Below the pieces are notes generated by a model. That model searched no databases. It was not told where the DNA came from and was given only the letters and a program-made list of their open reading frames with translations. Made by a program: the position numbers and the translations under genes. A stretch of 64,000 nt of DNA. Origin: Deefgea tanakiae. GTDB taxonomy: Bacteria; Pseudomonadota; Gammaproteobacteria; Burkholderiales; Chitinibacteraceae. How positions within the stretch are numbered: the stretch's first letter is position 1; the number at the start of each line of letters is the position of its first letter. Location of the stretch: assembly GCF_019665765.1 (NCBI RefSeq), contig NZ_CP081150.1, positions 3,100,001-3,164,000 of the forward strand, read 5' to 3'. This document shows positions 1 through 64,000 of the stretch, piece by piece.

Positions 1-1
1 A

Positions 2-178
2 TTCGCCATGCCATTTGTCACGATTGAAGACGTTGTTGTGATCGATGAAAACACGCTTGGCGTACTCAATGACAACAACTATCCATTCAGCGTCGGTCGC
101 CATATGGGAACAAAGCAAGCAGATGACAATGAGTTTATGTTGATTAAATTGCCAGTGCCGTTGAAGCTTGCAAAATAA
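2..178 (+). CDS. Esterase-like/phytase-like protein, C-terminal end (partial)
   Basis: Only the last 58 codons are in the window; the gene enters from the left edge in frame 2 and stops with TAA at 176-178. The visible segment contains VVIDENTLGVLNDNNYPFS-GR, which matches the closing beta-propeller blade of the 'esterase-like activity of phytase' family (large secreted or periplasmic proteins). The catalytic region lies outside the window, so activity cannot be judged. A strong hairpin terminator follows 17 bases later. Confidence 0.6.
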   Translation, partial: FAMPFVTIEDVVVIDENTLGVLNDNNYPFSVGRHMGTKQADDNEFMLIKLPVPLKLAK

Positions 179-195
179 CTAAACGTAGTCCTTAT

Positions 196-226
196 AAAAG
201 CTGGCTAGTGGTTCTAGCCAGCTTTT
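196..226 (+). terminator. Rho-independent terminator
   Basis: Perfect 13-bp stem (AAAAGCTGGCTAG, 196-208; CTAGCCAGCTTTT, starting at 214) with a 5-base loop, ending in a T run. It closes the esterase-like gene. Confidence 0.9.
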
Positions 227-235
227 TATTTGCTT

Positions 236-609
236 TCAAGTTACCGCCAAAAGATCACTCTCGCTTAGCGAATGTACGAGCAAGTGCATACTCTCACGCA
301 GTTTTTCTATGTCGAGCATGGGCTGGTTTTGTGCAATGAGGATTGTGGCTCTTTCCATTGTGATGTTGTAAAAATCATCGACCATTTTGCGTATTGACCA
401 TGCAGCGCCATTGCCCACAGTTCGCGAAACGTGCGAACTGTTGCTTCTGAGATCGCATCGACCAATAGCCATTCGACCATTTTATCTAGCCCGATCGTTT
501 GGCTTTTATCGAATTTTTTAATTTCATTTTTAAACCGCGTACGGCAAATATCGTAGAGTGCTGATGAGCGTAGCGATGTGTTCGGCTCATTCGGCGCAAT
601 TGACTGCGC
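236..609 (-). pseudogene. Remnant of a TetR/AcrR-type regulator (C-terminal part)
   Basis: Two reading frames on the minus strand together look like the ligand-binding half of a TetR-family regulator. The upstream frame (about 609 to 400) reads PNTSLRSSALYDICRTRF...VEWLLVDAISEATVRTFRELWAMALH. The downstream frame (about 405 to 236) continues with VDDFYNITMERATILI...LRESMHLLVHSLSE. A frameshift near 390-405 separates them. An in-frame TGA at 610-612 cuts off the upstream side, and no N-terminal HTH is visible. The family call rests on the pattern of the C-terminal helices only; that the locus is broken is seen directly. Confidence 0.5.
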
Positions 610-843
610 TCATTGCCGCCCTACGGTCCTACGATTTCATTAGGAAAACAGCTGTTTAATTTATCTGTTTGTGTTCCGTGTTTGGCTTCAATTTGATTGA
701 ATAGGCAAACGAGCAGCTTTAGTATTTTGTCTTCGGGTAAGTTTGGCTGCTTCATTGAGCGAAGCGAATTACACATAGTCGATACGTATTGCCACACAAG
801 CGTTTACTATCAATGCCTACATAGCAATACATAGCATTAAAAG

Positions 844-2817
844 TCAGAGATCCGCTTCAACCTCATTCCCACGTGCTTCGAGCCAGGCACGGCGGGAGCT
901 GGCTTCGGATTTGCTCATCAGCATATTCATCACGTCACGCGTGTTGGCGGCGACGTCAGAATGAATTGCCACGCGCATCACACGGCGGGTGTCGGGATTC
1001 ATCGTCGTGTCGAACAATTGCTCAGCATTCATTTCACCCAAGCCTTTGAAACGCGAAATATTCCACGCCGATTCGCGTAGTTTTTCACCTTTGAGCTTGT
1101 CCAAAATTGCCGTCAATTCGCCTTCGTCGAGCGCGTAAAATTTGCGCGGCGGTTTGTTTTTACCACTGCCACCCACATCAACACGGTACAGCGGTGGTTG
1201 CGCGACATAGATATGGCCATTGGCAACCAACTGCGGAAAATGACGATAAAACAACGTCAGCAGCAGTACTTGAATGTGCGAACCATCCACGTCCGCATCG
1301 GACATGATGATCACTTTGCCGTAACGCAGTCCGCTCAAATCTGCCGCGCTATCGAGCGTATGTGGATCAACGCCAATCGCAACGGCCATATCGTGAACTT
1401 CGTTATTGCCGAAAATCTGATCTTTATCGACTTCCCAAGTATTGAGCACCTTACCGCGCAAGGGCAGAATTGCTTGGAAATCTTTATCACGGCCCATTTT
1501 GGCCGAACCGCCCGCCGAATCCCCCTCGACGAGGAATAACTCGCAGCGCTCGGTTTCATCCGACGCGCAATCGGTCAATTTACCCGGCAATACGGCAACG
1601 CCAGATGACTTTTTCTTTTCGACTTTGGTCGCGTTTTTCTGCCGCGATTGCGCAGCACGAATCGCCAGTTCAGCGAGTTTTTTTCCCAAATCAACGTGCT
1701 CGTTCAACCACAATTCAAATGGCGAACGAACCATCGCGGAGACCAGCTTTAGCCCGTCACGACTGGTGAGTTTGTCTTTGGTTTGACCTTGGAACTGCGG
1801 ATCCAGTACTTTGGCCGACAATACAAATGAGCAGCGGCTGAATAAATCTTCCGGCAGTAATTTGACGCCCTTCGGCAGCAAATTATGAAAATCGATAAAT
1901 GTTTTGACGACTTGAAACACGCCATCGCGCAAGCCGCTTTCGTGCGTGCCGCCGGCTGGTGTTGGAATCAGATTCACATATGATTCGCGATTCACCGCAC
2001 CGTCTTCGGTCCACGTCAGCGCCCAAGCACAACCTTCGCCACGGCTAAAGGTTTCGTCTTCGCCCTCGATGTATTTCTCGCCTTGCAAAATCGGCACCAG
2101 CTGCGTGAAACCAGCGACTTGCTCATTCAAATAGCCGAGCAAACCATCGGGATAACACCAGCGTTTTTCCAACATTTCGCCGCTGGCTTGCTCAACCGTC
2201 AGCGTCACGATCAGACCGGGCAACAACACCGCTTTAGATTTGAGGACGTGCTCGAGATCGGCCAGTGGAATCGTGGCGCTATCAAAATACTTAGCATCGG
2301 GCTCAACAAACACGCGTGTACCGGTGTCTTTCTTCGCGCACGTGCCAAGCACAGATAGTGGCTCAATGACATCACCGCCAGAGAATACCAGACGATTGAT
2401 TTGCCCTTCGCGGCGTACTTCTACCTCTAGCCGAGTCGACAAAGCATTGGTAACCGATACACCCACGCCGTGCAAACCACCCGAGAACGCATACGCGCCG
2501 CCGTCTTTTTTGTCGAACTTGCCACCCGCATGCAATTGCGTAAACACCAACTGCACCGTCGGCACGCCCTCGTCGGGGTGTAATCCAACCGGAATGCCAC
2601 GGCCATTGTCTTGTACGCGCAGCGATTGATTGCGGTACAGCGTAACGTCGATTTGCGTTGCATAGCCACCGAGCGCTTCATCTGCCGCGTTGTCGATGAC
2701 CTCTTGGCAAATGTGCAGTGGATTGTCGGTGCGGGTGTACATGCCAGGACGGTGGCGGACAGGATCAAGGCCTTTTAAGACCTTGACGGAAGATTCGTCG
2801 TATTTAGGAGCTGCCAT
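844..2817 (-). CDS. parE: DNA topoisomerase IV subunit B
   Basis: This 657-residue protein is the ATPase/Toprim subunit of topoisomerase IV, which decatenates sister chromosomes together with ParC (encoded at 42525). GHKL ATPase motifs are visible: EVIDNAADEAL near residue 40, DNGRGIP near 72, and GLHGVGVSVTNALS near 114. The Toprim domain has LVEGDSAGG near 425 and MSDADVDGSHI near 505. Length is normal for ParE. The ATG is followed by the expected start of the family (KYDESSVKVLKGL). No Shine-Dalgarno sequence is visible: a parS-like palindrome abuts the start codon with no gap. The gene is not next to parC, and both lie near parS sites. Confidence 0.96.
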   Translation of the reverse strand: MAAPKYDESSVKVLKGLDPVRHRPGMYTRTDNPLHICQEVIDNAADEALGGYATQIDVTLYRNQSLRVQDNGRGIPVGLHPDEGVPTVQLVFTQLHAGGKFDKKDGGAYAFSGGLHGVGVSVTNALSTRLEVEVRREGQINRLVFSGGDVIEPLSVLGTCAKKDTGTRVFVEPDAKYFDSATIPLADLEHVLKSKAVLLPGLIVTLTVEQASGEMLEKRWCYPDGLLGYLNEQVAGFTQLVPILQGEKYIEGEDETFSRGEGCAWALTWTEDGAVNRESYVNLIPTPAGGTHESGLRDGVFQVVKTFIDFHNLLPKGVKLLPEDLFSRCSFVLSAKVLDPQFQGQTKDKLTSRDGLKLVSAMVRSPFELWLNEHVDLGKKLAELAIRAAQSRQKNATKVEKKKSSGVAVLPGKLTDCASDETERCELFLVEGDSAGGSAKMGRDKDFQAILPLRGKVLNTWEVDKDQIFGNNEVHDMAVAIGVDPHTLDSAADLSGLRYGKVIIMSDADVDGSHIQVLLLTLFYRHFPQLVANGHIYVAQPPLYRVDVGGSGKNKPPRKFYALDEGELTAILDKLKGEKLRESAWNISRFKGLGEMNAEQLFDTTMNPDTRRVMRVAIHSDVAANTRDVMNMLMSKSEASSRRAWLEARGNEVEADL

Positions 2818-2833
2818 TGTTTCACGTGAAACC
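2818..2833. promoter_or_regulatory. parS-like ParB binding site (15/16)
   Basis: TGTTTCACGTGAAACC matches the bacterial parS consensus TGTTTCACGTGAAACA at 15 of 16 positions. It immediately precedes the parE start codon, filling the place where a ribosome binding site would be. A second, perfect copy is at 46981 and another 15/16 copy at 44588. Confidence 0.8.
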
Positions 2834-2879
2834 GGTAAAAATGATTGGGATGAAGTCTAGCAGAGAACGGGAAAGCTTG

Positions 2880-3059
2880 AGTCCACGAAAAACACGAAAG
2901 GCACGAAAAAATCAAACGAAGAACATAAGTTTTGATTATTTTCTCGTGCTTAAAAACCGATGGAATCAATAAGTCGTTCCTTCCTGCAAGTTTTCTGTGC
3001 TGAACTTGATTCGAGCTTCTTCAGTTTAATTAGTGCATTTTTCTTGTCTTTCGTGGACT
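2880..3059. repeat. MITE-like element with terminal inverted repeats
   Basis: About 180 bp in the parE-comM gap are bounded by inverted repeats. The left end is AGTCCACGAAAAACACGAAA. The right end, on the other strand, is AGTCCACGAAAGACAAGAA, which agrees at 17 of 19 aligned positions. The interior is AT-rich with no credible gene. This fits a non-autonomous element or an intergenic palindromic repeat. No target duplication was identified and no second copy was seen in the window. Confidence 0.45.
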
Positions 3060-3117
3060 ATGGATTTTATGTATTGCCATGCAAGCCTTACTAAAAAAGA
3101 CCCACAAGGGAATACAT

Positions 3118-3765
3118 CTACTCAATGCCACGCCGATATTGAATCGCCTCAGCCAGATGCGCTTTTGTAATTGACGGGCTTTCGGCCAAATCAGCAATCG
3201 TGCGCGCTACGCGCAAGACTCGATGATAGGCGCGCGCCGACCAACCGAGCTTTTGTACTGCGCTTTGCAACAAAGCCAAGCCCGCAGCATCAGGCTGACA
3301 ATACTCGTCCAAAAATGCGCCGAGTAAAGCGGCGTTGTGCTGGCCTTGCCGAGTCTGTTGCCGTTGCCGCGCTGCGCCGACTCGCTCTCGTACCGGCAAA
3401 CTCCCTTCGCCCTCACCACGTGCCAATAACACGCTTTCAGGAATGGCGGGCACTTCGACCACCATATCGATGCGGTCAAGTAGTGGCCCAGAAATTCGTC
3501 CACGATAACGAGCGATTTGCTCAGGCGAACATCGACAGGCTTTTTGCGGGTGGCCAAGATAGCCACAGGGGCAAGGATTCATCGCAGCGACTAACTGAAA
3601 CCGAGCCGGAAACTCAGCTTGCCGTGCGGCACGGGAGATATGAATTTTGCCGTTCTCTAAAGGCTCACGCAGCACTTCTAAAACTTTGCGGTCAAATTCA
3701 GGGAGTTCATCAAGGAAGAGCACCCCGTGATGTGCGAGTGAAATCTCGCCCGGCTGCGGCACACT
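3118..3765 (-). pseudogene. comM: comM/yifB, 3' part, split by transposon
   Basis: This is the distal 216 codons (stop included) of the Mg-chelatase-like AAA+ protein ComM (YifB), a hexameric helicase that promotes branch migration during natural transformation. It begins in frame with SVPQPGEISLAHHGVLF. It then carries the Walker B stretch LFLDELPEF, the segment AAMNPCPCGYLG and the C-terminal helical domain (AYHRVLRVARTIADL). A fortuitous GTG at 3762 could start translation, but the Walker A half is 31 kb away. The 5' part is at 35092-35937. Joining the two at the GTGGC duplication gives a 497-residue ORF, the usual length for the family. Confidence 0.95.
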
Positions 3766-3770
3766 GCCAC
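3766..3770. repeat. 5-bp target site duplication, left copy
   Basis: GCCAC on the plus strand (GTGGC in the comM sense) directly precedes the left transposon end. The identical copy is at 35092-35096. A 5-bp duplication is the hallmark of Tn7-family insertion. Confidence 0.93.
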
Positions 3771-3816
3771 TGGGAAAGATTTTATTAATTAAGAATTACT
3801 CAGAATTAAATAAGAA
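3771..3816. repeat. Transposon left end with TnsB-type repeats
   Basis: This holds the terminal TGGGAAAG followed by AT-rich repeats ending in AAGAATT, CAGAATT and AAGAACC. They resemble the repeats at the right end and are probably TnsB binding sites. The arrangement is inferred from sequence similarity only. Confidence 0.7.
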
Positions 3817-3897
3817 CCCCCCCTGAAAACTGTCTATATTGGCTTAAAGGTGCAGCTATGGGCTGCGCAAATCATTGATGCTGCGCGTGTGGTAATT

Positions 3898-4584
3898 ATG
3901 CCAACAAGACGAATTACTCGAAGTCCAGTTAAGGTCACAGGGACAGTTCCTGATGGACAAGTATTTGAATCTACCCTTGAAGAAGATTTTTTCACCTTAC
4001 TGCGCTTTAATCGGCTGATCGAAAGTTTTGAGGCACAACCAGTCACCGTTGAATGGCTAGATGATGCAAAAAAGATTAGGACTTACACTCCAGACGTTTT
4101 GGTGCGCTACCGAAAAGATTTACAGGAGTCGGCAAACTTGTCGCCTGTTCTTTGTGAGGTTAAGCCTGATTTCAACGAAGCCTCGAAATCACCTCGCCGT
4201 CGAGGACCTCCACGCACTGAAAATTCAACGGAAAATGAACAGAAATGGGCCGCCGCTCGCGTATTTGCAGCAAGACGTGGCTGGGAATTCAAGGTTGTGC
4301 GCGAAAGTGAAATCCGTACGCCTTACCTGGCCAATGTGCGCTTTCTATTACGTTATGTGGAACGAGATGTAGAGTCTCGTTATGAGAGTGCGTTGTTAGC
4401 TGTGCTGGTCGAACATTCTGTGCTTTCACTTGAGGCGTGGGCAGGACAGTTATCTAAATCCTTGGAGGAACGGGCAAAGCTTCTTCCTACTTGTTATCGA
4501 TTGATCGCTTTACAAACTGTTGTTGCCGATCTTAAGGCCCCGCTTACATTGAATACTCTGATCAAAGCGAGGGGCAATGTCTAA
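3898..4584 (+). CDS. tnsA: TnsA endonuclease (Tn7-like transposition)
   Basis: A 228-residue restriction-like endonuclease that in Tn7 cleaves the 5' ends of the element, allowing cut-and-paste transposition with TnsB. The catalytic layout is visible from this start: E28 in STLEEDFF, D66 in YTPDVLV, and E87-x-K89 in CEVKPD. I chose the ATG at 3898, giving MPTRRITRSP, a typical TnsA opening, although a GTG at 3850 keeps the frame open. The gene overlaps tnsB by 8 bases. It is the first gene inside the left end, as in Tn7. Confidence 0.9.
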   Translation: MPTRRITRSPVKVTGTVPDGQVFESTLEEDFFTLLRFNRLIESFEAQPVTVEWLDDAKKIRTYTPDVLVRYRKDLQESANLSPVLCEVKPDFNEASKSPRRRGPPRTENSTENEQKWAAARVFAARRGWEFKVVRESEIRTPYLANVRFLLRYVERDVESRYESALLAVLVEHSVLSLEAWAGQLSKSLEERAKLLPTCYRLIALQTVVADLKAPLTLNTLIKARGNV

Positions 4585-6589
4585 TCAAATTCGGTTAGGT
4601 GAAAACGCACTAGTTTGTTATGAAGGCGAAAATTGGCGTATTTTGCACATTCAGAGTTTTGATCGTGTGCTTGCTGCACGAGTGCGAGATGGAAGGCCAG
4701 AGTTTCTCTCTGTTGAGAAGCTTCTGCCACCAATAACTGCAAGCGCATCGGATTCTGATTCGATTGTTGATGAGGGCGACAATTCCTCACCAAATCAAAT
4801 AAGTATGCCTCAGAGTAACGCCCGAATCATTCGGCAACTCCCTCCTGAGAGCGAGTTATCCCCAGAGCAGATTCAGGAGCGTCAAGTAGCAGTTGAAGAA
4901 TTTCAGCTACTGCTTGCGATTCAGCAGGCTGCACGAAGTGAGCGCAAGAACTTGATTCAACAACTTTGTGAACGCTTCGGTTATAACGAAGCAACTGCAT
5001 ATCGCCGTTTGCAAATAGTGAAGACTCATGGCGTAGCAGATGCACTATTGAGAAGCGTACGCTCGGATGTTGGCAAAAACCGGGTAAAGGCCGAAGTTAT
5101 TGATCTTATTCAAGAGCATCTGAAGACACATCGTTTTATTCCCACTCCCAAAACAGTTCCGGCAATATTGCAATTAATCAATGGCGTTTGCCGAAAGAAT
5201 GGCTGGCAACAGATTAGCCTTTCTACGCTTCGCAAGTTTGAGCGCGAGGTGCCGCTTAAGCAAAAATTAGAAGCTCAAGGACAAAAGAAAAAAGCTGCGG
5301 ATGCATTTCGAACCAAGGCTGGCCATTTGCCAAACAAAGACTATCCTCTAGCAATTATTCAGGTTGACCATACGCCACTCCAGATTTGTTTAGTGGATGA
5401 AATTGATCGTTTGCCGATTGGTGATCCTTGGTTGACGTTGGTTATCGATGCATATAGCCGCATGGTGCTCGGATTCTGCCTCACGTTTGACCCACCAAGT
5501 ACCTTGTCGACCGGCTTAGCTTTAGCTCATGCGTTTTTGCCTAAAGAAGATTATTTACGTGCTCAGGGTGTGCATGGTGAATGGCCCTGCTGGGGGTTTC
5601 CTGACCTCATTCTGGTCGACAATGCAGCTGAACTAAATGGTCGGATGATGCATGGTGCACGTCAGCGCTATCGTTTCACATTGCGGGATCGACCGGTAGG
5701 AGCCCCCAATTTTGGGGGGCACGTTGAGAGTGCATTTCGTACGTTCATGTATGAATTTAAAAGCGTCCCTGGTACTAAATTCTCAAATCCAGTTGAGCGT
5801 GGCGAATATGATTCTGAGGGGCGATCGATATTTACGATTGCAGAATTCGAGTCCTTTTTTACAGAGTTTTTGGTCAATGATTATCATCTGCGTGAACACT
5901 CTGGTGATGGCATGGAAGGTAAATCACCGCTGCTGAAATGGAGACAAGGCGTATTTGAGGGCGACATTATGCCTCCTACGGGGTTGCCGGACAGGCCAAG
6001 TGATCCCTTATCACTTCGTATATCTTTGATGCCATTCGAGCGTCGGACTGTACGCAATGGCGTCATCAACATTTTGGCTGAGGAATACCATAGTGGTGCT
6101 CTGACTTTGATCAGCGATGCGGTTGATCTAACAAAGACGCTTGAGGACCGAAAGTTTGAGGTTCGCTACGATCCTCGCAATATTTCAAAGGTTTGGCTCT
6201 ACTTTGTACCAAATAGTAATTATATCGAAGTGCCGTTCGCTGATCTTCGTAAAAGCCCGATTAGCCTTTGGGAGCGTGATGCGCGCAAACGAAGCAGAGG
6301 CAATCCTACGGAGCAATTCTTGGATCAACGTTATGAGAGTCAGTTACGCCGCGAGGATATGAAGGAAAGTGCCGCCAAAAGAACCAAACGTCAGCGTTTG
6401 GAAGGCGATAAGGCACGGCGTCGTGCCCAAGAGGCTTTAGTGCAGCCTGCACCTCCTATTTCCAAGGCGCAAGCTAAAACACCAGGTAAACAAAAAATAG
6501 ATCCAGATCGCTTGAAGGCGTTGCGTGATAAGGTTCGTGCTGCAGATCCATTTTCCTTAAAAAAAGAGGACTCTGATGATGACCGCTGA
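4577..6589 (+). CDS. tnsB: TnsB transposase (DDE)
   Basis: This 670-residue retroviral-integrase-fold transposase (Mu/TniA/TnsB group) binds the end repeats and cuts and joins 3' ends. The DDE triad is visible: D264 in QVDHT, D348 in LVDNA, and E384 in GGHVESAF. Upstream is a helix-turn-helix region (about 120-230) for end binding. Downstream are the beta-barrel and a basic C-terminal tail (about 590-670), which in Tn7 contacts TnsC. It overlaps tnsA upstream and tnsC downstream, so the three are translated as one operon. Confidence 0.95.
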   Translation: MSNQIRLGENALVCYEGENWRILHIQSFDRVLAARVRDGRPEFLSVEKLLPPITASASDSDSIVDEGDNSSPNQISMPQSNARIIRQLPPESELSPEQIQERQVAVEEFQLLLAIQQAARSERKNLIQQLCERFGYNEATAYRRLQIVKTHGVADALLRSVRSDVGKNRVKAEVIDLIQEHLKTHRFIPTPKTVPAILQLINGVCRKNGWQQISLSTLRKFEREVPLKQKLEAQGQKKKAADAFRTKAGHLPNKDYPLAIIQVDHTPLQICLVDEIDRLPIGDPWLTLVIDAYSRMVLGFCLTFDPPSTLSTGLALAHAFLPKEDYLRAQGVHGEWPCWGFPDLILVDNAAELNGRMMHGARQRYRFTLRDRPVGAPNFGGHVESAFRTFMYEFKSVPGTKFSNPVERGEYDSEGRSIFTIAEFESFFTEFLVNDYHLREHSGDGMEGKSPLLKWRQGVFEGDIMPPTGLPDRPSDPLSLRISLMPFERRTVRNGVINILAEEYHSGALTLISDAVDLTKTLEDRKFEVRYDPRNISKVWLYFVPNSNYIEVPFADLRKSPISLWERDARKRSRGNPTEQFLDQRYESQLRREDMKESAAKRTKRQRLEGDKARRRAQEALVQPAPPISKAQAKTPGKQKIDPDRLKALRDKVRAADPFSLKKEDSDDDR

Positions 6590-7475
6590 GCAGCGTTACC
6601 CTCATTTAGCACCTGCAGCAGCCCAGATGGCAGACGCTGATAACGCCAGTAGAATTGAATACATTCGTCGGGATCGATTTATTTGTCACAAACGAGCAGA
6701 AGAAATATTAATCGAGTTGGAAGTACTGTGCCGAATGGAAGATGCCGTACGGCCTCAAGGTCGTTTATTGGTCGGACGTTCCCTGATGGGCAAGAGCTCG
6801 ATTTTTGACGAATTTTTGCGTAATCATCGTGCCAGCGATAATCCTGATGGTGAAGCTGCGGTGGTACCTGTGCTTGTTGTTCAGTATCCAGAAGTCGCTC
6901 AGAAAGGGATATATCCTGAAATCCTGAACAAGCTTGGGGCGAAGATGCCGGCCAATTCAAAGTTACAAGATTTACGCAAAGCGGCAATCAATTTATTACA
7001 TCGTGTCGGTTTACGAATTTTGTTGATTGATGAACTTCATAATGTTTTGGAAGGCAGTGCAAATGCTCAGCGTAAAGGGCTCAATTCAATTAAGTACTTG
7101 ATGAACGAATTACGCCGGCCAGTGGTTTGTGCAGGAACGATCGAAGTTTTAAATGCAATCAAAAGTGATCCCCAGATGTACAGCCGGCTAAAACGACTTC
7201 CATTGGCACGCTTTGCCGATGACATGGATTTTTTGGAGCTGCTAGTTGGTTTTGAAATGGCCTTACCTTTGCGCAAACCATCAGGGCTAGATGATGCAGA
7301 ACTGAGTTCCCTGATATTTCAAGTTACTCGGGGCGTTGTAGGGGAAGTTTCAGACTTACTCAACAGTGCGGCAATATATGCAATTGAGGAGGAAGTCGAG
7401 TGCATTACGCTCGAAGTGTTAAAGGCAGTAACTGGGCAATGGCCATCCGATGAAGATATTGTAAAGATGCTTTGA
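6576..7475 (+). CDS. tnsC: TnsC/TniB AAA+ transposition regulator
   Basis: This 299-residue ATPase links target-site recognition by TniQ to the TnsAB transposase. Walker A is GRSLMGKS (residues 67-74) and Walker B is ILLIDELHN (D152, E153). The size fits the short TniB-like TnsC proteins rather than the 555-residue Tn7 TnsC. It overlaps the tnsB end by 14 bases and is followed 9 bases later by tniQ. Confidence 0.93.
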   Translation: MMTAEQRYPHLAPAAAQMADADNASRIEYIRRDRFICHKRAEEILIELEVLCRMEDAVRPQGRLLVGRSLMGKSSIFDEFLRNHRASDNPDGEAAVVPVLVVQYPEVAQKGIYPEILNKLGAKMPANSKLQDLRKAAINLLHRVGLRILLIDELHNVLEGSANAQRKGLNSIKYLMNELRRPVVCAGTIEVLNAIKSDPQMYSRLKRLPLARFADDMDFLELLVGFEMALPLRKPSGLDDAELSSLIFQVTRGVVGEVSDLLNSAAIYAIEEEVECITLEVLKAVTGQWPSDEDIVKML

Positions 7476-7484
7476 GCTATTCTA

Positions 7485-9047
7485 ATGCCTTCACAGATCT
7501 ATGGTCTGACCGGCGCAATTTTACCGATCCATCCTCAGCCCTATCCCGATGAATTACTTACTCATTGGTTTTTGCGGCTTGCCCACGCAAACAGCTTAAA
7601 AGCGCAAACTTTAGCAGACCGAATATTTGGCCGGTATAGCGTCTTCTGGGCGCGAGACCAGGACAAGTTTGCTTCTCCCATTGTGATTCAAAAATTGGCT
7701 GATTTGGCAGGGAAAGCACCGGAAGACATTCACGCGCTGACTTTGGCTGCATATGAGGGAACGCTATACCCTGAGCATAATGCACATGGCCATACCCGCT
7801 GGATTCTTCCTCTGGGAATCTATCACCGGACGTGGAAACGTTTTGGATTGCAGTTCTGCCCATTGTGCCTTGCCGAAGATGCAGAGCCTTATTTTAGGCG
7901 TGCTTGGAGATTGGCATTTTCGACTGTATGCGATAGGCATGGCATCTTGATGCATGACTGCTGCCATCGCTGTGGAGCACCTGTTGCGTTTTTCAGAAAT
8001 GATGTTGGGTATCGTGCGCGTCATCAATTTAAATCGTCAGCCTGCTGCAGTATATGCGGCACGGATCTTTCACGTGCCCCCGCTTACGATCCCCCTGGAA
8101 CCGATGGTCAAACTTTGGCGCAGTTGCGTTCCCTTGCCCTTGCATGTTCGACTGGATGGTGGTTTGTTGGTTCTGAAAACCTTGCATATAGCCATCTTTA
8201 CTTTGATGTTTTACATCGATTGGCTGTGTTGCTTGCTTCCGCAAGGGGCGCAAAATTATTGAAGGCAGTTGAAGATCAGATAGGAATAACTCCTCTACAT
8301 AAATATGAAACTCAGCGTAAGGTGTTCGAACTACGGTCAATCGAGGAACGTCATTGGTTGGTGCTTATGGCGCTGTGGCTGTTACAGGATTGGCCAGATC
8401 GATTTGTAAGGACATGTGAAAGTGCTCGTATGTGGAAATCTTGGCTTTTAGCAGATACCCCCCCACCCTGGTGGTTCGAACGAGTGGTGAAAGAGCAGCT
8501 AGATCATTCTCAATATTGCCCAAATGCAGAAGAAATACAGTGTGCAGCAGGTTATTTGAAGCAAAGTGGCCGCCTGGTTAAGCAAAATTCGTTACGAGAA
8601 ATAATGGGCTACCGAAATGCGAAAATGATTCAACCTTATGCAGTAAAGCCAAACTGGCATTGGCCTTGTACTGATGCTGAATATGATTGGTTGTTGATGT
8701 GTGCAGAGGAACAAATCCGTAGATTACAACCCGGTAGTTTTCAGTACCAACTGATGGAACGTGATCGGGTCATCGTTGCTTTGATGAAAGCAACGAGATG
8801 GCATGGGTCTTATATTGTGCACTTGAAGTGCATTGACATGGCTATGGTGCTTGAGATTTTACGGGATAGTCCTGACGTGCGCGGTGCGCTAGTCGATTAC
8901 GTTGAAAAAACGCGCACAGCAATGCTTGGGGATAATCATTCTGAATCATTATTTGTTGGAGGTGGGCGACATGGTTTTGGTATTGACGCTCTTGCGTACA
9001 GAATCAAGGCGCTATTTTTGATGTCCCCCCCAACTGATTCTGCTTGA
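7485..9047 (+). CDS. tniQ: TniQ/TnsD-like target selector
   Basis: A 520-residue TniQ-family protein. The N-terminal TniQ domain shows LPIHPQPYPDELLTHWFLRLAHAN. It is followed by a zinc-binding region with CPLC, C-x-RHG, CC-x-RCG and CSICG pairs (about residues 125-190), then a long C-terminal part suited to binding a specific attachment site. Its length resembles TnsD (508 residues in Tn7) rather than the short TniQ used with CRISPR effectors. The likely target is the comM sequence in which the element sits; this is inference from position. It closes the transposition operon. Confidence 0.9.
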   Translation: MPSQIYGLTGAILPIHPQPYPDELLTHWFLRLAHANSLKAQTLADRIFGRYSVFWARDQDKFASPIVIQKLADLAGKAPEDIHALTLAAYEGTLYPEHNAHGHTRWILPLGIYHRTWKRFGLQFCPLCLAEDAEPYFRRAWRLAFSTVCDRHGILMHDCCHRCGAPVAFFRNDVGYRARHQFKSSACCSICGTDLSRAPAYDPPGTDGQTLAQLRSLALACSTGWWFVGSENLAYSHLYFDVLHRLAVLLASARGAKLLKAVEDQIGITPLHKYETQRKVFELRSIEERHWLVLMALWLLQDWPDRFVRTCESARMWKSWLLADTPPPWWFERVVKEQLDHSQYCPNAEEIQCAAGYLKQSGRLVKQNSLREIMGYRNAKMIQPYAVKPNWHWPCTDAEYDWLLMCAEEQIRRLQPGSFQYQLMERDRVIVALMKATRWHGSYIVHLKCIDMAMVLEILRDSPDVRGALVDYVEKTRTAMLGDNHSESLFVGGGRHGFGIDALAYRIKALFLMSPPTDSA

Positions 9048-9306
9048 AGTTCCAAGTAGGCTTTATTTGATTTATCATGGGTTCTCTTTGAGTGATCTGT
9101 TCAAGAACCAAAATCAGTGTTTAGGCTTATCGAGAACCAATGTAGCCTTTGTCAATTAAAGCCGAAGCGTGTACACGTTGGCTATTGTCATCGTTGGTGC
9201 TTATTGTTCTAAGCGAAGCGTATTTAGATATGTCCCGAAAGTGCAGCTTAGCACCTTTGGCTTAGGAACCGAGATAATCCATACGGGTTAAATGAAGTTT
9301 TAAAAT

Positions 9307-9870
9307 TTACGCTCGGAGCGAGATATATAGACCCGGGACACTTAGGAGCACACCAACGATACCTATGACAAAGCCCCAGAAGCTGTACTTTTTTTGCTCG
9401 ACAATTTCGCGTTGATTTGAGGAATACAACTCACTAAGTGACGATGCTAATTGAGCTATGGTGTCAGTTGTGCCACTAATCTCGCTAAGACGAGAAAGCT
9501 GAAGACTAATATTCTCAGGTAGCTCTGCATATGGCTCGCGCGCTTGGTGTCTCGAAAGCAGTATTCGGATGGCATCGCAGTGCTTCGTAAGCTCAGGATC
9601 TTCGCCAGATAATGCTTCTGAGTGAAGTACTCTCAGGGATAGCAGTACTGCTTTGCGATCCTGATTCCAGCGTTCCGCTATATGCTCCATATCCTCAAAC
9701 GTAAGTATTTCTTTGTGAATCGCGGAGCGGAGTTGCTGGCGAAAGCGTTTTTTCCAGTTCGATTTGGCCGTGTCTATTACTATTGGAATGATCGATACCA
9801 TCGCCCCAAGAAAAACACCAATAAGAATTGGAGAGAAGCTAACAAGAAATGTGGTCGCAGTCGCAGACAT
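9307..9870 (-). CDS. Two-TM membrane protein, unknown
   Basis: I do not recognise this 187-residue protein. A hydrophobic segment near residues 8-33 (FLVSFSPILIGVFLGAMVSI) is followed by a basic patch (KKRFRQQLR). A roughly 110-residue helical, charged region comes next, then a second hydrophobic segment near 162-184 (FWGFVIGIVGVLLSVPGLYI). Both ends are thus membrane-anchored with a soluble middle. It is the first cargo gene after tniQ, convergent with it, and AT-richer than the tns genes. A role as a small membrane effector or cargo adaptation protein is possible, but nothing in the sequence proves it. Confidence 0.6.
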   Translation of the reverse strand: MSATATTFLVSFSPILIGVFLGAMVSIIPIVIDTAKSNWKKRFRQQLRSAIHKEILTFEDMEHIAERWNQDRKAVLLSLRVLHSEALSGEDPELTKHCDAIRILLSRHQAREPYAELPENISLQLSRLSEISGTTDTIAQLASSLSELYSSNQREIVEQKKYSFWGFVIGIVGVLLSVPGLYISLRA

Positions 9871-9939
9871 TTTTGAGTCCTAGCATTTGAAAAACAGGTT
9901 GCCTTTAGCCGATACCGGTTGACTTAAGTTTTTGACATT

Positions 9940-10269
9940 GTGCTCAATGTCGGTTGCGGCTCCATGCATGATCTTGAGGCCTTTGAAATGGTCGCAGCGC
10001 GAGGTTTGAAATTGTCTAACAGACCCGGGACCGTCCAATGTCCTGCTAATGAAATGCCGCAGATTCTTCCACTGTTACTTTCCATTTACGCGCGTGCATA
10101 CTACTTCGGGTCTATTACTCGCTATCGTCCACATCACTATCCTTCTATCACCGATAGCGCTTTCGGCTCGCGTGTCCAAGATTTCATCACTGGCCAGCCG
10201 CAACAGTTTTTGTACCTATTAGCGTCGGAATTTGCAAAACGTGAGATAGCCAAGCCATCCATTCATTGA
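9940..10269 (+). pseudogene. C-terminal fragment of a YaaC-like protein
   Basis: 109 codons are open. The segment from about residue 35 (CPANEMPQILPLLLSIYARAY, then SITRYRPHHYPSI and QQFLYLLASEF) resembles the C-terminal region of YaaC-like proteins, which normally exceed 300 residues. No N-terminal part is present upstream, so this is most likely a truncated remnant carried in the cargo. The apparent GTG start at 9940 is not supported by a ribosome binding site. Confidence 0.45.
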
Positions 10270-10367
10270 ATACAAGGCCGTTCCAACAAATCATTTCACC
10301 GGATTGCGCGAAAAGCCGTGCAGTCCGGTGAATTAGTACGTTCAGGTCTACCATAAAGTTGTGAGTA

Positions 10368-10394
10368 GACATTCATGTCTCGAACATGAATGTC
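10368..10394. repeat. Perfect inverted repeat GACATTCATGT-5-ACATGAATGTC
   Basis: Two 11-bp arms (10368-10378 and 10384-10394) with a 5-base loop and no T run. It looks more like a protein binding site or recombination site than a terminator. No second copy was noticed in the window. Confidence 0.6.
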
Positions 10395-10580
10395 CGCGAA
10401 AGCCTAATTGCTGACAAAAAGCTGCAGGTCAAATATTCAGCAGCTTGCGAATCACTCATTAGCAAGGTTGATCACAAGCGATCAGAATGGGGGGCATATC
10501 CGCTAGAATCCGCAGCAGTCCACCATTCTTAGTCATTTAGCTATCAAAGCTCATGCATTTAGAGATCTTTAATTAGCAAT

Positions 10581-10620
10581 AAAAATCCCTGCGCAAAGCC
10601 TGTTTGTGCAGGGATTTTTT
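10581..10620. terminator. Strong hairpin terminator
   Basis: AAAAATCCCTGCGCAAA pairs with TTTGTGCAGGGATTTTTT (one G-T wobble) around a short loop, with T runs on both strands. It could serve either direction; the ImmA/IrrE gene ends 175 bases to the right on the minus strand. Confidence 0.75.
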
Positions 10621-10795
10621 ATAAGGCGCCCCAGAAAAAACGGCAGACTTTCGCTGCCACAACTTTGCAAACCAGCCAGCCATTTTCTATTGCATCAAGA
10701 TGAGAAATATCGATCCGCAACATAGATTACTAAATGCTTACAAATGTCTTTTTCTAATAATCCGTTCCGTTACACATGGTGACTCGTCTGAATTT

Positions 10796-11911
10796 CTACT
10801 TTACGACTCTTAACGCAGGTTTCCAAGATGCTGGCAAGTCGTACAGCCCAGCAAGTTCTCCGATAAAGAGCCCTAGAATTTGTACTATGTCCGACTCGGT
10901 GTAGCCTAGATGCCCCCTAAAATGATCAAAAAAGGCGGGCAAAAGAGATGGAACTTCTCGTGGGAACTGGAGTTCCGGCGGCTCAGCAAGACGATAACCC
11001 TGCATTGACATCTGGCGCCAAAGATAGCCAGATTGACCTTCCGTGATTTTACGCAGCGTTTTAGCTCTGACTATGAGCGCGCCCATTGATACTTTCCATG
11101 TGGGTTTTAGGCTGGCTGCTCTCGCAATATCAATATTTCGAAGATAGGGACCAATGTCATTTTTGGGCATCAAGAGTGCGGATGCAAATATATTAGCTTC
11201 GTCTTCCATATTTTCTGAGGGATATTGGTGCAAAACAACATGCCCTAATTCATGTGCTAACGTAAATCGCCAACGATCCCCTGGCAAATTTTTGTTCATA
11301 AAGATCAGTGGTGGCAATCCTGCTAATCGATATGTAAGCCCATCTATTTTTGCGTCACCCATGTCGCAAGGAATAATAATACAACCAGCTCTTTCGCAAA
11401 GGACGGTTAAGTTATCTAGCGGCCCATTGGGTAAATACCATGCCCTTCGTACATATTCGGCAGCCTGTTCAGGCCCATCTGACAATTCGTCAATATCGTA
11501 TCGTGGAAGCGGAAGGTCCGGTGCTAATTCGATACTCGACAGCAGAGTTCTGATGTGAGCAATCCGCACATTGGTTTCAGCTAAAAGCTTATCAAGCATC
11601 TTTTGACCTACAGATGCTTGCTTTCGAAACATTGGATGTGCGCTCATAGGCGCACCATAAAGTTGTTCTCTTTGTGAAAAGAAAGAAACTTCGCATCGGA
11701 GGGTATTGGCAAATTTATGCAATAACTCTTCTGACTCTATCGGTTTGAGGCCTTGTTCAATTTTTGAGAGCAAGCCTTGGCTTATACCAAGGCTATTGGC
11801 TAATTCTGATTGAGTTAATCCCAGCATTCTTCTGCGAAGTTGCAGCATTTCATATTGAATCGGGCGATTAACTATTTCCCCCCGTTCCATTTTGCTCTGC
11901 CACTTGGTCAT
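10796..11911 (-). CDS. HTH + ImmA/IrrE metallopeptidase
   Basis: The protein has an N-terminal Xre-type helix-turn-helix (LTQSELANSLGISQGLLSKIEQG) followed by an ImmA/IrrE zinc peptidase domain with FTLAHELGHVVLH (HExxH) and a downstream acidic segment (EDEANIFASALLMP). Such fusions cleave or sense repressors and occur as components of toxin-antitoxin-like defence pairs. The frame is open to 12070, but that extension lies inside the upstream gene. ATG 11911 (MTKWQSK) overlaps that gene by 44 bases, and ATG 11890 or 11848 are alternatives. It is co-directional with the 209-residue gene at 11868-12497, so the two are probably one unit. Confidence 0.85.
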   Translation of the reverse strand: MTKWQSKMERGEIVNRPIQYEMLQLRRRMLGLTQSELANSLGISQGLLSKIEQGLKPIESEELLHKFANTLRCEVSFFSQREQLYGAPMSAHPMFRKQASVGQKMLDKLLAETNVRIAHIRTLLSSIELAPDLPLPRYDIDELSDGPEQAAEYVRRAWYLPNGPLDNLTVLCERAGCIIIPCDMGDAKIDGLTYRLAGLPPLIFMNKNLPGDRWRFTLAHELGHVVLHQYPSENMEDEANIFASALLMPKNDIGPYLRNIDIARAASLKPTWKVSMGALIVRAKTLRKITEGQSGYLWRQMSMQGYRLAEPPELQFPREVPSLLPAFFDHFRGHLGYTESDIVQILGLFIGELAGLYDLPASWKPALRVVK

Positions 11912-12497
11912 CGTTTGTCTCTGACTTGTTAAATTTAATAATATGAGCCGCCGTCGTTGTACTTGGGGGCGGACGTAGAGGTTGAACATTTGCAACCGGC
12001 ATTTGAATGTCATCGTCCAAATTAGACAAATCACGTACAAATACGACCTGACCCTTGTGCCGCTGAACAAGTGCTACTTGGTCTACATTCATTTCATGCT
12101 TATCTAGCACATAAATTAATTCCAAACGACACAAACCACCAAATAGATCGGTCTCTTGGTCATGAAATTTCAATGCACTTTGTGTTGGGTAGTTTTTTGA
12201 CTTGAGTTGTGTATCGCCTTTTTTAAGACGAACAAAGAACTTTCCCTCAAGTAGCAAACCATTCTGATGCCCAAGTTTTACCCAGTCAGTATTACCTAAA
12301 GCTTGATCGGCAAAACGATCTTCAGCCAATCCCACCATGTTATTCCAGACATTCATTGCCCGAACTGACTTGTGAGCCATTCGTTGAGCGACGGAGCTAG
12401 CTTTCCATTCATCCCATGCTTCGTAAGGAATTTTGGAGAGTTCACGATAGTACTTTGAAAGGGCAGTTTCACACTGTTCTGCTGAGATTATATGCAT
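11868..12497 (-). CDS. Unknown protein paired with ImmA/IrrE gene
   Basis: I do not recognise this 209-residue protein. It is soluble, with a helical N-terminal half (CETALSKYYRELSKIPYEAWDEW) and a central beta-rich part (LLLEGKFFVRLKKGDTQ, LCRLELIYVLDKHEMN, VALVQRHKGQVVFVRDL). The tail is proline/threonine- and asparagine-rich. The ATG at 12497 has AAAGG nine bases upstream. Its stop lies inside the start region of the metallopeptidase gene, so the two are translationally coupled. The arrangement recalls the two-gene RosmerTA defence pair, in which one partner is an HTH-ImmA/IrrE protein; this is a positional analogy, not a homology claim. Confidence 0.7.
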   Translation of the reverse strand: MHIISAEQCETALSKYYRELSKIPYEAWDEWKASSVAQRMAHKSVRAMNVWNNMVGLAEDRFADQALGNTDWVKLGHQNGLLLEGKFFVRLKKGDTQLKSKNYPTQSALKFHDQETDLFGGLCRLELIYVLDKHEMNVDQVALVQRHKGQVVFVRDLSNLDDDIQMPVANVQPLRPPPSTTTAAHIIKFNKSETNDDQVAEQNGTGGNS

Positions 12498-12693
12498 AAA
12501 TAGAACCTTTTAAAAGCCTTATTCCACAAGGATTAATGGCAATATACTACAAAACACACGTCAAATTATTCCAAAATTAATTTTCTTCTTGGTTTTGTAA
12601 AAAAAGTACATGATTATGTAATTTGCAGTGTAAAATTCCCGACAATATTCGAACACATTTCAAGAGTAACTTTCTAACAAGTAAGGAGATGCA

Positions 12694-12963
12694 ATGCGAT
12701 TGAGTGAGTTCCTCCGCGCAGCACAATCTGCGGCAGGAAAGCGGCAAGTAAAGCGGATGACTCATCGCGATACAGCTGATTTAATGCGAGTAAGCCATCG
12801 TACGTATGTTGAGTATGTTCGGGGCGTCAATAACCCCAAAGGCATGTCGGCGTTACTGCACCTCTTGGCTCAACTGCATCAAGACGATTTGCTTGATTTA
12901 TTGAACAGGTGGAGGCGCAGGCATGCAAAAGAATGTGAGGCTGAAAACATCAAGAATCGATGA
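12694..12963 (+). CDS. Small Xre-like HTH protein
   Basis: This 89-residue basic protein has a helix-turn-helix-like core (RDTADLMRVSHRTYVEYVRGVNNPKG). A good ribosome binding site, AAGGAG, lies 8 bases before the ATG. It is divergent from the 209-residue/ImmA-IrrE pair and shares its 196-bp upstream region, so it probably regulates that operon and itself. The tail (RWRRRHAKE) is strongly basic. Confidence 0.7.
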   Translation: MRLSEFLRAAQSAAGKRQVKRMTHRDTADLMRVSHRTYVEYVRGVNNPKGMSALLHLLAQLHQDDLLDLLNRWRRRHAKECEAENIKNR

Positions 12964-13081
12964 ACTTATGATTTTTCATATTCAGATGGTGCAAATTACT
13001 AGCTTGCAAATACCCAAACCCTCTGTAATCTGGGTAGTTAGCCACTGAACGCCATGCCAATAGAATTGGCGGATCACTCAA

Positions 13082-13783
13082 ATGAAAAAACTAAAGAAGA
13101 AAGCCATTATTTGACGCCATCTGGCGTTTGAAGATCTTGGCCTGCTAGCGCCTATCCTACAACTGCACGGCTATGACATCACCTACCTGGAAGCTGGTGT
13201 CGATTTACTGACCGATGCGGATGTCGACCTGTTGGTGGTATTGGGTGGACCAATTGGCGTGAACGATGTAGCGCTCTTTCCTTGGCTGGCTAATGAATAA
13301 CCGCGCTGAAAACTCGTTTACTAGACCAACGCCCAACGTTGGGTATTTGCCTTGGCGCACAGTTGATCGCCGCCGCGCTAGGTGCATCGATTACCCCTAT
13401 GGGGTACAAGGAAATCGGTTTTTATCCGCTGACGCTTACTGATGCTGGGCTGCAATCGCCTTTAGCCGCACAAGGGCTCACACCAGTAGTGTTGCACTGG
13501 CATGGAGATCATTTTGCGATTCCAGCTGGGGCTAACCATCTAGCGAGTTCCACAATGTGTGCCGAGCCAGGCCTTTAGTTTTGGCAAGCAAGTACTGGCT
13601 TTGCAATTCCATTTGGAATCCGATCTACGCAGGCTGGAGCAATGGCTGGTGGGACACAGTGGCGAGCTGCTTGCGGCAGATATTGATCTCAATGCTTTGC
13701 GGCGAGATGCTGAAAATCACCGTAAAAACATCGAAACGTTGGCCACTGCTGTATTTGGCGGCTGGCTGGATCAACTAGGCTGA
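13082..13783 (+). pseudogene. Class I glutamine amidotransferase (GMP synthase-like), broken
   Basis: The remnants form a complete but disrupted GATase of about 230 residues. It starts MKKLKKKAII, then an in-frame TGA at 13112-13114, then RHLAFEDLGLLAP and LVVLGGPIGVND. A one-base deletion near 13297 moves the frame. The nucleophile region then follows as TLGICLGAQLIAAALGA, then HWHGDHFAIP. A further frameshift near 13555 leads to SQAFSFGKQVLALQFHLE and the C-terminus WLDQLG. Catalytic Cys and His regions are recognisable. At least one nonsense change and two frameshifts make it non-functional. It is a decaying passenger in the transposon. Confidence 0.88.
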
Positions 13784-14240
13784 TTAGCTACGGCACTTCA
13801 TTCTGCCCCCTAACATAAGAAGCCATACTGGTGATTTGTGAATAAACCGTAAGAAAGCCATTCCTTTTTCAATGGGAATATATGTTTATTATTATTGGCT
13901 CAGCTTTATTTACCGAACCAGTAACTCACAGAGCATGTATGTCCAACGACAGCTTCAACTGAAAGTGCTATAGCATTCATGCATCGGTGCTTGATGACGG
14001 AGTAAAAGCAAAGGGTCACGCTCGTATCTGCTAGCGCCTGAGCTATTCAGTGATGCCATATTAGGGATAGATGTAATATGTCACGATGAGCAACGAGGTC
14101 AGGTTGTCGTTTGTCCTGCTGGGGAGTCGGGGAACGCTGTAAGGTGGATAAATCAAGTGGATAAAGTCGGCTTTTTAAATCTATTAATTAATATGTTAAG
14201 CAATCTTCCTTAGCTCTTGCAATTGCGACGTTTTATTGGT
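13784..14240. other. Gene-poor stretch with a decayed coding remnant
   Basis: 457 bases between the amidotransferase pseudogene and the exonuclease gene. A plus-strand open stretch (about 14004-14213) reads LLAPELFSDAILGIDVI, then GQVVVCPAGESGNAVRWINQ. It has coding character but no start, and the preceding sequence continues it in another frame (ASVLDDGVKAKGHARI). This looks like a second frameshifted gene remnant; I cannot identify the family. Confidence 0.4.
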
Positions 14241-14735
14241 TTAAAATTGACCATTGTTGTTCAAAGTGTGAAATGCATGTAGAAATGCCCGCGCATCAGC
14301 AAGTGCATGATGTGCTGGCCAGTCAGGTGTGAATGAGTTGTAAAGCGCACGCTGAAAAATCGGATTGCCGATGAACTCGCTGGTGAGCATCTGCTTTTCG
14401 CCAACGTTTATTGGGGGCTGATCAAAGTCATCCCCTAAAAAAGCATCGGCCAGCAGTTCCCAATCGGCAAAGTAATCGAACATCAGCGTGGCGGGCTCCG
14501 GTAGCGATTCAAACCACGTCCGAAGCCGTAGAGTGAGCTCAGTTCGATTACATATTGCTCCTTCAATGCGACCAAGCAACGGGAGCACTGCTTCGCGTAC
14601 AAATTCGCAGCAATCTTCTGCACGGTAGTCATTTCGCTCGGCATAGAACTCGTGACCATCTTCGCTGACGAGAGCGATACTGATCAGATCGATTTGTACG
14701 AAATCAGTAAATTCAGTATCGACAAATACGCGCAT
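14241..14735 (-). CDS. DEDDh 3'-5' exonuclease-like protein
   Basis: A 164-residue exonuclease of the DnaQ/RNase T fold. Motif I is VFVDTEFTDF at the very N-terminus. An internal acidic motif is MFDYFADWELL, and the last motif is HHALADARAF (the H-x4-D arrangement of DEDDh enzymes). I prefer ATG 14735 (MRVFVDTEF) to the upstream ATG at 14750. The substrate cannot be told from sequence. It is a single-gene unit in the cargo, next to the WYL/Wadjet module but reading away from it. Confidence 0.8.
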   Translation of the reverse strand: MRVFVDTEFTDFVQIDLISIALVSEDGHEFYAERNDYRAEDCCEFVREAVLPLLGRIEGAICNRTELTLRLRTWFESLPEPATLMFDYFADWELLADAFLGDDFDQPPINVGEKQMLTSEFIGNPIFQRALYNSFTPDWPAHHALADARAFLHAFHTLNNNGQF

Positions 14736-14873
14736 TAGTGTGCCTTTCAAACAGATCTAATTACTGGAGATCGTACTATATGCGTACGAAGTTAGTCTGG
14801 CCTCTGGTAATCCCCCGCTCACTGACGATATATATGTAAGGTCAGACAGTTCTCGAGAACCTCGTAATCACCA

Positions 14874-15746
14874 TTACGAAGGAATTACTCCGACGCTAAA
14901 CAAGTCACCCAGACTTTTAGCATTTTCCAGATACAGCTGAAATTGCGGCGGGCGATCTCGTTTTAAATCCGTAGCAAGCCTTAAATCCTGAATCACATAG
15001 CTTGCAAGCGCTTTTCGGACATTCAGTACCATCGAATTATTTCCTGCAAAGTTTTCCCAACGCAAGAGGCGTTGGTGGTCTTCACTGAACTCCGGATGTA
15101 CTACGATCTTAAGATCGATAAACTTGTTCCAGTCGCTATCATCACTACGCGTCTTGGGTGCTGGCTGGTCAAGCGTTACATAGGAATGCACACGCCCTAA
15201 CGCGAAATCCCGAAATTCATTGCGTAAGTCACACCACGCTCGTACATGCCAGCGGCGCGGCGCGCGAACCAAGCTGTGAGGAAAGATCAACCTTTCGGTT
15301 CCCCTTGGATTGTTCAAGGAGCCATAAGTGATCCGCAGACCAGTGCCATTTCGACTGGCATTGAGCACGTCGGCAAATAATTCCGAGTTCTCGTTAAGCA
15401 GCAAAGGGCGAACCTCCGTTACGAGGTCAGATCCTGGCAAATTAACCGATGCAGTGGACAGCAAACTTAGGTAATCATCAGCAGAGGTCGAAGGAACTTC
15501 ATCATCAAACATTGCTGTTGGCTTGACTGCGGCTCTCGGTGTTGAGCGACTTAGCACTCTTCCCCTTTCCGCAATGTAAGCAGCAAGCAGACGACTAGAC
15601 TGAACTGCCTGGACACCAAATACCTCACGAATGCGCGCGTTCGTGAGTTCGCCTTCCCAGCGGATTAATATATCCATGGCCCTAATGCGCAGGGAGGTAT
15701 CTTCTAGGCCACTGCCATCAGATTTAGTAACTATGGTAGGAGGCAC
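14874..15746 (-). CDS. WYL-domain transcriptional regulator, divergent from Wadjet
   Basis: The protein has an N-terminal winged-helix region (SLRIRAMDILIRWEGELTNARIREVFGV) followed by a WYL ligand-sensing domain (GLRITYGSLNNPRGTERLIFPH, then RRWHVRAWCDLRNEFRDFALGRV) and a C-terminal dimerisation part. Such proteins (BrxR/CapW type) repress defence operons and release them on sensing nucleic acid or nucleotide signals. The frame stays open to 15839, but that start is only 33 bp from jetA and gives an unlikely cysteine-rich leader. GTG 15746 keeps the HTH intact and is my choice; ATG 15677 would cut into it. Position suggests it controls jetABCD. Confidence 0.82.
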   Translation of the reverse strand: MPPTIVTKSDGSGLEDTSLRIRAMDILIRWEGELTNARIREVFGVQAVQSSRLLAAYIAERGRVLSRSTPRAAVKPTAMFDDEVPSTSADDYLSLLSTASVNLPGSDLVTEVRPLLLNENSELFADVLNASRNGTGLRITYGSLNNPRGTERLIFPHSLVRAPRRWHVRAWCDLRNEFRDFALGRVHSYVTLDQPAPKTRSDDSDWNKFIDLKIVVHPEFSEDHQRLLRWENFAGNNSMVLNVRKALASYVIQDLRLATDLKRDRPPQFQLYLENAKSLGDLFSVGVIPS

Positions 15747-15764
15747 GCCGTAATTATTCTCAAT

Positions 15765-15836
15765 ATACAACTGTAGAAGTATACAACACGAAAATTCATA
15801 GTTGCAGTTGCATAATATTCGCCACACAGTTATATT
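15765..15836 (+). promoter_or_regulatory. Putative jetA promoter and WYL operator region
   Basis: A sigma70-like promoter is visible: TTGCAT (15808-15813), 17 bp spacing, TATATT (15831-15836), 36 bp before the jetA ATG. Just upstream, ATACAAC occurs as a direct repeat (15765 and 15781), and CAACTG/CAGTTG forms an inverted pair (15768-15773 and 15805-15810). These are candidate operators for the divergent WYL protein. Confidence 0.5.
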
Positions 15837-15872
15837 CAATGATAACTAATTAATAAGATTCGTTGCTTTGTT

Positions 15873-17228
15873 ATGAATTGCCTTCCTCTCCTTCGATTAA
15901 GTGCTCGACTGCTTGATCTCCACGATTCTCAGCGGGGGCCTGGAAATTCGTCCGCATATTCGCAAGAGGAGCGTGCAGGTAGGCCTGACGGCCGCTATCT
16001 GGATCTAGCAGGAATTGTGTTGGATGCGCTAAGGAGAATCACACACGAGGCCGGAAATGAATTTACAGGCTTCGACGCACTATTAATTTCGGTTCGGGAA
16101 ATTGTTCCGAGTGTTGAGTCCGAAGAGCTTCGCTATGTTCTCAACGTACTTGCTCGGCCAACGGAGTTGTGGGCGATCGATCGCTCAGAAGGGAAATCTG
16201 ATTTGGTTAGCGAAAAGCAGACCAATCTAATTGAACGAACCTATTATGCCGACGACTATCGGCTAACAGCCACAGGCCGCGATGCCATCAGCATTTGCTC
16301 TAACATTACCGATTTTGCCTATGCAGAAGGGGATGCACTCAAGCTGCTGAGAGCAATTGAAACAGGTGATTTCGATGTGGTTCCCTCGTTCTCAGAGGGG
16401 CTACTTGACACCATTCGCTACGCCAGTATCGAACTTCAGCTAGAGATCGAACGAGGCCACGTGGATCGCGACTCCGACGTGTTCAAGGTCAAGCTGCCGC
16501 GATTCCGAGATGTCATTCAGAAGACCTCAGAACTGCTGCGGCAAGCTGAAGCGAGATTGAAGGTCTGGCGGGCTCAGGGCAACGATGAGCTGGATGACAT
16601 GTTGCCTGTTGACGTGTTCGATCTTGAGTACCAAGTGTTGCGTGTCTATCAAGCTCTGGAAGCCTTTGGTCGTAATCTGGCTGAACTAACTAGAATAGTT
16701 GCCAAGCGTCGACAGTCCGCCGTCTCGCCGACAGACTTTCTTGATGTAGCACTGAATTTAGTTAAACACCCTCCTTCCGACCGACAGCTCGTTCAGTTGT
16801 TTCGGCAGTTCGGTCCGCTGAGGTTCAATGGGCTTTATTTGTCACCTATGGATGTCAAAGGTAAGGTTCGTGTTGTAGTGGCCAAGGAAGAAATTGCGCC
16901 ACGCTTTGACACTACTATAGGCAATACCGAGAGCGTCGATCAACGCCTGAAATTCTTGAACCAATACGCAGACGCCATTAGCTCTCGTCTCGCAACGGGG
17001 CCATTGTCACTTTCAGAGGCGTTGAAGCGTGGGTGGTGCATTTTAGATGACCAGCTCGAACTTGCCGAACTGCTTGGCATCTACATCTCACCCTGGGCTT
17101 TAGGGGAGGAATATCTCATTGAAATCAGGATTCCGCGGACGGTTTCTACTCAGGTGGATCGCGTGGTAGGAGAGTTGATCTATTCCGACCTTGAACTAGC
17201 GCGGCTAGAAAGGACGGCGATAGTATGA
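15873..17228 (+). CDS. jetA: Wadjet component JetA (kleisin/MukF-like)
   Basis: This 451-residue protein is the first gene of a four-gene condensin-like operon. Its size, mostly helical character with an N-terminal winged-helix-like region and long central helices (LLRQAEARLKVWRAQGNDELDD), and its position before a MukE-like and a MukB-like gene fit JetA. JetA is the kleisin of Wadjet, which restricts plasmids by extruding and cleaving circular DNA. The protein itself shows no signature I can recognise by eye; the call rests on the operon. It overlaps jetB by ATGA. The start at 15873 follows the predicted promoter but has a weak ribosome binding site. Confidence 0.8.
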   Translation: MNCLPLLRLSARLLDLHDSQRGPGNSSAYSQEERAGRPDGRYLDLAGIVLDALRRITHEAGNEFTGFDALLISVREIVPSVESEELRYVLNVLARPTELWAIDRSEGKSDLVSEKQTNLIERTYYADDYRLTATGRDAISICSNITDFAYAEGDALKLLRAIETGDFDVVPSFSEGLLDTIRYASIELQLEIERGHVDRDSDVFKVKLPRFRDVIQKTSELLRQAEARLKVWRAQGNDELDDMLPVDVFDLEYQVLRVYQALEAFGRNLAELTRIVAKRRQSAVSPTDFLDVALNLVKHPPSDRQLVQLFRQFGPLRFNGLYLSPMDVKGKVRVVVAKEEIAPRFDTTIGNTESVDQRLKFLNQYADAISSRLATGPLSLSEALKRGWCILDDQLELAELLGIYISPWALGEEYLIEIRIPRTVSTQVDRVVGELIYSDLELARLERTAIV

Positions 17229-17992
17229 ACAGATTCGAAATGGGGCGCGTTCTGGCCTTTCTTCTTCAGTACCGCCGCATGGAGACAATCCCCAGAGGCA
17301 AGGGACTCCGCGATGAGCGAGAACTAGCCCGCACGCTAGACGAAGCTGACATCGAAACCCGCACAGAACTCGATGGATTATTGCTGGGGTTTGGTTTTGA
17401 CATCGTAACATTCAGCGATTTTCAAACGCAGGGACTAGCACCTGGCGGCAAGGTATTCTTGCTACTGCGTCGACTGGATCAGGCTAGTGCCCTGTTCAGT
17501 GAACGCTGGATTGACGAGCGAATGCAGCTCAAAAATGACACCATTACATCCCGCCGTATCTGGTTCACTCAGCTTTGGTTTGTGCTTTTCTCGATTTTTT
17601 ACTCTCGGCGTAACCGAGTCGCAACAGAGGTGAGTCGCTATGTTGAGACAACGTTCACTCGCACAGACTTAGTTCAAGCGATGCATGATTATATCAACGA
17701 CCTCGTCCGCAAAATGGGTCAAGACACCCTGCAAAGTGACGTTGTCTACAGTTGTCTCATCGCCGAGAGCGGCACCATAGTTGACAAGTATGCTAGTCGG
17801 TTCATCGATTTAATGGTTGATGGTGCTCAGATTGATAATCTCGGGGCGGACCGCTATAGGCAATCTTTGCTGTGTGCCCTTGAAATGAAAAGCAACTATT
17901 TGCAAGGCCTTGAACCCTGGATTCAGGCAACTGGCCCATTAGAAACCGGTCGTGACCTTCTGGTCCGCCCTTCCGATTCCTCCGAATATTGA
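17225..17992 (+). CDS. jetB: Wadjet component JetB (MukE-like)
   Basis: A 255-residue soluble protein with winged-helix character, for example the N-terminal RVLAFLLQYRR and a central FTRTDLVQAMHDYINDLVRK. It sits between the kleisin-like and SMC-like genes, as in Wadjet and MukFEB operons, where this subunit bridges the kleisin and the ATPase heads. The ATG overlaps the jetA stop (ATGA), which indicates coupled translation. Its length is slightly larger than the best-known JetB proteins. The assignment is by context and size. Confidence 0.8.
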   Translation: MNRFEMGRVLAFLLQYRRMETIPRGKGLRDERELARTLDEADIETRTELDGLLLGFGFDIVTFSDFQTQGLAPGGKVFLLLRRLDQASALFSERWIDERMQLKNDTITSRRIWFTQLWFVLFSIFYSRRNRVATEVSRYVETTFTRTDLVQAMHDYINDLVRKMGQDTLQSDVVYSCLIAESGTIVDKYASRFIDLMVDGAQIDNLGADRYRQSLLCALEMKSNYLQGLEPWIQATGPLETGRDLLVRPSDSSEY

Positions 17993-17999
17993 TAAATCC

Positions 18000-20900
18000 A
18001 TGGCCCTTATAAACCGTATCGAGATCGTCAACTACCTATGTGAGGGCTGGGTACCCAGCATGGGCATTGCTAACTGGCGGCCCCTTTGGCCGGCTAACGT
18101 CATCAATCTTTGTGGTGCATCAACTGCGGTGCAGGTCCCTAATGGTGGCGGTAAGACGTCAGTAACCAACGCTATTCTTTACCTTTTGAGTCAGGATCGA
18201 GTGCTCAAGCAGCGTTTCCTCGAGCGATGCTCGCCAGCCGGAATGGTGGCTACCCACATCCGCATTGAATTCGCGATCCTACACGATCAAGATCTAATTC
18301 AGCGCGACTTGATGACCGCCGAGCCGCAGTTCTCTCCTGCAGAAACCGTCGTGATAGGAGTCTGCGCTAACCGCGACGATGAAAGACCGCGCTTCTATCG
18401 ATATTCTGGTTCTCTCGAAGATGTGCCTGCATGTCGGATGGATGGTACGACCATCGAATTCACCACAACTTCAGCGTTGCAAGCCGACGTCAAGAGGATC
18501 AAGGGTCAATGGGACAACTGGAACTCCGCTGCCGAGTGGGGAAAGGTCGTCGGCTTGTTCATGAGCCCGGATGTAGTCCGACAGAACGTAATATTTCATC
18601 GCGAAGGTGCTGGTGATGCCTCAGCAGCATTCTCCAAGGTTAAAACCAATGGTACCGAACGGTTCGATGAAGCATATTTCAGACAGGTCGTTGCCCCGCA
18701 GCTACTAACCAATGTCATGGGCGACTCCGCACAGGAAGATGAGCGCAATGTCGAAGACACCATACTGAAATCCATGGGTACCCTGATCGACGCCAAACTA
18801 CAGGTGGAAGAAAAGGAGAAATATCTTAATGGTCGCGAGGCGCTTGAGATCGAGTTTCGACCAGTGATAGACGCCGCAGGCAAGATTGAGACCGCTCAAG
18901 TGGCCTACCAGACCCAGCTTCAGACACTGGCCGTTGATGCGGCATTCTTGGCACGCTTTGCAGGATGCAAGGATACAAGGATGCCCGGCGTTCCTCGCTC
19001 CTTGGATGAAATTCCTATGGATGCCAAGACTAGGGATTGCCTCAGGTCTATGGTCATAGATAAGGATGGGAGCGTGTTGATCGAGAGCTCTGGTCTGGCC
19101 GCGTTACTGAACTTGAAAACAGGTCGTCTCAACGAGATGGCCGGCAGGTCATCTGCATCACTTCCTGCAATTTTAAGTCAAGTGACTAGCTCGCAAGTTA
19201 TTGATTTATATTGCGATATCAAAATTTTAGAGAGCCGTGGCGGACCCAGAAAACCACCGCAGCACTATAATTTGCAGTCTGCGCGGGAGCTTGTATCACG
19301 GCGGTTCGAGGATGCCTCAGAGCTGCATGCTACCTTAGAACAGGCATTCGACTTGGCGAAAAGTAAGCTGGACACGAACATCTTTCGTCACAAACTAGAA
19401 CAACTACAGCGTAATAAGGTCTCTCTGAAAAATGAAATCAATCAGAATCAGAGTATCGGGCAAGCAGCAGAGGCTGATAGGGAACGGCTTGAAAAGCATG
19501 TAATGGAGTGGCAGGAAAACCAAGGTGCCTACCAAGAGTTTTGCGAGCAGCTGCACCTGATTCCGACTGAATTGCATGATTCGCCAGCACAGGTGCAAGA
19601 GTGGCTCACCGAAGAGACTCTGGCCCGAACGGCTGCGGTTAACGCGCACAACTTGCGTGTCGGTACGCTGACGAGTGGCTGGGTAGAGCTAAAACAGGTT
19701 CGTGCCGAACTCGGATTGATTGCGATTGAGGACCGGATCTTAGATCTCAATGCTGAACGAGTCTCGATTGAGAATAAAAAGTTAGCCTGTTCGACCGAAG
19801 CAAGTAACGCCCAAACTGAATACAACCAAACGTCAGTATTAGCGAACGAGCTGCATCAAATAATCGCCACTACTTCAGTGCAGCTTGGCACTTTGTCCGA
19901 GCACATGCATGCATACGACACGTTCATCACTATCTTTGGTTGCGTTGATCCACTCACGGTTAGTCCACCTTTAGAGGAAAGCCAACAACTAGAGAATAAT
20001 AAGAAACAGCTTGAGGAGCTTCGTCGCACTAAGTCTCTGTCGCATGAAAAGCTAAAGCTCCTTTCCTCTGCTGCAACGTCGTACAACCAGCTATTCGGCG
20101 ACATTGATCCGCAATTAGCATCACCCCAGCAAGACTATCAAGCCCTGTTAGACGCTCAAAGCGCCGCTCGGACTGTGTATTCGCAACACTTCCCATTGGC
20201 AGAGAGTCTTGAGGAACATCTTAGGCGCACTGGCTTAGACCCGGCGACTTGGTTGCACAACACTGATGTCGCCCATGCCTCTGCAGTTGAGGATGCGAGG
20301 GCCGCACTGGCGATAGTTGAAGACCTCGATCGCGAATTGGCTGCTCTTGATGATCTCAACCAAGTTGGTAACGCCGACTATGCTGCAGCGCATCGCGCGT
20401 TAGAAGCTGCTAACCTTGATCTGACGCGAGTCCTGAATGTGATCCTCGGTTTACGGCTTCCCAAGGACGATACACTGCCTCTGCTAGCCGCATTTGGTCC
20501 CCTGTTGGATGCTCCAGTTGCTGCAGACATCGACAGGGCTGAAAAGGCATTGGCTGTTCTACAGGAGTGTGGCCACGACGTCCCATTGCTGTTGCTTGAT
20601 CCGTTGATTTCACAGCTCAAGCAGGGACCGGATCAAGACTCCTCAACGCTAGCGTCGTTGGGATTTTTCGCCGGAGCCAAGTCTCGCCGCATGCGAGCCA
20701 TTGTAGATCCGCAGGCACTAATTGAAGAGCAAGCAACGCTTGTAATGAAACGGGACGAGCAACTGGCCCAACATGATGCAGCTCTGGAAAAGGCTCAGCT
20801 TCACACCCCACATACAGCCACATACCGGCAAGCGTTACTTGCCCAGGAAGCAATAAAACAAAGATCTGTAGAAAAAGCGAATGCAGCTCAAGAGGAACTT

Positions 20901-22895
20901 GCGGAGCTAGAGAAGCGTCTAGACGTTGCTAAGAACCTCATTACACCAGAGGCTCTCTCACTCTTACATGACGCTCGGAAATTTGTCGATGCGGGCGGCG
21001 AAGGCGCTTTGTCCGTGCTAAACATCGAGATTGATGAGTTGGCCGGAGAGCTGGTCGCGATTGAGAAACGATCCATCGAAATTGCTTCGCTTCTGACTTC
21101 TCAGGCGATCGTTGCGCACGATGGCGCTCGCAGGTTCGTCAATGGTGGTGGTCATCAAACCTTCCAAGCTTTGCAGGAAAAGATCAGGTCGCTGGAGTTT
21201 CAGCTTGCGAACATTGACGCAGCGATGCCGACGCTTGAGGCACAGCTGACGAGGTGCCAATTAGCCCTTCAGCAGGCTATCAATTATGAGCTTACTTTCA
21301 TGTCCAGCTTCCAATCTATGCAGGATCGTTTGATGCGGGCAAAAGCATTCGACTCAGACGGAAGCTCTGCCTTTATGGAGGCACAATCACGTACCCTTGC
21401 CAAATTGGAAGGGCTCCGTGATGCGCTAAACCCATTGCGGTCACTTAACTACTCCCGCGTGCAAGCCTTCAAGCAACATCAGGGGGAGGATGAGGTAGCA
21501 CTTCACCGCCAGATCGCCGAGGCAAAAGGTCGGCGCACTGAAGCTGTTACTAAAGCATTAGAGCTCAGCGCTAAAGTGGAATCGCTTGAGGGCGAAATCG
21601 TAGAGGCGTGGTTGGCTGCTGAAGCACTACACGAACTCGCGTACTTTTTCTGCAATCGCAGGAACGAAGCAGCACCTTTTGAAGACGATTTGAGATTCGG
21701 GGAGACGGGTGGTTCTCGCGCGGAGTCGCACGATGCGTACGAGCTAGCCGAAAAACTTTATTGGGAACTTAACGACTGGCGTCCGGATCGGGGATGCCTC
21801 GATCGGACGTCCATCGGCTTGCTCCGAAGAGAGGTCGAGGCTATCGACGTCGCTCGAACAGGAAAGGACATCGGTGAGGCGCGAAGGAACGCGACGCGAG
21901 CTAAGGTCGAGTTTGATCGTGTGCGGGAAGCCTTTTGCGTCAAAGCTCGGACCTCGAGCGACGGAGGGTTCTCTGAAGCTGAGATTGAGGCTATTCAAAG
22001 CGCCAACACTACTGAACAGCTCTCAATCCTTGCCAACATCAGCTGCCGTTTGCGCGAACAGCTAAAAGCTGAGCAAGATGAGCTGGAGGAGCTTAAACAA
22101 TCCACTACTGTGATCGAGTCGGCCAGCAATGATGCGTTGACACGCGTTGTAGAGAGCTGCAAGACAAATTTATCTACAATGAATTCCGTGATGGCGAGAA
22201 ATCCAAAGGCCCGCTTCATGATTGAGGCCGAGGTGATTTCGACGGAAGACATTAGAAAGTTGATGCAAGATTTGCGTGATCACATCGAGGGACACAAACG
22301 TGAAGCTAAGTCTCGGCAGAAGCTGAGTCGATCCAGCGTTGACACCAATCTTGGCGCTGATATTCGGCGTGCTTTGATTGATCGAATCTTTATTAAGCCA
22401 TCTGTTCAATTTGTTCATGTTGGTATGTGGGACGGCAAGACACGTGCAGTGCAGCCAGGAGTTTCGGAAGGCCAAAAGTCCGCCCTGCAAATGTTGTGGC
22501 TTATTCGGGAGTCGGAATACCATCTTGAGTGCGCCGTACGTCGACATCTTGGAGGTGGCTCCAAGAGGCTGCTGCGCAGTAGGTCGCAGCGTGTGCTGTT
22601 TTTTGATGGCCTCTTTAGTAACCTTACGGACCGTCGTCTGATCGATGAGGCATTCAAGGGGCTGGGTGATGCCGACAGCAGTTTGCAGCTGATTGGCTTG
22701 ATCCACAATCCCGAGTACCGAAACAATTCTAAGATATTCCCCTCTTTCGTCGTCGGTCGACGTGTAGGCAATCGCGATGTCGAAGGCGAACGCAGCTATG
22801 TCCGATTCGAGGATGGCCGTCCCGAGGGATCAATAGGGCTCGCGACATTTATGCATAAACGACAGCCGAGCATCTGCGAGACCACCAATGGATGA
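18000..22895 (+). CDS. jetC: Wadjet component JetC (MukB/SMC-like ATPase)
   Basis: This very large protein of 1631 residues has an ABC head split by long coiled coils. Walker A is VPNGGGKTS (residues 46-54). The signature motif is SEGQKSALQ (near 1489), followed by the Walker B region LFFDGLFSNLTD (near 1535) and an H-loop-like GLIHNPEY. In most SMC proteins a glutamate follows the Walker B aspartate; here it is glycine. Roughly residues 440-1450 are coiled coil with a central hinge-like part. In Wadjet, JetC is the loop-extruding motor. ATG 18000 (MALINRIEIVNYL) is preferred to GTG 17952, which overlaps jetB. Base composition is clearly GC-richer than the later cargo. Confidence 0.9.
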   Translation: MALINRIEIVNYLCEGWVPSMGIANWRPLWPANVINLCGASTAVQVPNGGGKTSVTNAILYLLSQDRVLKQRFLERCSPAGMVATHIRIEFAILHDQDLIQRDLMTAEPQFSPAETVVIGVCANRDDERPRFYRYSGSLEDVPACRMDGTTIEFTTTSALQADVKRIKGQWDNWNSAAEWGKVVGLFMSPDVVRQNVIFHREGAGDASAAFSKVKTNGTERFDEAYFRQVVAPQLLTNVMGDSAQEDERNVEDTILKSMGTLIDAKLQVEEKEKYLNGREALEIEFRPVIDAAGKIETAQVAYQTQLQTLAVDAAFLARFAGCKDTRMPGVPRSLDEIPMDAKTRDCLRSMVIDKDGSVLIESSGLAALLNLKTGRLNEMAGRSSASLPAILSQVTSSQVIDLYCDIKILESRGGPRKPPQHYNLQSARELVSRRFEDASELHATLEQAFDLAKSKLDTNIFRHKLEQLQRNKVSLKNEINQNQSIGQAAEADRERLEKHVMEWQENQGAYQEFCEQLHLIPTELHDSPAQVQEWLTEETLARTAAVNAHNLRVGTLTSGWVELKQVRAELGLIAIEDRILDLNAERVSIENKKLACSTEASNAQTEYNQTSVLANELHQIIATTSVQLGTLSEHMHAYDTFITIFGCVDPLTVSPPLEESQQLENNKKQLEELRRTKSLSHEKLKLLSSAATSYNQLFGDIDPQLASPQQDYQALLDAQSAARTVYSQHFPLAESLEEHLRRTGLDPATWLHNTDVAHASAVEDARAALAIVEDLDRELAALDDLNQVGNADYAAAHRALEAANLDLTRVLNVILGLRLPKDDTLPLLAAFGPLLDAPVAADIDRAEKALAVLQECGHDVPLLLLDPLISQLKQGPDQDSSTLASLGFFAGAKSRRMRAIVDPQALIEEQATLVMKRDEQLAQHDAALEKAQLHTPHTATYRQALLAQEAIKQRSVEKANAAQEELAELEKRLDVAKNLITPEALSLLHDARKFVDAGGEGALSVLNIEIDELAGELVAIEKRSIEIASLLTSQAIVAHDGARRFVNGGGHQTFQALQEKIRSLEFQLANIDAAMPTLEAQLTRCQLALQQAINYELTFMSSFQSMQDRLMRAKAFDSDGSSAFMEAQSRTLAKLEGLRDALNPLRSLNYSRVQAFKQHQGEDEVALHRQIAEAKGRRTEAVTKALELSAKVESLEGEIVEAWLAAEALHELAYFFCNRRNEAAPFEDDLRFGETGGSRAESHDAYELAEKLYWELNDWRPDRGCLDRTSIGLLRREVEAIDVARTGKDIGEARRNATRAKVEFDRVREAFCVKARTSSDGGFSEAEIEAIQSANTTEQLSILANISCRLREQLKAEQDELEELKQSTTVIESASNDALTRVVESCKTNLSTMNSVMARNPKARFMIEAEVISTEDIRKLMQDLRDHIEGHKREAKSRQKLSRSSVDTNLGADIRRALIDRIFIKPSVQFVHVGMWDGKTRAVQPGVSEGQKSALQMLWLIRESEYHLECAVRRHLGGGSKRLLRSRSQRVLFFDGLFSNLTDRRLIDEAFKGLGDADSSLQLIGLIHNPEYRNNSKIFPSFVVGRRVGNRDVEGERSYVRFEDGRPEGSIGLATFMHKRQPSICETTNG

Positions 22896-23976
22896 GACCT
22901 GCAGCTCCCTGCTTGCGTGGTTGCGACGCATCTCAGGCACAAAGGCTCGCAAGCTACTTGCTGCGGGCGTAGCTTCCCGAGCCGCAGGAGGCCTTCAAAT
23001 TGATTTAGTTTCTGTGTTGGACGCCTTGCAGAAGTTACGTGCGAGCGGTTTAATTTCATACAAGCCTGACATTATGGGAATGCCATACACGGGATATCTG
23101 ACCGTAGTTCCGGCCGTCGTTAACATGTCAATTACAGAGAAAACATGGCTTGAGGCGCTTGAAGTAGCTACAGTGGAAAATGCACTTCTATCGGAGGCTT
23201 TGGCGGCGTCATATTCGCTCTTTGAAGGGCTTGACGCCCAAGACATGGGACATGTGATTGCAGGGCTTCAGCGTATCGAATCCACTTCGCAGGAGAATGT
23301 TTTCGGTTTCAGCGTTAGCGCGCAACATGTTCTTGGTTCTTCAAAAATCTTAAGCAGGCTGCCGCTATCGACGCTCCGTCTACTTGGCGCTGAGCATTTT
23401 CCATCGACTCCGCGTTACATTGTAGTCGCTGGACCACCCGACCCTATTGGGGTTCTTCTGATTGAGAACACCACTAGCTTTGAATTGGCCGTGCAAGCTG
23501 GATTGGACAAGCGGCTTGCCTTAGTAGCATCCTATGGATACGGCTTGAATACAATGTCTGACAGCTGCGCTGGTTTGGCTCTGGTTGAGAGCGTCCTGCG
23601 CAGGGAATGTCAGATTCTCAGCAGAACCGGAAGCAATCACAACCTCTCCAAACTTTTCGCGTTGCCACGCATACTTTTCTGGGGTGATCTTGATCGGGAA
23701 GGACTGCGAATTGCTATGGCCCTGAAGCAGCAATTGCCGCAACTTGAGCTAAGCGCATTATATCTGCCGATGAGAATGCAGGTGCATTACCGTGAGACAT
23801 CGCACCCTTATGTAGCTCTAAGTGGAAAAGCGGCTCAATTGCCATGGTTGCCCACGGGCGATAAAGTGTTCGATGACTTGGCTTCTGCCTGCTCAAACCG
23901 CGCTGTTGACCAGGAAGCCGTCGACCTGAAACAGTATGGGCATTTGGCTCAGTTTAGCATTACAGAAATGAGCTAA
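22888..23976 (+). CDS. jetD: Wadjet component JetD (Toprim nuclease)
   Basis: A 362-residue protein with a C-terminal Toprim domain related to topoisomerase VI-A/Spo11: the catalytic glutamate in LLIENTTSFE (E193), and the D-x-D-x-E motif in FWGDLDREGLRIA (D267, D269, E271). The N-terminal 90 residues look like winged helix (LLAWLRRISGTKARKLL). In Wadjet, JetD cuts DNA once the condensin part has recognised a small circle. It overlaps jetC by 8 bases and is the last gene of the operon. The motif set is complete, so the system appears functional. Confidence 0.9.
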   Translation: MDETCSSLLAWLRRISGTKARKLLAAGVASRAAGGLQIDLVSVLDALQKLRASGLISYKPDIMGMPYTGYLTVVPAVVNMSITEKTWLEALEVATVENALLSEALAASYSLFEGLDAQDMGHVIAGLQRIESTSQENVFGFSVSAQHVLGSSKILSRLPLSTLRLLGAEHFPSTPRYIVVAGPPDPIGVLLIENTTSFELAVQAGLDKRLALVASYGYGLNTMSDSCAGLALVESVLRRECQILSRTGSNHNLSKLFALPRILFWGDLDREGLRIAMALKQQLPQLELSALYLPMRMQVHYRETSHPYVALSGKAAQLPWLPTGDKVFDDLASACSNRAVDQEAVDLKQYGHLAQFSITEMS

Positions 23977-24328
23977 CTCCTAAGTTTTTGGTGCTTTATC
24001 CATGGTTGTATTAGTTTTAGCAGCATAAACCAAACAGTAATTGTCCCTTGGTGTGGTCGCATAGAAGGTGCCCATGAAAGGTCAAACTCCGATTCTTGCC
24101 ACTATTCTGGTCGATGCTGATCCATGTATTTAACTGTCAGAACATTGCTGTTTATTTCACCGACAATTTGTACATAAATATTTTGTGTTGTTGCCCTTAG
24201 TTACCTTGGCTGCGACGACATTGTTGTAGCCCCCTCATTTGTTGGGGTGTATGCCTGAGCTACTCGGGTCTTAGCAGACATTTCTAAAGAAAACGATGTC
24301 GGAGACCCAGTAATGCCCACTTGAATTA
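23977..24328. other. Intergenic region after Wadjet, no gene seen
   Basis: 352 bases between the convergent jetD and the 290-residue gene. No credible ORF or strong terminator was found; a very short open stretch around 24074 (MKGQTPILATILVDADPC) has no support. Confidence 0.5.
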
Positions 24329-25201
24329 CTAGTTAGGCTTGGGCTGATGTGGCGATTTTGCTCGCGTGTAAGCCCCACATGAGTTTGCTAATGGGCATCG
24401 AAACTGGACATCATGGTCAAACCACGTATGTGATTGACAGATTCCACTATTGAGATCAATTGACGGCTCGATCGTTAGCGTCCTGAGATAAGCGCGGCCA
24501 AAAAAGATCCCACATAGCTGGTCAATTGTAGTGATCTCGAGTTGCGAGTTTAGAAAATGAAAGACAGCTTCCAAGAATGTGTTGATCGACTGAATTAAGA
24601 ACTGCAATTTGCCCATTACGTCCGTGATAATGAGTGGTATCCCGTTGCGATAGATGCCTGTGTGCATATAAGTGACCAATTTCGTATCGCGGTCAATCAT
24701 GCAGTTGCCAATGTCTGAGTGTGTGAGTTCGTCTCGAATGGCTAGCAATTCATCGTACCAATCAGCCGACGCAATAGCATGTTTCAACTCATCTGGAAAA
24801 TCATTTCCAAGAAGGCCGTCGCTCACTCTGTGAAAGAGCTTTCGTGTTGAGTCTGGTAATCCACGTGTGCGTCTGTAAATAGCTACGATTATTTTTCTTG
24901 TGCAGTCAATAGACGAATAGAGTTCTGTGAAGACTTCCTCCAATACAGCTGAGAATTCCTTGGCGTTGGTCGCTGGGGTGTAACCTTTACTTTGAATTTC
25001 TGCTTCATCGTTGGAAAGGTTCGGCAACAACTTGGTGGAGAGTTGATGCAGGATTAATGCTTTCTGAAAATGATTTCTGACGCCAGAAATTGCTTTCGTC
25101 GTGTCTGAATTGAATGAGTGGGTGCCAATATAAAAAAAACGAAAATAATCAACTGAACTCCAAAGTTCAGGGGCAAACGTTCTCACTGTCGCTGCAATCA
25201 T
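24329..25201 (-). CDS. Unknown protein with HEPN-like R-X4-H motif
   Basis: I do not recognise this 290-residue family as a whole. The centre is helical. It carries LLAIRDELTHSDIGNC, in which R156 and H161 form the R-X4-H motif typical of HEPN ribonucleases, within a helix as expected. The tail is cysteine/histidine-containing (GICQSHTWF, FRCPLANSCG). HEPN proteins are frequent toxins and abortive-infection effectors, and the gene sits in a defence-rich cargo, convergent with Wadjet. The C-terminal extension and the lack of a visible antitoxin keep the call tentative. Confidence 0.6.
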   Translation of the reverse strand: MIAATVRTFAPELWSSVDYFRFFYIGTHSFNSDTTKAISGVRNHFQKALILHQLSTKLLPNLSNDEAEIQSKGYTPATNAKEFSAVLEEVFTELYSSIDCTRKIIVAIYRRTRGLPDSTRKLFHRVSDGLLGNDFPDELKHAIASADWYDELLAIRDELTHSDIGNCMIDRDTKLVTYMHTGIYRNGIPLIITDVMGKLQFLIQSINTFLEAVFHFLNSQLEITTIDQLCGIFFGRAYLRTLTIEPSIDLNSGICQSHTWFDHDVQFRCPLANSCGAYTRAKSPHQPKPN

Positions 25202-25447
25202 GGTTGAAGCCTATCAACATTCTAAAGCCAAACGCGAAATATACACCTGAATTGTCACACGCTTTCTTAGTAACCTGAATGCCCGCTTTGGGCGATCAAT
25301 ATTGGTGTGGTGCCAGCGGTTGATACCACAACTTGAATGATAAGCAGCCTTTGTTTTTTAAGTAAGTCTGAGTCTGCATTTCAGGCTTATAGCGAAACTA
25401 GCCCATTGAGGCTTGTAGCAATATCTATTTCTACACTTCGTTGTGAC

Positions 25448-25921
25448 CTAAACTAGCAATCCATATTCAATAGAGCATAAGATCCGTTCAACTTCCTGTT
25501 CGCCATAAGCCGTATCAAGCATCGATAGTGGCGTGGCCTCTAAAAGCGATAAGTGTGGTCGCATAAGCCAGCCCCCCGCAGAGATTGAGTCCCCGAAAAT
25601 AGCTGTAGCATGACTGGCAACTCTAGCCAAACGCAATAAACGCTCGCTTGCTACAGAATCCAATCGCCGACTTTGTTTAGCGTGATGCTGCAACGTACGT
25701 GGAGTCAAACTGAGCATAGTTGCTAGATCAGGAAGATGAAGTCGGTAGTATATCGCCATTTTTTCAGCATCAGCAGCTTCAAACCCTACACGTACGGCGG
25801 TCATTTGATCTGCTGGTGACATGCTTAGCAATCTAAAAAAAATCGACATTTTTTCGCTATACCATTTTCGTATTCGGCAAATGAACTTACGTTGTTTTAT
25901 TGACCATATTTTAATGCTCAT
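25448..25921 (-). CDS. MbcA/ParS/Xre-type antitoxin-like protein (DUF2384)
   Basis: The protein has an Xre-like HTH segment (LPDLATMLSLTPRTLQHHAKQSRRLD) followed by the toxin-binding domain of the MbcA/ParS/Xre family: SERLLRLARVASHATAIFG, then AGGWLMRPHLSLLEATPLSMLDTAYGEQEVERILCSIEYG. These antitoxins normally neutralise a RES-domain toxin encoded next to them. No RES gene is present here; the neighbour 15 bases upstream encodes a 576-residue unrelated protein. The start is uncertain: ATG 25921 or 25849, the latter giving 133 residues, closer to the family. An orphan antitoxin or a new toxin pairing are both possible. Confidence 0.8.
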   Translation of the reverse strand: MSIKIWSIKQRKFICRIRKWYSEKMSIFFRLLSMSPADQMTAVRVGFEAADAEKMAIYYRLHLPDLATMLSLTPRTLQHHAKQSRRLDSVASERLLRLARVASHATAIFGDSISAGGWLMRPHLSLLEATPLSMLDTAYGEQEVERILCSIEYGLLV

Positions 25922-25936
25922 CTATCTGCACTAAGA

Positions 25937-27667
25937 TCAATATGGCTCCTTTGAGCGTTTAACTATTTTCCGAAGCAAGTCGGTTTCCCCTTTTCTTAGT
26001 GGGCGCTGCCCAAAAAGTGGCCCATTTATCCAGATCAATCGGTGAAGTACATCTAAAATACTAGTAGCTCCTGCTGATTCAATCATACAAACTATTCTGT
26101 CATTAAAATTAGACGACTGTGTTCGATTTGCGTATGCAAGACAAAACTCCTCAATTTCAGTGTCTATGTAATTAGCAGCTAAGCGCACTGCAATGATGTG
26201 ATCATCTGCATCTTCAGTAATGTGGTCTCGCATTAGTATTAGCGCTGATGCAATGATGCCATTTATATTAACCTTAAGAATGCCAGCCCAAATCTTTTGT
26301 AGTTTCGGCACAATATCGGTCTTAAAAAGAGTATCGCCACGTATTAATTTTGCCGTTGACTCATCCTGACCTGGAAATGGCTGCCAAGTCAGATGAAGTT
26401 TTTCTATCACTTGGTATGCTTTAATCGCTTGCGTTACGATTCGAGGTGTTTCTGGTAAAGCTGAAATCACATCACTAAGATCCGATACTAGCTCAGCCCC
26501 CCGAAGATCAACCGTACTTGTGCTGGGCCCTGCACCTAGTTCCTGGATATTGCTGCAGCCTGGGGCTTTAGTTCCCTGCTGCTGTTTATTAGTTCGCAAG
26601 ATGTGCTTATTTACTAGGTCAGGAAAACTAGGTCTGCCCTCATAGGCTTCAGTGAGCCCTAAATATGCTAACAAGTTTGACACTTGCGAGTCGCTGAGTT
26701 CGATCTTTTGCGCGTTATGATCCGCTGGATCATCATTGGCAGTGTTATCTCTTTTCAAGGGATCATTAGGAATGGATAACGATTTCGAGGACGTGTAATA
26801 CAAAGATTGAAATGGAAAAGGATGAGTACAGCTAGTTAATTGCTCTACAAGAAATACTCGCGACGTATCTGTAACAAGCCAACGTCCACGCGTAGTGAGG
26901 TCAGTACTTCCGAAAAATGGAAAGCTAGTCTTGGGGTAGTAGCTCTGCTTATTTACTAAAGAGGCAACATGACTATTAACTATCCATCTCGCCGCATTTT
27001 TAGCCTGTTTGCAAAATGCAATCCGGGCGACAGTGGCTGCCGCGACGCCGGATAAATCTGCTGCGAGTGCAATGTTGGCAGTTCCAGTTCTTTTGTTTAA
27101 CTTGGCGTTTTGAAATAGCTGGTCTAGTGCAAATGCCCCAGAAAATATTCGCTTAAGGAAGCTGCCACTGGAGCCAAAGTAAAACCTAATTAGCTCCATG
27201 CACGGAACGACTAAGATCGCACCATCGTCTAGGTCAAAACGAAGACAATGAGTTTGGGTATGCTCTCGGTGACCTTCGAATAAATCAAACGGAAGCAAAT
27301 ATTGTGGGTGGTTGCTGTTTTTCTCGAGTGGCGCCCCGATTGGTAAAACGCAAATAGAATCTGATGTTACTTGGAGATTAAATGTTTCCTGCGTTTGCGT
27401 ATCTACTTGACCAGTCCATTGTTGGTTTTCCCAGATATCACCAATCCTAAACCGGCGTAAAAAAGCGACCGGTAGACGGATTGGGATGCGATTTGTGAAA
27501 TCGCACTTCATCTCGCTACTGCCTGCTGATTGTATGTATGGAGCAAAAACCACCGTGATCAGCGTACCTCTGAGCCCGTCAATGATATTGCCATACCAGA
27601 TGATTCGATATTGCCCTTGTCCAAGCTGTCTAAGAGCGTAGAACGAGAGGTTTGGTGATTCAATCAT
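25937..27667 (-). CDS. Large unknown cargo protein (576 aa)
   Basis: Function not recognised. The N-terminal half is beta-rich (YRIIWYGNIIDGLRGTLITVVF; the GDIWENQQWTGQV segment) and contains an ELIRFYFGSSGSFLKRIFSG segment near residues 160-180. A polar linker (about 310-400) separates it from a helical C-terminal domain ending KGETDLLRKIVKRSKEPY. The order of the N-terminal segments recalls the layout of TnsE-like Tn7 proteins, but I see no conserved TnsE C-terminus. It lies 15 bases upstream of the MbcA-like antitoxin gene on the same strand, so the two are probably an operon. AT-rich compared with Wadjet. Confidence 0.65.
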   Translation of the reverse strand: MIESPNLSFYALRQLGQGQYRIIWYGNIIDGLRGTLITVVFAPYIQSAGSSEMKCDFTNRIPIRLPVAFLRRFRIGDIWENQQWTGQVDTQTQETFNLQVTSDSICVLPIGAPLEKNSNHPQYLLPFDLFEGHREHTQTHCLRFDLDDGAILVVPCMELIRFYFGSSGSFLKRIFSGAFALDQLFQNAKLNKRTGTANIALAADLSGVAAATVARIAFCKQAKNAARWIVNSHVASLVNKQSYYPKTSFPFFGSTDLTTRGRWLVTDTSRVFLVEQLTSCTHPFPFQSLYYTSSKSLSIPNDPLKRDNTANDDPADHNAQKIELSDSQVSNLLAYLGLTEAYEGRPSFPDLVNKHILRTNKQQQGTKAPGCSNIQELGAGPSTSTVDLRGAELVSDLSDVISALPETPRIVTQAIKAYQVIEKLHLTWQPFPGQDESTAKLIRGDTLFKTDIVPKLQKIWAGILKVNINGIIASALILMRDHITEDADDHIIAVRLAANYIDTEIEEFCLAYANRTQSSNFNDRIVCMIESAGATSILDVLHRLIWINGPLFGQRPLRKGETDLLRKIVKRSKEPY

Positions 27668-27773
27668 TTGCGGAATCCAACTTAGATGTCAGGTACCAAT
27701 GACTTTGCAACATTCGGGTATGTGTTTTGACCTACTCCAGTGAATAAAATCGTCAACATCACCAAATAATAAA

Positions 27774-27793
27774 AAACCCGCCTAGGCGGGTTT
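27774..27793 (-). terminator. Hairpin terminator of the SDH-protease operon
   Basis: AAACCCGCC-TA-GGCGGGTTT palindrome; on the minus strand it is followed by a T run. It lies just past the last small gene of the three-gene operon. Confidence 0.88.
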
Positions 27794-27809
27794 GGATTGT
27801 TAGTAAATG

Positions 27810-28019
27810 CTAACGCTTCTGTCCACAGGCGATTGCAAAATTTGCAATCACATAGAAAATTGCACCTAGGACAATTGGTCTTGCCCAAATCTCCGCAGAG
27901 GCAGAACCAGGACTTTTGATCAAGAGTACGTCAAGAATATAAAGCGAAATGCATGCGAACATCATCCAAAACGAAGCGCGCTTTACTTTGACGCAAAAAC
28001 TTAATAATTGACTATTCAT
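27810..28019 (-). CDS. Small two-TM membrane protein
   Basis: 69 residues, unrecognised, with two hydrophobic helices (FWMMFACISLYILDVLLI and IVLGAIFYVIANFAIAC) separated by a short polar loop, and basic ends. It follows the 65-residue gene by 13 bases and precedes a terminator, so it is the last gene of the SDH-protease operon. It may be a membrane partner or substrate of the protease; this is inference from position. Confidence 0.6.
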   Translation of the reverse strand: MNSQLLSFCVKVKRASFWMMFACISLYILDVLLIKSPGSASAEIWARPIVLGAIFYVIANFAIACGQKR

Positions 28020-28033
28020 TTCTGAAGCCCCAA

Positions 28034-28231
28034 TTAACGCCCAAAGAGCGCATGTGTTTCTTGTTGCTGATGGGTTGGTCCCAAGACATTTACCAAAGGC
28101 AGGTCATAAACCTGCTTATGAATAAGACCCTTATCTAGCATTTGTTGGTACTGAACCTGCATTTTTTGCAATTCAGGCGTTAAAAGTGGTGAGTTTGATA
28201 GCATTTTTTCCAAGTCTTCACTGATTCTCAT
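28034..28231 (-). CDS. Small soluble protein of the SDH-protease operon
   Basis: 65 residues, unrecognised: helical and charged at the start (MRISEDLEKML), with a central amphipathic helix (ELQKMQVQYQQMLDKGLIHK). The ATG is preceded by GAGGTG. It starts 12 bases after the protease gene and is followed 14 bases on by the two-TM gene, so all three are probably one transcript. It could be an adaptor. Confidence 0.6.
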   Translation of the reverse strand: MRISEDLEKMLSNSPLLTPELQKMQVQYQQMLDKGLIHKQVYDLPLVNVLGPTHQQQETHALFGR

Positions 28232-28243
28232 GATGAACGCACC

Positions 28244-29101
28244 TCATTTTCCTGTGTTGTCCATAAAAATTGACCAGTTTTTTTGCGCCATGCAATCCGC
28301 AATCAAATCATGATACGCGTTTATCGCACTTCGAACATCGTCTTTTTCACTGTAATCAACAATCTCAAGTCGAAGCCTATTACGTAGAACGTCTATCCCA
28401 AGTCGTCTTCCATGTGAGTGCCAAATTTTGTTATCACCGAGTTGCGCAGCAATTTCATGCGCCCGAAGATTGCGTTGCTCTGGTGTAACCGGTTCACCAG
28501 AAGAGGCGTGCGTTGACCAGTTTTTGAATTTGTATTTCACCAACCATTCTTCTAGCAAAGAAACCGACAAATCCCGTGCTTGCTCGTATCGACGCAGAAG
28601 TGCCATATCTTGACTTTGAGCGATGGCAAATTCAACCCCAGTCAGAGTATTATTAGCTGCTTTTTGCAGAATTTCTTCATACTTATCTAAATATCCAAGA
28701 GCAGGAACCCAGTGGCCTTCCTTTGATTGTACTTGTGGATCAATAGGACCAAGAGCTGATGAATAGTCCATATAGATTGCGTCACCGGACATGCAGAAAA
28801 TTGTGCCTGCTGACATAGCCATGTTTGGCACAATAAACACCACTTCGCTATAAAAGTGACGAACCATCACAACCATTTGCTCCACTGTCTCGACGCTACC
28901 ACCAGGTGTATTCAAGACAATCGCAAGTTTTTTTTGCTCGGTGTTTGCTGCATGGGTAGCTTCAAGAGTGCTACGAAACCAATTTAAATAATCGGGACGA
29001 ATGTCTGCATAGTAGGCCAGGACAGAGCAATTGAATTGCTTTTCAATTTCCTCTCTTCGATAGCGCAAAACGCCTGTAATAACATTATCTAAATCGTTCA
29101 T
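28244..29101 (-). CDS. SDH-type serine protease (ClpP/SppA fold)
   Basis: A 285-residue protein of the serine-dehydrogenase-proteinase family, which shares the ClpP/SppA fold. Seen: LAIVLNTPGGSVETVEQ (oxyanion loop), NMAMSAGTIFCMSGDAIYM (the nucleophile serine in MSAGT), and SALGPIDPQVQ. There is no signal peptide, so it acts in the cytosol or at the inner membrane face. It leads a three-gene operon with a 65-residue soluble and a 69-residue membrane protein. Related protease genes are common in mobile islands; a defence role is possible but unproven. Confidence 0.85.
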   Translation of the reverse strand: MNDLDNVITGVLRYRREEIEKQFNCSVLAYYADIRPDYLNWFRSTLEATHAANTEQKKLAIVLNTPGGSVETVEQMVVMVRHFYSEVVFIVPNMAMSAGTIFCMSGDAIYMDYSSALGPIDPQVQSKEGHWVPALGYLDKYEEILQKAANNTLTGVEFAIAQSQDMALLRRYEQARDLSVSLLEEWLVKYKFKNWSTHASSGEPVTPEQRNLRAHEIAAQLGDNKIWHSHGRRLGIDVLRNRLRLEIVDYSEKDDVRSAINAYHDLIADCMAQKNWSIFMDNTGK

Positions 29102-29520
29102 AACACCTCAGTTGTTTTACTGACAAACTACAAACAACTACTATGCCAAATGGCGTCAGTTAAAACAAAACTCTTGGTGATATCGTTGGTCAAATTGAAC
29201 AGCATCCGTCTAAGTGAGTAATAACCGATGTCATCAAAAAGCTCATTGCAAATTAATGTCATACGGCAATGGCCGATATTTGGAAACTGTGGGTATTAAA
29301 ATTAGGGCGCACTACTTCGTCATAACGACGCTATTCCAAATCTAACCAGTCACTGCACCTTTAGCTAAACACAAATCTGCGGCAACATGTTTTGCAAAAT
29401 TATTTAGAATAGCTTGCCAGTCAATCTGGGTACCAACTATCAGAGATACCATATGTGTCAATGCGTGTGATCATGTGTTTGTAAAAAAATCCATGACATC
29501 TTTTCAATCAATCAAAAGCA
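29102..29520. other. Intergenic region, divergent promoters
   Basis: 419 bases between the divergent protease operon and the 264-residue gene. It is AT-rich, with no ORF of note or clear hairpin. It must hold the promoters of both sides, but I cannot place them with confidence. Confidence 0.5.
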
Positions 29521-30315
29521 ATGAGTTGTATGGCAGGCAAGATAAAATCTAAAAAGAAAAAGCGGGTAAGTGCTTTAGCTAAGGCCGCTTGTACTTTAAT
29601 TCAGCAACGAAACGAGCCGTCGCGGCTCCCCTTACCAGATTTGCCAACTGATATGGCCCTATCGCCAGCCGATCAATGGACATCACTACTATGGGCTATT
29701 GATGCGGCAGAATCATTCGGTGCAGATGGACTTCGCGGATTAACACTGAGCTTGGCTCGCATCGTTCAAGGTGAGGGCCTTAAAGCTTTCCTGTTTGATG
29801 TGCGTCGTGGTGCGAAATCGAGCCTAAACCCGGAAACATTGCTTTGGGATCGTGATTTAGCGGTCAATTCCGCTGGCGATTCATTGGGTAGTCTCCGAGA
29901 TCAGCCTTTGAAAACATCAAAAGTAAAAATTCGGGATTCTGCATTCTTCGCCCCTGTGTGGGAGCGTTGGCGATTAATACGGGCATTAGCGTATTTAGGG
30001 CGCGGTTTGCGATGGGGGGCTTGGTCTCAAGAAGATAATCATCGTGGTGTGGCTTGGCTTCCCTGGCCCCTAGTGTGGATAACAAATGGTAATCACAGTT
30101 CAATGTCTGCCTTGATGCGTGGGGCCGGGGCATTCAAGTGCTATGCAACGTACGATCTCACTGCGATATTGCAGTCTGTTCGAACTGATGGAATTCATTG
30201 GTATAGAAACGATGATGGATCAATTCTTGGCCCAGTTCATTCAATGGCAATGGCTGGAATTTTCGTCATTGGCCAACGTCTAGGCTATGAAACCACGAAC
30301 AATGATCAAGCCTGA
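29521..30315 (+). CDS. Unknown cargo protein (DUF6710-like)
   Basis: A 264-residue soluble protein with a lysine-rich start (KIKSKKKKR). The C-terminal half contains WERWRLIRALAYLGRG, then EDNHRGVAWLPWPLVWITNGNHSSMSALMRGAG and a final TDGIHWYR segment. This order, especially N-H-R ... W-L-P-W ... G-N-H-S, resembles the DUF6710 family of unknown function. The start could be ATG 29521 or ATG 29530 (MAGKIKS); neither has a clear ribosome binding site. A single gene flanked by the SDH operon and LysE. Confidence 0.65.
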   Translation: MSCMAGKIKSKKKKRVSALAKAACTLIQQRNEPSRLPLPDLPTDMALSPADQWTSLLWAIDAAESFGADGLRGLTLSLARIVQGEGLKAFLFDVRRGAKSSLNPETLLWDRDLAVNSAGDSLGSLRDQPLKTSKVKIRDSAFFAPVWERWRLIRALAYLGRGLRWGAWSQEDNHRGVAWLPWPLVWITNGNHSSMSALMRGAGAFKCYATYDLTAILQSVRTDGIHWYRNDDGSILGPVHSMAMAGIFVIGQRLGYETTNNDQA

Positions 30316-30401
30316 AAGATGAAGAAAAATAACTGTGAGTTTTCAAATTATTTGCGACCAATTCAATGATGAGTTTTTACACTTTTAAATACAGATAGTC
30401 C

Positions 30402-31040
30402 TCAAGACAGAACCAAGCCATTCCAGCACATGCCCAAGCTGATGAGCCAAAGTACAATTGCACTTCCTTGATGTATGCCACCAACCCTGCTGCCGAATTT
30501 AGACATGATCCGGGGATGACCAGCACTCCAAGCCACAAAGCAGTCCCAAGCAAAGACGGCAAAAAACATCCAGATGCCACATATGGCTTGCCAAGCAACC
30601 GCGGTATTTCGCCCAATCAGTACAGTAAACAATGCAAGATAGAACAACGCATTCTTTGGATTGAGAATACCGGAAAGGAATCCTGCCAGCAGATGGTTTT
30701 TCATCAAGCTAGATATGTCTGCATCATTCGATTCCGGCAAACTCACGGTATGCCGCCTAGCGCGCCAGAAACACAACCCAAGCCATGCCAAGTAAATGCA
30801 TCCGGACCAGTATAAAAGTCCGTAAAGAAAAGGCTGATCGCGAAGAAATGTAAAGCCCGCGATGGCGATGACGATGAAAACCCCGTTTGCAAGCGCAATG
30901 CCTACACTGGTGATCACGCCCGCTCTTCTGCCATGGAGCAGTGAGTTTCGTACGACGATAAAGAAATCCGGCCCAGGGCTCAGCAGCGCCAGAAAATGCG
31001 CCCCAATAATCACGAATAACTGCTGCCAGCTCATACTCAA
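30402..31040 (-). CDS. LysE/RhtB family exporter
   Basis: 212 residues with the family opening LLSPGPDFFIVVRNSLLHGRRAG and about six hydrophobic helices. A central motif LNPKNALFYLALF is typical of amino acid exporters of the RhtB group. It sits in the inner membrane; the substrate cannot be told. It is downstream of, and co-directional with, an AraC-type regulator gene that probably controls it. It is a metabolic passenger within the transposon. Confidence 0.9.
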   Translation of the reverse strand: MSMSWQQLFVIIGAHFLALLSPGPDFFIVVRNSLLHGRRAGVITSVGIALANGVFIVIAIAGFTFLRDQPFLYGLLYWSGCIYLAWLGLCFWRARRHTVSLPESNDADISSLMKNHLLAGFLSGILNPKNALFYLALFTVLIGRNTAVAWQAICGIWMFFAVFAWDCFVAWSAGHPRIMSKFGSRVGGIHQGSAIVLWLISLGMCWNGLVLS

Positions 31041-31108
31041 CCCCTATTCACTTGGAAAGTGACTCAGTATTCAGCGTTGCAACATCTAAATATTGAAAAA
31101 AAGTGCGG

Positions 31109-31912
31109 TTATGAGCCTTGCCGCATCAGGTATTGGCGTGGGGTGACTGCGACACGTTGTTTAAAAGCATGATGAAAATGGCTTTGGTCCGCGAAGCCTA
31201 AAATTTGAGCCACGTCTGCAAGTGCGCAACCCGTTCGGAGTAAATTTCGCGCCTGGTTGATCCGGCAATCAAGCAGATAGGCATGGGGCGTCATGCCTGT
31301 ATACGCATGAAATGCACGTATAAAATGATATCGGCTGAGGCCAACGATATCAGCCAGCACTGCGACTGGCCAATCGCGGGCATATTGTTCGCTCAGGAGC
31401 AATTGGATAGTACGTAGCCAGCCTGGTGGTTTTATTTCAGGGGTGTAGGTACTGCTGGCAAAAATTTGACCAATTAATTCAATCAGTACGCTTTCCTTAT
31501 AATTCACCGCATATGGTTGGAAAAGCATAGCCGTAAATGCGGTCACCGCGCGGTAACAGCCAAGATCCCGTATCCGAGTCGGATGATGGCGCTTCAAACC
31601 TAGTACCCCCATTTCCAACTCAACCAGAACGCTTTGTACCCAATGGTCATCCAAATACAGCATTTGATAGCTCCAAGCACTGTCTGTGTCCGGATTGCAC
31701 GAATGGACCTGATGGGGCTGGATAACAACTACATCGCCAGCTGCCAGCCGAATTGGTTCCGATCGTTCATATGAAAATGTTGAATACCCAGCGTCAACCA
31801 CACCAATCGACCATGTGGGATGGGTATGTGGGCGGTAACAAGCCCTGCTTTTTTGTGCTCTGCGCACCTCGACAAAAGGTAATCCGGGTTCAGACCAGAA
31901 GATTTGGGACAT
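31109..31912 (-). CDS. AraC-family transcriptional regulator
   Basis: 267 residues: an N-terminal cupin-like sensing domain (CYRPHTHPTWSIGVVDAG; LAAGDVVVIQPHQVHSCNP) and a C-terminal double HTH (AVLADIVGLSRYHFIRAFHAYTGMTPHAYLL; ALADVAQILGFADQSHFHHAFKQRVAVTPRQY). The AraC signature is complete. The frame opens at a TTG (31933); ATG 31912 is the more likely start. AraC genes of this form are often next to LysE exporters, as here, and probably activate them. Confidence 0.9.
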   Translation of the reverse strand: MSQIFWSEPGLPFVEVRRAQKSRACYRPHTHPTWSIGVVDAGYSTFSYERSEPIRLAAGDVVVIQPHQVHSCNPDTDSAWSYQMLYLDDHWVQSVLVELEMGVLGLKRHHPTRIRDLGCYRAVTAFTAMLFQPYAVNYKESVLIELIGQIFASSTYTPEIKPPGWLRTIQLLLSEQYARDWPVAVLADIVGLSRYHFIRAFHAYTGMTPHAYLLDCRINQARNLLRTGCALADVAQILGFADQSHFHHAFKQRVAVTPRQYLMRQGS

Positions 31913-32190
31913 TAGATCATCAACATGAAGCAATCATTAGAATCAGCCAATGCTATGAAATCTAAACCTCAGCAGCAACTAAGGCGTGAGCTGCTGTGCA
32001 ACTTAAGGCTTAGGATTAAGCATTACCAAGTGATTCAAATCACAGGCTTTAGCTTCAGCCGCTCATAGTAAACCGACTAATCAGCGAACCTTATTGTCTG
32101 GGGGTAAATTGCTCTTTTTTTTGGTTTTATGCGGCCCGGCTATCGGTTTAAATTCTGAGGCTGAAAATAGGCTGCGCCAGCTCTGCCAAT

Positions 32191-32601
32191 CTATGAATTC
32201 TCAGCTTTCTTCGCATACGCGGACTCCGATAGAACGTTGGCCAAATGCGCAATTACGTCAGGATGAATCGTAGCCAAACGATCTAAATTTCTACCCGCAG
32301 TCAGACCAATCGTTTGGCATGTATGTGAAGCGGAACTTAAAACGATCAACAGCCCTTGATACTCAGAATTACCTTCCAAACTCAGCAGGGCATCCCATGC
32401 ATCTTTGCCACTGAGCCATTGAAAACAATTGAGCAACGACCAACCTGGTGAGACTTGCCTCGCAGCTGCATTCCATCCCCCGAGTGGCATAGGTGCATTT
32501 TGAACAAGCTGAACAACTAGCCGTGCAGCCCCCCTTAATTTTCTCTGATTAACCAGCAAAGTAACTTCTTTGCCTTGAATACTTTTCTTATTGAATGCCA
32601 T
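32191..32601 (-). CDS. Unknown 136-aa protein
   Basis: Not recognised. From ATG 32601 it reads MAFNKKSIQGKEVTLLVNQRKLRGAARL, basic at the start, then a mixed helical region with QVSPGWSLLNCFQWLSGKDAWDALLSLEG and a C-terminal helix. The frame extends upstream to 32730, but that part overlaps a small membrane-protein ORF. No signal peptide. Function unknown. Confidence 0.5.
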   Translation of the reverse strand: MAFNKKSIQGKEVTLLVNQRKLRGAARLVVQLVQNAPMPLGGWNAAARQVSPGWSLLNCFQWLSGKDAWDALLSLEGNSEYQGLLIVLSSASHTCQTIGLTAGRNLDRLATIHPDVIAHLANVLSESAYAKKAENS

Positions 32602-32606
32602 TTTAT

Positions 32607-32813
32607 TCACACCAAATATCCTGAATAATATCGAGAGGTAATTTTGAAAATAACGTAAGAAAATTGGAGTAAGCCCATGGTCAACGCCGCCAATGACAAT
32701 GCTCTCACGGTCAAAGGCAATAGGTCGCATTTAATGTAAAAAATCGCAATTAATTTGAAAAGCACAATAACCAGCCGATATTTTGAACGAAGTGGCTTGG
32801 CCAACTGCCTCAT
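32607..32813 (-). CDS. Possible small membrane protein
   Basis: 68 residues with two hydrophobic stretches (LVIVLFKLIAIFYI and ALSLAALTMGLLQFSYVIF) and a basic N-terminus. It ends 5 bases before the preferred start of the 136-residue gene, which is why I consider it real, but no strong ribosome binding site was seen and it overlaps an alternative extension of that gene. Confidence 0.35.
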   Translation of the reverse strand: MRQLAKPLRSKYRLVIVLFKLIAIFYIKCDLLPLTVRALSLAALTMGLLQFSYVIFKITSRYYSGYLV

Positions 32814-32855
32814 GCCCAGTGGCTCACTTTAATTCTCGATAGGGATAAGAAAGCT

Positions 32856-33527
32856 ATGCGTTTACTCATTCTGATTATATGTTTTTGCTGTGTGCCTGTT
32901 TTTGCCCAACAACAGCTCTCTGGTCAAGTCATTGGCGTCAGTGATGGGGATACCGCGACCATCCTTACTGCAGATCGCAAACCCGTCAAAATTCGTTTAG
33001 CCCAAATCGATGCTCCTGAAAAAGCGCAAGCATTTGGCGAACGCTCAAAACAATCGTTGTCCGATTTAATTTATGGAAAAAATGTCATTGTAGACGTTGA
33101 AACGACTGACAAATATGGACGTACTGTCGGAAAAATTATCGTGGCTGGTATTGATGCCAATTTAGAGCAAATCAAACGTGGTATGGCATGGTTCTACGTG
33201 CAATATGGCAAAGATGCAAAATATCGTGATGCAGAGTCCAAAGCCAAGTCGGCCAAATTAGGCCTGTGGTCCGAGGCTGCTCCAACACCACCTTGGGAAT
33301 GGCGACATAGTGGCAAAGCAACGACTGCGAGTAATACAACACAACCAGTGCAAGCAAAACAGCCAATCAACACAACCTCAAGCTCTGCCAGTTTTAGCTG
33401 TGGTTCAAAGCGCTATTGCAAAGAAATGTCTTCCTGTGAAGAAGCTAAGTTTTATTTACAGCACTGTGGGGCTACAAGAATCGACGGGGATGGCGATGGC
33501 GTGCCGTGTGAGAAGCTTTGCAATTGA
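32856..33527 (+). CDS. Secreted SNase-type nuclease with excalibur domain
   Basis: 223 residues: a signal peptide (LLILIICFCCVPVFA, cleavage after about A17) and a thermonuclease domain with catalytic-site residues in SDGDT, VKIRLAQIDAPE (R47, D52, E55) and KYGRTVG (R89). A Thr/Gln linker leads to a C-terminal excalibur calcium-binding motif (RIDGDGDGVPCEKLC) with flanking cysteines. It should act outside the cytoplasm on DNA or RNA with Ca2+. It is a single gene, divergent from the small membrane-protein ORF, in the right arm of the transposon. Confidence 0.92.
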   Translation: MRLLILIICFCCVPVFAQQQLSGQVIGVSDGDTATILTADRKPVKIRLAQIDAPEKAQAFGERSKQSLSDLIYGKNVIVDVETTDKYGRTVGKIIVAGIDANLEQIKRGMAWFYVQYGKDAKYRDAESKAKSAKLGLWSEAAPTPPWEWRHSGKATTASNTTQPVQAKQPINTTSSSASFSCGSKRYCKEMSSCEEAKFYLQHCGATRIDGDGDGVPCEKLCN

Positions 33528-33593
33528 ACTCAAAATGTCGAAATGGTGTTGGCTTTTGCTGCACGGTCAAAGTCGCCCTAGCGCTTACTGAAA

Positions 33594-34874
33594 TTATGCT
33601 TCTTGGTCGGCTACCGCATGATTGCGATGTAGGTTCGCAATCACTGTGATCAATCGATTAATCGGTTCGGCTAGTCGTTTCGGCAATACACGGTGCTGAG
33701 TATATTCCATATGGGCGACCCAATGATGAGCGATCCACACATCCTCTTCAGGTCGTTCGTTGTCGACACCGTTGCAATATTTGTACCCAACGAGTGCATC
33801 GCAATGTGAAAGCAGAATGCGCGCCAGCGTCATGTGAAAACGATGAGCCTGAAGATCTGTTGGGCCTTTAGGGCGTGGCAGGGTCAATCTTAGGCATTGT
33901 TGATCGTTGAACTCACGCCAGTCTGGCCCAACGACCTGTCCCGCGCGTTCCAGCATTTTGCGTGCCTGCTCGTTTTTGCCATTGACCAAGGCAACAGCAA
34001 CCGCATTTTTTGGATATTCCAGTTTTTCGGCGAGGAAGTTCAACCAGCGAACTAGCCTGCTTAGTGTGTCATTTTTAGCAAATACAAGGAACTGATGCCG
34101 TTGCTCTTTATCAAGAAATGCAGGCAATTGTGCATAAAGTGGGTACAGCAAGTCGTGTAGATAAATGTAGGTTTGTCGGCGTCCTTGCTCATGGCTTCGC
34201 GTAGTTGCGGTCAATACCCGCTGTGCCCATTCCGGCGTGAGTTCGGCTAGCGTCATCTCGGTGATATCGATTGAGATAAGTGGGAATCCGAGCGACTTTC
34301 CGATTAAAGCCTTACGTCCATCGAAGGCATGACCAAGTTCAATTTCAACGCCCCCCAGGACCATTGGCCCCGTCTGAATCGGCGGTCCGAGCACCGCAAC
34401 ATCGAGCCGGAATTTGCTACCAAATGGCGTCTCAAGTGGATACTCAGTGGTCACCTGATCAGCTCCTAGTAGCAGGTTGCCTTCAAGTGGATAGTCTGAT
34501 GCATCCGCATCTTTGAATGCCCATGGCATTGCCAATCCTGCACTCAAGCGTCGTGAAAGTTCAGCTGCGACAAGTTCTTTTGCCCGACGATGTTCCGGAC
34601 TTTCTTGCGCAATGCGTTGCCAACTGGCTTCCTCATTGTCAAAGTGAGCTTTGAGATTAAAGGCATGCAGGGAAGGAAGCGTTCGAAAATGAGCCCGCTG
34701 ACGTAACTTTCCATCTTTAAATGAGGGGCTGACCCACGTCACCATCTGTCGTGGCATACCGGGTGACACCAATGGCCATAACTTGCGAGCATGTTCCCTG
34801 CTGCGGACGTCACGCGCAGTAATCTGGACTTGGAAAATCCCTTTCCGTGAAAAGACAACAATTGCTTCGTTCAC
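33594..34874 (-). CDS. Unknown protein, possible PD-(D/E)xK nuclease, last gene before right end
   Basis: A 426-residue protein of unknown family. The middle contains KFRLDVAVLGPPIQTG, then VLGGVEIELGHAFDGRKALIGKSLGFPLISIDI, an order of D then E-x-E with a following K and an SIDI strand that resembles a PD-(D/E)xK nuclease core. The rest is helical and basic. The frame is open to 35024, but GTG 34874 has AAGGGA upstream and avoids an odd leader; I prefer it. It is the cargo gene closest to the right end (about 220 bases), convergent with the SNase gene. Confidence 0.55.
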   Translation of the reverse strand: MNEAIVVFSRKGIFQVQITARDVRSREHARKLWPLVSPGMPRQMVTWVSPSFKDGKLRQRAHFRTLPSLHAFNLKAHFDNEEASWQRIAQESPEHRRAKELVAAELSRRLSAGLAMPWAFKDADASDYPLEGNLLLGADQVTTEYPLETPFGSKFRLDVAVLGPPIQTGPMVLGGVEIELGHAFDGRKALIGKSLGFPLISIDITEMTLAELTPEWAQRVLTATTRSHEQGRRQTYIYLHDLLYPLYAQLPAFLDKEQRHQFLVFAKNDTLSRLVRWLNFLAEKLEYPKNAVAVALVNGKNEQARKMLERAGQVVGPDWREFNDQQCLRLTLPRPKGPTDLQAHRFHMTLARILLSHCDALVGYKYCNGVDNERPEEDVWIAHHWVAHMEYTQHRVLPKRLAEPINRLITVIANLHRNHAVADQEA

Positions 34875-35026
34875 TCGATACCTATCCCTTGTGGAGGACG
34901 ACTTAATGCACTGTCTGAAATTGTTGAGCACAATGGCTTGTGGCCATGGGATCAAGAACGAGCGCAAGCGTGATGTCCTGCGTGGGAGATAGTTTACTTT
35001 AAAACCGGTATGCGCCTCCGGCAAGA

Positions 35027-35091
35027 AATTCTCAGTTATCGAAATTTCTCAATTAATTAAATCTTTTTCTCAATTATCAATACCTTCCCCA
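35027..35091. repeat. Transposon right end with TnsB-type repeats
   Basis: Read on the minus strand from the tip: TGGGGAAGGTATTGATAATTGAG, then two more copies of a T-(C/T)-GATAA/TTAA-TTGAGAA-type repeat. The cores TTGAGAA, TTGAGAA and CTGAGAA start at bases 19, 40 and 57 from the tip. These are probable TnsB binding sites, closely spaced as at Tn7 ends. Confidence 0.75.
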
Positions 35092-35096
35092 GCCAC
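35092..35096. repeat. 5-bp target site duplication, right copy
   Basis: GCCAC on the plus strand, identical to 3766-3770, directly after the right transposon tip. Confidence 0.93.
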
Positions 35097-35937
35097 CACC
35101 GACCAAGGCCACGCTCGAAGCAGTATGATGTGGACTGCGAAAAGGGCGTTGCCCAAATTGGCGCGGATCAAGGCCATTTTGCCCCAAGGATTGCACCGCA
35201 GCGGCTTCGAGCGCTTCGTGCTCGAGTAGCGCTGGCAGCAGTCCGGGCAAGCGCTGCGCCAACATTGATTTTCCGGTGCCGGGCGGGCCGATTAGTAATA
35301 AGGAATGGTTGCCTGCGGCGGCGACTTCTAGTGCGCGACGGGCGGCGGTTTGACCTTTGACGTCCGCCAAATCAGGGTAGCTGGGCGCAGGGATTTCAGT
35401 CGGTGGCACGGCTGTAGCTAGGGACTCAATACCGTGCAAATGCTGGCAAACCTGCAAAATATGCTCGGCCGCCAAGACCGTGGCATCCAGAATCAGGGCA
35501 GCTTCGGCGCTGCTAGCCGTGCTGATGACCAAAGTACGCTTAGCATCTCGCGCGGCCATTGCCAAAGCCAAACCACCCCGTACCGGCCGCAATTGGCCAG
35601 TCAGACCTAATTCACCGGCAAATTCATATTCGTGTAAATGATCACAAGGTAATTGTCCGCTGGCGGCTAAAATACCGATGGCAATCGCCAAATCATAATG
35701 CCCAGTACCTTTGGGCAAGTCGGCAGGGGCCAAATTAACGGTGATACGGCGGTTGGGAAATTCAAATCCAGCCACTTGCAAAGCCGCCCGCACGCGTTCG
35801 CGAGATTCACGCACTTCGGTGTCGGCCAGCCCAACCAAATTGAACGCAGGTAGGCCATTGGCTAAATGTACTTCTACTGTAACGGATTGAGCACATAATC
35901 CATCAAGCGCCCTTGAATACAAAACGGCAAGCGACAT
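35092..35937 (-). pseudogene. comM: comM/yifB, 5' part, split by transposon
   Basis: The first 282 codons of ComM are intact from ATG: MSLAVLYSRALDGLCAQSV, the SVTI/Lon-like N-terminal domain (LAPADLPKGTGHYDLAIAIGIL), Walker A LLLIGPPGTGKSMLAQRLPGLL and FRSPHHTASSVALVGGG. At the duplication the frame runs four codons into the transposon (WGRY) and stops. The product would be an N-terminal fragment lacking Walker B and the rest of the AAA+ module, so ComM function should be lost unless the element excises. Confidence 0.95.
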
Positions 35938-35994
35938 AGGTCAATTCACGGTGCTATGCTAATTTATACAGTGTAAGCAGGAAATCAGAATTAA

Positions 35995-36990
35995 ATGGAA
36001 CAATCAACATCGTCAATGCCAAATTTTCGCAATCTCGGTGTTTTGCTACGCGCCTTGGTGCTGATTCATTTGGGCGTGTTGATCTATGTATTGGTCACGA
36101 TCAATCATTGGGGCGAATGGAGCAATAAACTCACCGAGGCGAGCCTCTGGGTTGAACCGGTGTTGTTGATTTCTTTAGCGGGCTTGGCGCTGTTTAGCAC
36201 CCCACTACAGCGGATTAATTATCGACATGCCATAACAGCAGTTTTAATTTGGGTGCTTTTGGTGTCGTGGGGAATTTCTGCTATCTTCGATAATATATTG
36301 CCGATGGAACAAAAAGGGATGCCGTTTCGATTCGAGCTGGTTTCGATGAGTGTGGCGCTTTTGCTACTGCTGCATTATCAATTATGGATACGCGCCTTAT
36401 CACCGAGATTGGCCGAAGCACGACTCATTGCATTGCAAGCGCGAATTAGGCCACATTTTTTCTTTAATAGTTTGAATGCAGTGCTATCTTTAATACGCAG
36501 CCAACCCAAACTAGCAGAAAAACTACTCGAAAACTTATCTGATTTATTTCGGGTGGCGATGGGATCGGAGACGGGGCTTTCCACAATGGCGCGCGAAGTC
36601 GAATTAGCGCAAGGTTATTTGGAAATTGAAAAGGTACGTTTAGGCGAGCGGCTACATGTGGAATGGCATATTGATAAAATGCCCGCGCAAGCTTCAATCC
36701 CGCCGCTGATTTTGCAACCTTTACTCGAAAATGCGATTTACCACGGAATTGAACCGAATATTGAGCCCGGCACTATCCAGCTCAATGTATTCCGAGTGCG
36801 CGATGAAGTGCATATCGACATTCGAAATCCTTTGTTAAACCACATACCGCTCAGGCGCGGCAATGGCATGGCGCTAGACAATGTACGCGAACGTTTACTG
36901 CTTTATTATGATGCTGAAGCGAATGTCAGCATAAATTCAGGAAACGACTATTATCAAATACATATCACGCTACCCTATCGGGAGCTTTAA
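35995..36990 (+). CDS. AlgZ/LytS-type sensor histidine kinase
   Basis: 331 residues: four hydrophobic segments in the N-terminal half (for example LLRALVLIHLGVLIYVLV, VEPVLLISLAGLALF, AVLIWVLLVSW, SVALLLLLHY), then the His_kinase domain with ALQARIRPHFFFNSLNAVLSLI (phospho-acceptor His) and an ATP lid (LQPLLENAIYHGIEP; GNGMALDNVRERL). This is the AlgZ/FimS-like class that partners LytTR regulators. It lies 2 bases before the response regulator gene, so they form a two-component operon. It is divergent from comM. Confidence 0.9.
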   Translation: MEQSTSSMPNFRNLGVLLRALVLIHLGVLIYVLVTINHWGEWSNKLTEASLWVEPVLLISLAGLALFSTPLQRINYRHAITAVLIWVLLVSWGISAIFDNILPMEQKGMPFRFELVSMSVALLLLLHYQLWIRALSPRLAEARLIALQARIRPHFFFNSLNAVLSLIRSQPKLAEKLLENLSDLFRVAMGSETGLSTMAREVELAQGYLEIEKVRLGERLHVEWHIDKMPAQASIPPLILQPLLENAIYHGIEPNIEPGTIQLNVFRVRDEVHIDIRNPLLNHIPLRRGNGMALDNVRERLLLYYDAEANVSINSGNDYYQIHITLPYREL

Positions 36991-36992
36991 CA

Positions 36993-37760
36993 ATGAATAC
37001 TGCGTTACGACTCTTTCTCGTTGATGATGAATTGCCCGCCCTGAATCGTCTGCAAGACATTCTGAGCGATTGCGCACAAGAGTGCCCCAATCAAGTCATC
37101 GGCACCGCCACCAATGGCATGAGCGCTTTGCCGCAAATTGCCGAGCACGATATTGATGTGGTGATTTTGGATATCCAAATGCCGCAAATGAGCGGCATCG
37201 AAATAGCCAAAAAGTTGATGAAATTAGCCAAACCGCCCGCCGTGATTTTCGCGACCGCATTTGAAGACTATGGTGTAGCCGCGTTTGATGTGCAGGCGGT
37301 GGATTATTTGCTCAAGCCTATCCGCCAAGATCGCCTGCTGACCGCACTCAAACGCGTTTTAGAGCTACGTAAGCCCACCAACACCACCGAAACGCCTAGG
37401 CAAGAAGGGGTACGCAGCCACTTTAGCGTGACCGAACGCGGCCGAATTCATCTGATTCCAACCAGCGAAGCGCGCTTTTTGAAGGCCGAACAAAAATACA
37501 TCACACTACGTACACGGGATCGCGAGTATCTGCTGGAAGACTCGCTGACTAAACTTGAAGATGAATTTGGATCAAAGTTTGTGCGTATTCACCGCAATTG
37601 TTTAGTGTCTCGCGATAATATTGCAGGGTTCGAACGCGAAGTTCAAGACGGTGGCGAAGCGCATTGGGTCGTCGTTTTACGCGATGTGCCAGAACGATTG
37701 CCGGTCAGTCGTCGGCAACAGCACATCATCAAAGAATTTAAAAAAGGTCATGATGGATAA
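36993..37760 (+). CDS. LytTR response regulator (AlgR-like)
   Basis: 255 residues: a receiver domain (LFLVDDELPALNRL; phospho-Asp in DVVILDIQMPQMSG; K in DYLLKPI), then a LytTR DNA-binding domain (ARFLKAEQKYITLRTRDREYLLEDSL; FVRIHRNCLVSRDNIAGFER). Its architecture matches AlgR, which controls surface and motility genes in pseudomonads; the targets here are unknown. Its stop overlaps the next gene. Confidence 0.93.
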   Translation: MNTALRLFLVDDELPALNRLQDILSDCAQECPNQVIGTATNGMSALPQIAEHDIDVVILDIQMPQMSGIEIAKKLMKLAKPPAVIFATAFEDYGVAAFDVQAVDYLLKPIRQDRLLTALKRVLELRKPTNTTETPRQEGVRSHFSVTERGRIHLIPTSEARFLKAEQKYITLRTRDREYLLEDSLTKLEDEFGSKFVRIHRNCLVSRDNIAGFEREVQDGGEAHWVVVLRDVPERLPVSRRQQHIIKEFKKGHDG

Positions 37761-38160
37761 TTTTAGTATTAACACCCCCTCACTACTTTTTCCTGCAATC
37801 TCCTTGCTGATGCTCGCCTACACCAATCGTTTTCTCACGATTTCTAGCATTATTCGCCAGTTGTACGAGCATCACAGTAATAATCCACACGACAATATCC
37901 TGCGACAACTCGGCAACCTGCGCCAACGCGTTTGGCTGATTCGCTATATGCAAGCTTTCGGTATCACCAGCCTGCTGCTGTGTATTGTGTCGATGATTTT
38001 GATCTCGATGAGCATGAGCACTTATGCGCAAGGATTATTCATCGCCAGCCTAGTGTTGATGACAGGCTCTTTGGTCTTGTGCCTGCTCGAAGTGATGGTC
38101 TCTGACTCTGCGCTGAAGATCTTGTTATCTGATATCGAAAAAGACCTCAAAAAGCCTTAA
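37750..38160 (+). CDS. DUF2721 membrane protein
   Basis: 136 residues with three hydrophobic helices (SLLFPAISLLMLAYTNRFL; MQAFGITSLLLCIVSMILI; GLFIASLVLMTGSLVLCLLEVM). The opening and the cytosolic loop between helices 1 and 2 (QLGNLRQRVWLIRYM) fit DUF2721, a family of unknown function. The ATG overlaps the end of the AlgR-like gene with AAGG in front, so it is co-transcribed with the two-component pair. Confidence 0.75.
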   Translation: MMDNFSINTPSLLFPAISLLMLAYTNRFLTISSIIRQLYEHHSNNPHDNILRQLGNLRQRVWLIRYMQAFGITSLLLCIVSMILISMSMSTYAQGLFIASLVLMTGSLVLCLLEVMVSDSALKILLSDIEKDLKKP

Positions 38161-38174
38161 ACCTAGGTGAGTCC

Positions 38175-39149
38175 ATGCCCAACACAATCAACGCCTATCC
38201 CATCGGCACGCTCGGCCTCGCTTGGGGTTCAGAGGAGCGCGCCGCTTGGCTAGCGCAGCAAAAGATACAGCGCAGCTATCTTGCCGAAGTCATTTCGCCA
38301 TTAACGACCCTACTCCTAGACAGAGATTCGCCGCTGCCCGATGCGGCAGAGCTGGTTGAATACGGTGTGCTGGATTATCAGGCTCAGGGTTTTGCACAAT
38401 ATCCGCTGTATGCAGTGCGTAGCCGCAACTGGCAAGTCGATCGCCCCACAGTACTTGTGACAGGCGGTGTGCATGGTTACGAAACCAGTGGTGTGCAAGG
38501 TGCGCTGCAATTTATTGCGCAGCACTTTGCCCAATACAGCGCGCAAGTCAATTTACTGGTGCTGCCCTGTATTAGCCCGTGGGGGTATGAAACGATCAAT
38601 CGTTGGAACCCAAACGCGATTGATCCAAATCGCTCTTTTGTTGCAGACAGCGCTTCAGCAGAAGCTGCCACAGCACTGGCTTTTGTGCATGCGCAAGCAG
38701 AGAAAGTACGGGTGCATATCGACCTACACGAAACGACGGATACCGATAACAGCGAATTTGGCCCCGCCAAAGCCGCCCGTGACGGCCTTGCGTTTGAATA
38801 TCACGATATTCCTGATGGTTTTTACTTGGTTGGCGATACTGAAAACCCAGCCCCAGAATTTCAACAGGCTTTGATTGCCGCGGTGAGCAAAGTAACGCAC
38901 ATCGCCGAGGCGGATGCGGCGGGCTGTCTGATCGGAGAGCCACTTGAGCAGTTTGGCGTGATCAACTATGCCAAGAAAGCATTAGGATTATGTGGTGGTA
39001 TGAGCAATGCCACTTTCGTCACCACCACCGAAGTCTATCCCGACAGCCCCAACGCCAGCCCAATTCAATGCAACCAAGCGCAGGTGGTAACAGTGTGCGC
39101 TGCGATTGATTTTTCGCTGCGGAACTCCAACACAGAGAGAGCGACTTAA
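38175..39149 (+). CDS. M14-type zinc carboxypeptidase
   Basis: 324 residues. The zinc-binding motif is HGYE (H100, E103) in LVTGGVHGYETSGVQGA. The third ligand lies in HIDLHETTD near residue 185, and NPNAIDPNRSF matches the substrate-binding Arg region of M14 peptidases. No signal peptide, so cytosolic. It may trim peptides or amidated amino acids; the substrate is unknown. It lies 14 bases after the DUF2721 gene. Confidence 0.88.
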   Translation: MPNTINAYPIGTLGLAWGSEERAAWLAQQKIQRSYLAEVISPLTTLLLDRDSPLPDAAELVEYGVLDYQAQGFAQYPLYAVRSRNWQVDRPTVLVTGGVHGYETSGVQGALQFIAQHFAQYSAQVNLLVLPCISPWGYETINRWNPNAIDPNRSFVADSASAEAATALAFVHAQAEKVRVHIDLHETTDTDNSEFGPAKAARDGLAFEYHDIPDGFYLVGDTENPAPEFQQALIAAVSKVTHIAEADAAGCLIGEPLEQFGVINYAKKALGLCGGMSNATFVTTTEVYPDSPNASPIQCNQAQVVTVCAAIDFSLRNSNTERAT

Positions 39150-39282
39150 TTCAGCCGCCCAATCAAAAACATAAGTATTGTGATCAAGCCCATATAAAAA
39201 TTAGTCTTGATTACAATACCCAGGATAAAAAAATCAAACTTCAATATTGACCACACATCAACATCTAGATCAAACCAATGGA

Positions 39283-39783
39283 TTAAACGCGAGCGGCCGC
39301 TTCGCTTAGAAATTCTAAATGCGCAGGGATTTGCAGTGCTTTTGGACGAATTTCTTGCACTTGTTCGATGACGGTTGGTAGTGGCTCGCCGCGGTTAATC
39401 AAGAGCATCGCCACCATCAAACCAGTACGGCCAGAGCCCCCCTTGCAATGCACAGCAATCGTGCCGCCATCAGCTAAGATCTGTAGTACTTCTGCTGAGT
39501 GTGCCACCCATGCGCAGGCAAACCCAGCAGCAGGCGCAGCATCGTCTTCCACGGGAAAATGAAACCATGCTAAGTCATGCGCTTGGCACACGGCAGGCAA
39601 TGAGGCTGCCCCGTTGGCTTGCAATTCTTCATTTGGCATTAAGGTCACAATCGCACTAGCACCAGCCGCTTTGAGTTGCGCGACCGAGGCATCTAAATCT
39701 GCGGCCTTAGTCCCTGGGCAAGGGGTGAACAAAATCTGGCCACCATCAGGCAATTCCAGCGAGTCAAAAGGATGCAGGTTCAT
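39283..39783 (-). CDS. Dual-specificity/tyrosine phosphatase-like protein
   Basis: 166 residues with the CX5R phosphatase signature HCKGGSGRTG (C113, R119) and the general-acid-like loop HFPVEDDAAP. It resembles the cyclin-dependent kinase inhibitor 3/protein-tyrosine phosphatase group. Cytosolic, no other domain. Its start lies 73 bases past the stop of the GGDEF-EAL gene on the same strand; an operon is possible. Confidence 0.88.
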   Translation of the reverse strand: MNLHPFDSLELPDGGQILFTPCPGTKAADLDASVAQLKAAGASAIVTLMPNEELQANGAASLPAVCQAHDLAWFHFPVEDDAAPAAGFACAWVAHSAEVLQILADGGTIAVHCKGGSGRTGLMVAMLLINRGEPLPTVIEQVQEIRPKALQIPAHLEFLSEAAARV

Positions 39784-39855
39784 ATGCGGTCTCGTATGAA
39801 TAAACTAGATGACGATTTTACGACAGATATATTGCAGTGATATGGCAAAACCAAA

Positions 39856-42381
39856 TTACTCGGGCCATGATTCCAGCGGGGCAGGGCGGCCAAAGAAATA
39901 GCCTTGCACTCGTTGGCAACCCAGCTCTCGCAAACGATTAGCTTGGGCTTCAGTTTCGATACCTTCACCGACTAGTACCACTTTAAAGCCGGAGGCCATG
40001 CTGATAATCGCTGAAACAATCGCTTCATCTTGGATGTTTTCCAACATTCTGGCGATAAAGGATTGATCAATTTTGAGATAGTCAAAATCAAACTGATGTA
40101 AATACGCCAGCGATGAATAGCCCGTGCCAAAGTCATCAATTGCGATGCTGACGCCAAGGCTGCGTACGCGCTTAATTAAGCTTGCCACGACTTCACTTTG
40201 CGTCACCAAACAAGACTCGGTGATTTCAAGCGTCAGATTGTGTGCAGGCAAGCCGGTTTCTTGCAAAATTTGTAGCAACTGCTCATAAAAATCCGATTGA
40301 ATCAACTGCCGCACCGACACATTCACATGAACATCAAAATCAGCACGCCAGCCCGCTTTGAGTTTATTGGCAATTTGCTGGCAGGATTCGCGCAGTACCC
40401 AATTACCAATTTGTAGAATCAAACCAGAATCTTCAGCAGCCGGAATAAACACACCTGGCGAAATCATGCCACGCGGGCTTTGCCAACGAATCAAGGCTTC
40501 TGCACCAATGGTTTCGCCCGTTTGCAAATCAATCACCGGTTGGAAGAATACTTGGAATTCTTGCCGTTCGATCGCCAATTTCAACTCATTGGTGATGCGT
40601 GTTTTGGCAATCGACTGCTCAATCATGCTCGCTTCAAACAGTGCATAAGAGCCAAAGCCCTTAGCCTTCGCTTTGCCCAGTGCAACGCTTGCATTTCGAA
40701 GCCAATCATTGAGTTCTAGACGTTTAAATTGTCCATATACCAAGCCTATCGATGCGGTAACGACCACTTCATCGGATGACTCAGCCGCTTTAAATGCTTC
40801 AGAAAAATAAGCCAAATAGCGTAGAGTCGTAAAAATAGCCTCGTCTTGATTATTGGCTTCGGGAATCAAAATCGTAAACTCCGCTCCTGCAGTACGAGCG
40901 AGTAGGGCATCGGGCGGAATATTTTGCATTAAACGATTGGCAATTGATTTCAATAAAGCATCGCCCAAGGTATGGCCAACACTATCATTAATCGCACGGT
41001 AGCCATCCAGACCAATCAACAACATCAACTGATTTTGTGCGGGTGAAAAGCCCCAATCATTCACCGCCACCGTCAGGCCATTTCGATTCATCAACCCGGT
41101 CATATTATCAAAGCGAATCTGCCGATTCATTTGCTCAAACGACAGTGCCAATTTAGCGGCCATATCGTTGAAGGTGGTCGTCAATAAGGCGGTTTCTTGG
41201 AGCTGAATTCTGGGCATCGGTAGCGGCTGCCAATCGGTATGGCCTAGCTTTTCAGCCGCTTTGGCGGTAGAAATAATCGGTCGGGTAATTCGTCCCAATA
41301 CAAACCAACTTAAAATCGCAATGCCAAGCCCAATCAATAAAATTAACAGCATCGTCTGCTGCTGCTCTTGGCGAAGTGTGCCAACTAAGTCTTGCTCTGG
41401 GGTGAGCACCACGATTCGCCATTGAATACCGGAATATTCCAGTGGCAAGATATGGCCGTAAATGCGCTCTTTTTCAAAATGAAAGGAAAATTTACGCTCA
41501 CCATTCAGTTGTTCAGCTGCCGCGCTAATTAATGGTTTCGAGCTTTCCACAGCCAAAATCCGCTCACCACGCGGTGTCTGCGATTGACCATGGCTCAATA
41601 CGCTATCAGTCGAGGAATGAGCGACTAAACGATTTTGAGCATCGACTATAAAAATAGCACCGGTGCCCAAGCTCGATTGATTGAGCAGAAATCGATTGAA
41701 TTGATCGATCCGAATATCACTGACTAAGACCCCGATCAGTTGTTGCTGATTATTAAAAACGGGTAGGGAATTAGAGATGGTGACGGCTTTTTTCTCATCG
41801 ATATTGCTGTAGATATCCGACCACAGCATCGTCTTTTTTTCAGCTACGGGTTGATACCAAGGACGAGTTCTTGGATCGTAGTTTTGAATGCTCGCAGTGG
41901 GAGTTGAAAGTTGGTCGCTAGGATAAATATTGAGCGCGTTTTTTGTTCTATCGTCTTGTAATAACAGATTAAAAACTTGGCTTTGATCTTCACGGCGAAA
42001 TCCGATGAAACCCCCCATTTCCGAACCGAACCCGATCACACTCAGTGCGGTTTTATCGGCCATGGTTTGCTTGAATGTATTGCGCAGTGGCGCATCCAAC
42101 ATGGCTAAATCAGAAGTGGGCTTGAGCTGCATCGTCTCAATCAAACCCGAAACTATTCTATTGCTTTGCTCTGGTATATAGAGGAATTCAATTAAATTGC
42201 GCTGCACATCAAGCGCTTCAGCAGCCATCACCTTTTCGCCAAGACTAAGCAAAACTTTCTCTTGATTGCGTAACTGCAAAACACTACTCATCCACAACGC
42301 AATACATAACAGCGCTGCAAAGGCAAAACTCACCGCAAATCGAAGAGATATTTTATGGGTCAAATCAGGCTCGGAAAGCAA
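39856..42381 (-). CDS. Cache-HAMP-GGDEF-EAL cyclic di-GMP protein
   Basis: 841 residues: TM helix at about 14-34, periplasmic double-Cache sensor (about 40-340, with YDPRTRPWYQPV and DIRIDQFNRFLL), TM helix near 350 (TMLLILLIGLGIAILSWFVLG), HAMP, GGDEF and EAL. The cyclase motif is degenerate (RTAGAEF in place of GGDEF), whereas the EAL domain keeps GAEALIRW, ENTLEITES-like LTLEITES, and AIDDFGTGYSSL. It is therefore most likely a phosphodiesterase regulated by an extracytoplasmic small molecule. The start is a TTG at 42381; no ATG is available before the first TM helix. Confidence 0.93.
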   Translation of the reverse strand: MLSEPDLTHKISLRFAVSFAFAALLCIALWMSSVLQLRNQEKVLLSLGEKVMAAEALDVQRNLIEFLYIPEQSNRIVSGLIETMQLKPTSDLAMLDAPLRNTFKQTMADKTALSVIGFGSEMGGFIGFRREDQSQVFNLLLQDDRTKNALNIYPSDQLSTPTASIQNYDPRTRPWYQPVAEKKTMLWSDIYSNIDEKKAVTISNSLPVFNNQQQLIGVLVSDIRIDQFNRFLLNQSSLGTGAIFIVDAQNRLVAHSSTDSVLSHGQSQTPRGERILAVESSKPLISAAAEQLNGERKFSFHFEKERIYGHILPLEYSGIQWRIVVLTPEQDLVGTLRQEQQQTMLLILLIGLGIAILSWFVLGRITRPIISTAKAAEKLGHTDWQPLPMPRIQLQETALLTTTFNDMAAKLALSFEQMNRQIRFDNMTGLMNRNGLTVAVNDWGFSPAQNQLMLLIGLDGYRAINDSVGHTLGDALLKSIANRLMQNIPPDALLARTAGAEFTILIPEANNQDEAIFTTLRYLAYFSEAFKAAESSDEVVVTASIGLVYGQFKRLELNDWLRNASVALGKAKAKGFGSYALFEASMIEQSIAKTRITNELKLAIERQEFQVFFQPVIDLQTGETIGAEALIRWQSPRGMISPGVFIPAAEDSGLILQIGNWVLRESCQQIANKLKAGWRADFDVHVNVSVRQLIQSDFYEQLLQILQETGLPAHNLTLEITESCLVTQSEVVASLIKRVRSLGVSIAIDDFGTGYSSLAYLHQFDFDYLKIDQSFIARMLENIQDEAIVSAIISMASGFKVVLVGEGIETEAQANRLRELGCQRVQGYFFGRPAPLESWPE

Positions 42382-42524
42382 AATGAAAAATCACTTTTAA
42401 CTATAGCAGTATTAGCATGAGCAGCAGAAATCGAATATATATAATTTTGTTTATCGTTAGCGCTTTGAACCTAAGCGCACAGGCAGCTAGAATACACGCC
42501 TAGATTCACTTTGGCCTTTGATCC

Positions 42525-44891
42525 ATGTCTGATGATTTGCTCGACCCCGTAGAAACGCCGATTGAACCGATTGCGCTAAGCCCCAGTGGGCCAAGTCGCT
42601 TTATTGAAACGCAAGTCTCGACAGTACCCGATGATGGTGAGTCGGTACAGCTAGGGCTTTACGCAGAGAAGAGCTATCTCGAATACGCAATGAGCGTAGT
42701 AAAAAGCCGTGCTTTGCCGCAAATCGAAGACGGGCAAAAGCCTGTGCAACGGCGGATTTTATACGCGATGCACGAGCTGGGTTTAAGCTCGACGGCCAAA
42801 CCAATGAAATCAGCGCGGATTGTCGGTGACGTATTGGGTAAATACCATCCCCACGGCGATCAATCGGCCTACGATGCGCTGGTGCGGATTGCGCAAGATT
42901 TCTCGCTGCGTTATCCATTGATCGATGGCCACGGTAATTTTGGTTCACGCGATGGTGACGGCGCTGCGGCATATCGTTACACCGAGGCGCGTTTAACGCC
43001 GGTGGCCGATTTGCTACTGGGCGAGCTGGACAAAGGCACCACTGATTTCACGCCGAACTACGACGGCGCGTTCCAAGAGCCAGTCTTGCTACCAGCGCGT
43101 TTGCCGATGTTGCTGCTCAATGGCGCATCGGGAATTGCCGTCGGCATGGCGACTGAAATGCCGTCGCATAATTTAGGCGAAGTCGCTGATGCCAGTATCG
43201 CGCTGATTCGCAATCCAAAATTAAGCACGGCTGAATTACTGACTTATATCCAAGGCCCCGATTTGCCGGGCGGCGGTCAAATTATTTCGTCGCATAAAGA
43301 CATCGCCACCGCCTACGAAAATGGTCGCGGCAGTTTGAAAGTACGTGCGCGTTGGGAAAAAGAAGAACTCGCCCGCGGTCAGTGGCAAATGATCGTCACC
43401 GAATTGCCGCATGGCACATCGAGCCAAAAAGTACTCGAAGAAATCGAAGAACTCACCAACCCGAAAGTGAAGAAGGGTAAAAAAGCACTGACACAAGATC
43501 AAGTGCAAACCAAACAATTGATCCTCAGCGTACTTGATCGGGTGCGCGATGAGTCAGGCAAAGATAAATCAGTTCGCTTGGTCTTTGAACCAAAATCATC
43601 ACGGCAAAGCTCAGATGATTTGATGAATCTACTGCTGGCACACACCAGCCTAGAGAGTAGCTTATCGATCAATATCGTCACTATTGGTCGCGATGGGCGC
43701 CCGGGGCAAAAAACGCTGCGTGATTTGATTGCCGAGTGGATCGACTTCCGCTTTGTCACCGTCACGCGCCGTTGCCAGCATCGTCTCGGTCAAGTCGACG
43801 ATAGGATTCATATCCTCGAAGGCCGCTTGCTGGTTCTACTAAATATCGACGAAGTCATTCGTATCATCCGTCATTCGGATGAACCGAAATCGGCATTGAT
43901 GGAAGCGTTTAATTTATCAGAACGCCAAGCTGAAGACATTCTTGAAATTCGACTACGCCAATTAGCGCGCCTTGAAGGCATTAAGATTGAGCAAGAATTA
44001 ACGGCTTTGCGTACCGAAAAAGCCGAGTTAGAAAACTTGCTCGCCAATCCTGCCGCAATGCAAAAGCAAATTATCAAAGAAATCGACGCCGATAAAAAGA
44101 AATACGCCGATCCACGCCGCACCTTGATCGAACAAGCCGAGCGCGCCGTAGCCGAAATCGCGGTGGTCGATGAGCCAGTAACGATTATCCTGTCAGAAAA
44201 AGGTTGGTTGCGTGCCCGCCAAGGTCATGGCCTTGATTTGCAAAGCCTGACCTTCAAAGATGGCGATAGCCAATTGGCGGCGATTGAATGCCGCACGGTC
44301 GATCAAATTGCACTGTTTGGTAGTGATGGTCGCGTCTATTCGATTCAAGCCTCCGTCGTTCCTGGCGGGCGTGGCGATGGTGTTCCGGTGACAACCCTAG
44401 TCGATTTGGTCGCCAAAACACGTATTACACAAATGTTAGCGGCGAAAATGGGCGAATGGTTGGTGATCGCTAATTCAAGTGGTTACGGTTTTGCTTGCCA
44501 ATTTGATAATCTGCTCAGCCGACAAAAAGCGGGTAAAGCGTTCTTGACGCTTGAAGAGGACGAGAAACTACTACGCGTAACGACATTTGTTCCACGTGAA
44601 ACATCGATTGTCGCGTGTCTATCTAGCGCGGGTAAATTGCATTTGTTCCCGTACAGCGAATTCAAGCAACTCACCGGAGGTGGCCGTGGCGTCATTACGA
44701 TGGCGCTGGACGACAAAGATCAGCTCGGTGCGATCACGATTTGCGATGGCATTACGCTCACGATTAATGTCGTCAACCGTGGCAAAGCGGTTGAGTGGGT
44801 GCTGAACGAAAACGAAATGGCACCGTATATCGGCAAACGCGCTCGCAAAGGCAAGCCGATTAGCAGTGCATTTAAGTTTCCTGGATTTTAA
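42525..44891 (+). CDS. parC: DNA topoisomerase IV subunit A
   Basis: 788 residues. The winged-helix catalytic region holds [29 protein letters not shown], and the active-site tyrosine is Y152 in [11 protein letters not shown] coiled-coil region and C-terminal beta-propeller blades follow. In the quinolone region, positions equivalent to E. coli S80/E84 are Q113/D117, which I take to be the normal betaproteobacterial form. It works with ParE (2817-844). A parS-like site lies inside the coding region near the 3' end (44588). Single-gene start with its own promoter region. Confidence 0.96.
44588..44603. promoter_or_regulatory. parS-like ParB binding site inside parC (15/16)
   Basis: TGTTCCACGTGAAACA differs from the parS consensus only at the fifth base. 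It lies within the parC reading frame, encoding FVPRET, which is compatible with coding constraint. It is 2.4 kb from the perfect site at 46981. Confidence 0.75.
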
Positions 44892-44957
44892 TGAGTGAGG
44901 CGAAAGGCGTTAGGAGTGAGGTGTAAAACCACTTCACTTCCATCAATAAGGTCAGCG

Positions 44958-45512
44958 ATGAATTTACCCTTGCATTTACAAACCTACTGGCAGCAGCTCG
45001 GCATTGCGCCTGAAGTCTTGCAGCATAAAGCCTTGTGCGTTTTTGAGGAGGCGACCGAGCTGGTCGATGTCGAGGCCGCAATTGACGGCCGCGTTTGGCA
45101 GCTGACGCCTGCCGCGGCGCAAGCGTGGTGCTCGATGCAAGCGGCCGCTTTCAGCGATGGAATTGATTTAAAAATCGCCTCGGCGTATCGCGCTAGCTCG
45201 CGGCAAGTTGAGCTGATTCAGAACAAAATCGATGCTGGCATTGGCATCGACGATATTCTGCAAGTGCTCGCACCGCCCGGTTGCAGCGAGCATCATACAG
45301 GTAGGGCGGTGGATATTTTTACGCCGGGTGGCCCAGTGGTGACTGAAGCATTTGAAACGACGGCGGCATTTACATGGCTGCAACAGCACGCTCATGAGTT
45401 TGGTTTTACGCTTTCATTCCCACGCGATAATCCATTTGGCTATGTGTACGAGCCGTGGCACTGGTGTTTTCAGTCGACTGACGCAATGCAGCATCTAGGG
45501 GATATACGGTAG
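44958..45512 (+). CDS. VanY-type D-alanyl-D-alanine carboxypeptidase (M15B)
   Basis: 184 residues: IASAYRASSRQVEL, the zinc site SEHHTGRAVDIFTPGG and the second ligand region YVYEPWHWCF. These are the M15B signatures of peptidoglycan D,D-carboxypeptidases. There is no signal peptide with the ATG at 44958 (MNLPLHLQTYW), which is unusual for a cell-wall enzyme; an upstream in-frame start at 44895 does not add one. Export or a cytosolic role in wall recycling cannot be decided. It follows parC by 66 bases. Confidence 0.88.
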   Translation: MNLPLHLQTYWQQLGIAPEVLQHKALCVFEEATELVDVEAAIDGRVWQLTPAAAQAWCSMQAAAFSDGIDLKIASAYRASSRQVELIQNKIDAGIGIDDILQVLAPPGCSEHHTGRAVDIFTPGGPVVTEAFETTAAFTWLQQHAHEFGFTLSFPRDNPFGYVYEPWHWCFQSTDAMQHLGDIR

Positions 45513-45601
45513 TTCAGTTTAAGCAAAATGTTACGATATTGGTATTAAGCGCATCGAAGAACGAGATTTCCCCGTCCAAGCGCTAAAGCGATGACACGAT
45601 C

Positions 45602-45775
45602 ATGACCTACGCCATTCACCCTGTGTGGAGCACCACCAACCAGCCGCAATCGATGCGATATGGGCTGTATAAAATCAGCCCAGACGGCGAACAAGAAATC
45701 GCCCAAGCGGCGCGCTTAGAATCAGTTGAAGCACTGCGCCAACACTTATTGCACCCACAGCACACCACAAAATAA
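45602..45775 (+). CDS. Small hypothetical protein (57 aa)
   Basis: 57 codons, MTYAIHPVWSTTNQPQSMRYGLYKI, with good coding character and a terminator overlapping the stop. I do not recognise a family. The ribosome binding site is weak. It looks real because the perfect hairpin at 45774 immediately follows. Confidence 0.5.
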   Translation: MTYAIHPVWSTTNQPQSMRYGLYKISPDGEQEIAQAARLESVEALRQHLLHPQHTTK

Positions 45776-45800
45776 AAGAGCACGGATCCGTGCTCTTTTT
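45774..45800. terminator. Bidirectional hairpin terminator
   Basis: Palindrome AAAAGAGCACGGATCCGTGCTCTTTT, with T runs on both strands. It serves the small plus-strand gene and the DUF1993 gene that ends at 45819 on the minus strand. Confidence 0.93.
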
Positions 45801-45818
45801 CCCTTCTGACCGCTGAAT

Positions 45819-46319
45819 TTACATCGCGCCGATAAAATCACTTTTACCCACATCAACCCCATTGCTACGCAAAATCGCGTAGGCCGTAGAGAGATGAAAG
45901 TAGAGATTCGGCTGCACAAACGATAGCAAATAAAACTCGGCCGTCATTGGCTTATCTAGCATAAACGGCAGCGTGATAGTTTTCTTCTCCGCATCAACAA
46001 AAGCCGCCTGCGGTAAAGAACTCACAAATCGCAAGGTTGCCGCGATGCGTGACTGCAACTCAGCGAATGTTTTCTCATTGTCTTCATGCTTCGGTGCTTG
46101 CGTACCCGATAATCTTGCCACGGCAAATTTAGCGTTATCGCAGACGATTTGCACTTGCTTGGTCAAATTATACATATCCGGCGCAAGGCGCAGACCCAGC
46201 ATGGTTTCGTCATTGATTTGTTTCGTTGCAGCGTACTCAGCGGCTTTATCCAGAATGTGGGTTAGCTGCTTTAGTGCGCGAGTATAAACAGGAACGGTGA
46301 GCTGGTAATAATCGAACAT
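45819..46319 (-). CDS. DUF1993 family protein
   Basis: 166 residues from ATG 46319 (MFDYYQLTVPVYTRALKQL). It is all-helical with LGLRLAPDMYNLTKQVQIVCDNAKFAVARLSG and the C-terminal FYLLSFVQPNLYFHLSTAYAILRSNGV, typical of DUF1993 (a DinB-like four-helix fold). Function is unknown. ATG 46334 is an alternative start. Confidence 0.85.
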   Translation of the reverse strand: MFDYYQLTVPVYTRALKQLTHILDKAAEYAATKQINDETMLGLRLAPDMYNLTKQVQIVCDNAKFAVARLSGTQAPKHEDNEKTFAELQSRIAATLRFVSSLPQAAFVDAEKKTITLPFMLDKPMTAEFYLLSFVQPNLYFHLSTAYAILRSNGVDVGKSDFIGAM

Positions 46320-46372
46320 GACATTTCCTTGCAATGGGGAAGGGAAGCAACAGACCTTAACAGCATTGCTCC

Positions 46373-46951
46373 TTAATTGTAGATATTCAAGTGCTCTAAA
46401 GTTTCAACCGCACCACGCCACATCGCTTGATGACGTATCTGATCGCAGAGCTTTATAGCCAATGCCTGCGGCTCAATACTCGTCGTATCAATGTCAAGAT
46501 CATACGTCATGTCTTGATGAACAATTGGCGCTTGCCATTCGACCAAACCTATCGCCCGATCACCACGTGCTTGTTCACGTGCCTGCGCGACTTCAATATC
46601 ACATTGAACGCCAATGAGCGCCACCGAGTAACCTGCCAGCTCAGTCAGCAATTCGCGTTTTTCATTGCGATCACACCACGCATTATCAATCAGCAAATGG
46701 CAACCCGCTTGCAACAAGGCGGGCAAGCAATAATGATAGCCTCGCACTAAGCTCGGCCAATCGTAGCCCGCGCGCGTGATTGTTTTGCCTTGTTTCATGA
46801 GCTGCAAATCAGTTTCAGGCAGAGCATACAAAATACTGTCGATACTAAAGTTCAGGTATTGCTGCGGCAGCAATTCTTGCAGCGCTTTGGCGATACTGGT
46901 TTTGCCTGAACTGCTGGTGCCGTTCAAGATGATGACTTGCGGTAAAGACAT
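46373..46951 (-). CDS. Chloramphenicol phosphotransferase-like P-loop kinase
   Basis: 192 residues with Walker A ILNGTSSSGKTSIAKAL. The segments LNFSIDSILYALP, HLLIDNAWCDRNEKRELL and QAREQARGDRAIGLVEWQAPIVHQDMTYDLDIDTT follow the CPT family order. In streptomycetes this enzyme phosphorylates chloramphenicol, but most relatives have unknown small-molecule substrates. Its ATG is 29 bases from the perfect parS site. Confidence 0.85.
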   Translation of the reverse strand: MSLPQVIILNGTSSSGKTSIAKALQELLPQQYLNFSIDSILYALPETDLQLMKQGKTITRAGYDWPSLVRGYHYCLPALLQAGCHLLIDNAWCDRNEKRELLTELAGYSVALIGVQCDIEVAQAREQARGDRAIGLVEWQAPIVHQDMTYDLDIDTTSIEPQALAIKLCDQIRHQAMWRGAVETLEHLNIYN

Positions 46952-46980
46952 AGGGGAAATCCAAACAGGAGCGATAGATG

Positions 46981-46996
46981 TGTTTCACGTGAAACA
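46981..46996. promoter_or_regulatory. parS site, perfect consensus
   Basis: TGTTTCACGTGAAACA, the exact ParB recognition palindrome, in the gap between the CPT-like gene and the thiD stop. Confidence 0.93.
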
Positions 46997-47006
46997 CATC
47001 GCTCGA

Positions 47007-47888
47007 TTATTGCAATTTGGCTGGCGGCTCAAACTCTGCGGCCGCAGCGGCGGTCGCGATTTCTTCGGCAATTTCTTCTTCAGTGCTGCGCGCCCAAAAC
47101 AAACGGTCAGGAATAAACTGGCCCATTCCCGGACGAAATGCTTGCGAAAGCGCTTGCCACGTATAGTCTTGCGCATCACGAACCGCATCAGCAATCTCGA
47201 CACCATTGGCCAGCGCGCCCGCAATAGCCGAAGCCAACGTTGCCCCCGCGCCGTGATAGCTACCGGGCAGTCGTTCCCATTGATCCGTCCGCACGCGGCC
47301 TAAGCGGCTATACAGCGTGTTAACGACCTTAGGCGTTTTTTCATGCGTGCCGGCAATCAGCACATACTCGCAGCCACATTCCAAAATGCGCTGCGCTGCG
47401 GCATCGAGCGGAATTTCTTCTTGTTCATCAGGATCGTCTGACGCCAGCAAACGGGCTTCAGTGTGGTTTGGCGTAACGATTAGCGTGTGCGGGATCAGTA
47501 ATTCACGCATCGCCGAAATCAATTCCTCATTCGACAATTCTTCGCCGCGACCCATACTAAATACGGGTTCCAAAATCAATGGGATATCAGGATAGTCAGA
47601 CGCAATCTCAGCAATCACGGCCAGATTTTCGACGCTGCCGACCATGCCGACTTTAATCGCGTCGATTTTGATGTCTTCTAAAATAAAGCGCGCTTGCTCA
47701 TCGACAATTTCAGAGTCGACGGCGTGAAATTCTTGTACCCCAGCACTATCTTGCACCGTCATTGCGGTCACAATCGGGAGCGTGTGGCAGCCTAGCGAGG
47801 CAAGGGTCAATATATCGGCCATTAAACCCGCGCCGCCCGAAGGATCGTTGGCGGCAAAAACCAGCACGGTGGGTGGAGTTGGATTCAT
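47007..47888 (-). CDS. thiD: Hydroxymethylpyrimidine (phosphate) kinase
   Basis: 293 residues, ribokinase fold. It phosphorylates HMP and HMP-P for thiamine synthesis. Seen: [43 protein letters not shown], and a nucleotide/anion-hole segment. The last is [21 protein letters not shown], where most ThiD have G-[TS]-G-C-T; a histidine/glycine variant replaces the cysteine. ATG 47888 ([10 protein letters not shown]) is preferred to GTG 47894. It is divergent from rubredoxin. Confidence 0.92.
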
Positions 47889-47951
47889 AAGCACAGATTT
47901 TCTTTGTTCGGTAAAATTAGAATTCTAAACCACTCTGAGCGACTTATCCCG

Positions 47952-48116
47952 ATGAAAAAATATATGTGCCTAATCTGTGCGTTTATTTACGACGAAGCCG
48001 AAGGCCACCCCGAAGATGGCATCGCCGCAGGCACCAAATGGGAAGACGTTCCCATGAACTGGACTTGCCCCGATTGCGGCGCGCGCAAAGAAGATTTTGA
48101 GATGGTGCAAATTTAA
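47952..48116 (+). CDS. Rubredoxin
   Basis: 54 residues with both iron-binding pairs, [14 protein letters not shown] and [15 protein letters not shown] small electron carrier of normal length. It is the first of a plus-strand gene run, with the M48 peptidase gene 27 bases on. ATG 47952 is chosen because the frame upstream is not conserved. Confidence 0.95.
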
Positions 48117-48143
48117 ATTAGAACACCCACGCAAGGAATTGCT

Positions 48144-49028
48144 ATGAAGCGTTTATTATTGAGTGCTCTGCTCGCCACCTTGCTCGTAGGTTGTCAGCAG
48201 GTGAATACCACCAGCGGCGGCACCGTCGGCGCAACTCGCAAGCAAAGCATGCTGCTGTCGAGTGAACAAGTCGATCAAATGGCCGCTACTAGCTATTCCG
48301 ACACCATTAAAAAAGCCAATCAACAAGGCAAACTACTCCCCGATAATGACCCTACCGTGCGCCGAGTACGCGTCATTGCCGACAAACTCATCCCGCAAAC
48401 CATTGTTTTTCGCCCTGATGCGGCCAAATGGCAATGGGAAGTCAACGTCGAAAAAAGCCCAGAACTGAACGCCTATTGCATGCCGGGCGGCAAAATCATG
48501 TTTTACACCGGCATTATTGATCGACTCAAACTCACTGACGATGAAATCGCTCAAATCATGGGACATGAAATCGCCCATGCCTTGCGTGAACACGGCCGCG
48601 AGCGCATGAGCTCCGAGTACGGCAAAGCCATTGCGATGCAAGGCGGTATGCAATTGCTATCGATTGCAACCGGTGGCAAATACGATGCGTATCAGGATTT
48701 GGCGGGCGGCGGACTCAATGCCTTGGTCGATGTGACCTACTCATTGCCCAATAGCCGTACTCACGAATCCGAAGCCGATTTAATCGGCCTTGAGCTTGCC
48801 GCGCGCGCAGGCTACAACCCCAATGCCGCAGTGAGTTTATGGCAGAAAATGGCAGCCCAAGGCGGTGGTAGCGGGCCTGAATTTATGTCGACCCATCCAT
48901 CGAGCAATACGCGGATTGCAGAGCTGCAAGCCAAAGTGCCAGTAGTGATGCCGCTCTATGAAGCCGCTAAAGCAAAACCAGCCACGAGTCTTGCGCCGAA
49001 AAAAAGTAATAAAACCAAATCTAAATAA
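48144..49028 (+). CDS. M48 family metallopeptidase, lipoprotein
   Basis: 294 residues. A lipoprotein signal peptide (LLSALLATLLVGC) is followed by a peptidase with MGHEIAHALREHGRERMS (HExxH) and the third ligand region HESEADLIGLELAARAGYNP. It resembles LoiP/YcaL-type outer-membrane quality-control peptidases. The lysine-rich tail (KPATSLAPKKSNKTKSK) is unusual but simple. Confidence 0.92.
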   Translation: MKRLLLSALLATLLVGCQQVNTTSGGTVGATRKQSMLLSSEQVDQMAATSYSDTIKKANQQGKLLPDNDPTVRRVRVIADKLIPQTIVFRPDAAKWQWEVNVEKSPELNAYCMPGGKIMFYTGIIDRLKLTDDEIAQIMGHEIAHALREHGRERMSSEYGKAIAMQGGMQLLSIATGGKYDAYQDLAGGGLNALVDVTYSLPNSRTHESEADLIGLELAARAGYNPNAAVSLWQKMAAQGGGSGPEFMSTHPSSNTRIAELQAKVPVVMPLYEAAKAKPATSLAPKKSNKTKSK

Positions 49029-49145
49029 AGAGTAAAAGTATGGCGGTTTGTGCAACATCAGCGTGCAGCAACCGCCGCTTGCTTACAATGGGTCTTGATT
49101 GCTTATTCACCACGTTGAAAAACGCAGATTAAAAAAGGAAAGACC

Positions 49146-49568
49146 ATGTTGTGGATTAAATCGTTACACCTGATATTTGTGATTAGCTGGTTTGCGGGGC
49201 TGTTTTATCTGCCACGCATTTTCGTTAATCTAGCGATGGCGACGGAACCTGCAGAACTGGCGCGGCTCAATTTAATGGCGCATAAACTCTATCGATTTAT
49301 GACGCCGATTGGCATCTTGGCACTGATTTTTGGCGTGTGGATGTGGAGCTACTATGCTTTTTACCTCGGTGAAGGCTGGCGCTGGATGCATGTTAAACTC
49401 GGTTTAGTAGCTTCGTTAGTCATTTACCATGCATGGTGCCGACAAATTGTGCGTGATTTTGCCGCCGGAAAAAACACCCGCAGCCACGTGTGGTATCGCT
49501 TTTTTAATGAGTTCCCCGTGCTTGTTTTGTTCGCCACCGTAGTGTTGGTGATTGTAAAACCTTTTTAA
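49146..49568 (+). CDS. hemJ: HemJ protoporphyrinogen oxidase
   Basis: 140 residues with four transmembrane helices; a conserved His in LWIKSLHLIFVISWFAGLFYLPRIF and a second region WMHVKLGLVASLVIYHAWC (conserved His and Lys). It catalyses the oxidation of protoporphyrinogen IX in heme synthesis at the inner membrane. Length fits the family. It is followed by a lipoprotein gene 11 bases on. Confidence 0.9.
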   Translation: MLWIKSLHLIFVISWFAGLFYLPRIFVNLAMATEPAELARLNLMAHKLYRFMTPIGILALIFGVWMWSYYAFYLGEGWRWMHVKLGLVASLVIYHAWCRQIVRDFAAGKNTRSHVWYRFFNEFPVLVLFATVVLVIVKPF

Positions 49569-49579
49569 ATGGTCAAAAA

Positions 49580-49984
49580 ATGAAAGCCTTGTTGCCTGTT
49601 TTGTTGATTGCTTTACTCAGCGCCTGTGGCGAATCCTCAAGCACCTCCGCCGCGAGTGGCGAGCAATGTGGCGTCTACGCCATTGGCCCCAACCAAATTA
49701 AAGAAATCCTCAAAAGCCAACAAGCCGAACCGGCACCAGGGCGCACCGCAAAAGCGGATCTTCCCGCCGAATTTCCGCCAGAGCTACTCGACCCGCAAGG
49801 CTATTACCGTGGCATGGCGGTGTATTGCACCGTTGAAGAAGCTCGCAAAGCTTTGGTGGATCAAAAACACGCCGATTGGGGCGTGTATGAACTGACCAGT
49901 GATTGGGCCAGCAATGTGTATAAGGCCGATGATGGTGCCAATCACTTGAGCAAAAACGCCACCATCAAGCAGGCGGTGGAATAA
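49580..49984 (+). CDS. Hypothetical lipoprotein
   Basis: 134 residues with signal peptide and lipobox LLIALLSAC. The mature part is short and polar with two further cysteines (EQCGVYAIGPNQ; AVYCTVEEARKAL) that could form a disulfide. Family not recognised. Its stop overlaps the ATG of the CYTH gene by one base. Confidence 0.75.
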   Translation: MKALLPVLLIALLSACGESSSTSAASGEQCGVYAIGPNQIKEILKSQQAEPAPGRTAKADLPAEFPPELLDPQGYYRGMAVYCTVEEARKALVDQKHADWGVYELTSDWASNVYKADDGANHLSKNATIKQAVE

Positions 49985-50451
49985 TGGCGGTCGAGATTGA
50001 ACGCAAATTTCTCGTTGCCAGCGATGCATGGCGTGAGCAAATCAGCCATAGTACGCGCATTGCGCAAGGCTATTTGTGCACCGACCCAGAGCGCACGGTG
50101 CGCGTTCGTACCAAGGGCGAAGCGGCATTTTTAACCATCAAAGGCAAAAATGCTGGCATCAGTCGCGCCGAGTTTGAATACGCCATCCCCGTTGCCGATG
50201 CTTTGGCGATGCTGCAGCTCTGCCCGAATGTGCTGGATAAAACCCGCCATTTGGTCAACGTAGATGGCCACACTTTCGAAGTCGACGAATTCCACGGCGC
50301 GAATGCCGGACTCATCGTCGCCGAGTTGGAGCTAAGCAGCGAAGATGCGGCTTATCCACAGCCGGCATGGTTAGGCGCAGAGGTCTCAGGCGATACGCGC
50401 TACTACAACAGCGCGCTCTCGATTACACCGTTTAGCCAATGGGCAAAATGA
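49984..50451 (+). CDS. CYTH-domain triphosphatase-like protein
   Basis: 155 residues. The N-terminal EIERKF (ExExK) motif is diagnostic of CYTH tunnel enzymes. The basic/acidic strands follow (RTVRVRTKGEAAFLTIKG, EFEYAIP, KTRHLVNVDGHTFEVDEFHG, VAELELSSED). It is probably an inorganic triphosphatase; the partner CHAD domain is absent. Coupled to the gene before and to the GNAT gene after. Confidence 0.92.
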   Translation: MAVEIERKFLVASDAWREQISHSTRIAQGYLCTDPERTVRVRTKGEAAFLTIKGKNAGISRAEFEYAIPVADALAMLQLCPNVLDKTRHLVNVDGHTFEVDEFHGANAGLIVAELELSSEDAAYPQPAWLGAEVSGDTRYYNSALSITPFSQWAK

Positions 50452-50990
50452 GCGATTTTCCACGACTGGAAACGCAGCGCTTAGTTCTACGCGAAATCGT
50501 CGCTGCTGATGCAGCGGCGATTTTTTCTATTCATGGTGACGCGAATGTCATGCGCTATTTCGGCGCCGACCCGATGAGCGAACCAGACCAAGCCGTCGCT
50601 TTAATTGAAACATTTACTCGCTGGCGCGACGAGGAAAACTCGGGTATTCGCTGGGGCATTGAGCAAAATGGGCAACTGATCGGCACCTGTGGATTATTTC
50701 GCTGGAATCACGCGTGGCATAGCGCGATGGTCGGTTATGAATTAGCGCAATCGACTTGGGGGCAAGGATTTATGCAAGAAGCCTTAGTCTCAATTCTGTC
50801 ATATGGTTTTACCGCAATGGATTTAAACCGCATCGAAGCGCAAATTCACCCCAACAATACTGCATCGCTCAAACTGATGCCCAAGCTCGGATTTACCCAT
50901 GAAGGTCAATTACGTGAAGTCGGCTTTTGGGGCGGCCAGTTCCATGATTTTGTGCAGTTTGGTTTATTAAAACGGGAATTTGCGGGCTGA
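50448..50990 (+). CDS. GNAT N-acetyltransferase (RimJ/RimL type)
   Basis: 180 residues. The opening RLETQRLVLREIVAADAAAIF is typical of the RimJ/L branch; the acetyl-CoA region is VGYELAQSTWGQGFMQEAL, followed by NRIEAQIHPNNTASLKLMPKLGF. The substrate is unknown. ATG 50448 overlaps the CYTH stop (ATGA), indicating coupling; an ATG at 50439 is possible. Confidence 0.92.
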   Translation: MSDFPRLETQRLVLREIVAADAAAIFSIHGDANVMRYFGADPMSEPDQAVALIETFTRWRDEENSGIRWGIEQNGQLIGTCGLFRWNHAWHSAMVGYELAQSTWGQGFMQEALVSILSYGFTAMDLNRIEAQIHPNNTASLKLMPKLGFTHEGQLREVGFWGGQFHDFVQFGLLKREFAG

Positions 50991-51109
50991 CGCTCACCGC
51001 TTCATATTTCATGCCAGGCGACAAGTCGGCAGAAACAGACAGAATACTGCATGACTATGTATTTAATTGTAGCCTTTTTAAATCAAAGCCTAGCAAGCAA
51101 TACATCAAT

Positions 51110-51136
51110 AAAAAACCCGCCGAAGCGGGTTTTTTA
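51110..51136. terminator. Bidirectional terminator
   Basis: AAAAAACCCGC-CGAA-GCGGGTTTTTT, between the convergent GNAT and aroG genes, with T runs on both strands. Confidence 0.93.
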
Positions 51137-51161
51137 TTCTGCAGATAATCAGCCTAAACCA

Positions 51162-52229
51162 TTATTCCAAATGCGCCAGAGCGCGGCGTTGGGCTACGGC
51201 GTTGGCGAGATTCAGCAAGAGCTCTTCCGTCGTTTCCCAGCTAATGCAAGCATCGGTAATCGATTGACCGTAGGTTAATTCTTTACCCGAATTGTCGTCT
51301 TGGCGGCCTTCGACCAGATGGCTTTCGACCATCACGCCGAAAATCGCTTTATTGCCCGCAGCGACTTGGGTACAAGTGTCGTTGCACACGACCATTTGGC
51401 GACGGAAATCTTTGCTACTGTTGCCGTGGCTAAAGTCGATCATGATTTTTTGTGGCAAGCCCACCGCAGCCAAATCGGCGCTCGCTGCGCGAACATGCGT
51501 TTCATCATAATTCGGCGCTTTACCACCACGCAAGATCACGTGGCAATCTGGATTGCCGCCGGTAGCTACAATCGCTGAATGACCGTATTTGGTTACCGAC
51601 AAGAAATGATGCGGTTGACCGGCTGATTTGATCGCGTCAAATGCGATTTTCAAATTGCCATCGGTGCCGTTTTTGAAACCCACTGGGCAAGACAAACCCG
51701 ATGCCAATTCACGATGCACTTGCGATTCAGTCGTCCGTGCGCCAATTGCGCCCCAGCTCATCAAATCAGCCACATATTGCGGCGTGATCATATCGAGGAA
51801 TTCGCCCGCCGTTGGCAGGCCGATATTGTTTAAATCAACCAGCAATTTACGTGCGATACGCAAGCCTTCGTTGATGTTAAAGCTGCCGTTGAGGAATGGA
51901 TCGTTGATTAAACCTTTCCAGCCCACGGTGGTGCGTGGTTTTTCGAAATACACACGCATGACGATTTCGAGGCGATCTTTGTATTCTTCGCGCAATTTCA
52001 CCAAACGGTGACCGTATTCGATGGCCGATTTAGTGTCATGAATTGAGCATGGGCCGATGATAACCAATAGACGGTCGTCTTGGTCGTTGAGCATGCGGTG
52101 AATCGCTTGGCGGGTTTCAAACACCGCCGTCGACGCGAGTTCATTAACTGGATATTTCTCAATCACCGCGACTGGCGGCAAGAGTTCTTTAATTTCGCGG
52201 ATACGGACGTCGTCGGTTTGATATTGCAT
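51162..52229 (-). CDS. aroG: DAHP synthase, class I (AroG type)
   Basis: 355 residues. It makes DAHP from PEP and erythrose 4-phosphate, the first step of the shikimate pathway. Seen: VIIGPCSIHDTKSAIEYG, MRVYFEKPRTTVGWKGLINDP, GARTTESQVHRELASGLS, VGFKNGTDGN, ILRGG, DFSHGNSSKD, VMVESHLVEGRQ. ATG 52229 has AGGGAAG in front and is chosen; the upstream GTG/ATG reading (to 52262) is not conserved. The subtype (Phe, Tyr or Trp sensitive) cannot be set by eye. Confidence 0.95.
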   Translation of the reverse strand: MQYQTDDVRIREIKELLPPVAVIEKYPVNELASTAVFETRQAIHRMLNDQDDRLLVIIGPCSIHDTKSAIEYGHRLVKLREEYKDRLEIVMRVYFEKPRTTVGWKGLINDPFLNGSFNINEGLRIARKLLVDLNNIGLPTAGEFLDMITPQYVADLMSWGAIGARTTESQVHRELASGLSCPVGFKNGTDGNLKIAFDAIKSAGQPHHFLSVTKYGHSAIVATGGNPDCHVILRGGKAPNYDETHVRAASADLAAVGLPQKIMIDFSHGNSSKDFRRQMVVCNDTCTQVAAGNKAIFGVMVESHLVEGRQDDNSGKELTYGQSITDACISWETTEELLLNLANAVAQRRALAHLE

Positions 52230-52428
52230 AATCTTCCCTGCCAGCGGCTGGCCTTGCGGCATTTATTCTTCGAAAGGAAGAGATTAGCGACAAATGCGTG
52301 CCAATTCAAGGAATTCCCCGCTACAAACGAGCAAATGCCGCGAAAAAGCAGATTTTAATGGCGCCAAAGCGCCAATTGCTTTGAATGAGAAAGAGATTTA
52401 CTGAAAAGGGATTCAATTGCGCGAAGAA

Positions 52429-52842
52429 TTACTTCAGGCAATCGGCACAAACGCCTTTAACCGTGATTTCAACCGCGTTGACTAAAAATTGAGGTGGTAC
52501 GGTGAGAGATAAATCGTTGCTCACATGCTCTAGGCAATAGAACCGCCCGCAAGAAGTACATTGAAAATGTGCATGTTGATGCGGCGCTGAGGCCACTGAG
52601 AACCGCCATACGCGGTCGTCACCCGATAATTTGTGCGCCAAGCCCATGTCGGTGAGCCAATCTAAGACACGGTAAACCGTGACCCGATCCGCTTCTGGCT
52701 CAAGCGCAGCAAGCACGTCTTGATGCGACAGCGGGCGCTGTGCCGACAGCAAGACAGCCAAAATATTAACCCGCGCCGGTGTAACGCGAGCGCGGGTATT
52801 GGTGATGAGTTCGCTCGCTTGCGCGAGCGCAGCTTGGCTCAT
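52429..52842 (-). CDS. Fur-family metalloregulator (Zur-like)
   Basis: 137 residues: winged helix (RVTPARVNILAVLLSAQRPLSHQDVLAAL; DRVTVYRVLDWLTDMGLAHKL), then HAHFQCTSCGRFYCLEHV and a C-terminal GVCADCLK. The two CxxC pairs are structural zinc ligands of Fur proteins. The metal sensed cannot be fixed from sequence, with Zur a reasonable guess. It starts one base after the dksA stop, so the two are co-transcribed. Confidence 0.88.
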   Translation of the reverse strand: MSQAALAQASELITNTRARVTPARVNILAVLLSAQRPLSHQDVLAALEPEADRVTVYRVLDWLTDMGLAHKLSGDDRVWRFSVASAPHQHAHFQCTSCGRFYCLEHVSNDLSLTVPPQFLVNAVEITVKGVCADCLK

Positions 52843-52843
52843 C

Positions 52844-53260
52844 TTAGTCTGCGTATTGCTTTTTCTGACGTTCGCGGCGTTCTTGCGCTTCTACCGTCAA
52901 TGACGCAGTTGGGCGTGCCAACAAACGCAATAGACCGATAGGCTCGCCAGTATCTTCACAGAAGCCGTAGTTATTGTCGTCAATTTTGCGAATGGTTGAA
53001 TCGATTTTCAGCAACAATTTGCGTTCACGATCACGTGTGCGCAACTCTAATGCGTACTCTTCTTCCAATGTAGCGCGGTCGGCCGGATCAGGGGTCGCTT
53101 CTTGCTCTTGCAAATGATTGGTCGTTTGCGTGGCATTGATGACCAATTCTTCTTTCATTTGCAATAAACGCTCGCGGAAAAACTCGAGCTGGTCCGCATT
53201 CATATAATCATCTTCGGAACCTTTCCAGCCGATGATGTCTTGTTCTGTGAGCTTGGCCAT
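52844..53260 (-). CDS. dksA: DksA-type RNA polymerase regulator
   Basis: 138 residues: coiled coil with the DPADRATLEEEYALELRTRDRERKLLLKI segment (acidic tip region) and a C-terminal globular part reading FCEDTGEPIGLLRLLARPTAS. Of the four zinc-finger cysteines of E. coli DksA only the first is present; such cysteine-poor DksA occur in several proteobacteria and act without zinc. It works in the secondary channel of RNA polymerase with ppGpp. Upstream of, and one base from, the Fur-family gene. Confidence 0.93.
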   Translation of the reverse strand: MAKLTEQDIIGWKGSEDDYMNADQLEFFRERLLQMKEELVINATQTTNHLQEQEATPDPADRATLEEEYALELRTRDRERKLLLKIDSTIRKIDDNNYGFCEDTGEPIGLLRLLARPTASLTVEAQERRERQKKQYAD

Positions 53261-53407
53261 GATTCTTTCTCGCTTATCGAAAACTACTGTAATCGCTGCT
53301 AATCAGCACTTACAAAAGATGAAACTAGGTAAATTGGGTCAGCAGCTTAATCAACTACTCATTGTTATGCAATACACCATTTATCACAGTTTTGTTAAAT
53401 TATTTGC

Positions 53408-53710
53408 TTACTGAGCCAAAACCCAACGAATAATCACCCGCAGATCTTTCTCTTCAATCTGCTGTGCAGGCATTGGAATCTTGCCCCACTTCCCGCCAGG
53501 CAAGCCTTTGCGCACTTCTGCCATCAACATTGCCTCGGCGTCTTTCTGACCTTTGTACTTAGCAGCAACGTCTTTGTACGAAGGACCAACAATTTTTTTA
53601 TCGACTGAATGACAGGCTAAACAGTTGTATTTTGCCGCCACTTTTGCACCATCTTCTGCCGCAATTGCCGGTGACGCTAGTAATGCAGAAATTAAAATAA
53701 CTCGGAGCAT
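53408..53710 (-). CDS. Class I cytochrome c (c551/c552 type)
   Basis: 100 residues with a signal peptide (ILISALLASPAIA), the heme-binding motif CLACH and the distal methionine in GKIPMPAQQ. A soluble periplasmic electron carrier. Length fits c551/c552. Monocistronic. Confidence 0.93.
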   Translation of the reverse strand: MLRVILISALLASPAIAAEDGAKVAAKYNCLACHSVDKKIVGPSYKDVAAKYKGQKDAEAMLMAEVRKGLPGGKWGKIPMPAQQIEEKDLRVIIRWVLAQ

Positions 53711-53846
53711 AATGTCTTAGCCTCTATCAATAAGTGTTTCCTTTATTGTACTCCGCTTCACTCTTGAAGCGGCGCGCCGCCTAAGCATTGGGTCGGCTGT
53801 GCTACACTCACGCGGTTATAAAGTTACGGCGTATTAAGGAAACAGC

Positions 53847-54710
53847 ATGGATCGGCGGGATCGTTTTATGGCAATTGCCATTGGTTTTTCAATCATTGCG
53901 CACGCCTTTCCCATTTTTGGCATTAAATTTGTCATGCCCGATCCACGACAATTTCTATCGCAGCAGCCACTTGATATTGTGCTGGTGAACCAAAAAACCA
54001 AGAGCAAGCCGACAAAAACAGATGTTGAGGCTCAAGCCGACCTCGACGGCGGCGGCAATACTGATGCGGCGAATCACCGCGTAAAATCCGCCTTACCTGC
54101 CGATAGCCGCGCGCCATCACCCGAGCTAGAGCAAGTCGAAGCGCAGCAAAAACAGCTCGAAGATCGCTCTACGCAGTTGATGACTCAACTCAAAAACACC
54201 ACCACCTTGCAATCAGACAGTAAAAACACGCCAGAAAAACCGGAAGGCAGCGGAAAAGAAGCAGAAGAGAGAAAGCAACAAGAGCTCAAAATGGCGGGTT
54301 TAGCCGCGCAAATTGATAAACAAAATCACGCCTATCAAAGCAAACCGCGCAAAGCCTTTGTCGGTGCGCGCGCCAAACAAACCAGCGTTGCGATGTATAT
54401 GGACGACTGGCGGCAAAAAATCGAAAAAGTCGGCACGCTCGCTTATCCTGTCGATCCGAACGGGAATAAAATATATGGGCAATTGCGCGTCACCGTTGAA
54501 ATCGCCGCCGATGGCCGACTCATCCACGCAGAAATCGACAAATCTTCTGGCAATCCACAGCTCGATAAAGCTGCGGTGCGAATTTTGAAAATGTCGTCAC
54601 CGTTCAAAAAACTGCCGCCCGACATGCTCGATGCGGCAGGTAAACCCGCGCAAATCCTCGTGATTACCCGCACTTGGACGTTCGAGCGCCAAACGACGTC
54701 GATCGACTAA
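53847..54710 (+). CDS. TonB-family energy transducer
   Basis: 287 residues: N-terminal TM helix ([19 protein letters not shown]), a long Gln/Lys/Glu-rich periplasmic linker (about 50-185) and a C-terminal TonB domain ([47 protein letters not shown]). Its ATG is followed by no ExbBD genes, so it may share those encoded elsewhere. The stop overlaps the ruvC ATG (TAATG), which couples the two. Confidence 0.9.
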
Positions 54711-55231
54711 TGCGCATACTCGGCATCGACCCCGGCTCACGCACCACAGGTTTTGGCGTTATTGATGTCGTTGGGCAAAATCGGATTTACGTCGCTTCAG
54801 GCTGTATCAAAACCCAAGGTGGGCCGCTGCCGGAGCGCATTAAAATCATCCTCGATGGCATTGCCGAAATTATCCGTACTTACCAGCCGAATGAATCCGC
54901 AGTCGAACAAGTCTTCGTCAACGTTAATCCCGCCGCCACGCTGATGCTTGGTCAAGCGCGGGGTGCGGCAGTCGCAGCCTTGGTGCTGGCTAACCTGCCT
55001 GTGGCTGACTACACCGCACTGCAAGTCAAACAAGCGGTCGTCGGCAATGGTCACGCCGATAAAGAGCAAGTGGGTCTGATGGTGCAGCGGCATTTACGCC
55101 TGTCAGGCGTGCCGCAAGCCGACGCCGCCGACGCGCTCGGCGTCGCCCTTACCCACGCGCAACACAGCGGCGGCATCGCCAAAAAATTGATGGAATATCA
55201 ATTATCGATGAAACGAGGTCGGATGGCATAA
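54710..55231 (+). CDS. ruvC: Crossover junction endodeoxyribonuclease RuvC
   Basis: 173 residues. It resolves Holliday junctions with RuvAB. Catalytic acids lie in [17 protein letters not shown] (Asp), [23 protein letters not shown] (Glu) and [16 protein letters not shown] (two Asp). ATG 54710 overlaps the TonB stop. Length normal. The partner genes ruvA and ruvB lie 2 kb downstream, separated by three unrelated genes. Confidence 0.96.
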
Positions 55232-55324
55232 GTACGGGTATTTGATGCTAGCCAATACTAGATAATTTCTGCAGCTATATACATATGAATAAAATAAAAC
55301 CATCAATTCATTGACGAGATTTTT

Positions 55325-55951
55325 ATGCTGCTGGCACCTGAACAATTCTTCGGCTTTCTCAGCGCAGCAGTACTGATTACGCTCTCGCCCGGGCCTGATA
55401 ATTTGATGGTATTGAGCATCGGCGCAACGCGGGGTCGTCTACGCGGCATGGCATTTGGAATGGGCTGCGCATTAGGCTGCTTAAGCCACACCTTGCTCGC
55501 CACGCTGGGCGTCAGTGCCTTGATTGCTGCATCGCCAGTGGCCTTTACCGCACTCAAGATCATTGGCGGTTTGTATCTAATTTATTTAGGCTGGCTGGCG
55601 CTGAAGAGTAGAGGTGGCGCCACCGTCGCCACCAATAGCAGCCAAGAAAACGCGGGCAAGTTGTTTTGGCGCGGTGTCTTTGCCAATTCAATCAACCCAA
55701 AAGTGGTGATGTTTTTTCTGGCTTTCTTGCCACAATTTGTCGATGGCGCGCGTCATGATGCAGGCTGGCAAATCCTGCAATTAGGCGTCATCTTCACGTT
55801 ACAAGCCATGTTGCTCTTTGGTACGCTCGGTTTTTTTGCCGGATACATTGGACGTTACTTAAACCAACATGCATCGGCCAGTGCATGGCTAGATCGAATT
55901 GCGAGTTCAATTTTTATCGCTCTCGGCCTACGACTCATCATTCATCCTTAA
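55325..55951 (+). CDS. LysE/RhtB family exporter
   Basis: 208 residues with LSPGPDNLMVLSIGATRGRLRGMAFGMG and about six TM helices, including NPKVVMFFLAFLPQFVDG. A different protein from the LysE in the transposon; this one is part of the chromosomal backbone between ruvC and ruvA. Substrate unknown. Confidence 0.92.
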   Translation: MLLAPEQFFGFLSAAVLITLSPGPDNLMVLSIGATRGRLRGMAFGMGCALGCLSHTLLATLGVSALIAASPVAFTALKIIGGLYLIYLGWLALKSRGGATVATNSSQENAGKLFWRGVFANSINPKVVMFFLAFLPQFVDGARHDAGWQILQLGVIFTLQAMLLFGTLGFFAGYIGRYLNQHASASAWLDRIASSIFIALGLRLIIHP

Positions 55952-55961
55952 GGCAAAGCCC

Positions 55962-56429
55962 ATGACCCTCAACGATTACGCACTCTGGCGCGGCTTGCAT
56001 GTGTTGGCGATTGTATTTTGGATCGGTGGCGTGGCGTTTGTGACAATCATCTTGATTCCCGCGCTGCGTCGTAGCGGCAACGATTATGCGCTGTTTGAAA
56101 AACTCGAACACCGTTTCGGTCTGCAAGCTAAATTCAGTACCCAAATCGCGATGATTTCGGGTTTGATGATGCTGCATCTCAGCGGTAGTTGGTCACGGCT
56201 TGCTGATACTTGGTGGCTATGGGCGATGATTGCTACATGGGGTATCTTCACACTGATGTTGTTTGTATTAGAGCCGTGGCTAATACATCGACTACTCCAT
56301 CGCAAAGCCCAAATCGATCCTGCAGGCACGATGACACTTTTGCAACGATTGCATTACGGCCTACTCACGCTGAGCCTAATCACCGTTGCCGGCGGCGTCA
56401 TCGGCGCACATGGCGGTGCTTGGTTTTAA
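55962..56429 (+). CDS. Four-TM membrane protein (CopD-like)
   Basis: 155 residues with four hydrophobic helices and conserved histidines near the ends (LWRGLHVLAIVFWIGGVAFVTIIL; LHYGLLTLSLITVAGGVIGAHGGAW). The pattern resembles the CopD/HemJ-like superfamily of heme or copper-related membrane proteins. ATG 55962 lies 10 bases after the LysE stop, so the two are likely co-transcribed. Confidence 0.75.
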   Translation: MTLNDYALWRGLHVLAIVFWIGGVAFVTIILIPALRRSGNDYALFEKLEHRFGLQAKFSTQIAMISGLMMLHLSGSWSRLADTWWLWAMIATWGIFTLMLFVLEPWLIHRLLHRKAQIDPAGTMTLLQRLHYGLLTLSLITVAGGVIGAHGGAWF

Positions 56430-56506
56430 TCGCTGTGACTTATTACCCAGACCCCGCAACGACGCTTCGCTAGAATCCGCAGCTCATTGATTTGGAATAT
56501 TTTCAG

Positions 56507-57160
56507 ATGCGGAATTTTAGTTTACGGCATAGCGCCATTGCGCCTGATACGCTGCGTCGCCTCAAGTGGCTGGCCTTTTCTGGTCTGATTGCCTTGCTGG
56601 CGCTCACCGCCGCGATTGACACGCCCTTTCTCAATGCAATCGACCAAGGTATGAGCCACACGCTGTATAACGCGCATCCCGTCTGGATTGCTTTGAGCCG
56701 AGTACTGGCATTGCTGGCGAGTTTTCCCGGCTCACTATTGATTTCGCTCTGCTTTAGCTTATGGTTTTGGTCGCGAGACCGCGCCGCCGCGTATGGCTTG
56801 CCGCTGGCCGTTGTCGCCAGTTGGAGTTTGGCGGGCATCATCAAATACAGCGTGCTGCGCCCACGGCCTGAACTAGAACACCTCGCCCACGCCAGCAGCC
56901 CCTCGTTTCCCAGCGGGCATTCGATGGTCGCTTGGGCTTTGCCCTTCATTTTGGCGCTGATTTTTTCGCAGCGCCAACTCGCCAAAGCGCGAAAATATTA
57001 TGCCATCGCATTTGTGACGGCATTGATTTGCGGCTTGGCGCGAGTTGGCTTGGGCGTGCATCACTTTAGCGATGTGCTGGCGGCGTACAGTGCGGCGATG
57101 ATCATCGTCGCCGGATTTGCAGTTCTTTATGCCAAATCTCAGTCGCACGACTTAGCATAA
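56507..57160 (+). CDS. PAP2 family lipid phosphatase
   Basis: 217 residues with six TM helices and the three PAP2 motifs: KYSVLRPRPE, SFPSGHSM, and RVGLGVHHFSDVLA. Acts in the inner membrane, probably on undecaprenyl or phosphatidylglycerol phosphates. ATG 56507 is preferred over an upstream TTG. Confidence 0.92.
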   Translation: MRNFSLRHSAIAPDTLRRLKWLAFSGLIALLALTAAIDTPFLNAIDQGMSHTLYNAHPVWIALSRVLALLASFPGSLLISLCFSLWFWSRDRAAAYGLPLAVVASWSLAGIIKYSVLRPRPELEHLAHASSPSFPSGHSMVAWALPFILALIFSQRQLAKARKYYAIAFVTALICGLARVGLGVHHFSDVLAAYSAAMIIVAGFAVLYAKSQSHDLA

Positions 57161-57309
57161 AGCGCAAATTTGCACTTTGATTGCAGCAAAGTGAACGAAC
57201 GTCCAAAAATGCGGCTACAATTGCATGCAATTAACCCACTCGTGCAAAAGTTTTATCGCAACGCAACAATGCAATAACACTTTTGCGAGTCTAAAGAGGA
57301 ATTGCGCAC

Positions 57310-57903
57310 ATGATTGGACGTCTCACTGGCCTGATTATCGAAAAACAGCCGCCGCACATCGTGCTCGACGTCAATGGCGTCGGCTATGAAATCGACGTGC
57401 CAATGAGCACATTTTATGTGCTGCCGCATCTGAGCGAAAAAACCACGCTATTCACGCATTTGGTCGTTCGCGAAGACGCACAATTGCTATACGGTTTTGC
57501 CAGCAAAGACGAGCGCAATAGTTTTCGCAGCTTGATCAAAGTGTCTGGCATTGGCGCAAAAATTGCATTGGCGATTCTGTCTGGCATGAGCTCCGACGAG
57601 CTAGCCAGCGCCGTTGCCGCTGAGGACATCCAACGCCTCTCAACTGTACCCGGCATCGGCAAAAAAACCGCCGAGCGTTTGGTGCTCGAACTCCGCGGCA
57701 AACTCGCCACCAGCGGCCTGACCAGCACCCCGGGCGGCCTACCCTTTGCCACCACACCCGACGATCGAAGTGATATCCTCAATGCCTTGCTCGCACTCGG
57801 CTACAACGAGCGCGAAGCCAATATGGCAATGAAAACACTCCCCTTAGATGCTGATGTGTCGACAGGAATTCGGATGGCGTTGAAAGCGCTGGCGAAAGGC
57901 TAG
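57310..57903 (+). CDS. ruvA: Holliday junction DNA helicase subunit RuvA
   Basis: 197 residues: OB domain ([28 protein letters not shown]), tandem HhH ([40 protein letters not shown]) and domain III ([18 protein letters not shown]). Binds junctions and loads RuvB. Strong ribosome binding site (AGAGGAA). ruvB follows 61 bases later. Confidence 0.97.
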
Positions 57904-57964
57904 TATTGAACTGTAGTCCTTGATTTTCAATGCCTACAATCAAATACATTACTCAAAGTAAATC

Positions 57965-58999
57965 ATGATCGAAACTGACTCACTTTTTTCTGCCCCGCCG
58001 CCTGATCGCATCATCACCGCGCAGTCGAAAACCGAAGATGCGCAAGAAAAAGCCTTGCGGCCGAAATTGCTCGATGAATACGTCGGGCAGATGAAAGCGC
58101 GTGGGCAGCTGGAAATTTTTATCGAAGCCGCAAAAAAACGCGGCGAAGCGCTCGATCATGTCTTGTTGTTTGGCCCACCGGGATTGGGAAAAACGACGCT
58201 GGCGCACATTATTTCACGCGAACTTGGCGTCAATTTGCGACAAACCTCTGGGCCCGTTTTGGAGCGCGCTGGGGATTTAGCGGCACTGCTCACCAATCTT
58301 GAGCCGCACGATGTTCTATTTATCGACGAAATTCACCGACTTTCTCCGGTTGTCGAAGAAATTCTCTATCCTGCGCTCGAAGATTTCCAACTCGACATCA
58401 TGATCGGCGAAGGCCCTGCGGCACGTTCAGTCAAACTCGACCTGCCGCCGTTTACCTTAATCGGCGCAACCACGCGCGCAGGGATGTTGACCAATCCACT
58501 GCGTGATCGCTTTGGGATTGTGGCGCGTTTGGAATTTTATACGGCAGAAGAACTCACCCGCATCGTGACGCGCTCAGCGAGTTTGATGAAAGTCGAAATG
58601 GATGCCGAAGGTGCATTTGAAGTAGCGCGCCGTTCGCGCGGCACGCCACGGATTGCGAACCGCCTGCTGCGCCGAGTTCGCGATTTTGCCGAAGTTCGCC
58701 ACGATGGCATCGTTACGCAAGCGATTGCTGATGCCGCATTGCAAATGCTCGACGTCGATCACGCTGGATTAGATGTGATGGATAGAAAAGTATTACGGGC
58801 GATTTTAGATAAATTCGCTGGTGGCCCAGTCGGCCTTGATAACGTCGCCGCCGCAATTGGCGAATCGTCTGACACCATCGAGGAAGTGATTGAGCCTTAC
58901 TTAATCCAGCAAGGTTATTTGCAACGCACCCCCCGCGGGCGCATGGCAACCCTCAGTGCTTACCAACATTTCGGGCTTACGCCGCCAAAAACGGATTAA
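57965..58999 (+). CDS. ruvB: Holliday junction DNA helicase subunit RuvB
   Basis: 344 residues: Walker [17 protein letters not shown], Walker [11 protein letters not shown], sensor segment [20 protein letters not shown], and C-terminal winged helix ([16 protein letters not shown]). The N-terminal [12 protein letters not shown] is typical. Branch-migration motor acting with RuvA and RuvC. It ends the ruvAB unit; a 255-bp gap precedes tolQ. Confidence 0.97.
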
Positions 59000-59254
59000 T
59001 AAAACCGTCCAGCTAAGACCATCGGAAATCTCAAGTGCTGTGATTTCCGACTTTTACCCTCCCTCCGCAGCACAACGCCCCACCTCGCCCTTATTCAATC
59101 GTCATTTTTTCGTTTTCTCGGCTAATTGCCGTAATTAATCACAATTACGCTATTATCATGAAGAAAATTTAGGCAAAATCATTAAACTTTTTAGCGCGTT
59201 TTGGCTCGAAACTCAATTCTTATTCAACTCACAGCCCATCTGGAGCTTAGATTC

Positions 59255-59932
59255 ATGCAACCTGTTGAAGATATGTCGATTATTAGCTTGGTATTACAAG
59301 CCAGTATCGTCGTGCAAATGGTGATGGTGTTATTACTGGCACTGTCGTTTATGTCGTGGTGGCATATTTTTAGTAAGCATTTCACCATCAGCACCGCAAA
59401 AAAACACACTGATGAATTTGAAGATCGCTTTTGGGGCGGTTCGGATTTGAATGGCCTCTACGAGCACGTGAAACACAGCCGCAACGCAATTGGCATGGAA
59501 AAAATCTATATGGCGGGTTTTAGCGAGTTTTTAAAACTGCGCCAAAAATCAGGCATGGAATTATCGGACGTGATGGAAGGCTCGCGCCGTGCGATGCGTG
59601 CGTCTTGCCAACGTGAACTCGATCATCTGGATAAACACACGTCTTTCCTCGCTTCAGTCGGCTCAGTCAGCCCGTATATTGGTTTGTTTGGAACCGTGTG
59701 GGGCATTATGTACGCGTTCAAAGGCCTCGGTAATGTCGGCCAAGCCACGCTCGCCACCGTTGCACCGCATATTGCGGAAGCGCTCGTCGCCACGGCGATT
59801 GGTTTGTTTGCTGCAATTCCAGCCGTTGTGGCCTACAACCGTTTTGCACACGATGTCGATCGTTTAGCGGGTCGTTTTGATACCTTTATCGAAGAATTTT
59901 CGAATATCTTGCAACGCCAAATCGGCAAATAA
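59255..59932 (+). CDS. tolQ: TolQ, Tol-Pal proton-channel subunit
   Basis: 225 residues with three TM helices and the conserved helix-III region (YIGLFGTVWGIMYAFKGLG; ALVATAIGLFAAIPAVVAYNRF). ATG 59255 has GGAG in front; the longer frame (59201) lacks support. First gene of the tolQRAB-pal-cpoB cluster, which powers outer-membrane constriction at division. Confidence 0.95.
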   Translation: MQPVEDMSIISLVLQASIVVQMVMVLLLALSFMSWWHIFSKHFTISTAKKHTDEFEDRFWGGSDLNGLYEHVKHSRNAIGMEKIYMAGFSEFLKLRQKSGMELSDVMEGSRRAMRASCQRELDHLDKHTSFLASVGSVSPYIGLFGTVWGIMYAFKGLGNVGQATLATVAPHIAEALVATAIGLFAAIPAVVAYNRFAHDVDRLAGRFDTFIEEFSNILQRQIGK

Positions 59933-59943
59933 GGGAGCGAACC

Positions 59944-60357
59944 ATGGCTCGTCGCCCTCGCCGCGTTAAAAATGAAATCAATGTTGTGCCCTACGTCGAT
60001 GTGATGCTGGTGCTGCTGGTGATCTTTATGGTCGCCGCGCCCGGCATGCCATCGGGTTTGGTCGAATTACCGTCGGCTGGCAAATCCAGCCAACAAGTCA
60101 CTGGTAATCCAATGACGGTGGAGATTAGCAAAGAGGGTGCTTTATTGCTCAAAGATGGCAAAGACAGCACGCCATTTTCTGATGCCAAAGCACTAGCAGC
60201 CGCGATCAAAGAAAAAGTCGACGCCGCCGCTGGCACTGAGCGCCCTGTTGTCATTGCTGCCGACAAAAATGTTCGCTATGAAATCGTGATGCAAACCACC
60301 GACGCGCTGCGAATCGCCGAAATCCCGCGTGTCGGTCTACAGGTCTATCAGAAGTAA
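59944..60357 (+). CDS. tolR: TolR, Tol-Pal inner-membrane protein
   Basis: 137 residues with a single TM helix carrying the proton-coupling Asp (INVVPYVDVMLVLLVIFMV) and an ExbD-like periplasmic domain. It forms the stator/motor with TolQ. Follows tolQ by 11 bases; its stop overlaps the tolA ATG. Confidence 0.95.
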   Translation: MARRPRRVKNEINVVPYVDVMLVLLVIFMVAAPGMPSGLVELPSAGKSSQQVTGNPMTVEISKEGALLLKDGKDSTPFSDAKALAAAIKEKVDAAAGTERPVVIAADKNVRYEIVMQTTDALRIAEIPRVGLQVYQK

Positions 60358-61244
60358 TGAATCCAAACCGCTCAAATTATCCTGACGAACAGCAAGGACT
60401 GTCTTTTGTACTGGCAGTCGGTATGCACGTGCTGTTAGCTGGATTTTTGCTGTTTTCAGTGCAGTGGAAAACCAAAAAACCGGAACCGGTGGTCGTCGAA
60501 CTCTGGGGTGCTCCACCGCCTGCTCCGGTCGCCAGCGAACAGATCGAACAGCCCAAGCCAGTTAAAGTGCCAGAGCCGAAGCCTGAACCCATTCCAGTTC
60601 CGGTCAAAGCGCCAGACATCGTCACTGAAAAAGTAAAAGCCACGCCTGAACCAAAACCAACAGCCAAGCCGACAGCGAAACCTACGCTTGCACCAACGGC
60701 AAAACCGACTGTAGCGCCGACGGCTAAGCCAACCGTGGCACCAAGCGCAAAACCAAAGACAACAGCACTACCCACAGCTGTGCCAAAAAAAGCGGAAGTG
60801 AAAAAGCCGAAAAGCGAATTAGAAAGTGCACTGTCATTCGACAATATGCTTGAAAGCGGTAGTAAAAGCGACAAGCCAAATCCTAACGCAAAAGTTGGCG
60901 GCAAAGCCGGTGGCACCGGTGATACGGTGGATGCAACGGGTGGCGCTGGTAAAGGAAAAGGCAGCGGTTTAGGCGAAGCCTATGCACTCAGTATTGGTCA
61001 AGAAATTGCCCAAAAAGCCAATTACCCTGGCAGCAGTGGCAAAAAACCGCGCGTGGTATACAAAATTTATCTTTTACCAAGCGGCGAAATTCAAAAAATT
61101 GATTTGATTGAAGCCAGTAGCGATCCGAAATGGGATAAAGCCATCGAACGTGCAATCCAAGTTTATGCGCCTTTCCCAAAACCGCCAAATGGCGCATCGT
61201 TCAACGATTATCGTGAAGTGCGCTGGGCATTTAGTCCACCTTAA
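60357..61244 (+). CDS. tolA: TolA, Tol-Pal linker protein
   Basis: 295 residues: one TM helix (FVLAVGMHVLLAGFLLFSV), a proline/threonine/lysine-rich linker with near-perfect repeats of AKPT(V/L)AP (about residues 96-130), and a C-terminal TonB-like domain (IGQEIAQKANYPG; RVVYKIYLLPSGEIQKIDLIEASS). The linker is extended and proline-rich rather than the Ala/Lys/Glu helix of E. coli TolA, and the protein is shorter. The position between tolR and tolB fixes the identity. Confidence 0.93.
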   Translation: MNPNRSNYPDEQQGLSFVLAVGMHVLLAGFLLFSVQWKTKKPEPVVVELWGAPPPAPVASEQIEQPKPVKVPEPKPEPIPVPVKAPDIVTEKVKATPEPKPTAKPTAKPTLAPTAKPTVAPTAKPTVAPSAKPKTTALPTAVPKKAEVKKPKSELESALSFDNMLESGSKSDKPNPNAKVGGKAGGTGDTVDATGGAGKGKGSGLGEAYALSIGQEIAQKANYPGSSGKKPRVVYKIYLLPSGEIQKIDLIEASSDPKWDKAIERAIQVYAPFPKPPNGASFNDYREVRWAFSPP

Positions 61245-61268
61245 TTTCTGATGCAGGAGCTGTTATTG

Positions 61269-62537
61269 ATGAAACATTATTTCCGGGCGCTGTTGATGTC
61301 GCTGCTATTTGCAGCCAGCACAGCGCAAGCAGATATGACCATTGAAGTGGTTGGCGTCGGTAGCCAGCAATACCCTATCGCCATCATCCCATTTCAAAAT
61401 GAAAATATCGACAATCAGCCTGTGACGCCAGTCATTGGGAGCGACTTAAATACCAGCGGGGTGTTTAAGGTAATACCCATTACTGATCGTAGCCTGCACG
61501 CCTATACCCCTGCCAATTTAAACCTTGCGGCATTGCAAGCCAGCGGCGCGCAATATGCAGTACTCGGGCAAATTTTCAGCGAAGGCGGCCAAGCGGTGGT
61601 GAAGTTTTGGCTAATTGATGTTGCGACCAAACAAGAACTGATTGCCTATGAAAAGCGCGGCAATCCAGCGCAATTACGCCGGATGAGCCATCAAATCGCC
61701 GATATGATTTATGAGAAAATCACCGGTAAATCGGGCGCATTTGCATCGCGAATTGCTTATATCCTCAAAACTGGTAAAGCCTACGAGCTGCAAGTTGCAG
61801 ATGCCGATGGTTATGGCGCGCAAACCGTCTTGAAATCCAGAATGCCAATCATGTCGCCACGCTGGTCTCCGGATGGTGGCAAATTGGCTTATGTGTCGTT
61901 TGAACTAGAAAAACCCGTCGTTTACGTGCACGAACTCGCGACCGGTAAACGCTGGCAAGCAGCTAATTTCAAAGGCAGTAACTCTTCACCGGCATGGTCA
62001 CCGAATGGTCGCCAACTGGCCGTGGTGTTGAGTAAAGACGGCGGCAGTCAGATTTATATTGTGAATGTCGATGGCTCAAATCCACGCCGCATCAGCCAAG
62101 GCGGTGAAATTAACACTGAACCAAGTTTCACTGGCGATGGTCAAAGCATCATCTTTACGTCAGATCGAGGCGGTAGCCCGCAAATTTATCGCGCATCAAT
62201 CAATGGCGGCAATGCGGAACGGATGACTTTTTCGGGCGGCTACAACGCCAGCGCGAAAATCGCTCCAGATGGCAAATCGATGACTTATATCACGCGTGAC
62301 AATGGTTACCGCGTCGCAGTGATGGATTTGGCAACACGCCGCAGCACAACGCTCACGTCAACCAATATGGATGATTCACCGTCGTTCGCGCCGAATAGCT
62401 CGATGATTTTGTATGAGACTGACGTCGGCCGCCGTGGCACTTTGGCGATTGTTTCTAGTGATGGCAAAGTAAAACAACGCCTGAAATCGCAAAACGGAGA
62501 AGTGCGCCAACCAGCCTGGGGCCCGATGCTGCGCTAA
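61269..62537 (+). CDS. tolB: TolB, periplasmic Tol-Pal protein
   Basis: 422 residues: signal peptide (LLMSLLFAASTAQA), N-terminal domain (YPIAIIPFQNENI), and a six-bladed propeller with repeated SP-W-SPDG/DG units (MSPRWSPDGGKLAYVS; SPAWSPNGRQLAV). It interacts with Pal. ATG 61269 (MKHYFRALL) gives the signal peptide and has CAGGAG upstream; the ATG at 61251 lacks one. Confidence 0.95.
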   Translation: MKHYFRALLMSLLFAASTAQADMTIEVVGVGSQQYPIAIIPFQNENIDNQPVTPVIGSDLNTSGVFKVIPITDRSLHAYTPANLNLAALQASGAQYAVLGQIFSEGGQAVVKFWLIDVATKQELIAYEKRGNPAQLRRMSHQIADMIYEKITGKSGAFASRIAYILKTGKAYELQVADADGYGAQTVLKSRMPIMSPRWSPDGGKLAYVSFELEKPVVYVHELATGKRWQAANFKGSNSSPAWSPNGRQLAVVLSKDGGSQIYIVNVDGSNPRRISQGGEINTEPSFTGDGQSIIFTSDRGGSPQIYRASINGGNAERMTFSGGYNASAKIAPDGKSMTYITRDNGYRVAVMDLATRRSTTLTSTNMDDSPSFAPNSSMILYETDVGRRGTLAIVSSDGKVKQRLKSQNGEVRQPAWGPMLR

Positions 62538-62597
62538 GTAGATCGGAAAATTCCGCTCGTAATCTGATATTTATTATTTTTTTAATTGGAGTAAGAC

Positions 62598-63143
62598 ATG
62601 AAAAAAATCGCCCTCAGTATCGCCATGACAGCCCTATTGGCAGCTTGCTCAAGCACTCCGACTGCACCGATCAAAGATCCAAATGCAGGTCAACAAACGA
62701 ATACTAGTGGCACGACCGGCAGCGAAATCAAAACCGTAGATACCAGCAAAACCAGCGGCAAATCGATGTATCCGGAATTGACCGACCCGAACAATGTGTT
62801 GTCACAACGCCGCGTGTATTTTGATTTTGACTCATTCGTTGTGCGCCCAGACTTTAACGAAATGGTGCAAGCACACGCTAAATTCTTGCTCAGCCACAAA
62901 GACGTGAAAATCATCCTGCAAGGCAATACGGATAACCGCGGTACTGCTGAATACAATTTGGCACTGGGTCAAAAACGCGCCGAAGCTGTGTTTGCGATGT
63001 TGAAAGCCTTGGGTGTACCAGAAAGCCAAATCGAAGCAGTGAGCTTTGGTGAAGAGCGTCCACTCGAAAACGGCGACACTGATGAAGCATGGGAACGCAA
63101 TCGTCGTACCGATATCGTTTACCCAGGTGAACAAAGCAAGTAA
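62598..63143 (+). CDS. pal: Pal, peptidoglycan-associated lipoprotein
   Basis: 181 residues: lipoprotein signal with lipobox LLAAC, a Ser/Thr/Pro linker and an OmpA-type peptidoglycan-binding domain (RVYFDFDSFVVRPDF; LQGNTDNRGTAEYNLALGQKRAEAV; SFGEERPLENGDTDEAWERNRRTDIVY). Anchors the outer membrane to the wall and is recruited by TolB. Confidence 0.97.
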   Translation: MKKIALSIAMTALLAACSSTPTAPIKDPNAGQQTNTSGTTGSEIKTVDTSKTSGKSMYPELTDPNNVLSQRRVYFDFDSFVVRPDFNEMVQAHAKFLLSHKDVKIILQGNTDNRGTAEYNLALGQKRAEAVFAMLKALGVPESQIEAVSFGEERPLENGDTDEAWERNRRTDIVYPGEQSK

Positions 63144-63191
63144 ACACTTGCCATGCCGCCGCTGGCTCGAATAAGCTAAGCGCCATCAACG

Positions 63192-63216
63192 ACAAACCCC
63201 GCTGGTCGGGGTTTGT
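63192..63216 (+). terminator. Hairpin after pal
   Basis: ACAAACCCCG-CTGGT-CGGGGTTTGT, a perfect 10-bp stem between pal and cpoB. The T run is short, so it may only attenuate transcription into cpoB. Confidence 0.8.
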
Positions 63217-63242
63217 GTATTTCAGATCAATGGTCAAAACCT

Positions 63243-63986
63243 ATGAAAAACTTTAAAAAAAGTCTCATCGCCTTCGCATTGGTGGCTTGGAGCGCACATT
63301 CCCAAGCGGGTTTGTTCGACGATGATGTGGCCCGTAAACAAGTGGCCGACCTGACCGCCAAAGTGCAAATGCTGCAAGAACAAAATCAACAGCGTATCGA
63401 GCAGCTCGAAGCGGGCAATAAACAAATCATTAATTTGGTACGCCAAATCGAATCGCAAAAAGACACCTTGGCCAAACTCAATGGCCAAAATGAAATGCTG
63501 CAATTTAATCTGGATGAAGCCGTTAAACGCCAAAAAGATTTATACGTCGATTTAGATACGCGTTTGCGTGCCATTGAGCAAGTCAAAGCAGAAACAAAAG
63601 CTGCGGTGCAGTTGAGCGAACAAGACAGCTTTGATAGTGCAGTCGCCTTGGTGCAAGCGAAAAAATTCAAAGACGGCAGCGCCGCGCTGAACAAATTCGC
63701 AGTTGACTACCCGAAAAGCGAAAAACTCCCTGCTGCGCAATATTGGCTAGGCACCAGTTATGCTTTTAGTAAAGACTACAAATCAGCGACTTCAGCTTTT
63801 AAAAACGTCGTAGAAAACGCACCCAATGATGCCAAAGCCCCGGATTCATTACTCGGTTTGGCTTCGGTAGCCGCAGCGACGGGCGACAAAAAAACCTCAC
63901 GCAATTACTTGATTACAATTATCGAGCAATACCCACAATCCGATGCCGCTGGCAAAGCCAAAAAAGCTTTGATGGCGCCCAACTAA
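63243..63986 (+). CDS. cpoB: CpoB (YbgF), Tol-Pal cell-division coordinator
   Basis: 247 residues: signal peptide (LIAFALVAWSAHSQA), a coiled coil (QVADLTAKVQMLQEQNQQRIEQLEAGNKQI) and C-terminal TPR repeats (FDSAVALVQAKKFKDGSAALNKFAVDYPKSEKLPAAQYWLGTSYAFSKDYKSATSAFKNVVENAPND). It links peptidoglycan synthesis with Tol-Pal. ATG 63243 is preferred to the frame start at 63213, which lies in the pal terminator. Confidence 0.95.
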   Translation: MKNFKKSLIAFALVAWSAHSQAGLFDDDVARKQVADLTAKVQMLQEQNQQRIEQLEAGNKQIINLVRQIESQKDTLAKLNGQNEMLQFNLDEAVKRQKDLYVDLDTRLRAIEQVKAETKAAVQLSEQDSFDSAVALVQAKKFKDGSAALNKFAVDYPKSEKLPAAQYWLGTSYAFSKDYKSATSAFKNVVENAPNDAKAPDSLLGLASVAAATGDKKTSRNYLITIIEQYPQSDAAGKAKKALMAPN

Positions 63987-64000
63987 TTGGGCTTATGGTT

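Follow-up and report, generated by a model that had tools for sequence, protein, structure and literature searches.

A Tn7-like transposon in comM of Deefgea tanakiae with a comM reader probably built into its TniQ

Anatomy of the element and its insertion into comM

The stretch of Deefgea tanakiae DNA analysed here (64,000 nucleotides in full length, called the window) contains, at positions 3771-35091, a Tn7-like element that carries tnsA, tnsB, tnsC, tniQ and tnsE and lies inside comM. A target site duplication of 5 bp was read directly at both junctions (GCCAC on the forward strand at 3766-3770 and 35092-35096, equivalent to GTGGC on the comM strand). The left end (3771-3795, forward strand) is formed by a terminal repeat beginning with TGGG, and the right end (35046-35091, reverse strand) by a TGGG-initial terminal repeat plus a single further copy of the left terminal unit. 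The left terminus, TGGGAAAGATTTTATTAATTAAG, matched the reverse complement of the right terminus, TGGGGAAGGTATTGATAATTGAG, at 17 of 23 positions, while 200 shuffles gave at most 13; the further copy inside the right end matched the left terminal unit at 16 of 18 positions, which none of 40 shuffles equalled. Weaker candidates for TnsB-type repeats, matching at 13 of 18 positions within each end, were at chance level, being equalled in 11 and 6 of 40 shuffles.

With the insert removed, comM is open over 497 codons. Its 5' (N-terminal) fragment spans codons 1-282 (35092-35937, reverse strand; Pfam ChlI and Mg_chelatase), and its 3' (C-terminal) fragment codons 282-497, including the left copy of the duplication (3118-3770, reverse strand; Pfam Mg_chelatase and Mg_chelatase_C, tblastn with the joined comM). 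The insertion point follows VGGG at codon 282, ahead of SVPQPGEISLAHHGVLFLDE, and falls in the Walker B region of comM. No second comM was seen in the D. tanakiae genome, in which the N-terminal part of comM matched once. A search of seven genomes of the genus, including that of D. tanakiae, showed the site to be uninterrupted in all six sister species, the frame being whole in five of them (498-504 aa). In the sixth (G399), comM is split at codon 76 by a contig end only and is continuous across codon 282, and another comM insertion in this sister was therefore rejected. Scanning the window for Rfam families and tRNAs was uninformative.

What has split comM is a complete Tn7-like transposon whose ends are intact. 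The first-pass annotation had claimed as much, and its individual observations (the terminal inverted repeats, the GTGGC duplication, the restored 497-codon frame and the VGGG junction by Walker B) all held. An old immobile island, inherited or moved by homologous recombination at comM, would have a precedent in the homologous transfer known for AbaR islands at this gene; we regard it as barely plausible here, since tnsA, tnsB, tnsC, tniQ and tnsE are full-length and open, both ends and the exact duplication are intact, and the element is absent from every sister species.

Transposition genes and cargo

The left end holds four genes on the forward strand, encoding the endonuclease TnsA (3850-4584, 244 aa; Pfam Tn7_TnsA-like_N, 2.1e-14), the DDE transposase TnsB (4577-6589, 670 aa; Mu-transpos_C, 1.8e-8; 47-58% identity to the comM-located relatives L002, L003 and L041), the AAA+ regulator TnsC (6576-7475, 299 aa; TniB, 4e-58) and a long form of TniQ (7485-9047, 520 aa; TniQ, 1.4e-29, residues 14-155). 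This is the Tn7-like tnsABC-tniQ order that had been recognised at first sight. A 576-aa ORF on the reverse strand (25937-27667), a probable second target selector, is by profile comparison homologous to TnsE over most of its length: a 15-member profile of its family (without L056, L127 and L128) matched six annotated Tn7-type TnsE proteins at 97.8% in hhalign (E=8.9e-13, 457 columns). The same ORF was rejected as a candidate TnsF, having no match to TnsF and matching the TnsE family. Another reverse-strand ORF, at the far end of the element (33594-35024), was rejected as a candidate TnsE, its plasmid relatives being without annotated tns genes within 20 kb (three of 17 matching records, with an incomplete gene table). 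The TnsE family profile searched against the PDB, the TnsE-like protein of L002 against plasmids, and TniQ and TnsE against viral contigs were all uninformative.

The cargo differs from that of Tn6022/AbaR, as had been noted. It begins with an unknown 187-aa ORF without a Pfam family (9307-9870, reverse), a YaaC-like ORF (9940-10269, forward; Pfam YaaC, 5.1e-8) and an RmrA-like gene combining HTH and M78 metallopeptidase domains (10796-12070, reverse; PADLOC RmrA, 1.8e-54; Pfam Peptidase_M78). A WYL-domain protein and possible regulator (14874-15839, reverse; Pfam WYL, 1.8e-12) is encoded divergently from a Wadjet-like operon on the forward strand, which consists of jetA-like (15873-17228, 451 aa), jetB-like (17225-17992, 255 aa), jetC-like (17952-22895, 1647 aa) and jetD-like (22888-23976, 362 aa) genes in an order kept in L145 and L146. 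The jetC-like product has the motifs of an SMC-type ATPase (GGGKT at 65, GQKS at 1507 and LFFDG at 1549), and frames of 1705 and 1547 aa occupy its place in the same gene order elsewhere. The nuclease-like JetD matched PADLOC JetD1 (1.4e-17) and Pfam JetD_C (8.5e-6); JetA, JetB and JetC matched no PADLOC Jet model, JetC giving weak PADLOC matches to LmuB only (best 0.0029), and PDB searches with JetC and JetD were uninformative. Further along lie genes for an Xre/MbcA/ParS antitoxin-like protein (25448-25921, reverse; Pfam), a ClpP-like SDH-type protease (28244-29101, reverse; Pfam SDH_protease, 2.7e-13), a DUF6710 protein (29521-30315, forward; Pfam, 8.9e-29), a LysE-type exporter (30402-31040, reverse; Pfam LysE, 1.2e-26), an AraC-family regulator (31109-31933, reverse; Pfam HTH_AraC) and a Staphylococcal-nuclease-like protein with an Excalibur domain (32856-33527, forward; Pfam SNase, 2.1e-25). 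The ORF at 33594-35024 is an uncharacterised cargo gene with a 476-aa frame and a TTG start. Its product has about 81% identity to proteins encoded by Acinetobacter plasmids and pKAZ5, which make up 13 of the 17 matching plasmid records; the similarity begins near codon 46-51, and translation probably starts there.

The TniQ extension and its distribution among relatives

Residues 343-520 of TniQ (8511-9044, forward) form a C-terminal extension, in which a lead-in is followed by what profile comparison indicates to be one half of a tyrosine-recombinase catalytic domain in degenerate form. The best PDB match of a profile of 13 extensions was XerD, residues 129-227 (E=1.2e-6; 5.4e-6 with five rows), and hhalign, run in local mode for all pair comparisons, aligned the 13 extensions with E. 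coli XerC and XerD over 120 columns (96.1%, E=2.9e-9). Scores were 31.6 bits for XerD and 16.8 bits for XerC, relative to maxima of 2.1 and 1.4 among 30 column-shuffled profiles, and XerD still scored 26.3 bits after removal of the window row. When the extension was aligned to XerD and XerC, with a catalytic set that we take to be Arg, Lys, HxxR and Tyr, the first catalytic Arg was not conserved, and the second half (HxxR, Tyr) was absent as the protein ends earlier. As far as these alignments tell, the extension is a match to the first half of the XerD catalytic domain, without catalytic residues. In hhalign, the extension profile gave E values of at least 0.14 throughout with TnsF, TnsE, TnsA and four phage integrases, and profile-profile comparison with TnsF gave no similarity (E 0.74 and 0.24); the four integrases did, however, match XerC/XerD. 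Pfam searches with five extensions alone (E up to 10) were uninformative, and AlphaFold2 models from 3-row alignments were unusably poor (mean pLDDT 35.8 and 38.7).

The extension was present in 14 of 46 TniQ loci surveyed. A comM fragment, sought within at most about 20 kb of sequence surrounding each tniQ, was found at 13 of the 14 loci with the extension and at 12 of the 32 without (Fisher p=8.6e-4); phylogeny-corrected pairs (n=4) gave one to two agreeing and none opposing, which is not significant. The survey favours extension loci because most of its queries were built from extension-bearing TniQs. The loci fetched were the 17 best of 53 places apart from the window's own in the first search, three of five places in another, and, in later searches, the new places except G867:C2:147194 and G874:C79; some loci share a genome (three in G243, two each in G235 and in G867), and the TniQ cores of L127 and L128 are identical. 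L054 was entered as comM-positive although its comM match passes through codon 282, and its site is therefore another than the window's. In L071 the alignment begins only at codon 303 and the extension match is weak (0.003), and L123 stops at a contig edge. The one extension locus with no comM in its fetched stretch, L088, has a weak extension match (1e-7) and is absent from the trees; L053, L056 and L057 are absent from the TnsB+TnsC tree, those genes being broken, missing or cut. A single clade of 13 extension loci was rejected on TnsB+TnsC (p-AU 4.5e-5), so that the extension has been lost, gained or moved several times.

The comM position is common to relatives near and far. The four junctions read by eye, with duplications GTGGC (window), GGCGG (L042), GGCGG (L043) and GCGGC (L072), all fall on VGGG within 1 nt. 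L003, in comM of Undibacterium crateris, is a near relative of the window element, and L072 is a distant, TnsF-bearing relative of Tn6022 type. In PMC10293859, TnsF is described as a degenerate tyrosine recombinase whose binding site is the Walker B region of comM, and the TniQ of Tn6022 as short (369 aa) and in need of TnsF. The shared position of the window element and L072, together with several cargo ORFs without a family match, could point to Tn6022-like targeting by a TnsF-like protein diverged beyond recognition, encoded in the cargo or in trans. We hold this to be highly unlikely: the TnsF profile found no match in the window element, nor did a TnsF query in its own genome, and the next listed ORF of at least 90 aa after tniQ is on the other strand, unlike in L063 and L072, where tnsF comes immediately after tniQ. 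Likewise, none of the loci with the extension showed a TnsF in the stretch fetched. In a quick tree of TnsB+TnsC, the TnsF-bearing L062, L063 and L072 formed a clade of their own (SH-aLRT 100), with the window element outside.

The TniQ core (about residues 1-335) might instead read comM, with the extension merely stabilising or regulating the complex. Four loci speak for this: in L002, L003, L043 and L048, TniQ stops at the end of the core, neither extension nor TnsF was detectable in the fetched stretch, comM is cut at the same codon, and the TniQ core tree places them with the window. (A 397-aa gene after tniQ in L043, which we take to be of the DUF4338 type, was set aside as a selector, its sequence resembling a defence gene.) We nevertheless think the core an unlikely reader, as the short-core TniQs of neighbouring clades have no comM in their stretches, the short TniQ of Tn6022 depends on TnsF, and some short TniQs seem to be truncated: in L044, L045, L119 and L124, TniQ apparently breaks off within the extension, leaving weak residual matches (E 0.006, 2.2, 6.6e-5 and 0.053), so that such insertions may predate loss of the extension. 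A natural hybrid is consistent with either reader. The TnsA, TnsB and TnsC of L122 are 65, 73 and 74% identical to those of the comM element L116, while its TniQ is 83 and 81% identical to those of L120 and L121 and 35% to that of L116. No comM was seen in the stretches of L120 and L121, nor alongside L122, despite its comM-lineage TnsABC. In this one case core and extension were exchanged together, and L122 therefore cannot separate their roles.

Proposed targeting and comparison with known systems

The anatomy, the empty sister sites and the comM position common to relatives are observed, as are the XerD-type match, the TnsE homology and the failure to detect a TnsF. We favour, with fair confidence, a single site-specific insertion in which the long TniQ reads comM through its extension and bridges to TnsC, with TnsE as a second route and a cargo of defence type. 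TnsA and TnsB would cut and join the ends, TnsC would relay the target signal, and one insertion at comM codon 282 would have made the 5-bp duplication. The catalytically dead recombinase half would do the reading, the long TniQ standing in for the separate TniQ and TnsF pair of Tn6022; the element may find comM by a target reader fused in this way, replacing the separate finder of the Acinetobacter elements. The TnsE homologue would probably open a second route, to replicating conjugative plasmids. With ComM broken, foreign DNA entering the cell should recombine less, which would shield the element from being removed by transformation, and the host would be repaid by the defence-type cargo (the Wadjet-like operon and the RmrA-like gene). 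We infer that the extension binds and reads comM, that the element is active, that loss of ComM has an effect in the present host, and that the cargo has a defensive role.

The chances seem about even that the element belongs to a recurrent comM-homing Tn7-like group, seen here mainly in the host's order, with a one-polypeptide TniQ-half-recombinase reader; Tn7-like elements would then have acquired recombinase-derived comM readers on more than one occasion (TnsF and the TniQ extension), and exchange of tniQ would redirect elements to other sites. Programmable DNA insertion has its natural source in Tn7-like elements, for which the coupling of TniQ to different readers is a central issue. If comM is indeed read by one protein, this would be a simpler, testable counterpart of TniQ plus TnsF, and the tniQ swap in L122 offers a direct way to ask whether TniQ alone decides the site. 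Disruption of comM by Tn7-like elements recurs well outside Acinetobacter and is coupled here with a divergent Wadjet-like operon of anti-plasmid type.

Among known systems, Tn6022/AbaR shares with the window element the Tn7-like tnsABC-tniQ order, the comM position, an opposite-strand TnsE homologue and cargo islands. It differs in having an operonic TnsF with a short TniQ (361 aa in L063, 369 aa in Tn6022), while the window element has no detected TnsF and a 520-aa TniQ with an apparently fused selector; tnsE also lies near the far end in Tn6022/AbaR and about three quarters along the window element, whose TnsB and TnsC fall outside the TnsF-bearing clade. The first-pass annotation had proposed a betaproteobacterial relative of Tn6022/AbaR, its TniQ to be compared with the Tn6022 type. 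The shared comM site, the near relative in U. crateris and a TniQ in the same gene order agree with this; the long TniQ, the lack of TnsF and the position in the tree do not, and on sequence the kinship is broad only.

The TniQ-TnsF fusion SCZ64694 (GenBank; Faure et al. 2023) and L070 resemble the window element in having a TniQ with recombinase- or TnsF-related parts; that fusion holds the N part of TnsF and no catalytic-type domain, whereas the window TniQ has half a catalytic domain and does not match the zinc-finger part of TnsF. Tsy (a YRec/HTH/TnsF-like element) also targets comM with a tyrosine-recombinase relative, but is no Tn7 element and has a catalytically active recombinase. The four-gene order, SMC-type ATPase motifs and JetD nuclease homologue of the cargo operon are those of Wadjet (JetABCD), although its JetA, JetB and JetC lie outside the PADLOC Jet models and JetC frames in its group run from 1547 to 1705 aa. 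Tn7 itself (TnsABCDE) has TnsA, TnsB, TnsC, TnsE and a long TniQ/TnsD-type protein in common with the window element, but its target is glmS (PMC10293859), and the window extension is akin by sequence only to XerC/XerD among the proteins compared, which in the pairwise hhalign tests were XerC/XerD, TnsF, TnsE, TnsA and four phage integrases.

Anatomy of the element and its cargo

The Tn7-like transposon spans window 3771-35091 and is flanked on either side by GCCAC (GTGGC on the comM strand), the 5-bp target duplication reported in the first-pass annotation. The inverted terminal repeats described there held up, with 17 of the terminal 23 bases identical between the left and right ends; 200 shuffles gave 13 at most. 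The right end holds one inner copy of the left terminal unit, matching it at 16 of 18 positions, which none of 40 shuffles reached, and the remaining repeats inside both ends were at chance level in the shuffle comparison. Removal of the insert in silico joined the flanks as a single open comM frame of 497 codons, as had been proposed, and all six sister genomes (seven genomes of the genus searched, own included) were uninterrupted at codon 282, with full frames of 498-504 aa in five and, in G399, a split by the contig end at codon 76 only. No spare comM was seen in the host genome, which gave one match to the comM N-terminal part.

At the left end, tnsA, tnsB, tnsC and tniQ follow in the order originally read, each with a Pfam match. 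The ORF at 25937-27667, without a Pfam match, was named tnsE because an hhalign comparison of its family (n=15) with six annotated TnsE proteins of Tn7 type gave 97.8% and E=8.9e-13 across 457 columns; in all other pairings of the family E was at least 0.14. An Xre/MbcA antitoxin-like cargo gene directly adjoins tnsE (25448-27667), with no toxin partner recognised. Other cargo encodes an RmrA-like HTH-peptidase, a WYL protein, a ClpP-like protease, DUF6710, LysE, AraC and a staphylococcal-nuclease-like protein. The protein encoded at 33594-35024, without a family match, is approximately 81% identical to proteins encoded by pKAZ5 and by plasmids of Acinetobacter, and 44% identical to those encoded by plasmids of Pseudomonas aeruginosa; it is far nearer to its Acinetobacter counterparts than the tns genes are.

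A four-gene operon (15873-23976) ending in a JetD homologue looks, by its sequence, like a diverged Wadjet group. JetC matched in 5 of 399 genomes of the host's order, own genome among them, and the gene order was identical in two fetched loci (L145 and L146) and partial in a third (L147), with JetC frames of 1647, 1705 and 1547 aa in the window, L145 and L146, respectively. PADLOC Jet models matched JetD only, leaving JetA, JetB and JetC without a match, and JetC matched LmuB weakly (0.0029 at best). Wadjet as Tn7-like cargo is already on record in PMC8649781 (a table line with JetD, 34).

A recombinase-like extension of TniQ

The window TniQ is 520 aa long. From residue 343 onward it can be aligned with comparable extensions at 13 further loci; one of these, the weak member L088 (1e-7), was left out of the resulting 13-row profile. 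Against 177,635 PDB sequences, the best matches were two entries of E. coli XerD (E=1.2e-6 and 1.3e-6), followed by unrelated proteins at 0.01 and above. Among 1,244 sequences the profile scored 31.6 bits with XerD and 16.8 bits with XerC, relative to maxima of 2.1 and 1.4 bits for 30 column-shuffled profiles, and XerD still scored 26.3 bits without the window row. An hhalign comparison between the 13-row alignment and E. coli XerC plus XerD gave 96.1% and E=2.9e-9 over 120 columns (template positions 107-231). In the XerD/XerC alignment, with presumed motif positions, the extension stops short of HxxR and Tyr and lacks the first catalytic Arg, and thus resembles a catalytically dead recombinase half-domain. 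No sequence similarity was found between the extension and TnsF (profile comparisons, E 0.74 and 0.24) or four phage integrases (hhalign E 0.14), or between three TnsF proteins and XerC/XerD (hhalign E 0.52). In L088 (7451-10529), a tandem pair of TniQ-type genes has the weak match in the second; comM was not found in its fetched stretch.

Association with comM and exchange of tniQ

A TniQ search of 399 genomes of the host's order gave matches in 42; the best 17 of 53 places besides the window's own were fetched, together with L003 (Undibacterium crateris) and L002 (a gammaproteobacterial MAG) from genome_contigs, while L072 came from a later, separate class search. In many of these relatives comM is cut near codon 282. 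Junctions were read exactly, by eye, in the window (GTGGC), L042 and L043 (both GGCGG) and L072 (GCGGC), all on the VGGG codons and at most 1 nt apart. As L072 carries TnsF, the comM site is shared by an element that has TnsF and by elements in which none was detected. By eye, ends start TGGG in the window and L041, TGGT in L003, and TGT in L042, L043 and L072. In L087 (3837-5481) the N-terminal piece of comM is at the tnsA end of the element, the reverse of the window's orientation, and extension-bearing elements may thus insert in either direction. Sister G399 has another Tn7-like element (L089, 4599-10957; TniQ frame 446 aa, TnsE beside tnsA), with no comM fragment in the fetched stretch.

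With the cut-off for a TniQ match set at 1e-10, 46 loci were compared: 13 of the 14 that have the extension hold a comM fragment in the fetched stretch, as do 12 of the 32 that lack it (Fisher p=8.6e-4, kinship ignored); only four independent tree pairs were available, of which one or two agreed and none opposed, which is not significant. The 12 include L054, whose comM is continuous through codon 282; four whose TniQ seems broken off inside the extension (L044, L045, L119 and L124; weak matches); four whose TniQ stops at the core (L002, L003, L043 and L048); a TnsF-type fusion (L070); the TnsF-bearing L072; and L071, with a weak extension match.

The TnsB+TnsC tree (a quick tree, with long branches for L048 and L071) groups the window with L003, L041 and L002. 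It requires six extension changes, relative to three on the TniQ-core tree, and rejects a single clade of 13 extension loci (p-AU 4.5e-5); judging from these trees, tniQ has evidently been exchanged among elements, or the extension has been lost or gained several times. A hybrid, L122 (5895-10475), joins comM-lineage TnsABC (identities with the comM element L116: TnsA 65%, TnsB 73% and TnsC 74%) to a TniQ from a lineage that has not been observed at comM (83% identical to L120, 81% to L121 and 35% to L116; comM absent from the fetched stretches of L120 and L121). No part of comM was detected next to L122, where the DNA flanking tnsA reads by eye as a different short ORF; this single case suggests that the insertion site goes with TniQ.

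Target selection compared with TnsF systems

Tn6022 locates comM via a short TniQ and the zinc-finger protein TnsF, part of which is a degenerate tyrosine recombinase (Faure et al. 2023, PMC10293859). Two reference proteins were used here: in L063, from an A. baumannii plasmid, the 480-aa product of the gene immediately following that for a 361-aa TniQ, which we named TnsF from its location, its cysteine-rich N part and the account given in PMC10293859; and, in L072, its 478-aa counterpart. The L063 query matched 2 of 274 genomes searched, the host not among them, and, of the fetched stretches scanned with the TnsF profile, only L062, L063, L070 and L072 gave a match. Most likely, the window TniQ would instead bind comM by way of its extension and recruit TnsC, then TnsAB, with TnsE supplying a route onto plasmids; TnsE homologues are almost universal in comM-targeting elements (PMC11406308). 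In Acinetobacter, PMC11472951 reports that ComM loss lowers transformation, and that comM is also interrupted by loci with defence systems; by analogy, comM loss may therefore protect the element in its Deefgea host.

Literature searches on TniQ fusions, TnsF/Tn6022 and Tn7-like transposons at comM in Burkholderiales found no description of the extension, though it may be listed, unremarked, in the PMC10293859 supplements. According to PMC10293859, TnsF is connected to the tyrosine recombinase superfamily by structure; the connection of the extension is by sequence. TnsB and TnsC of the window fall apart from the TnsF clade (L062, L063 and L072). The one fusion described in PMC10293859 joins TniQ to the TnsF N part and lacks the catalytic-type domain, the reverse of the window TniQ arrangement; L070 (7723-9792; a 674-aa TniQ fused to the TnsF zinc-finger N part, in an element at comM) resembles it.
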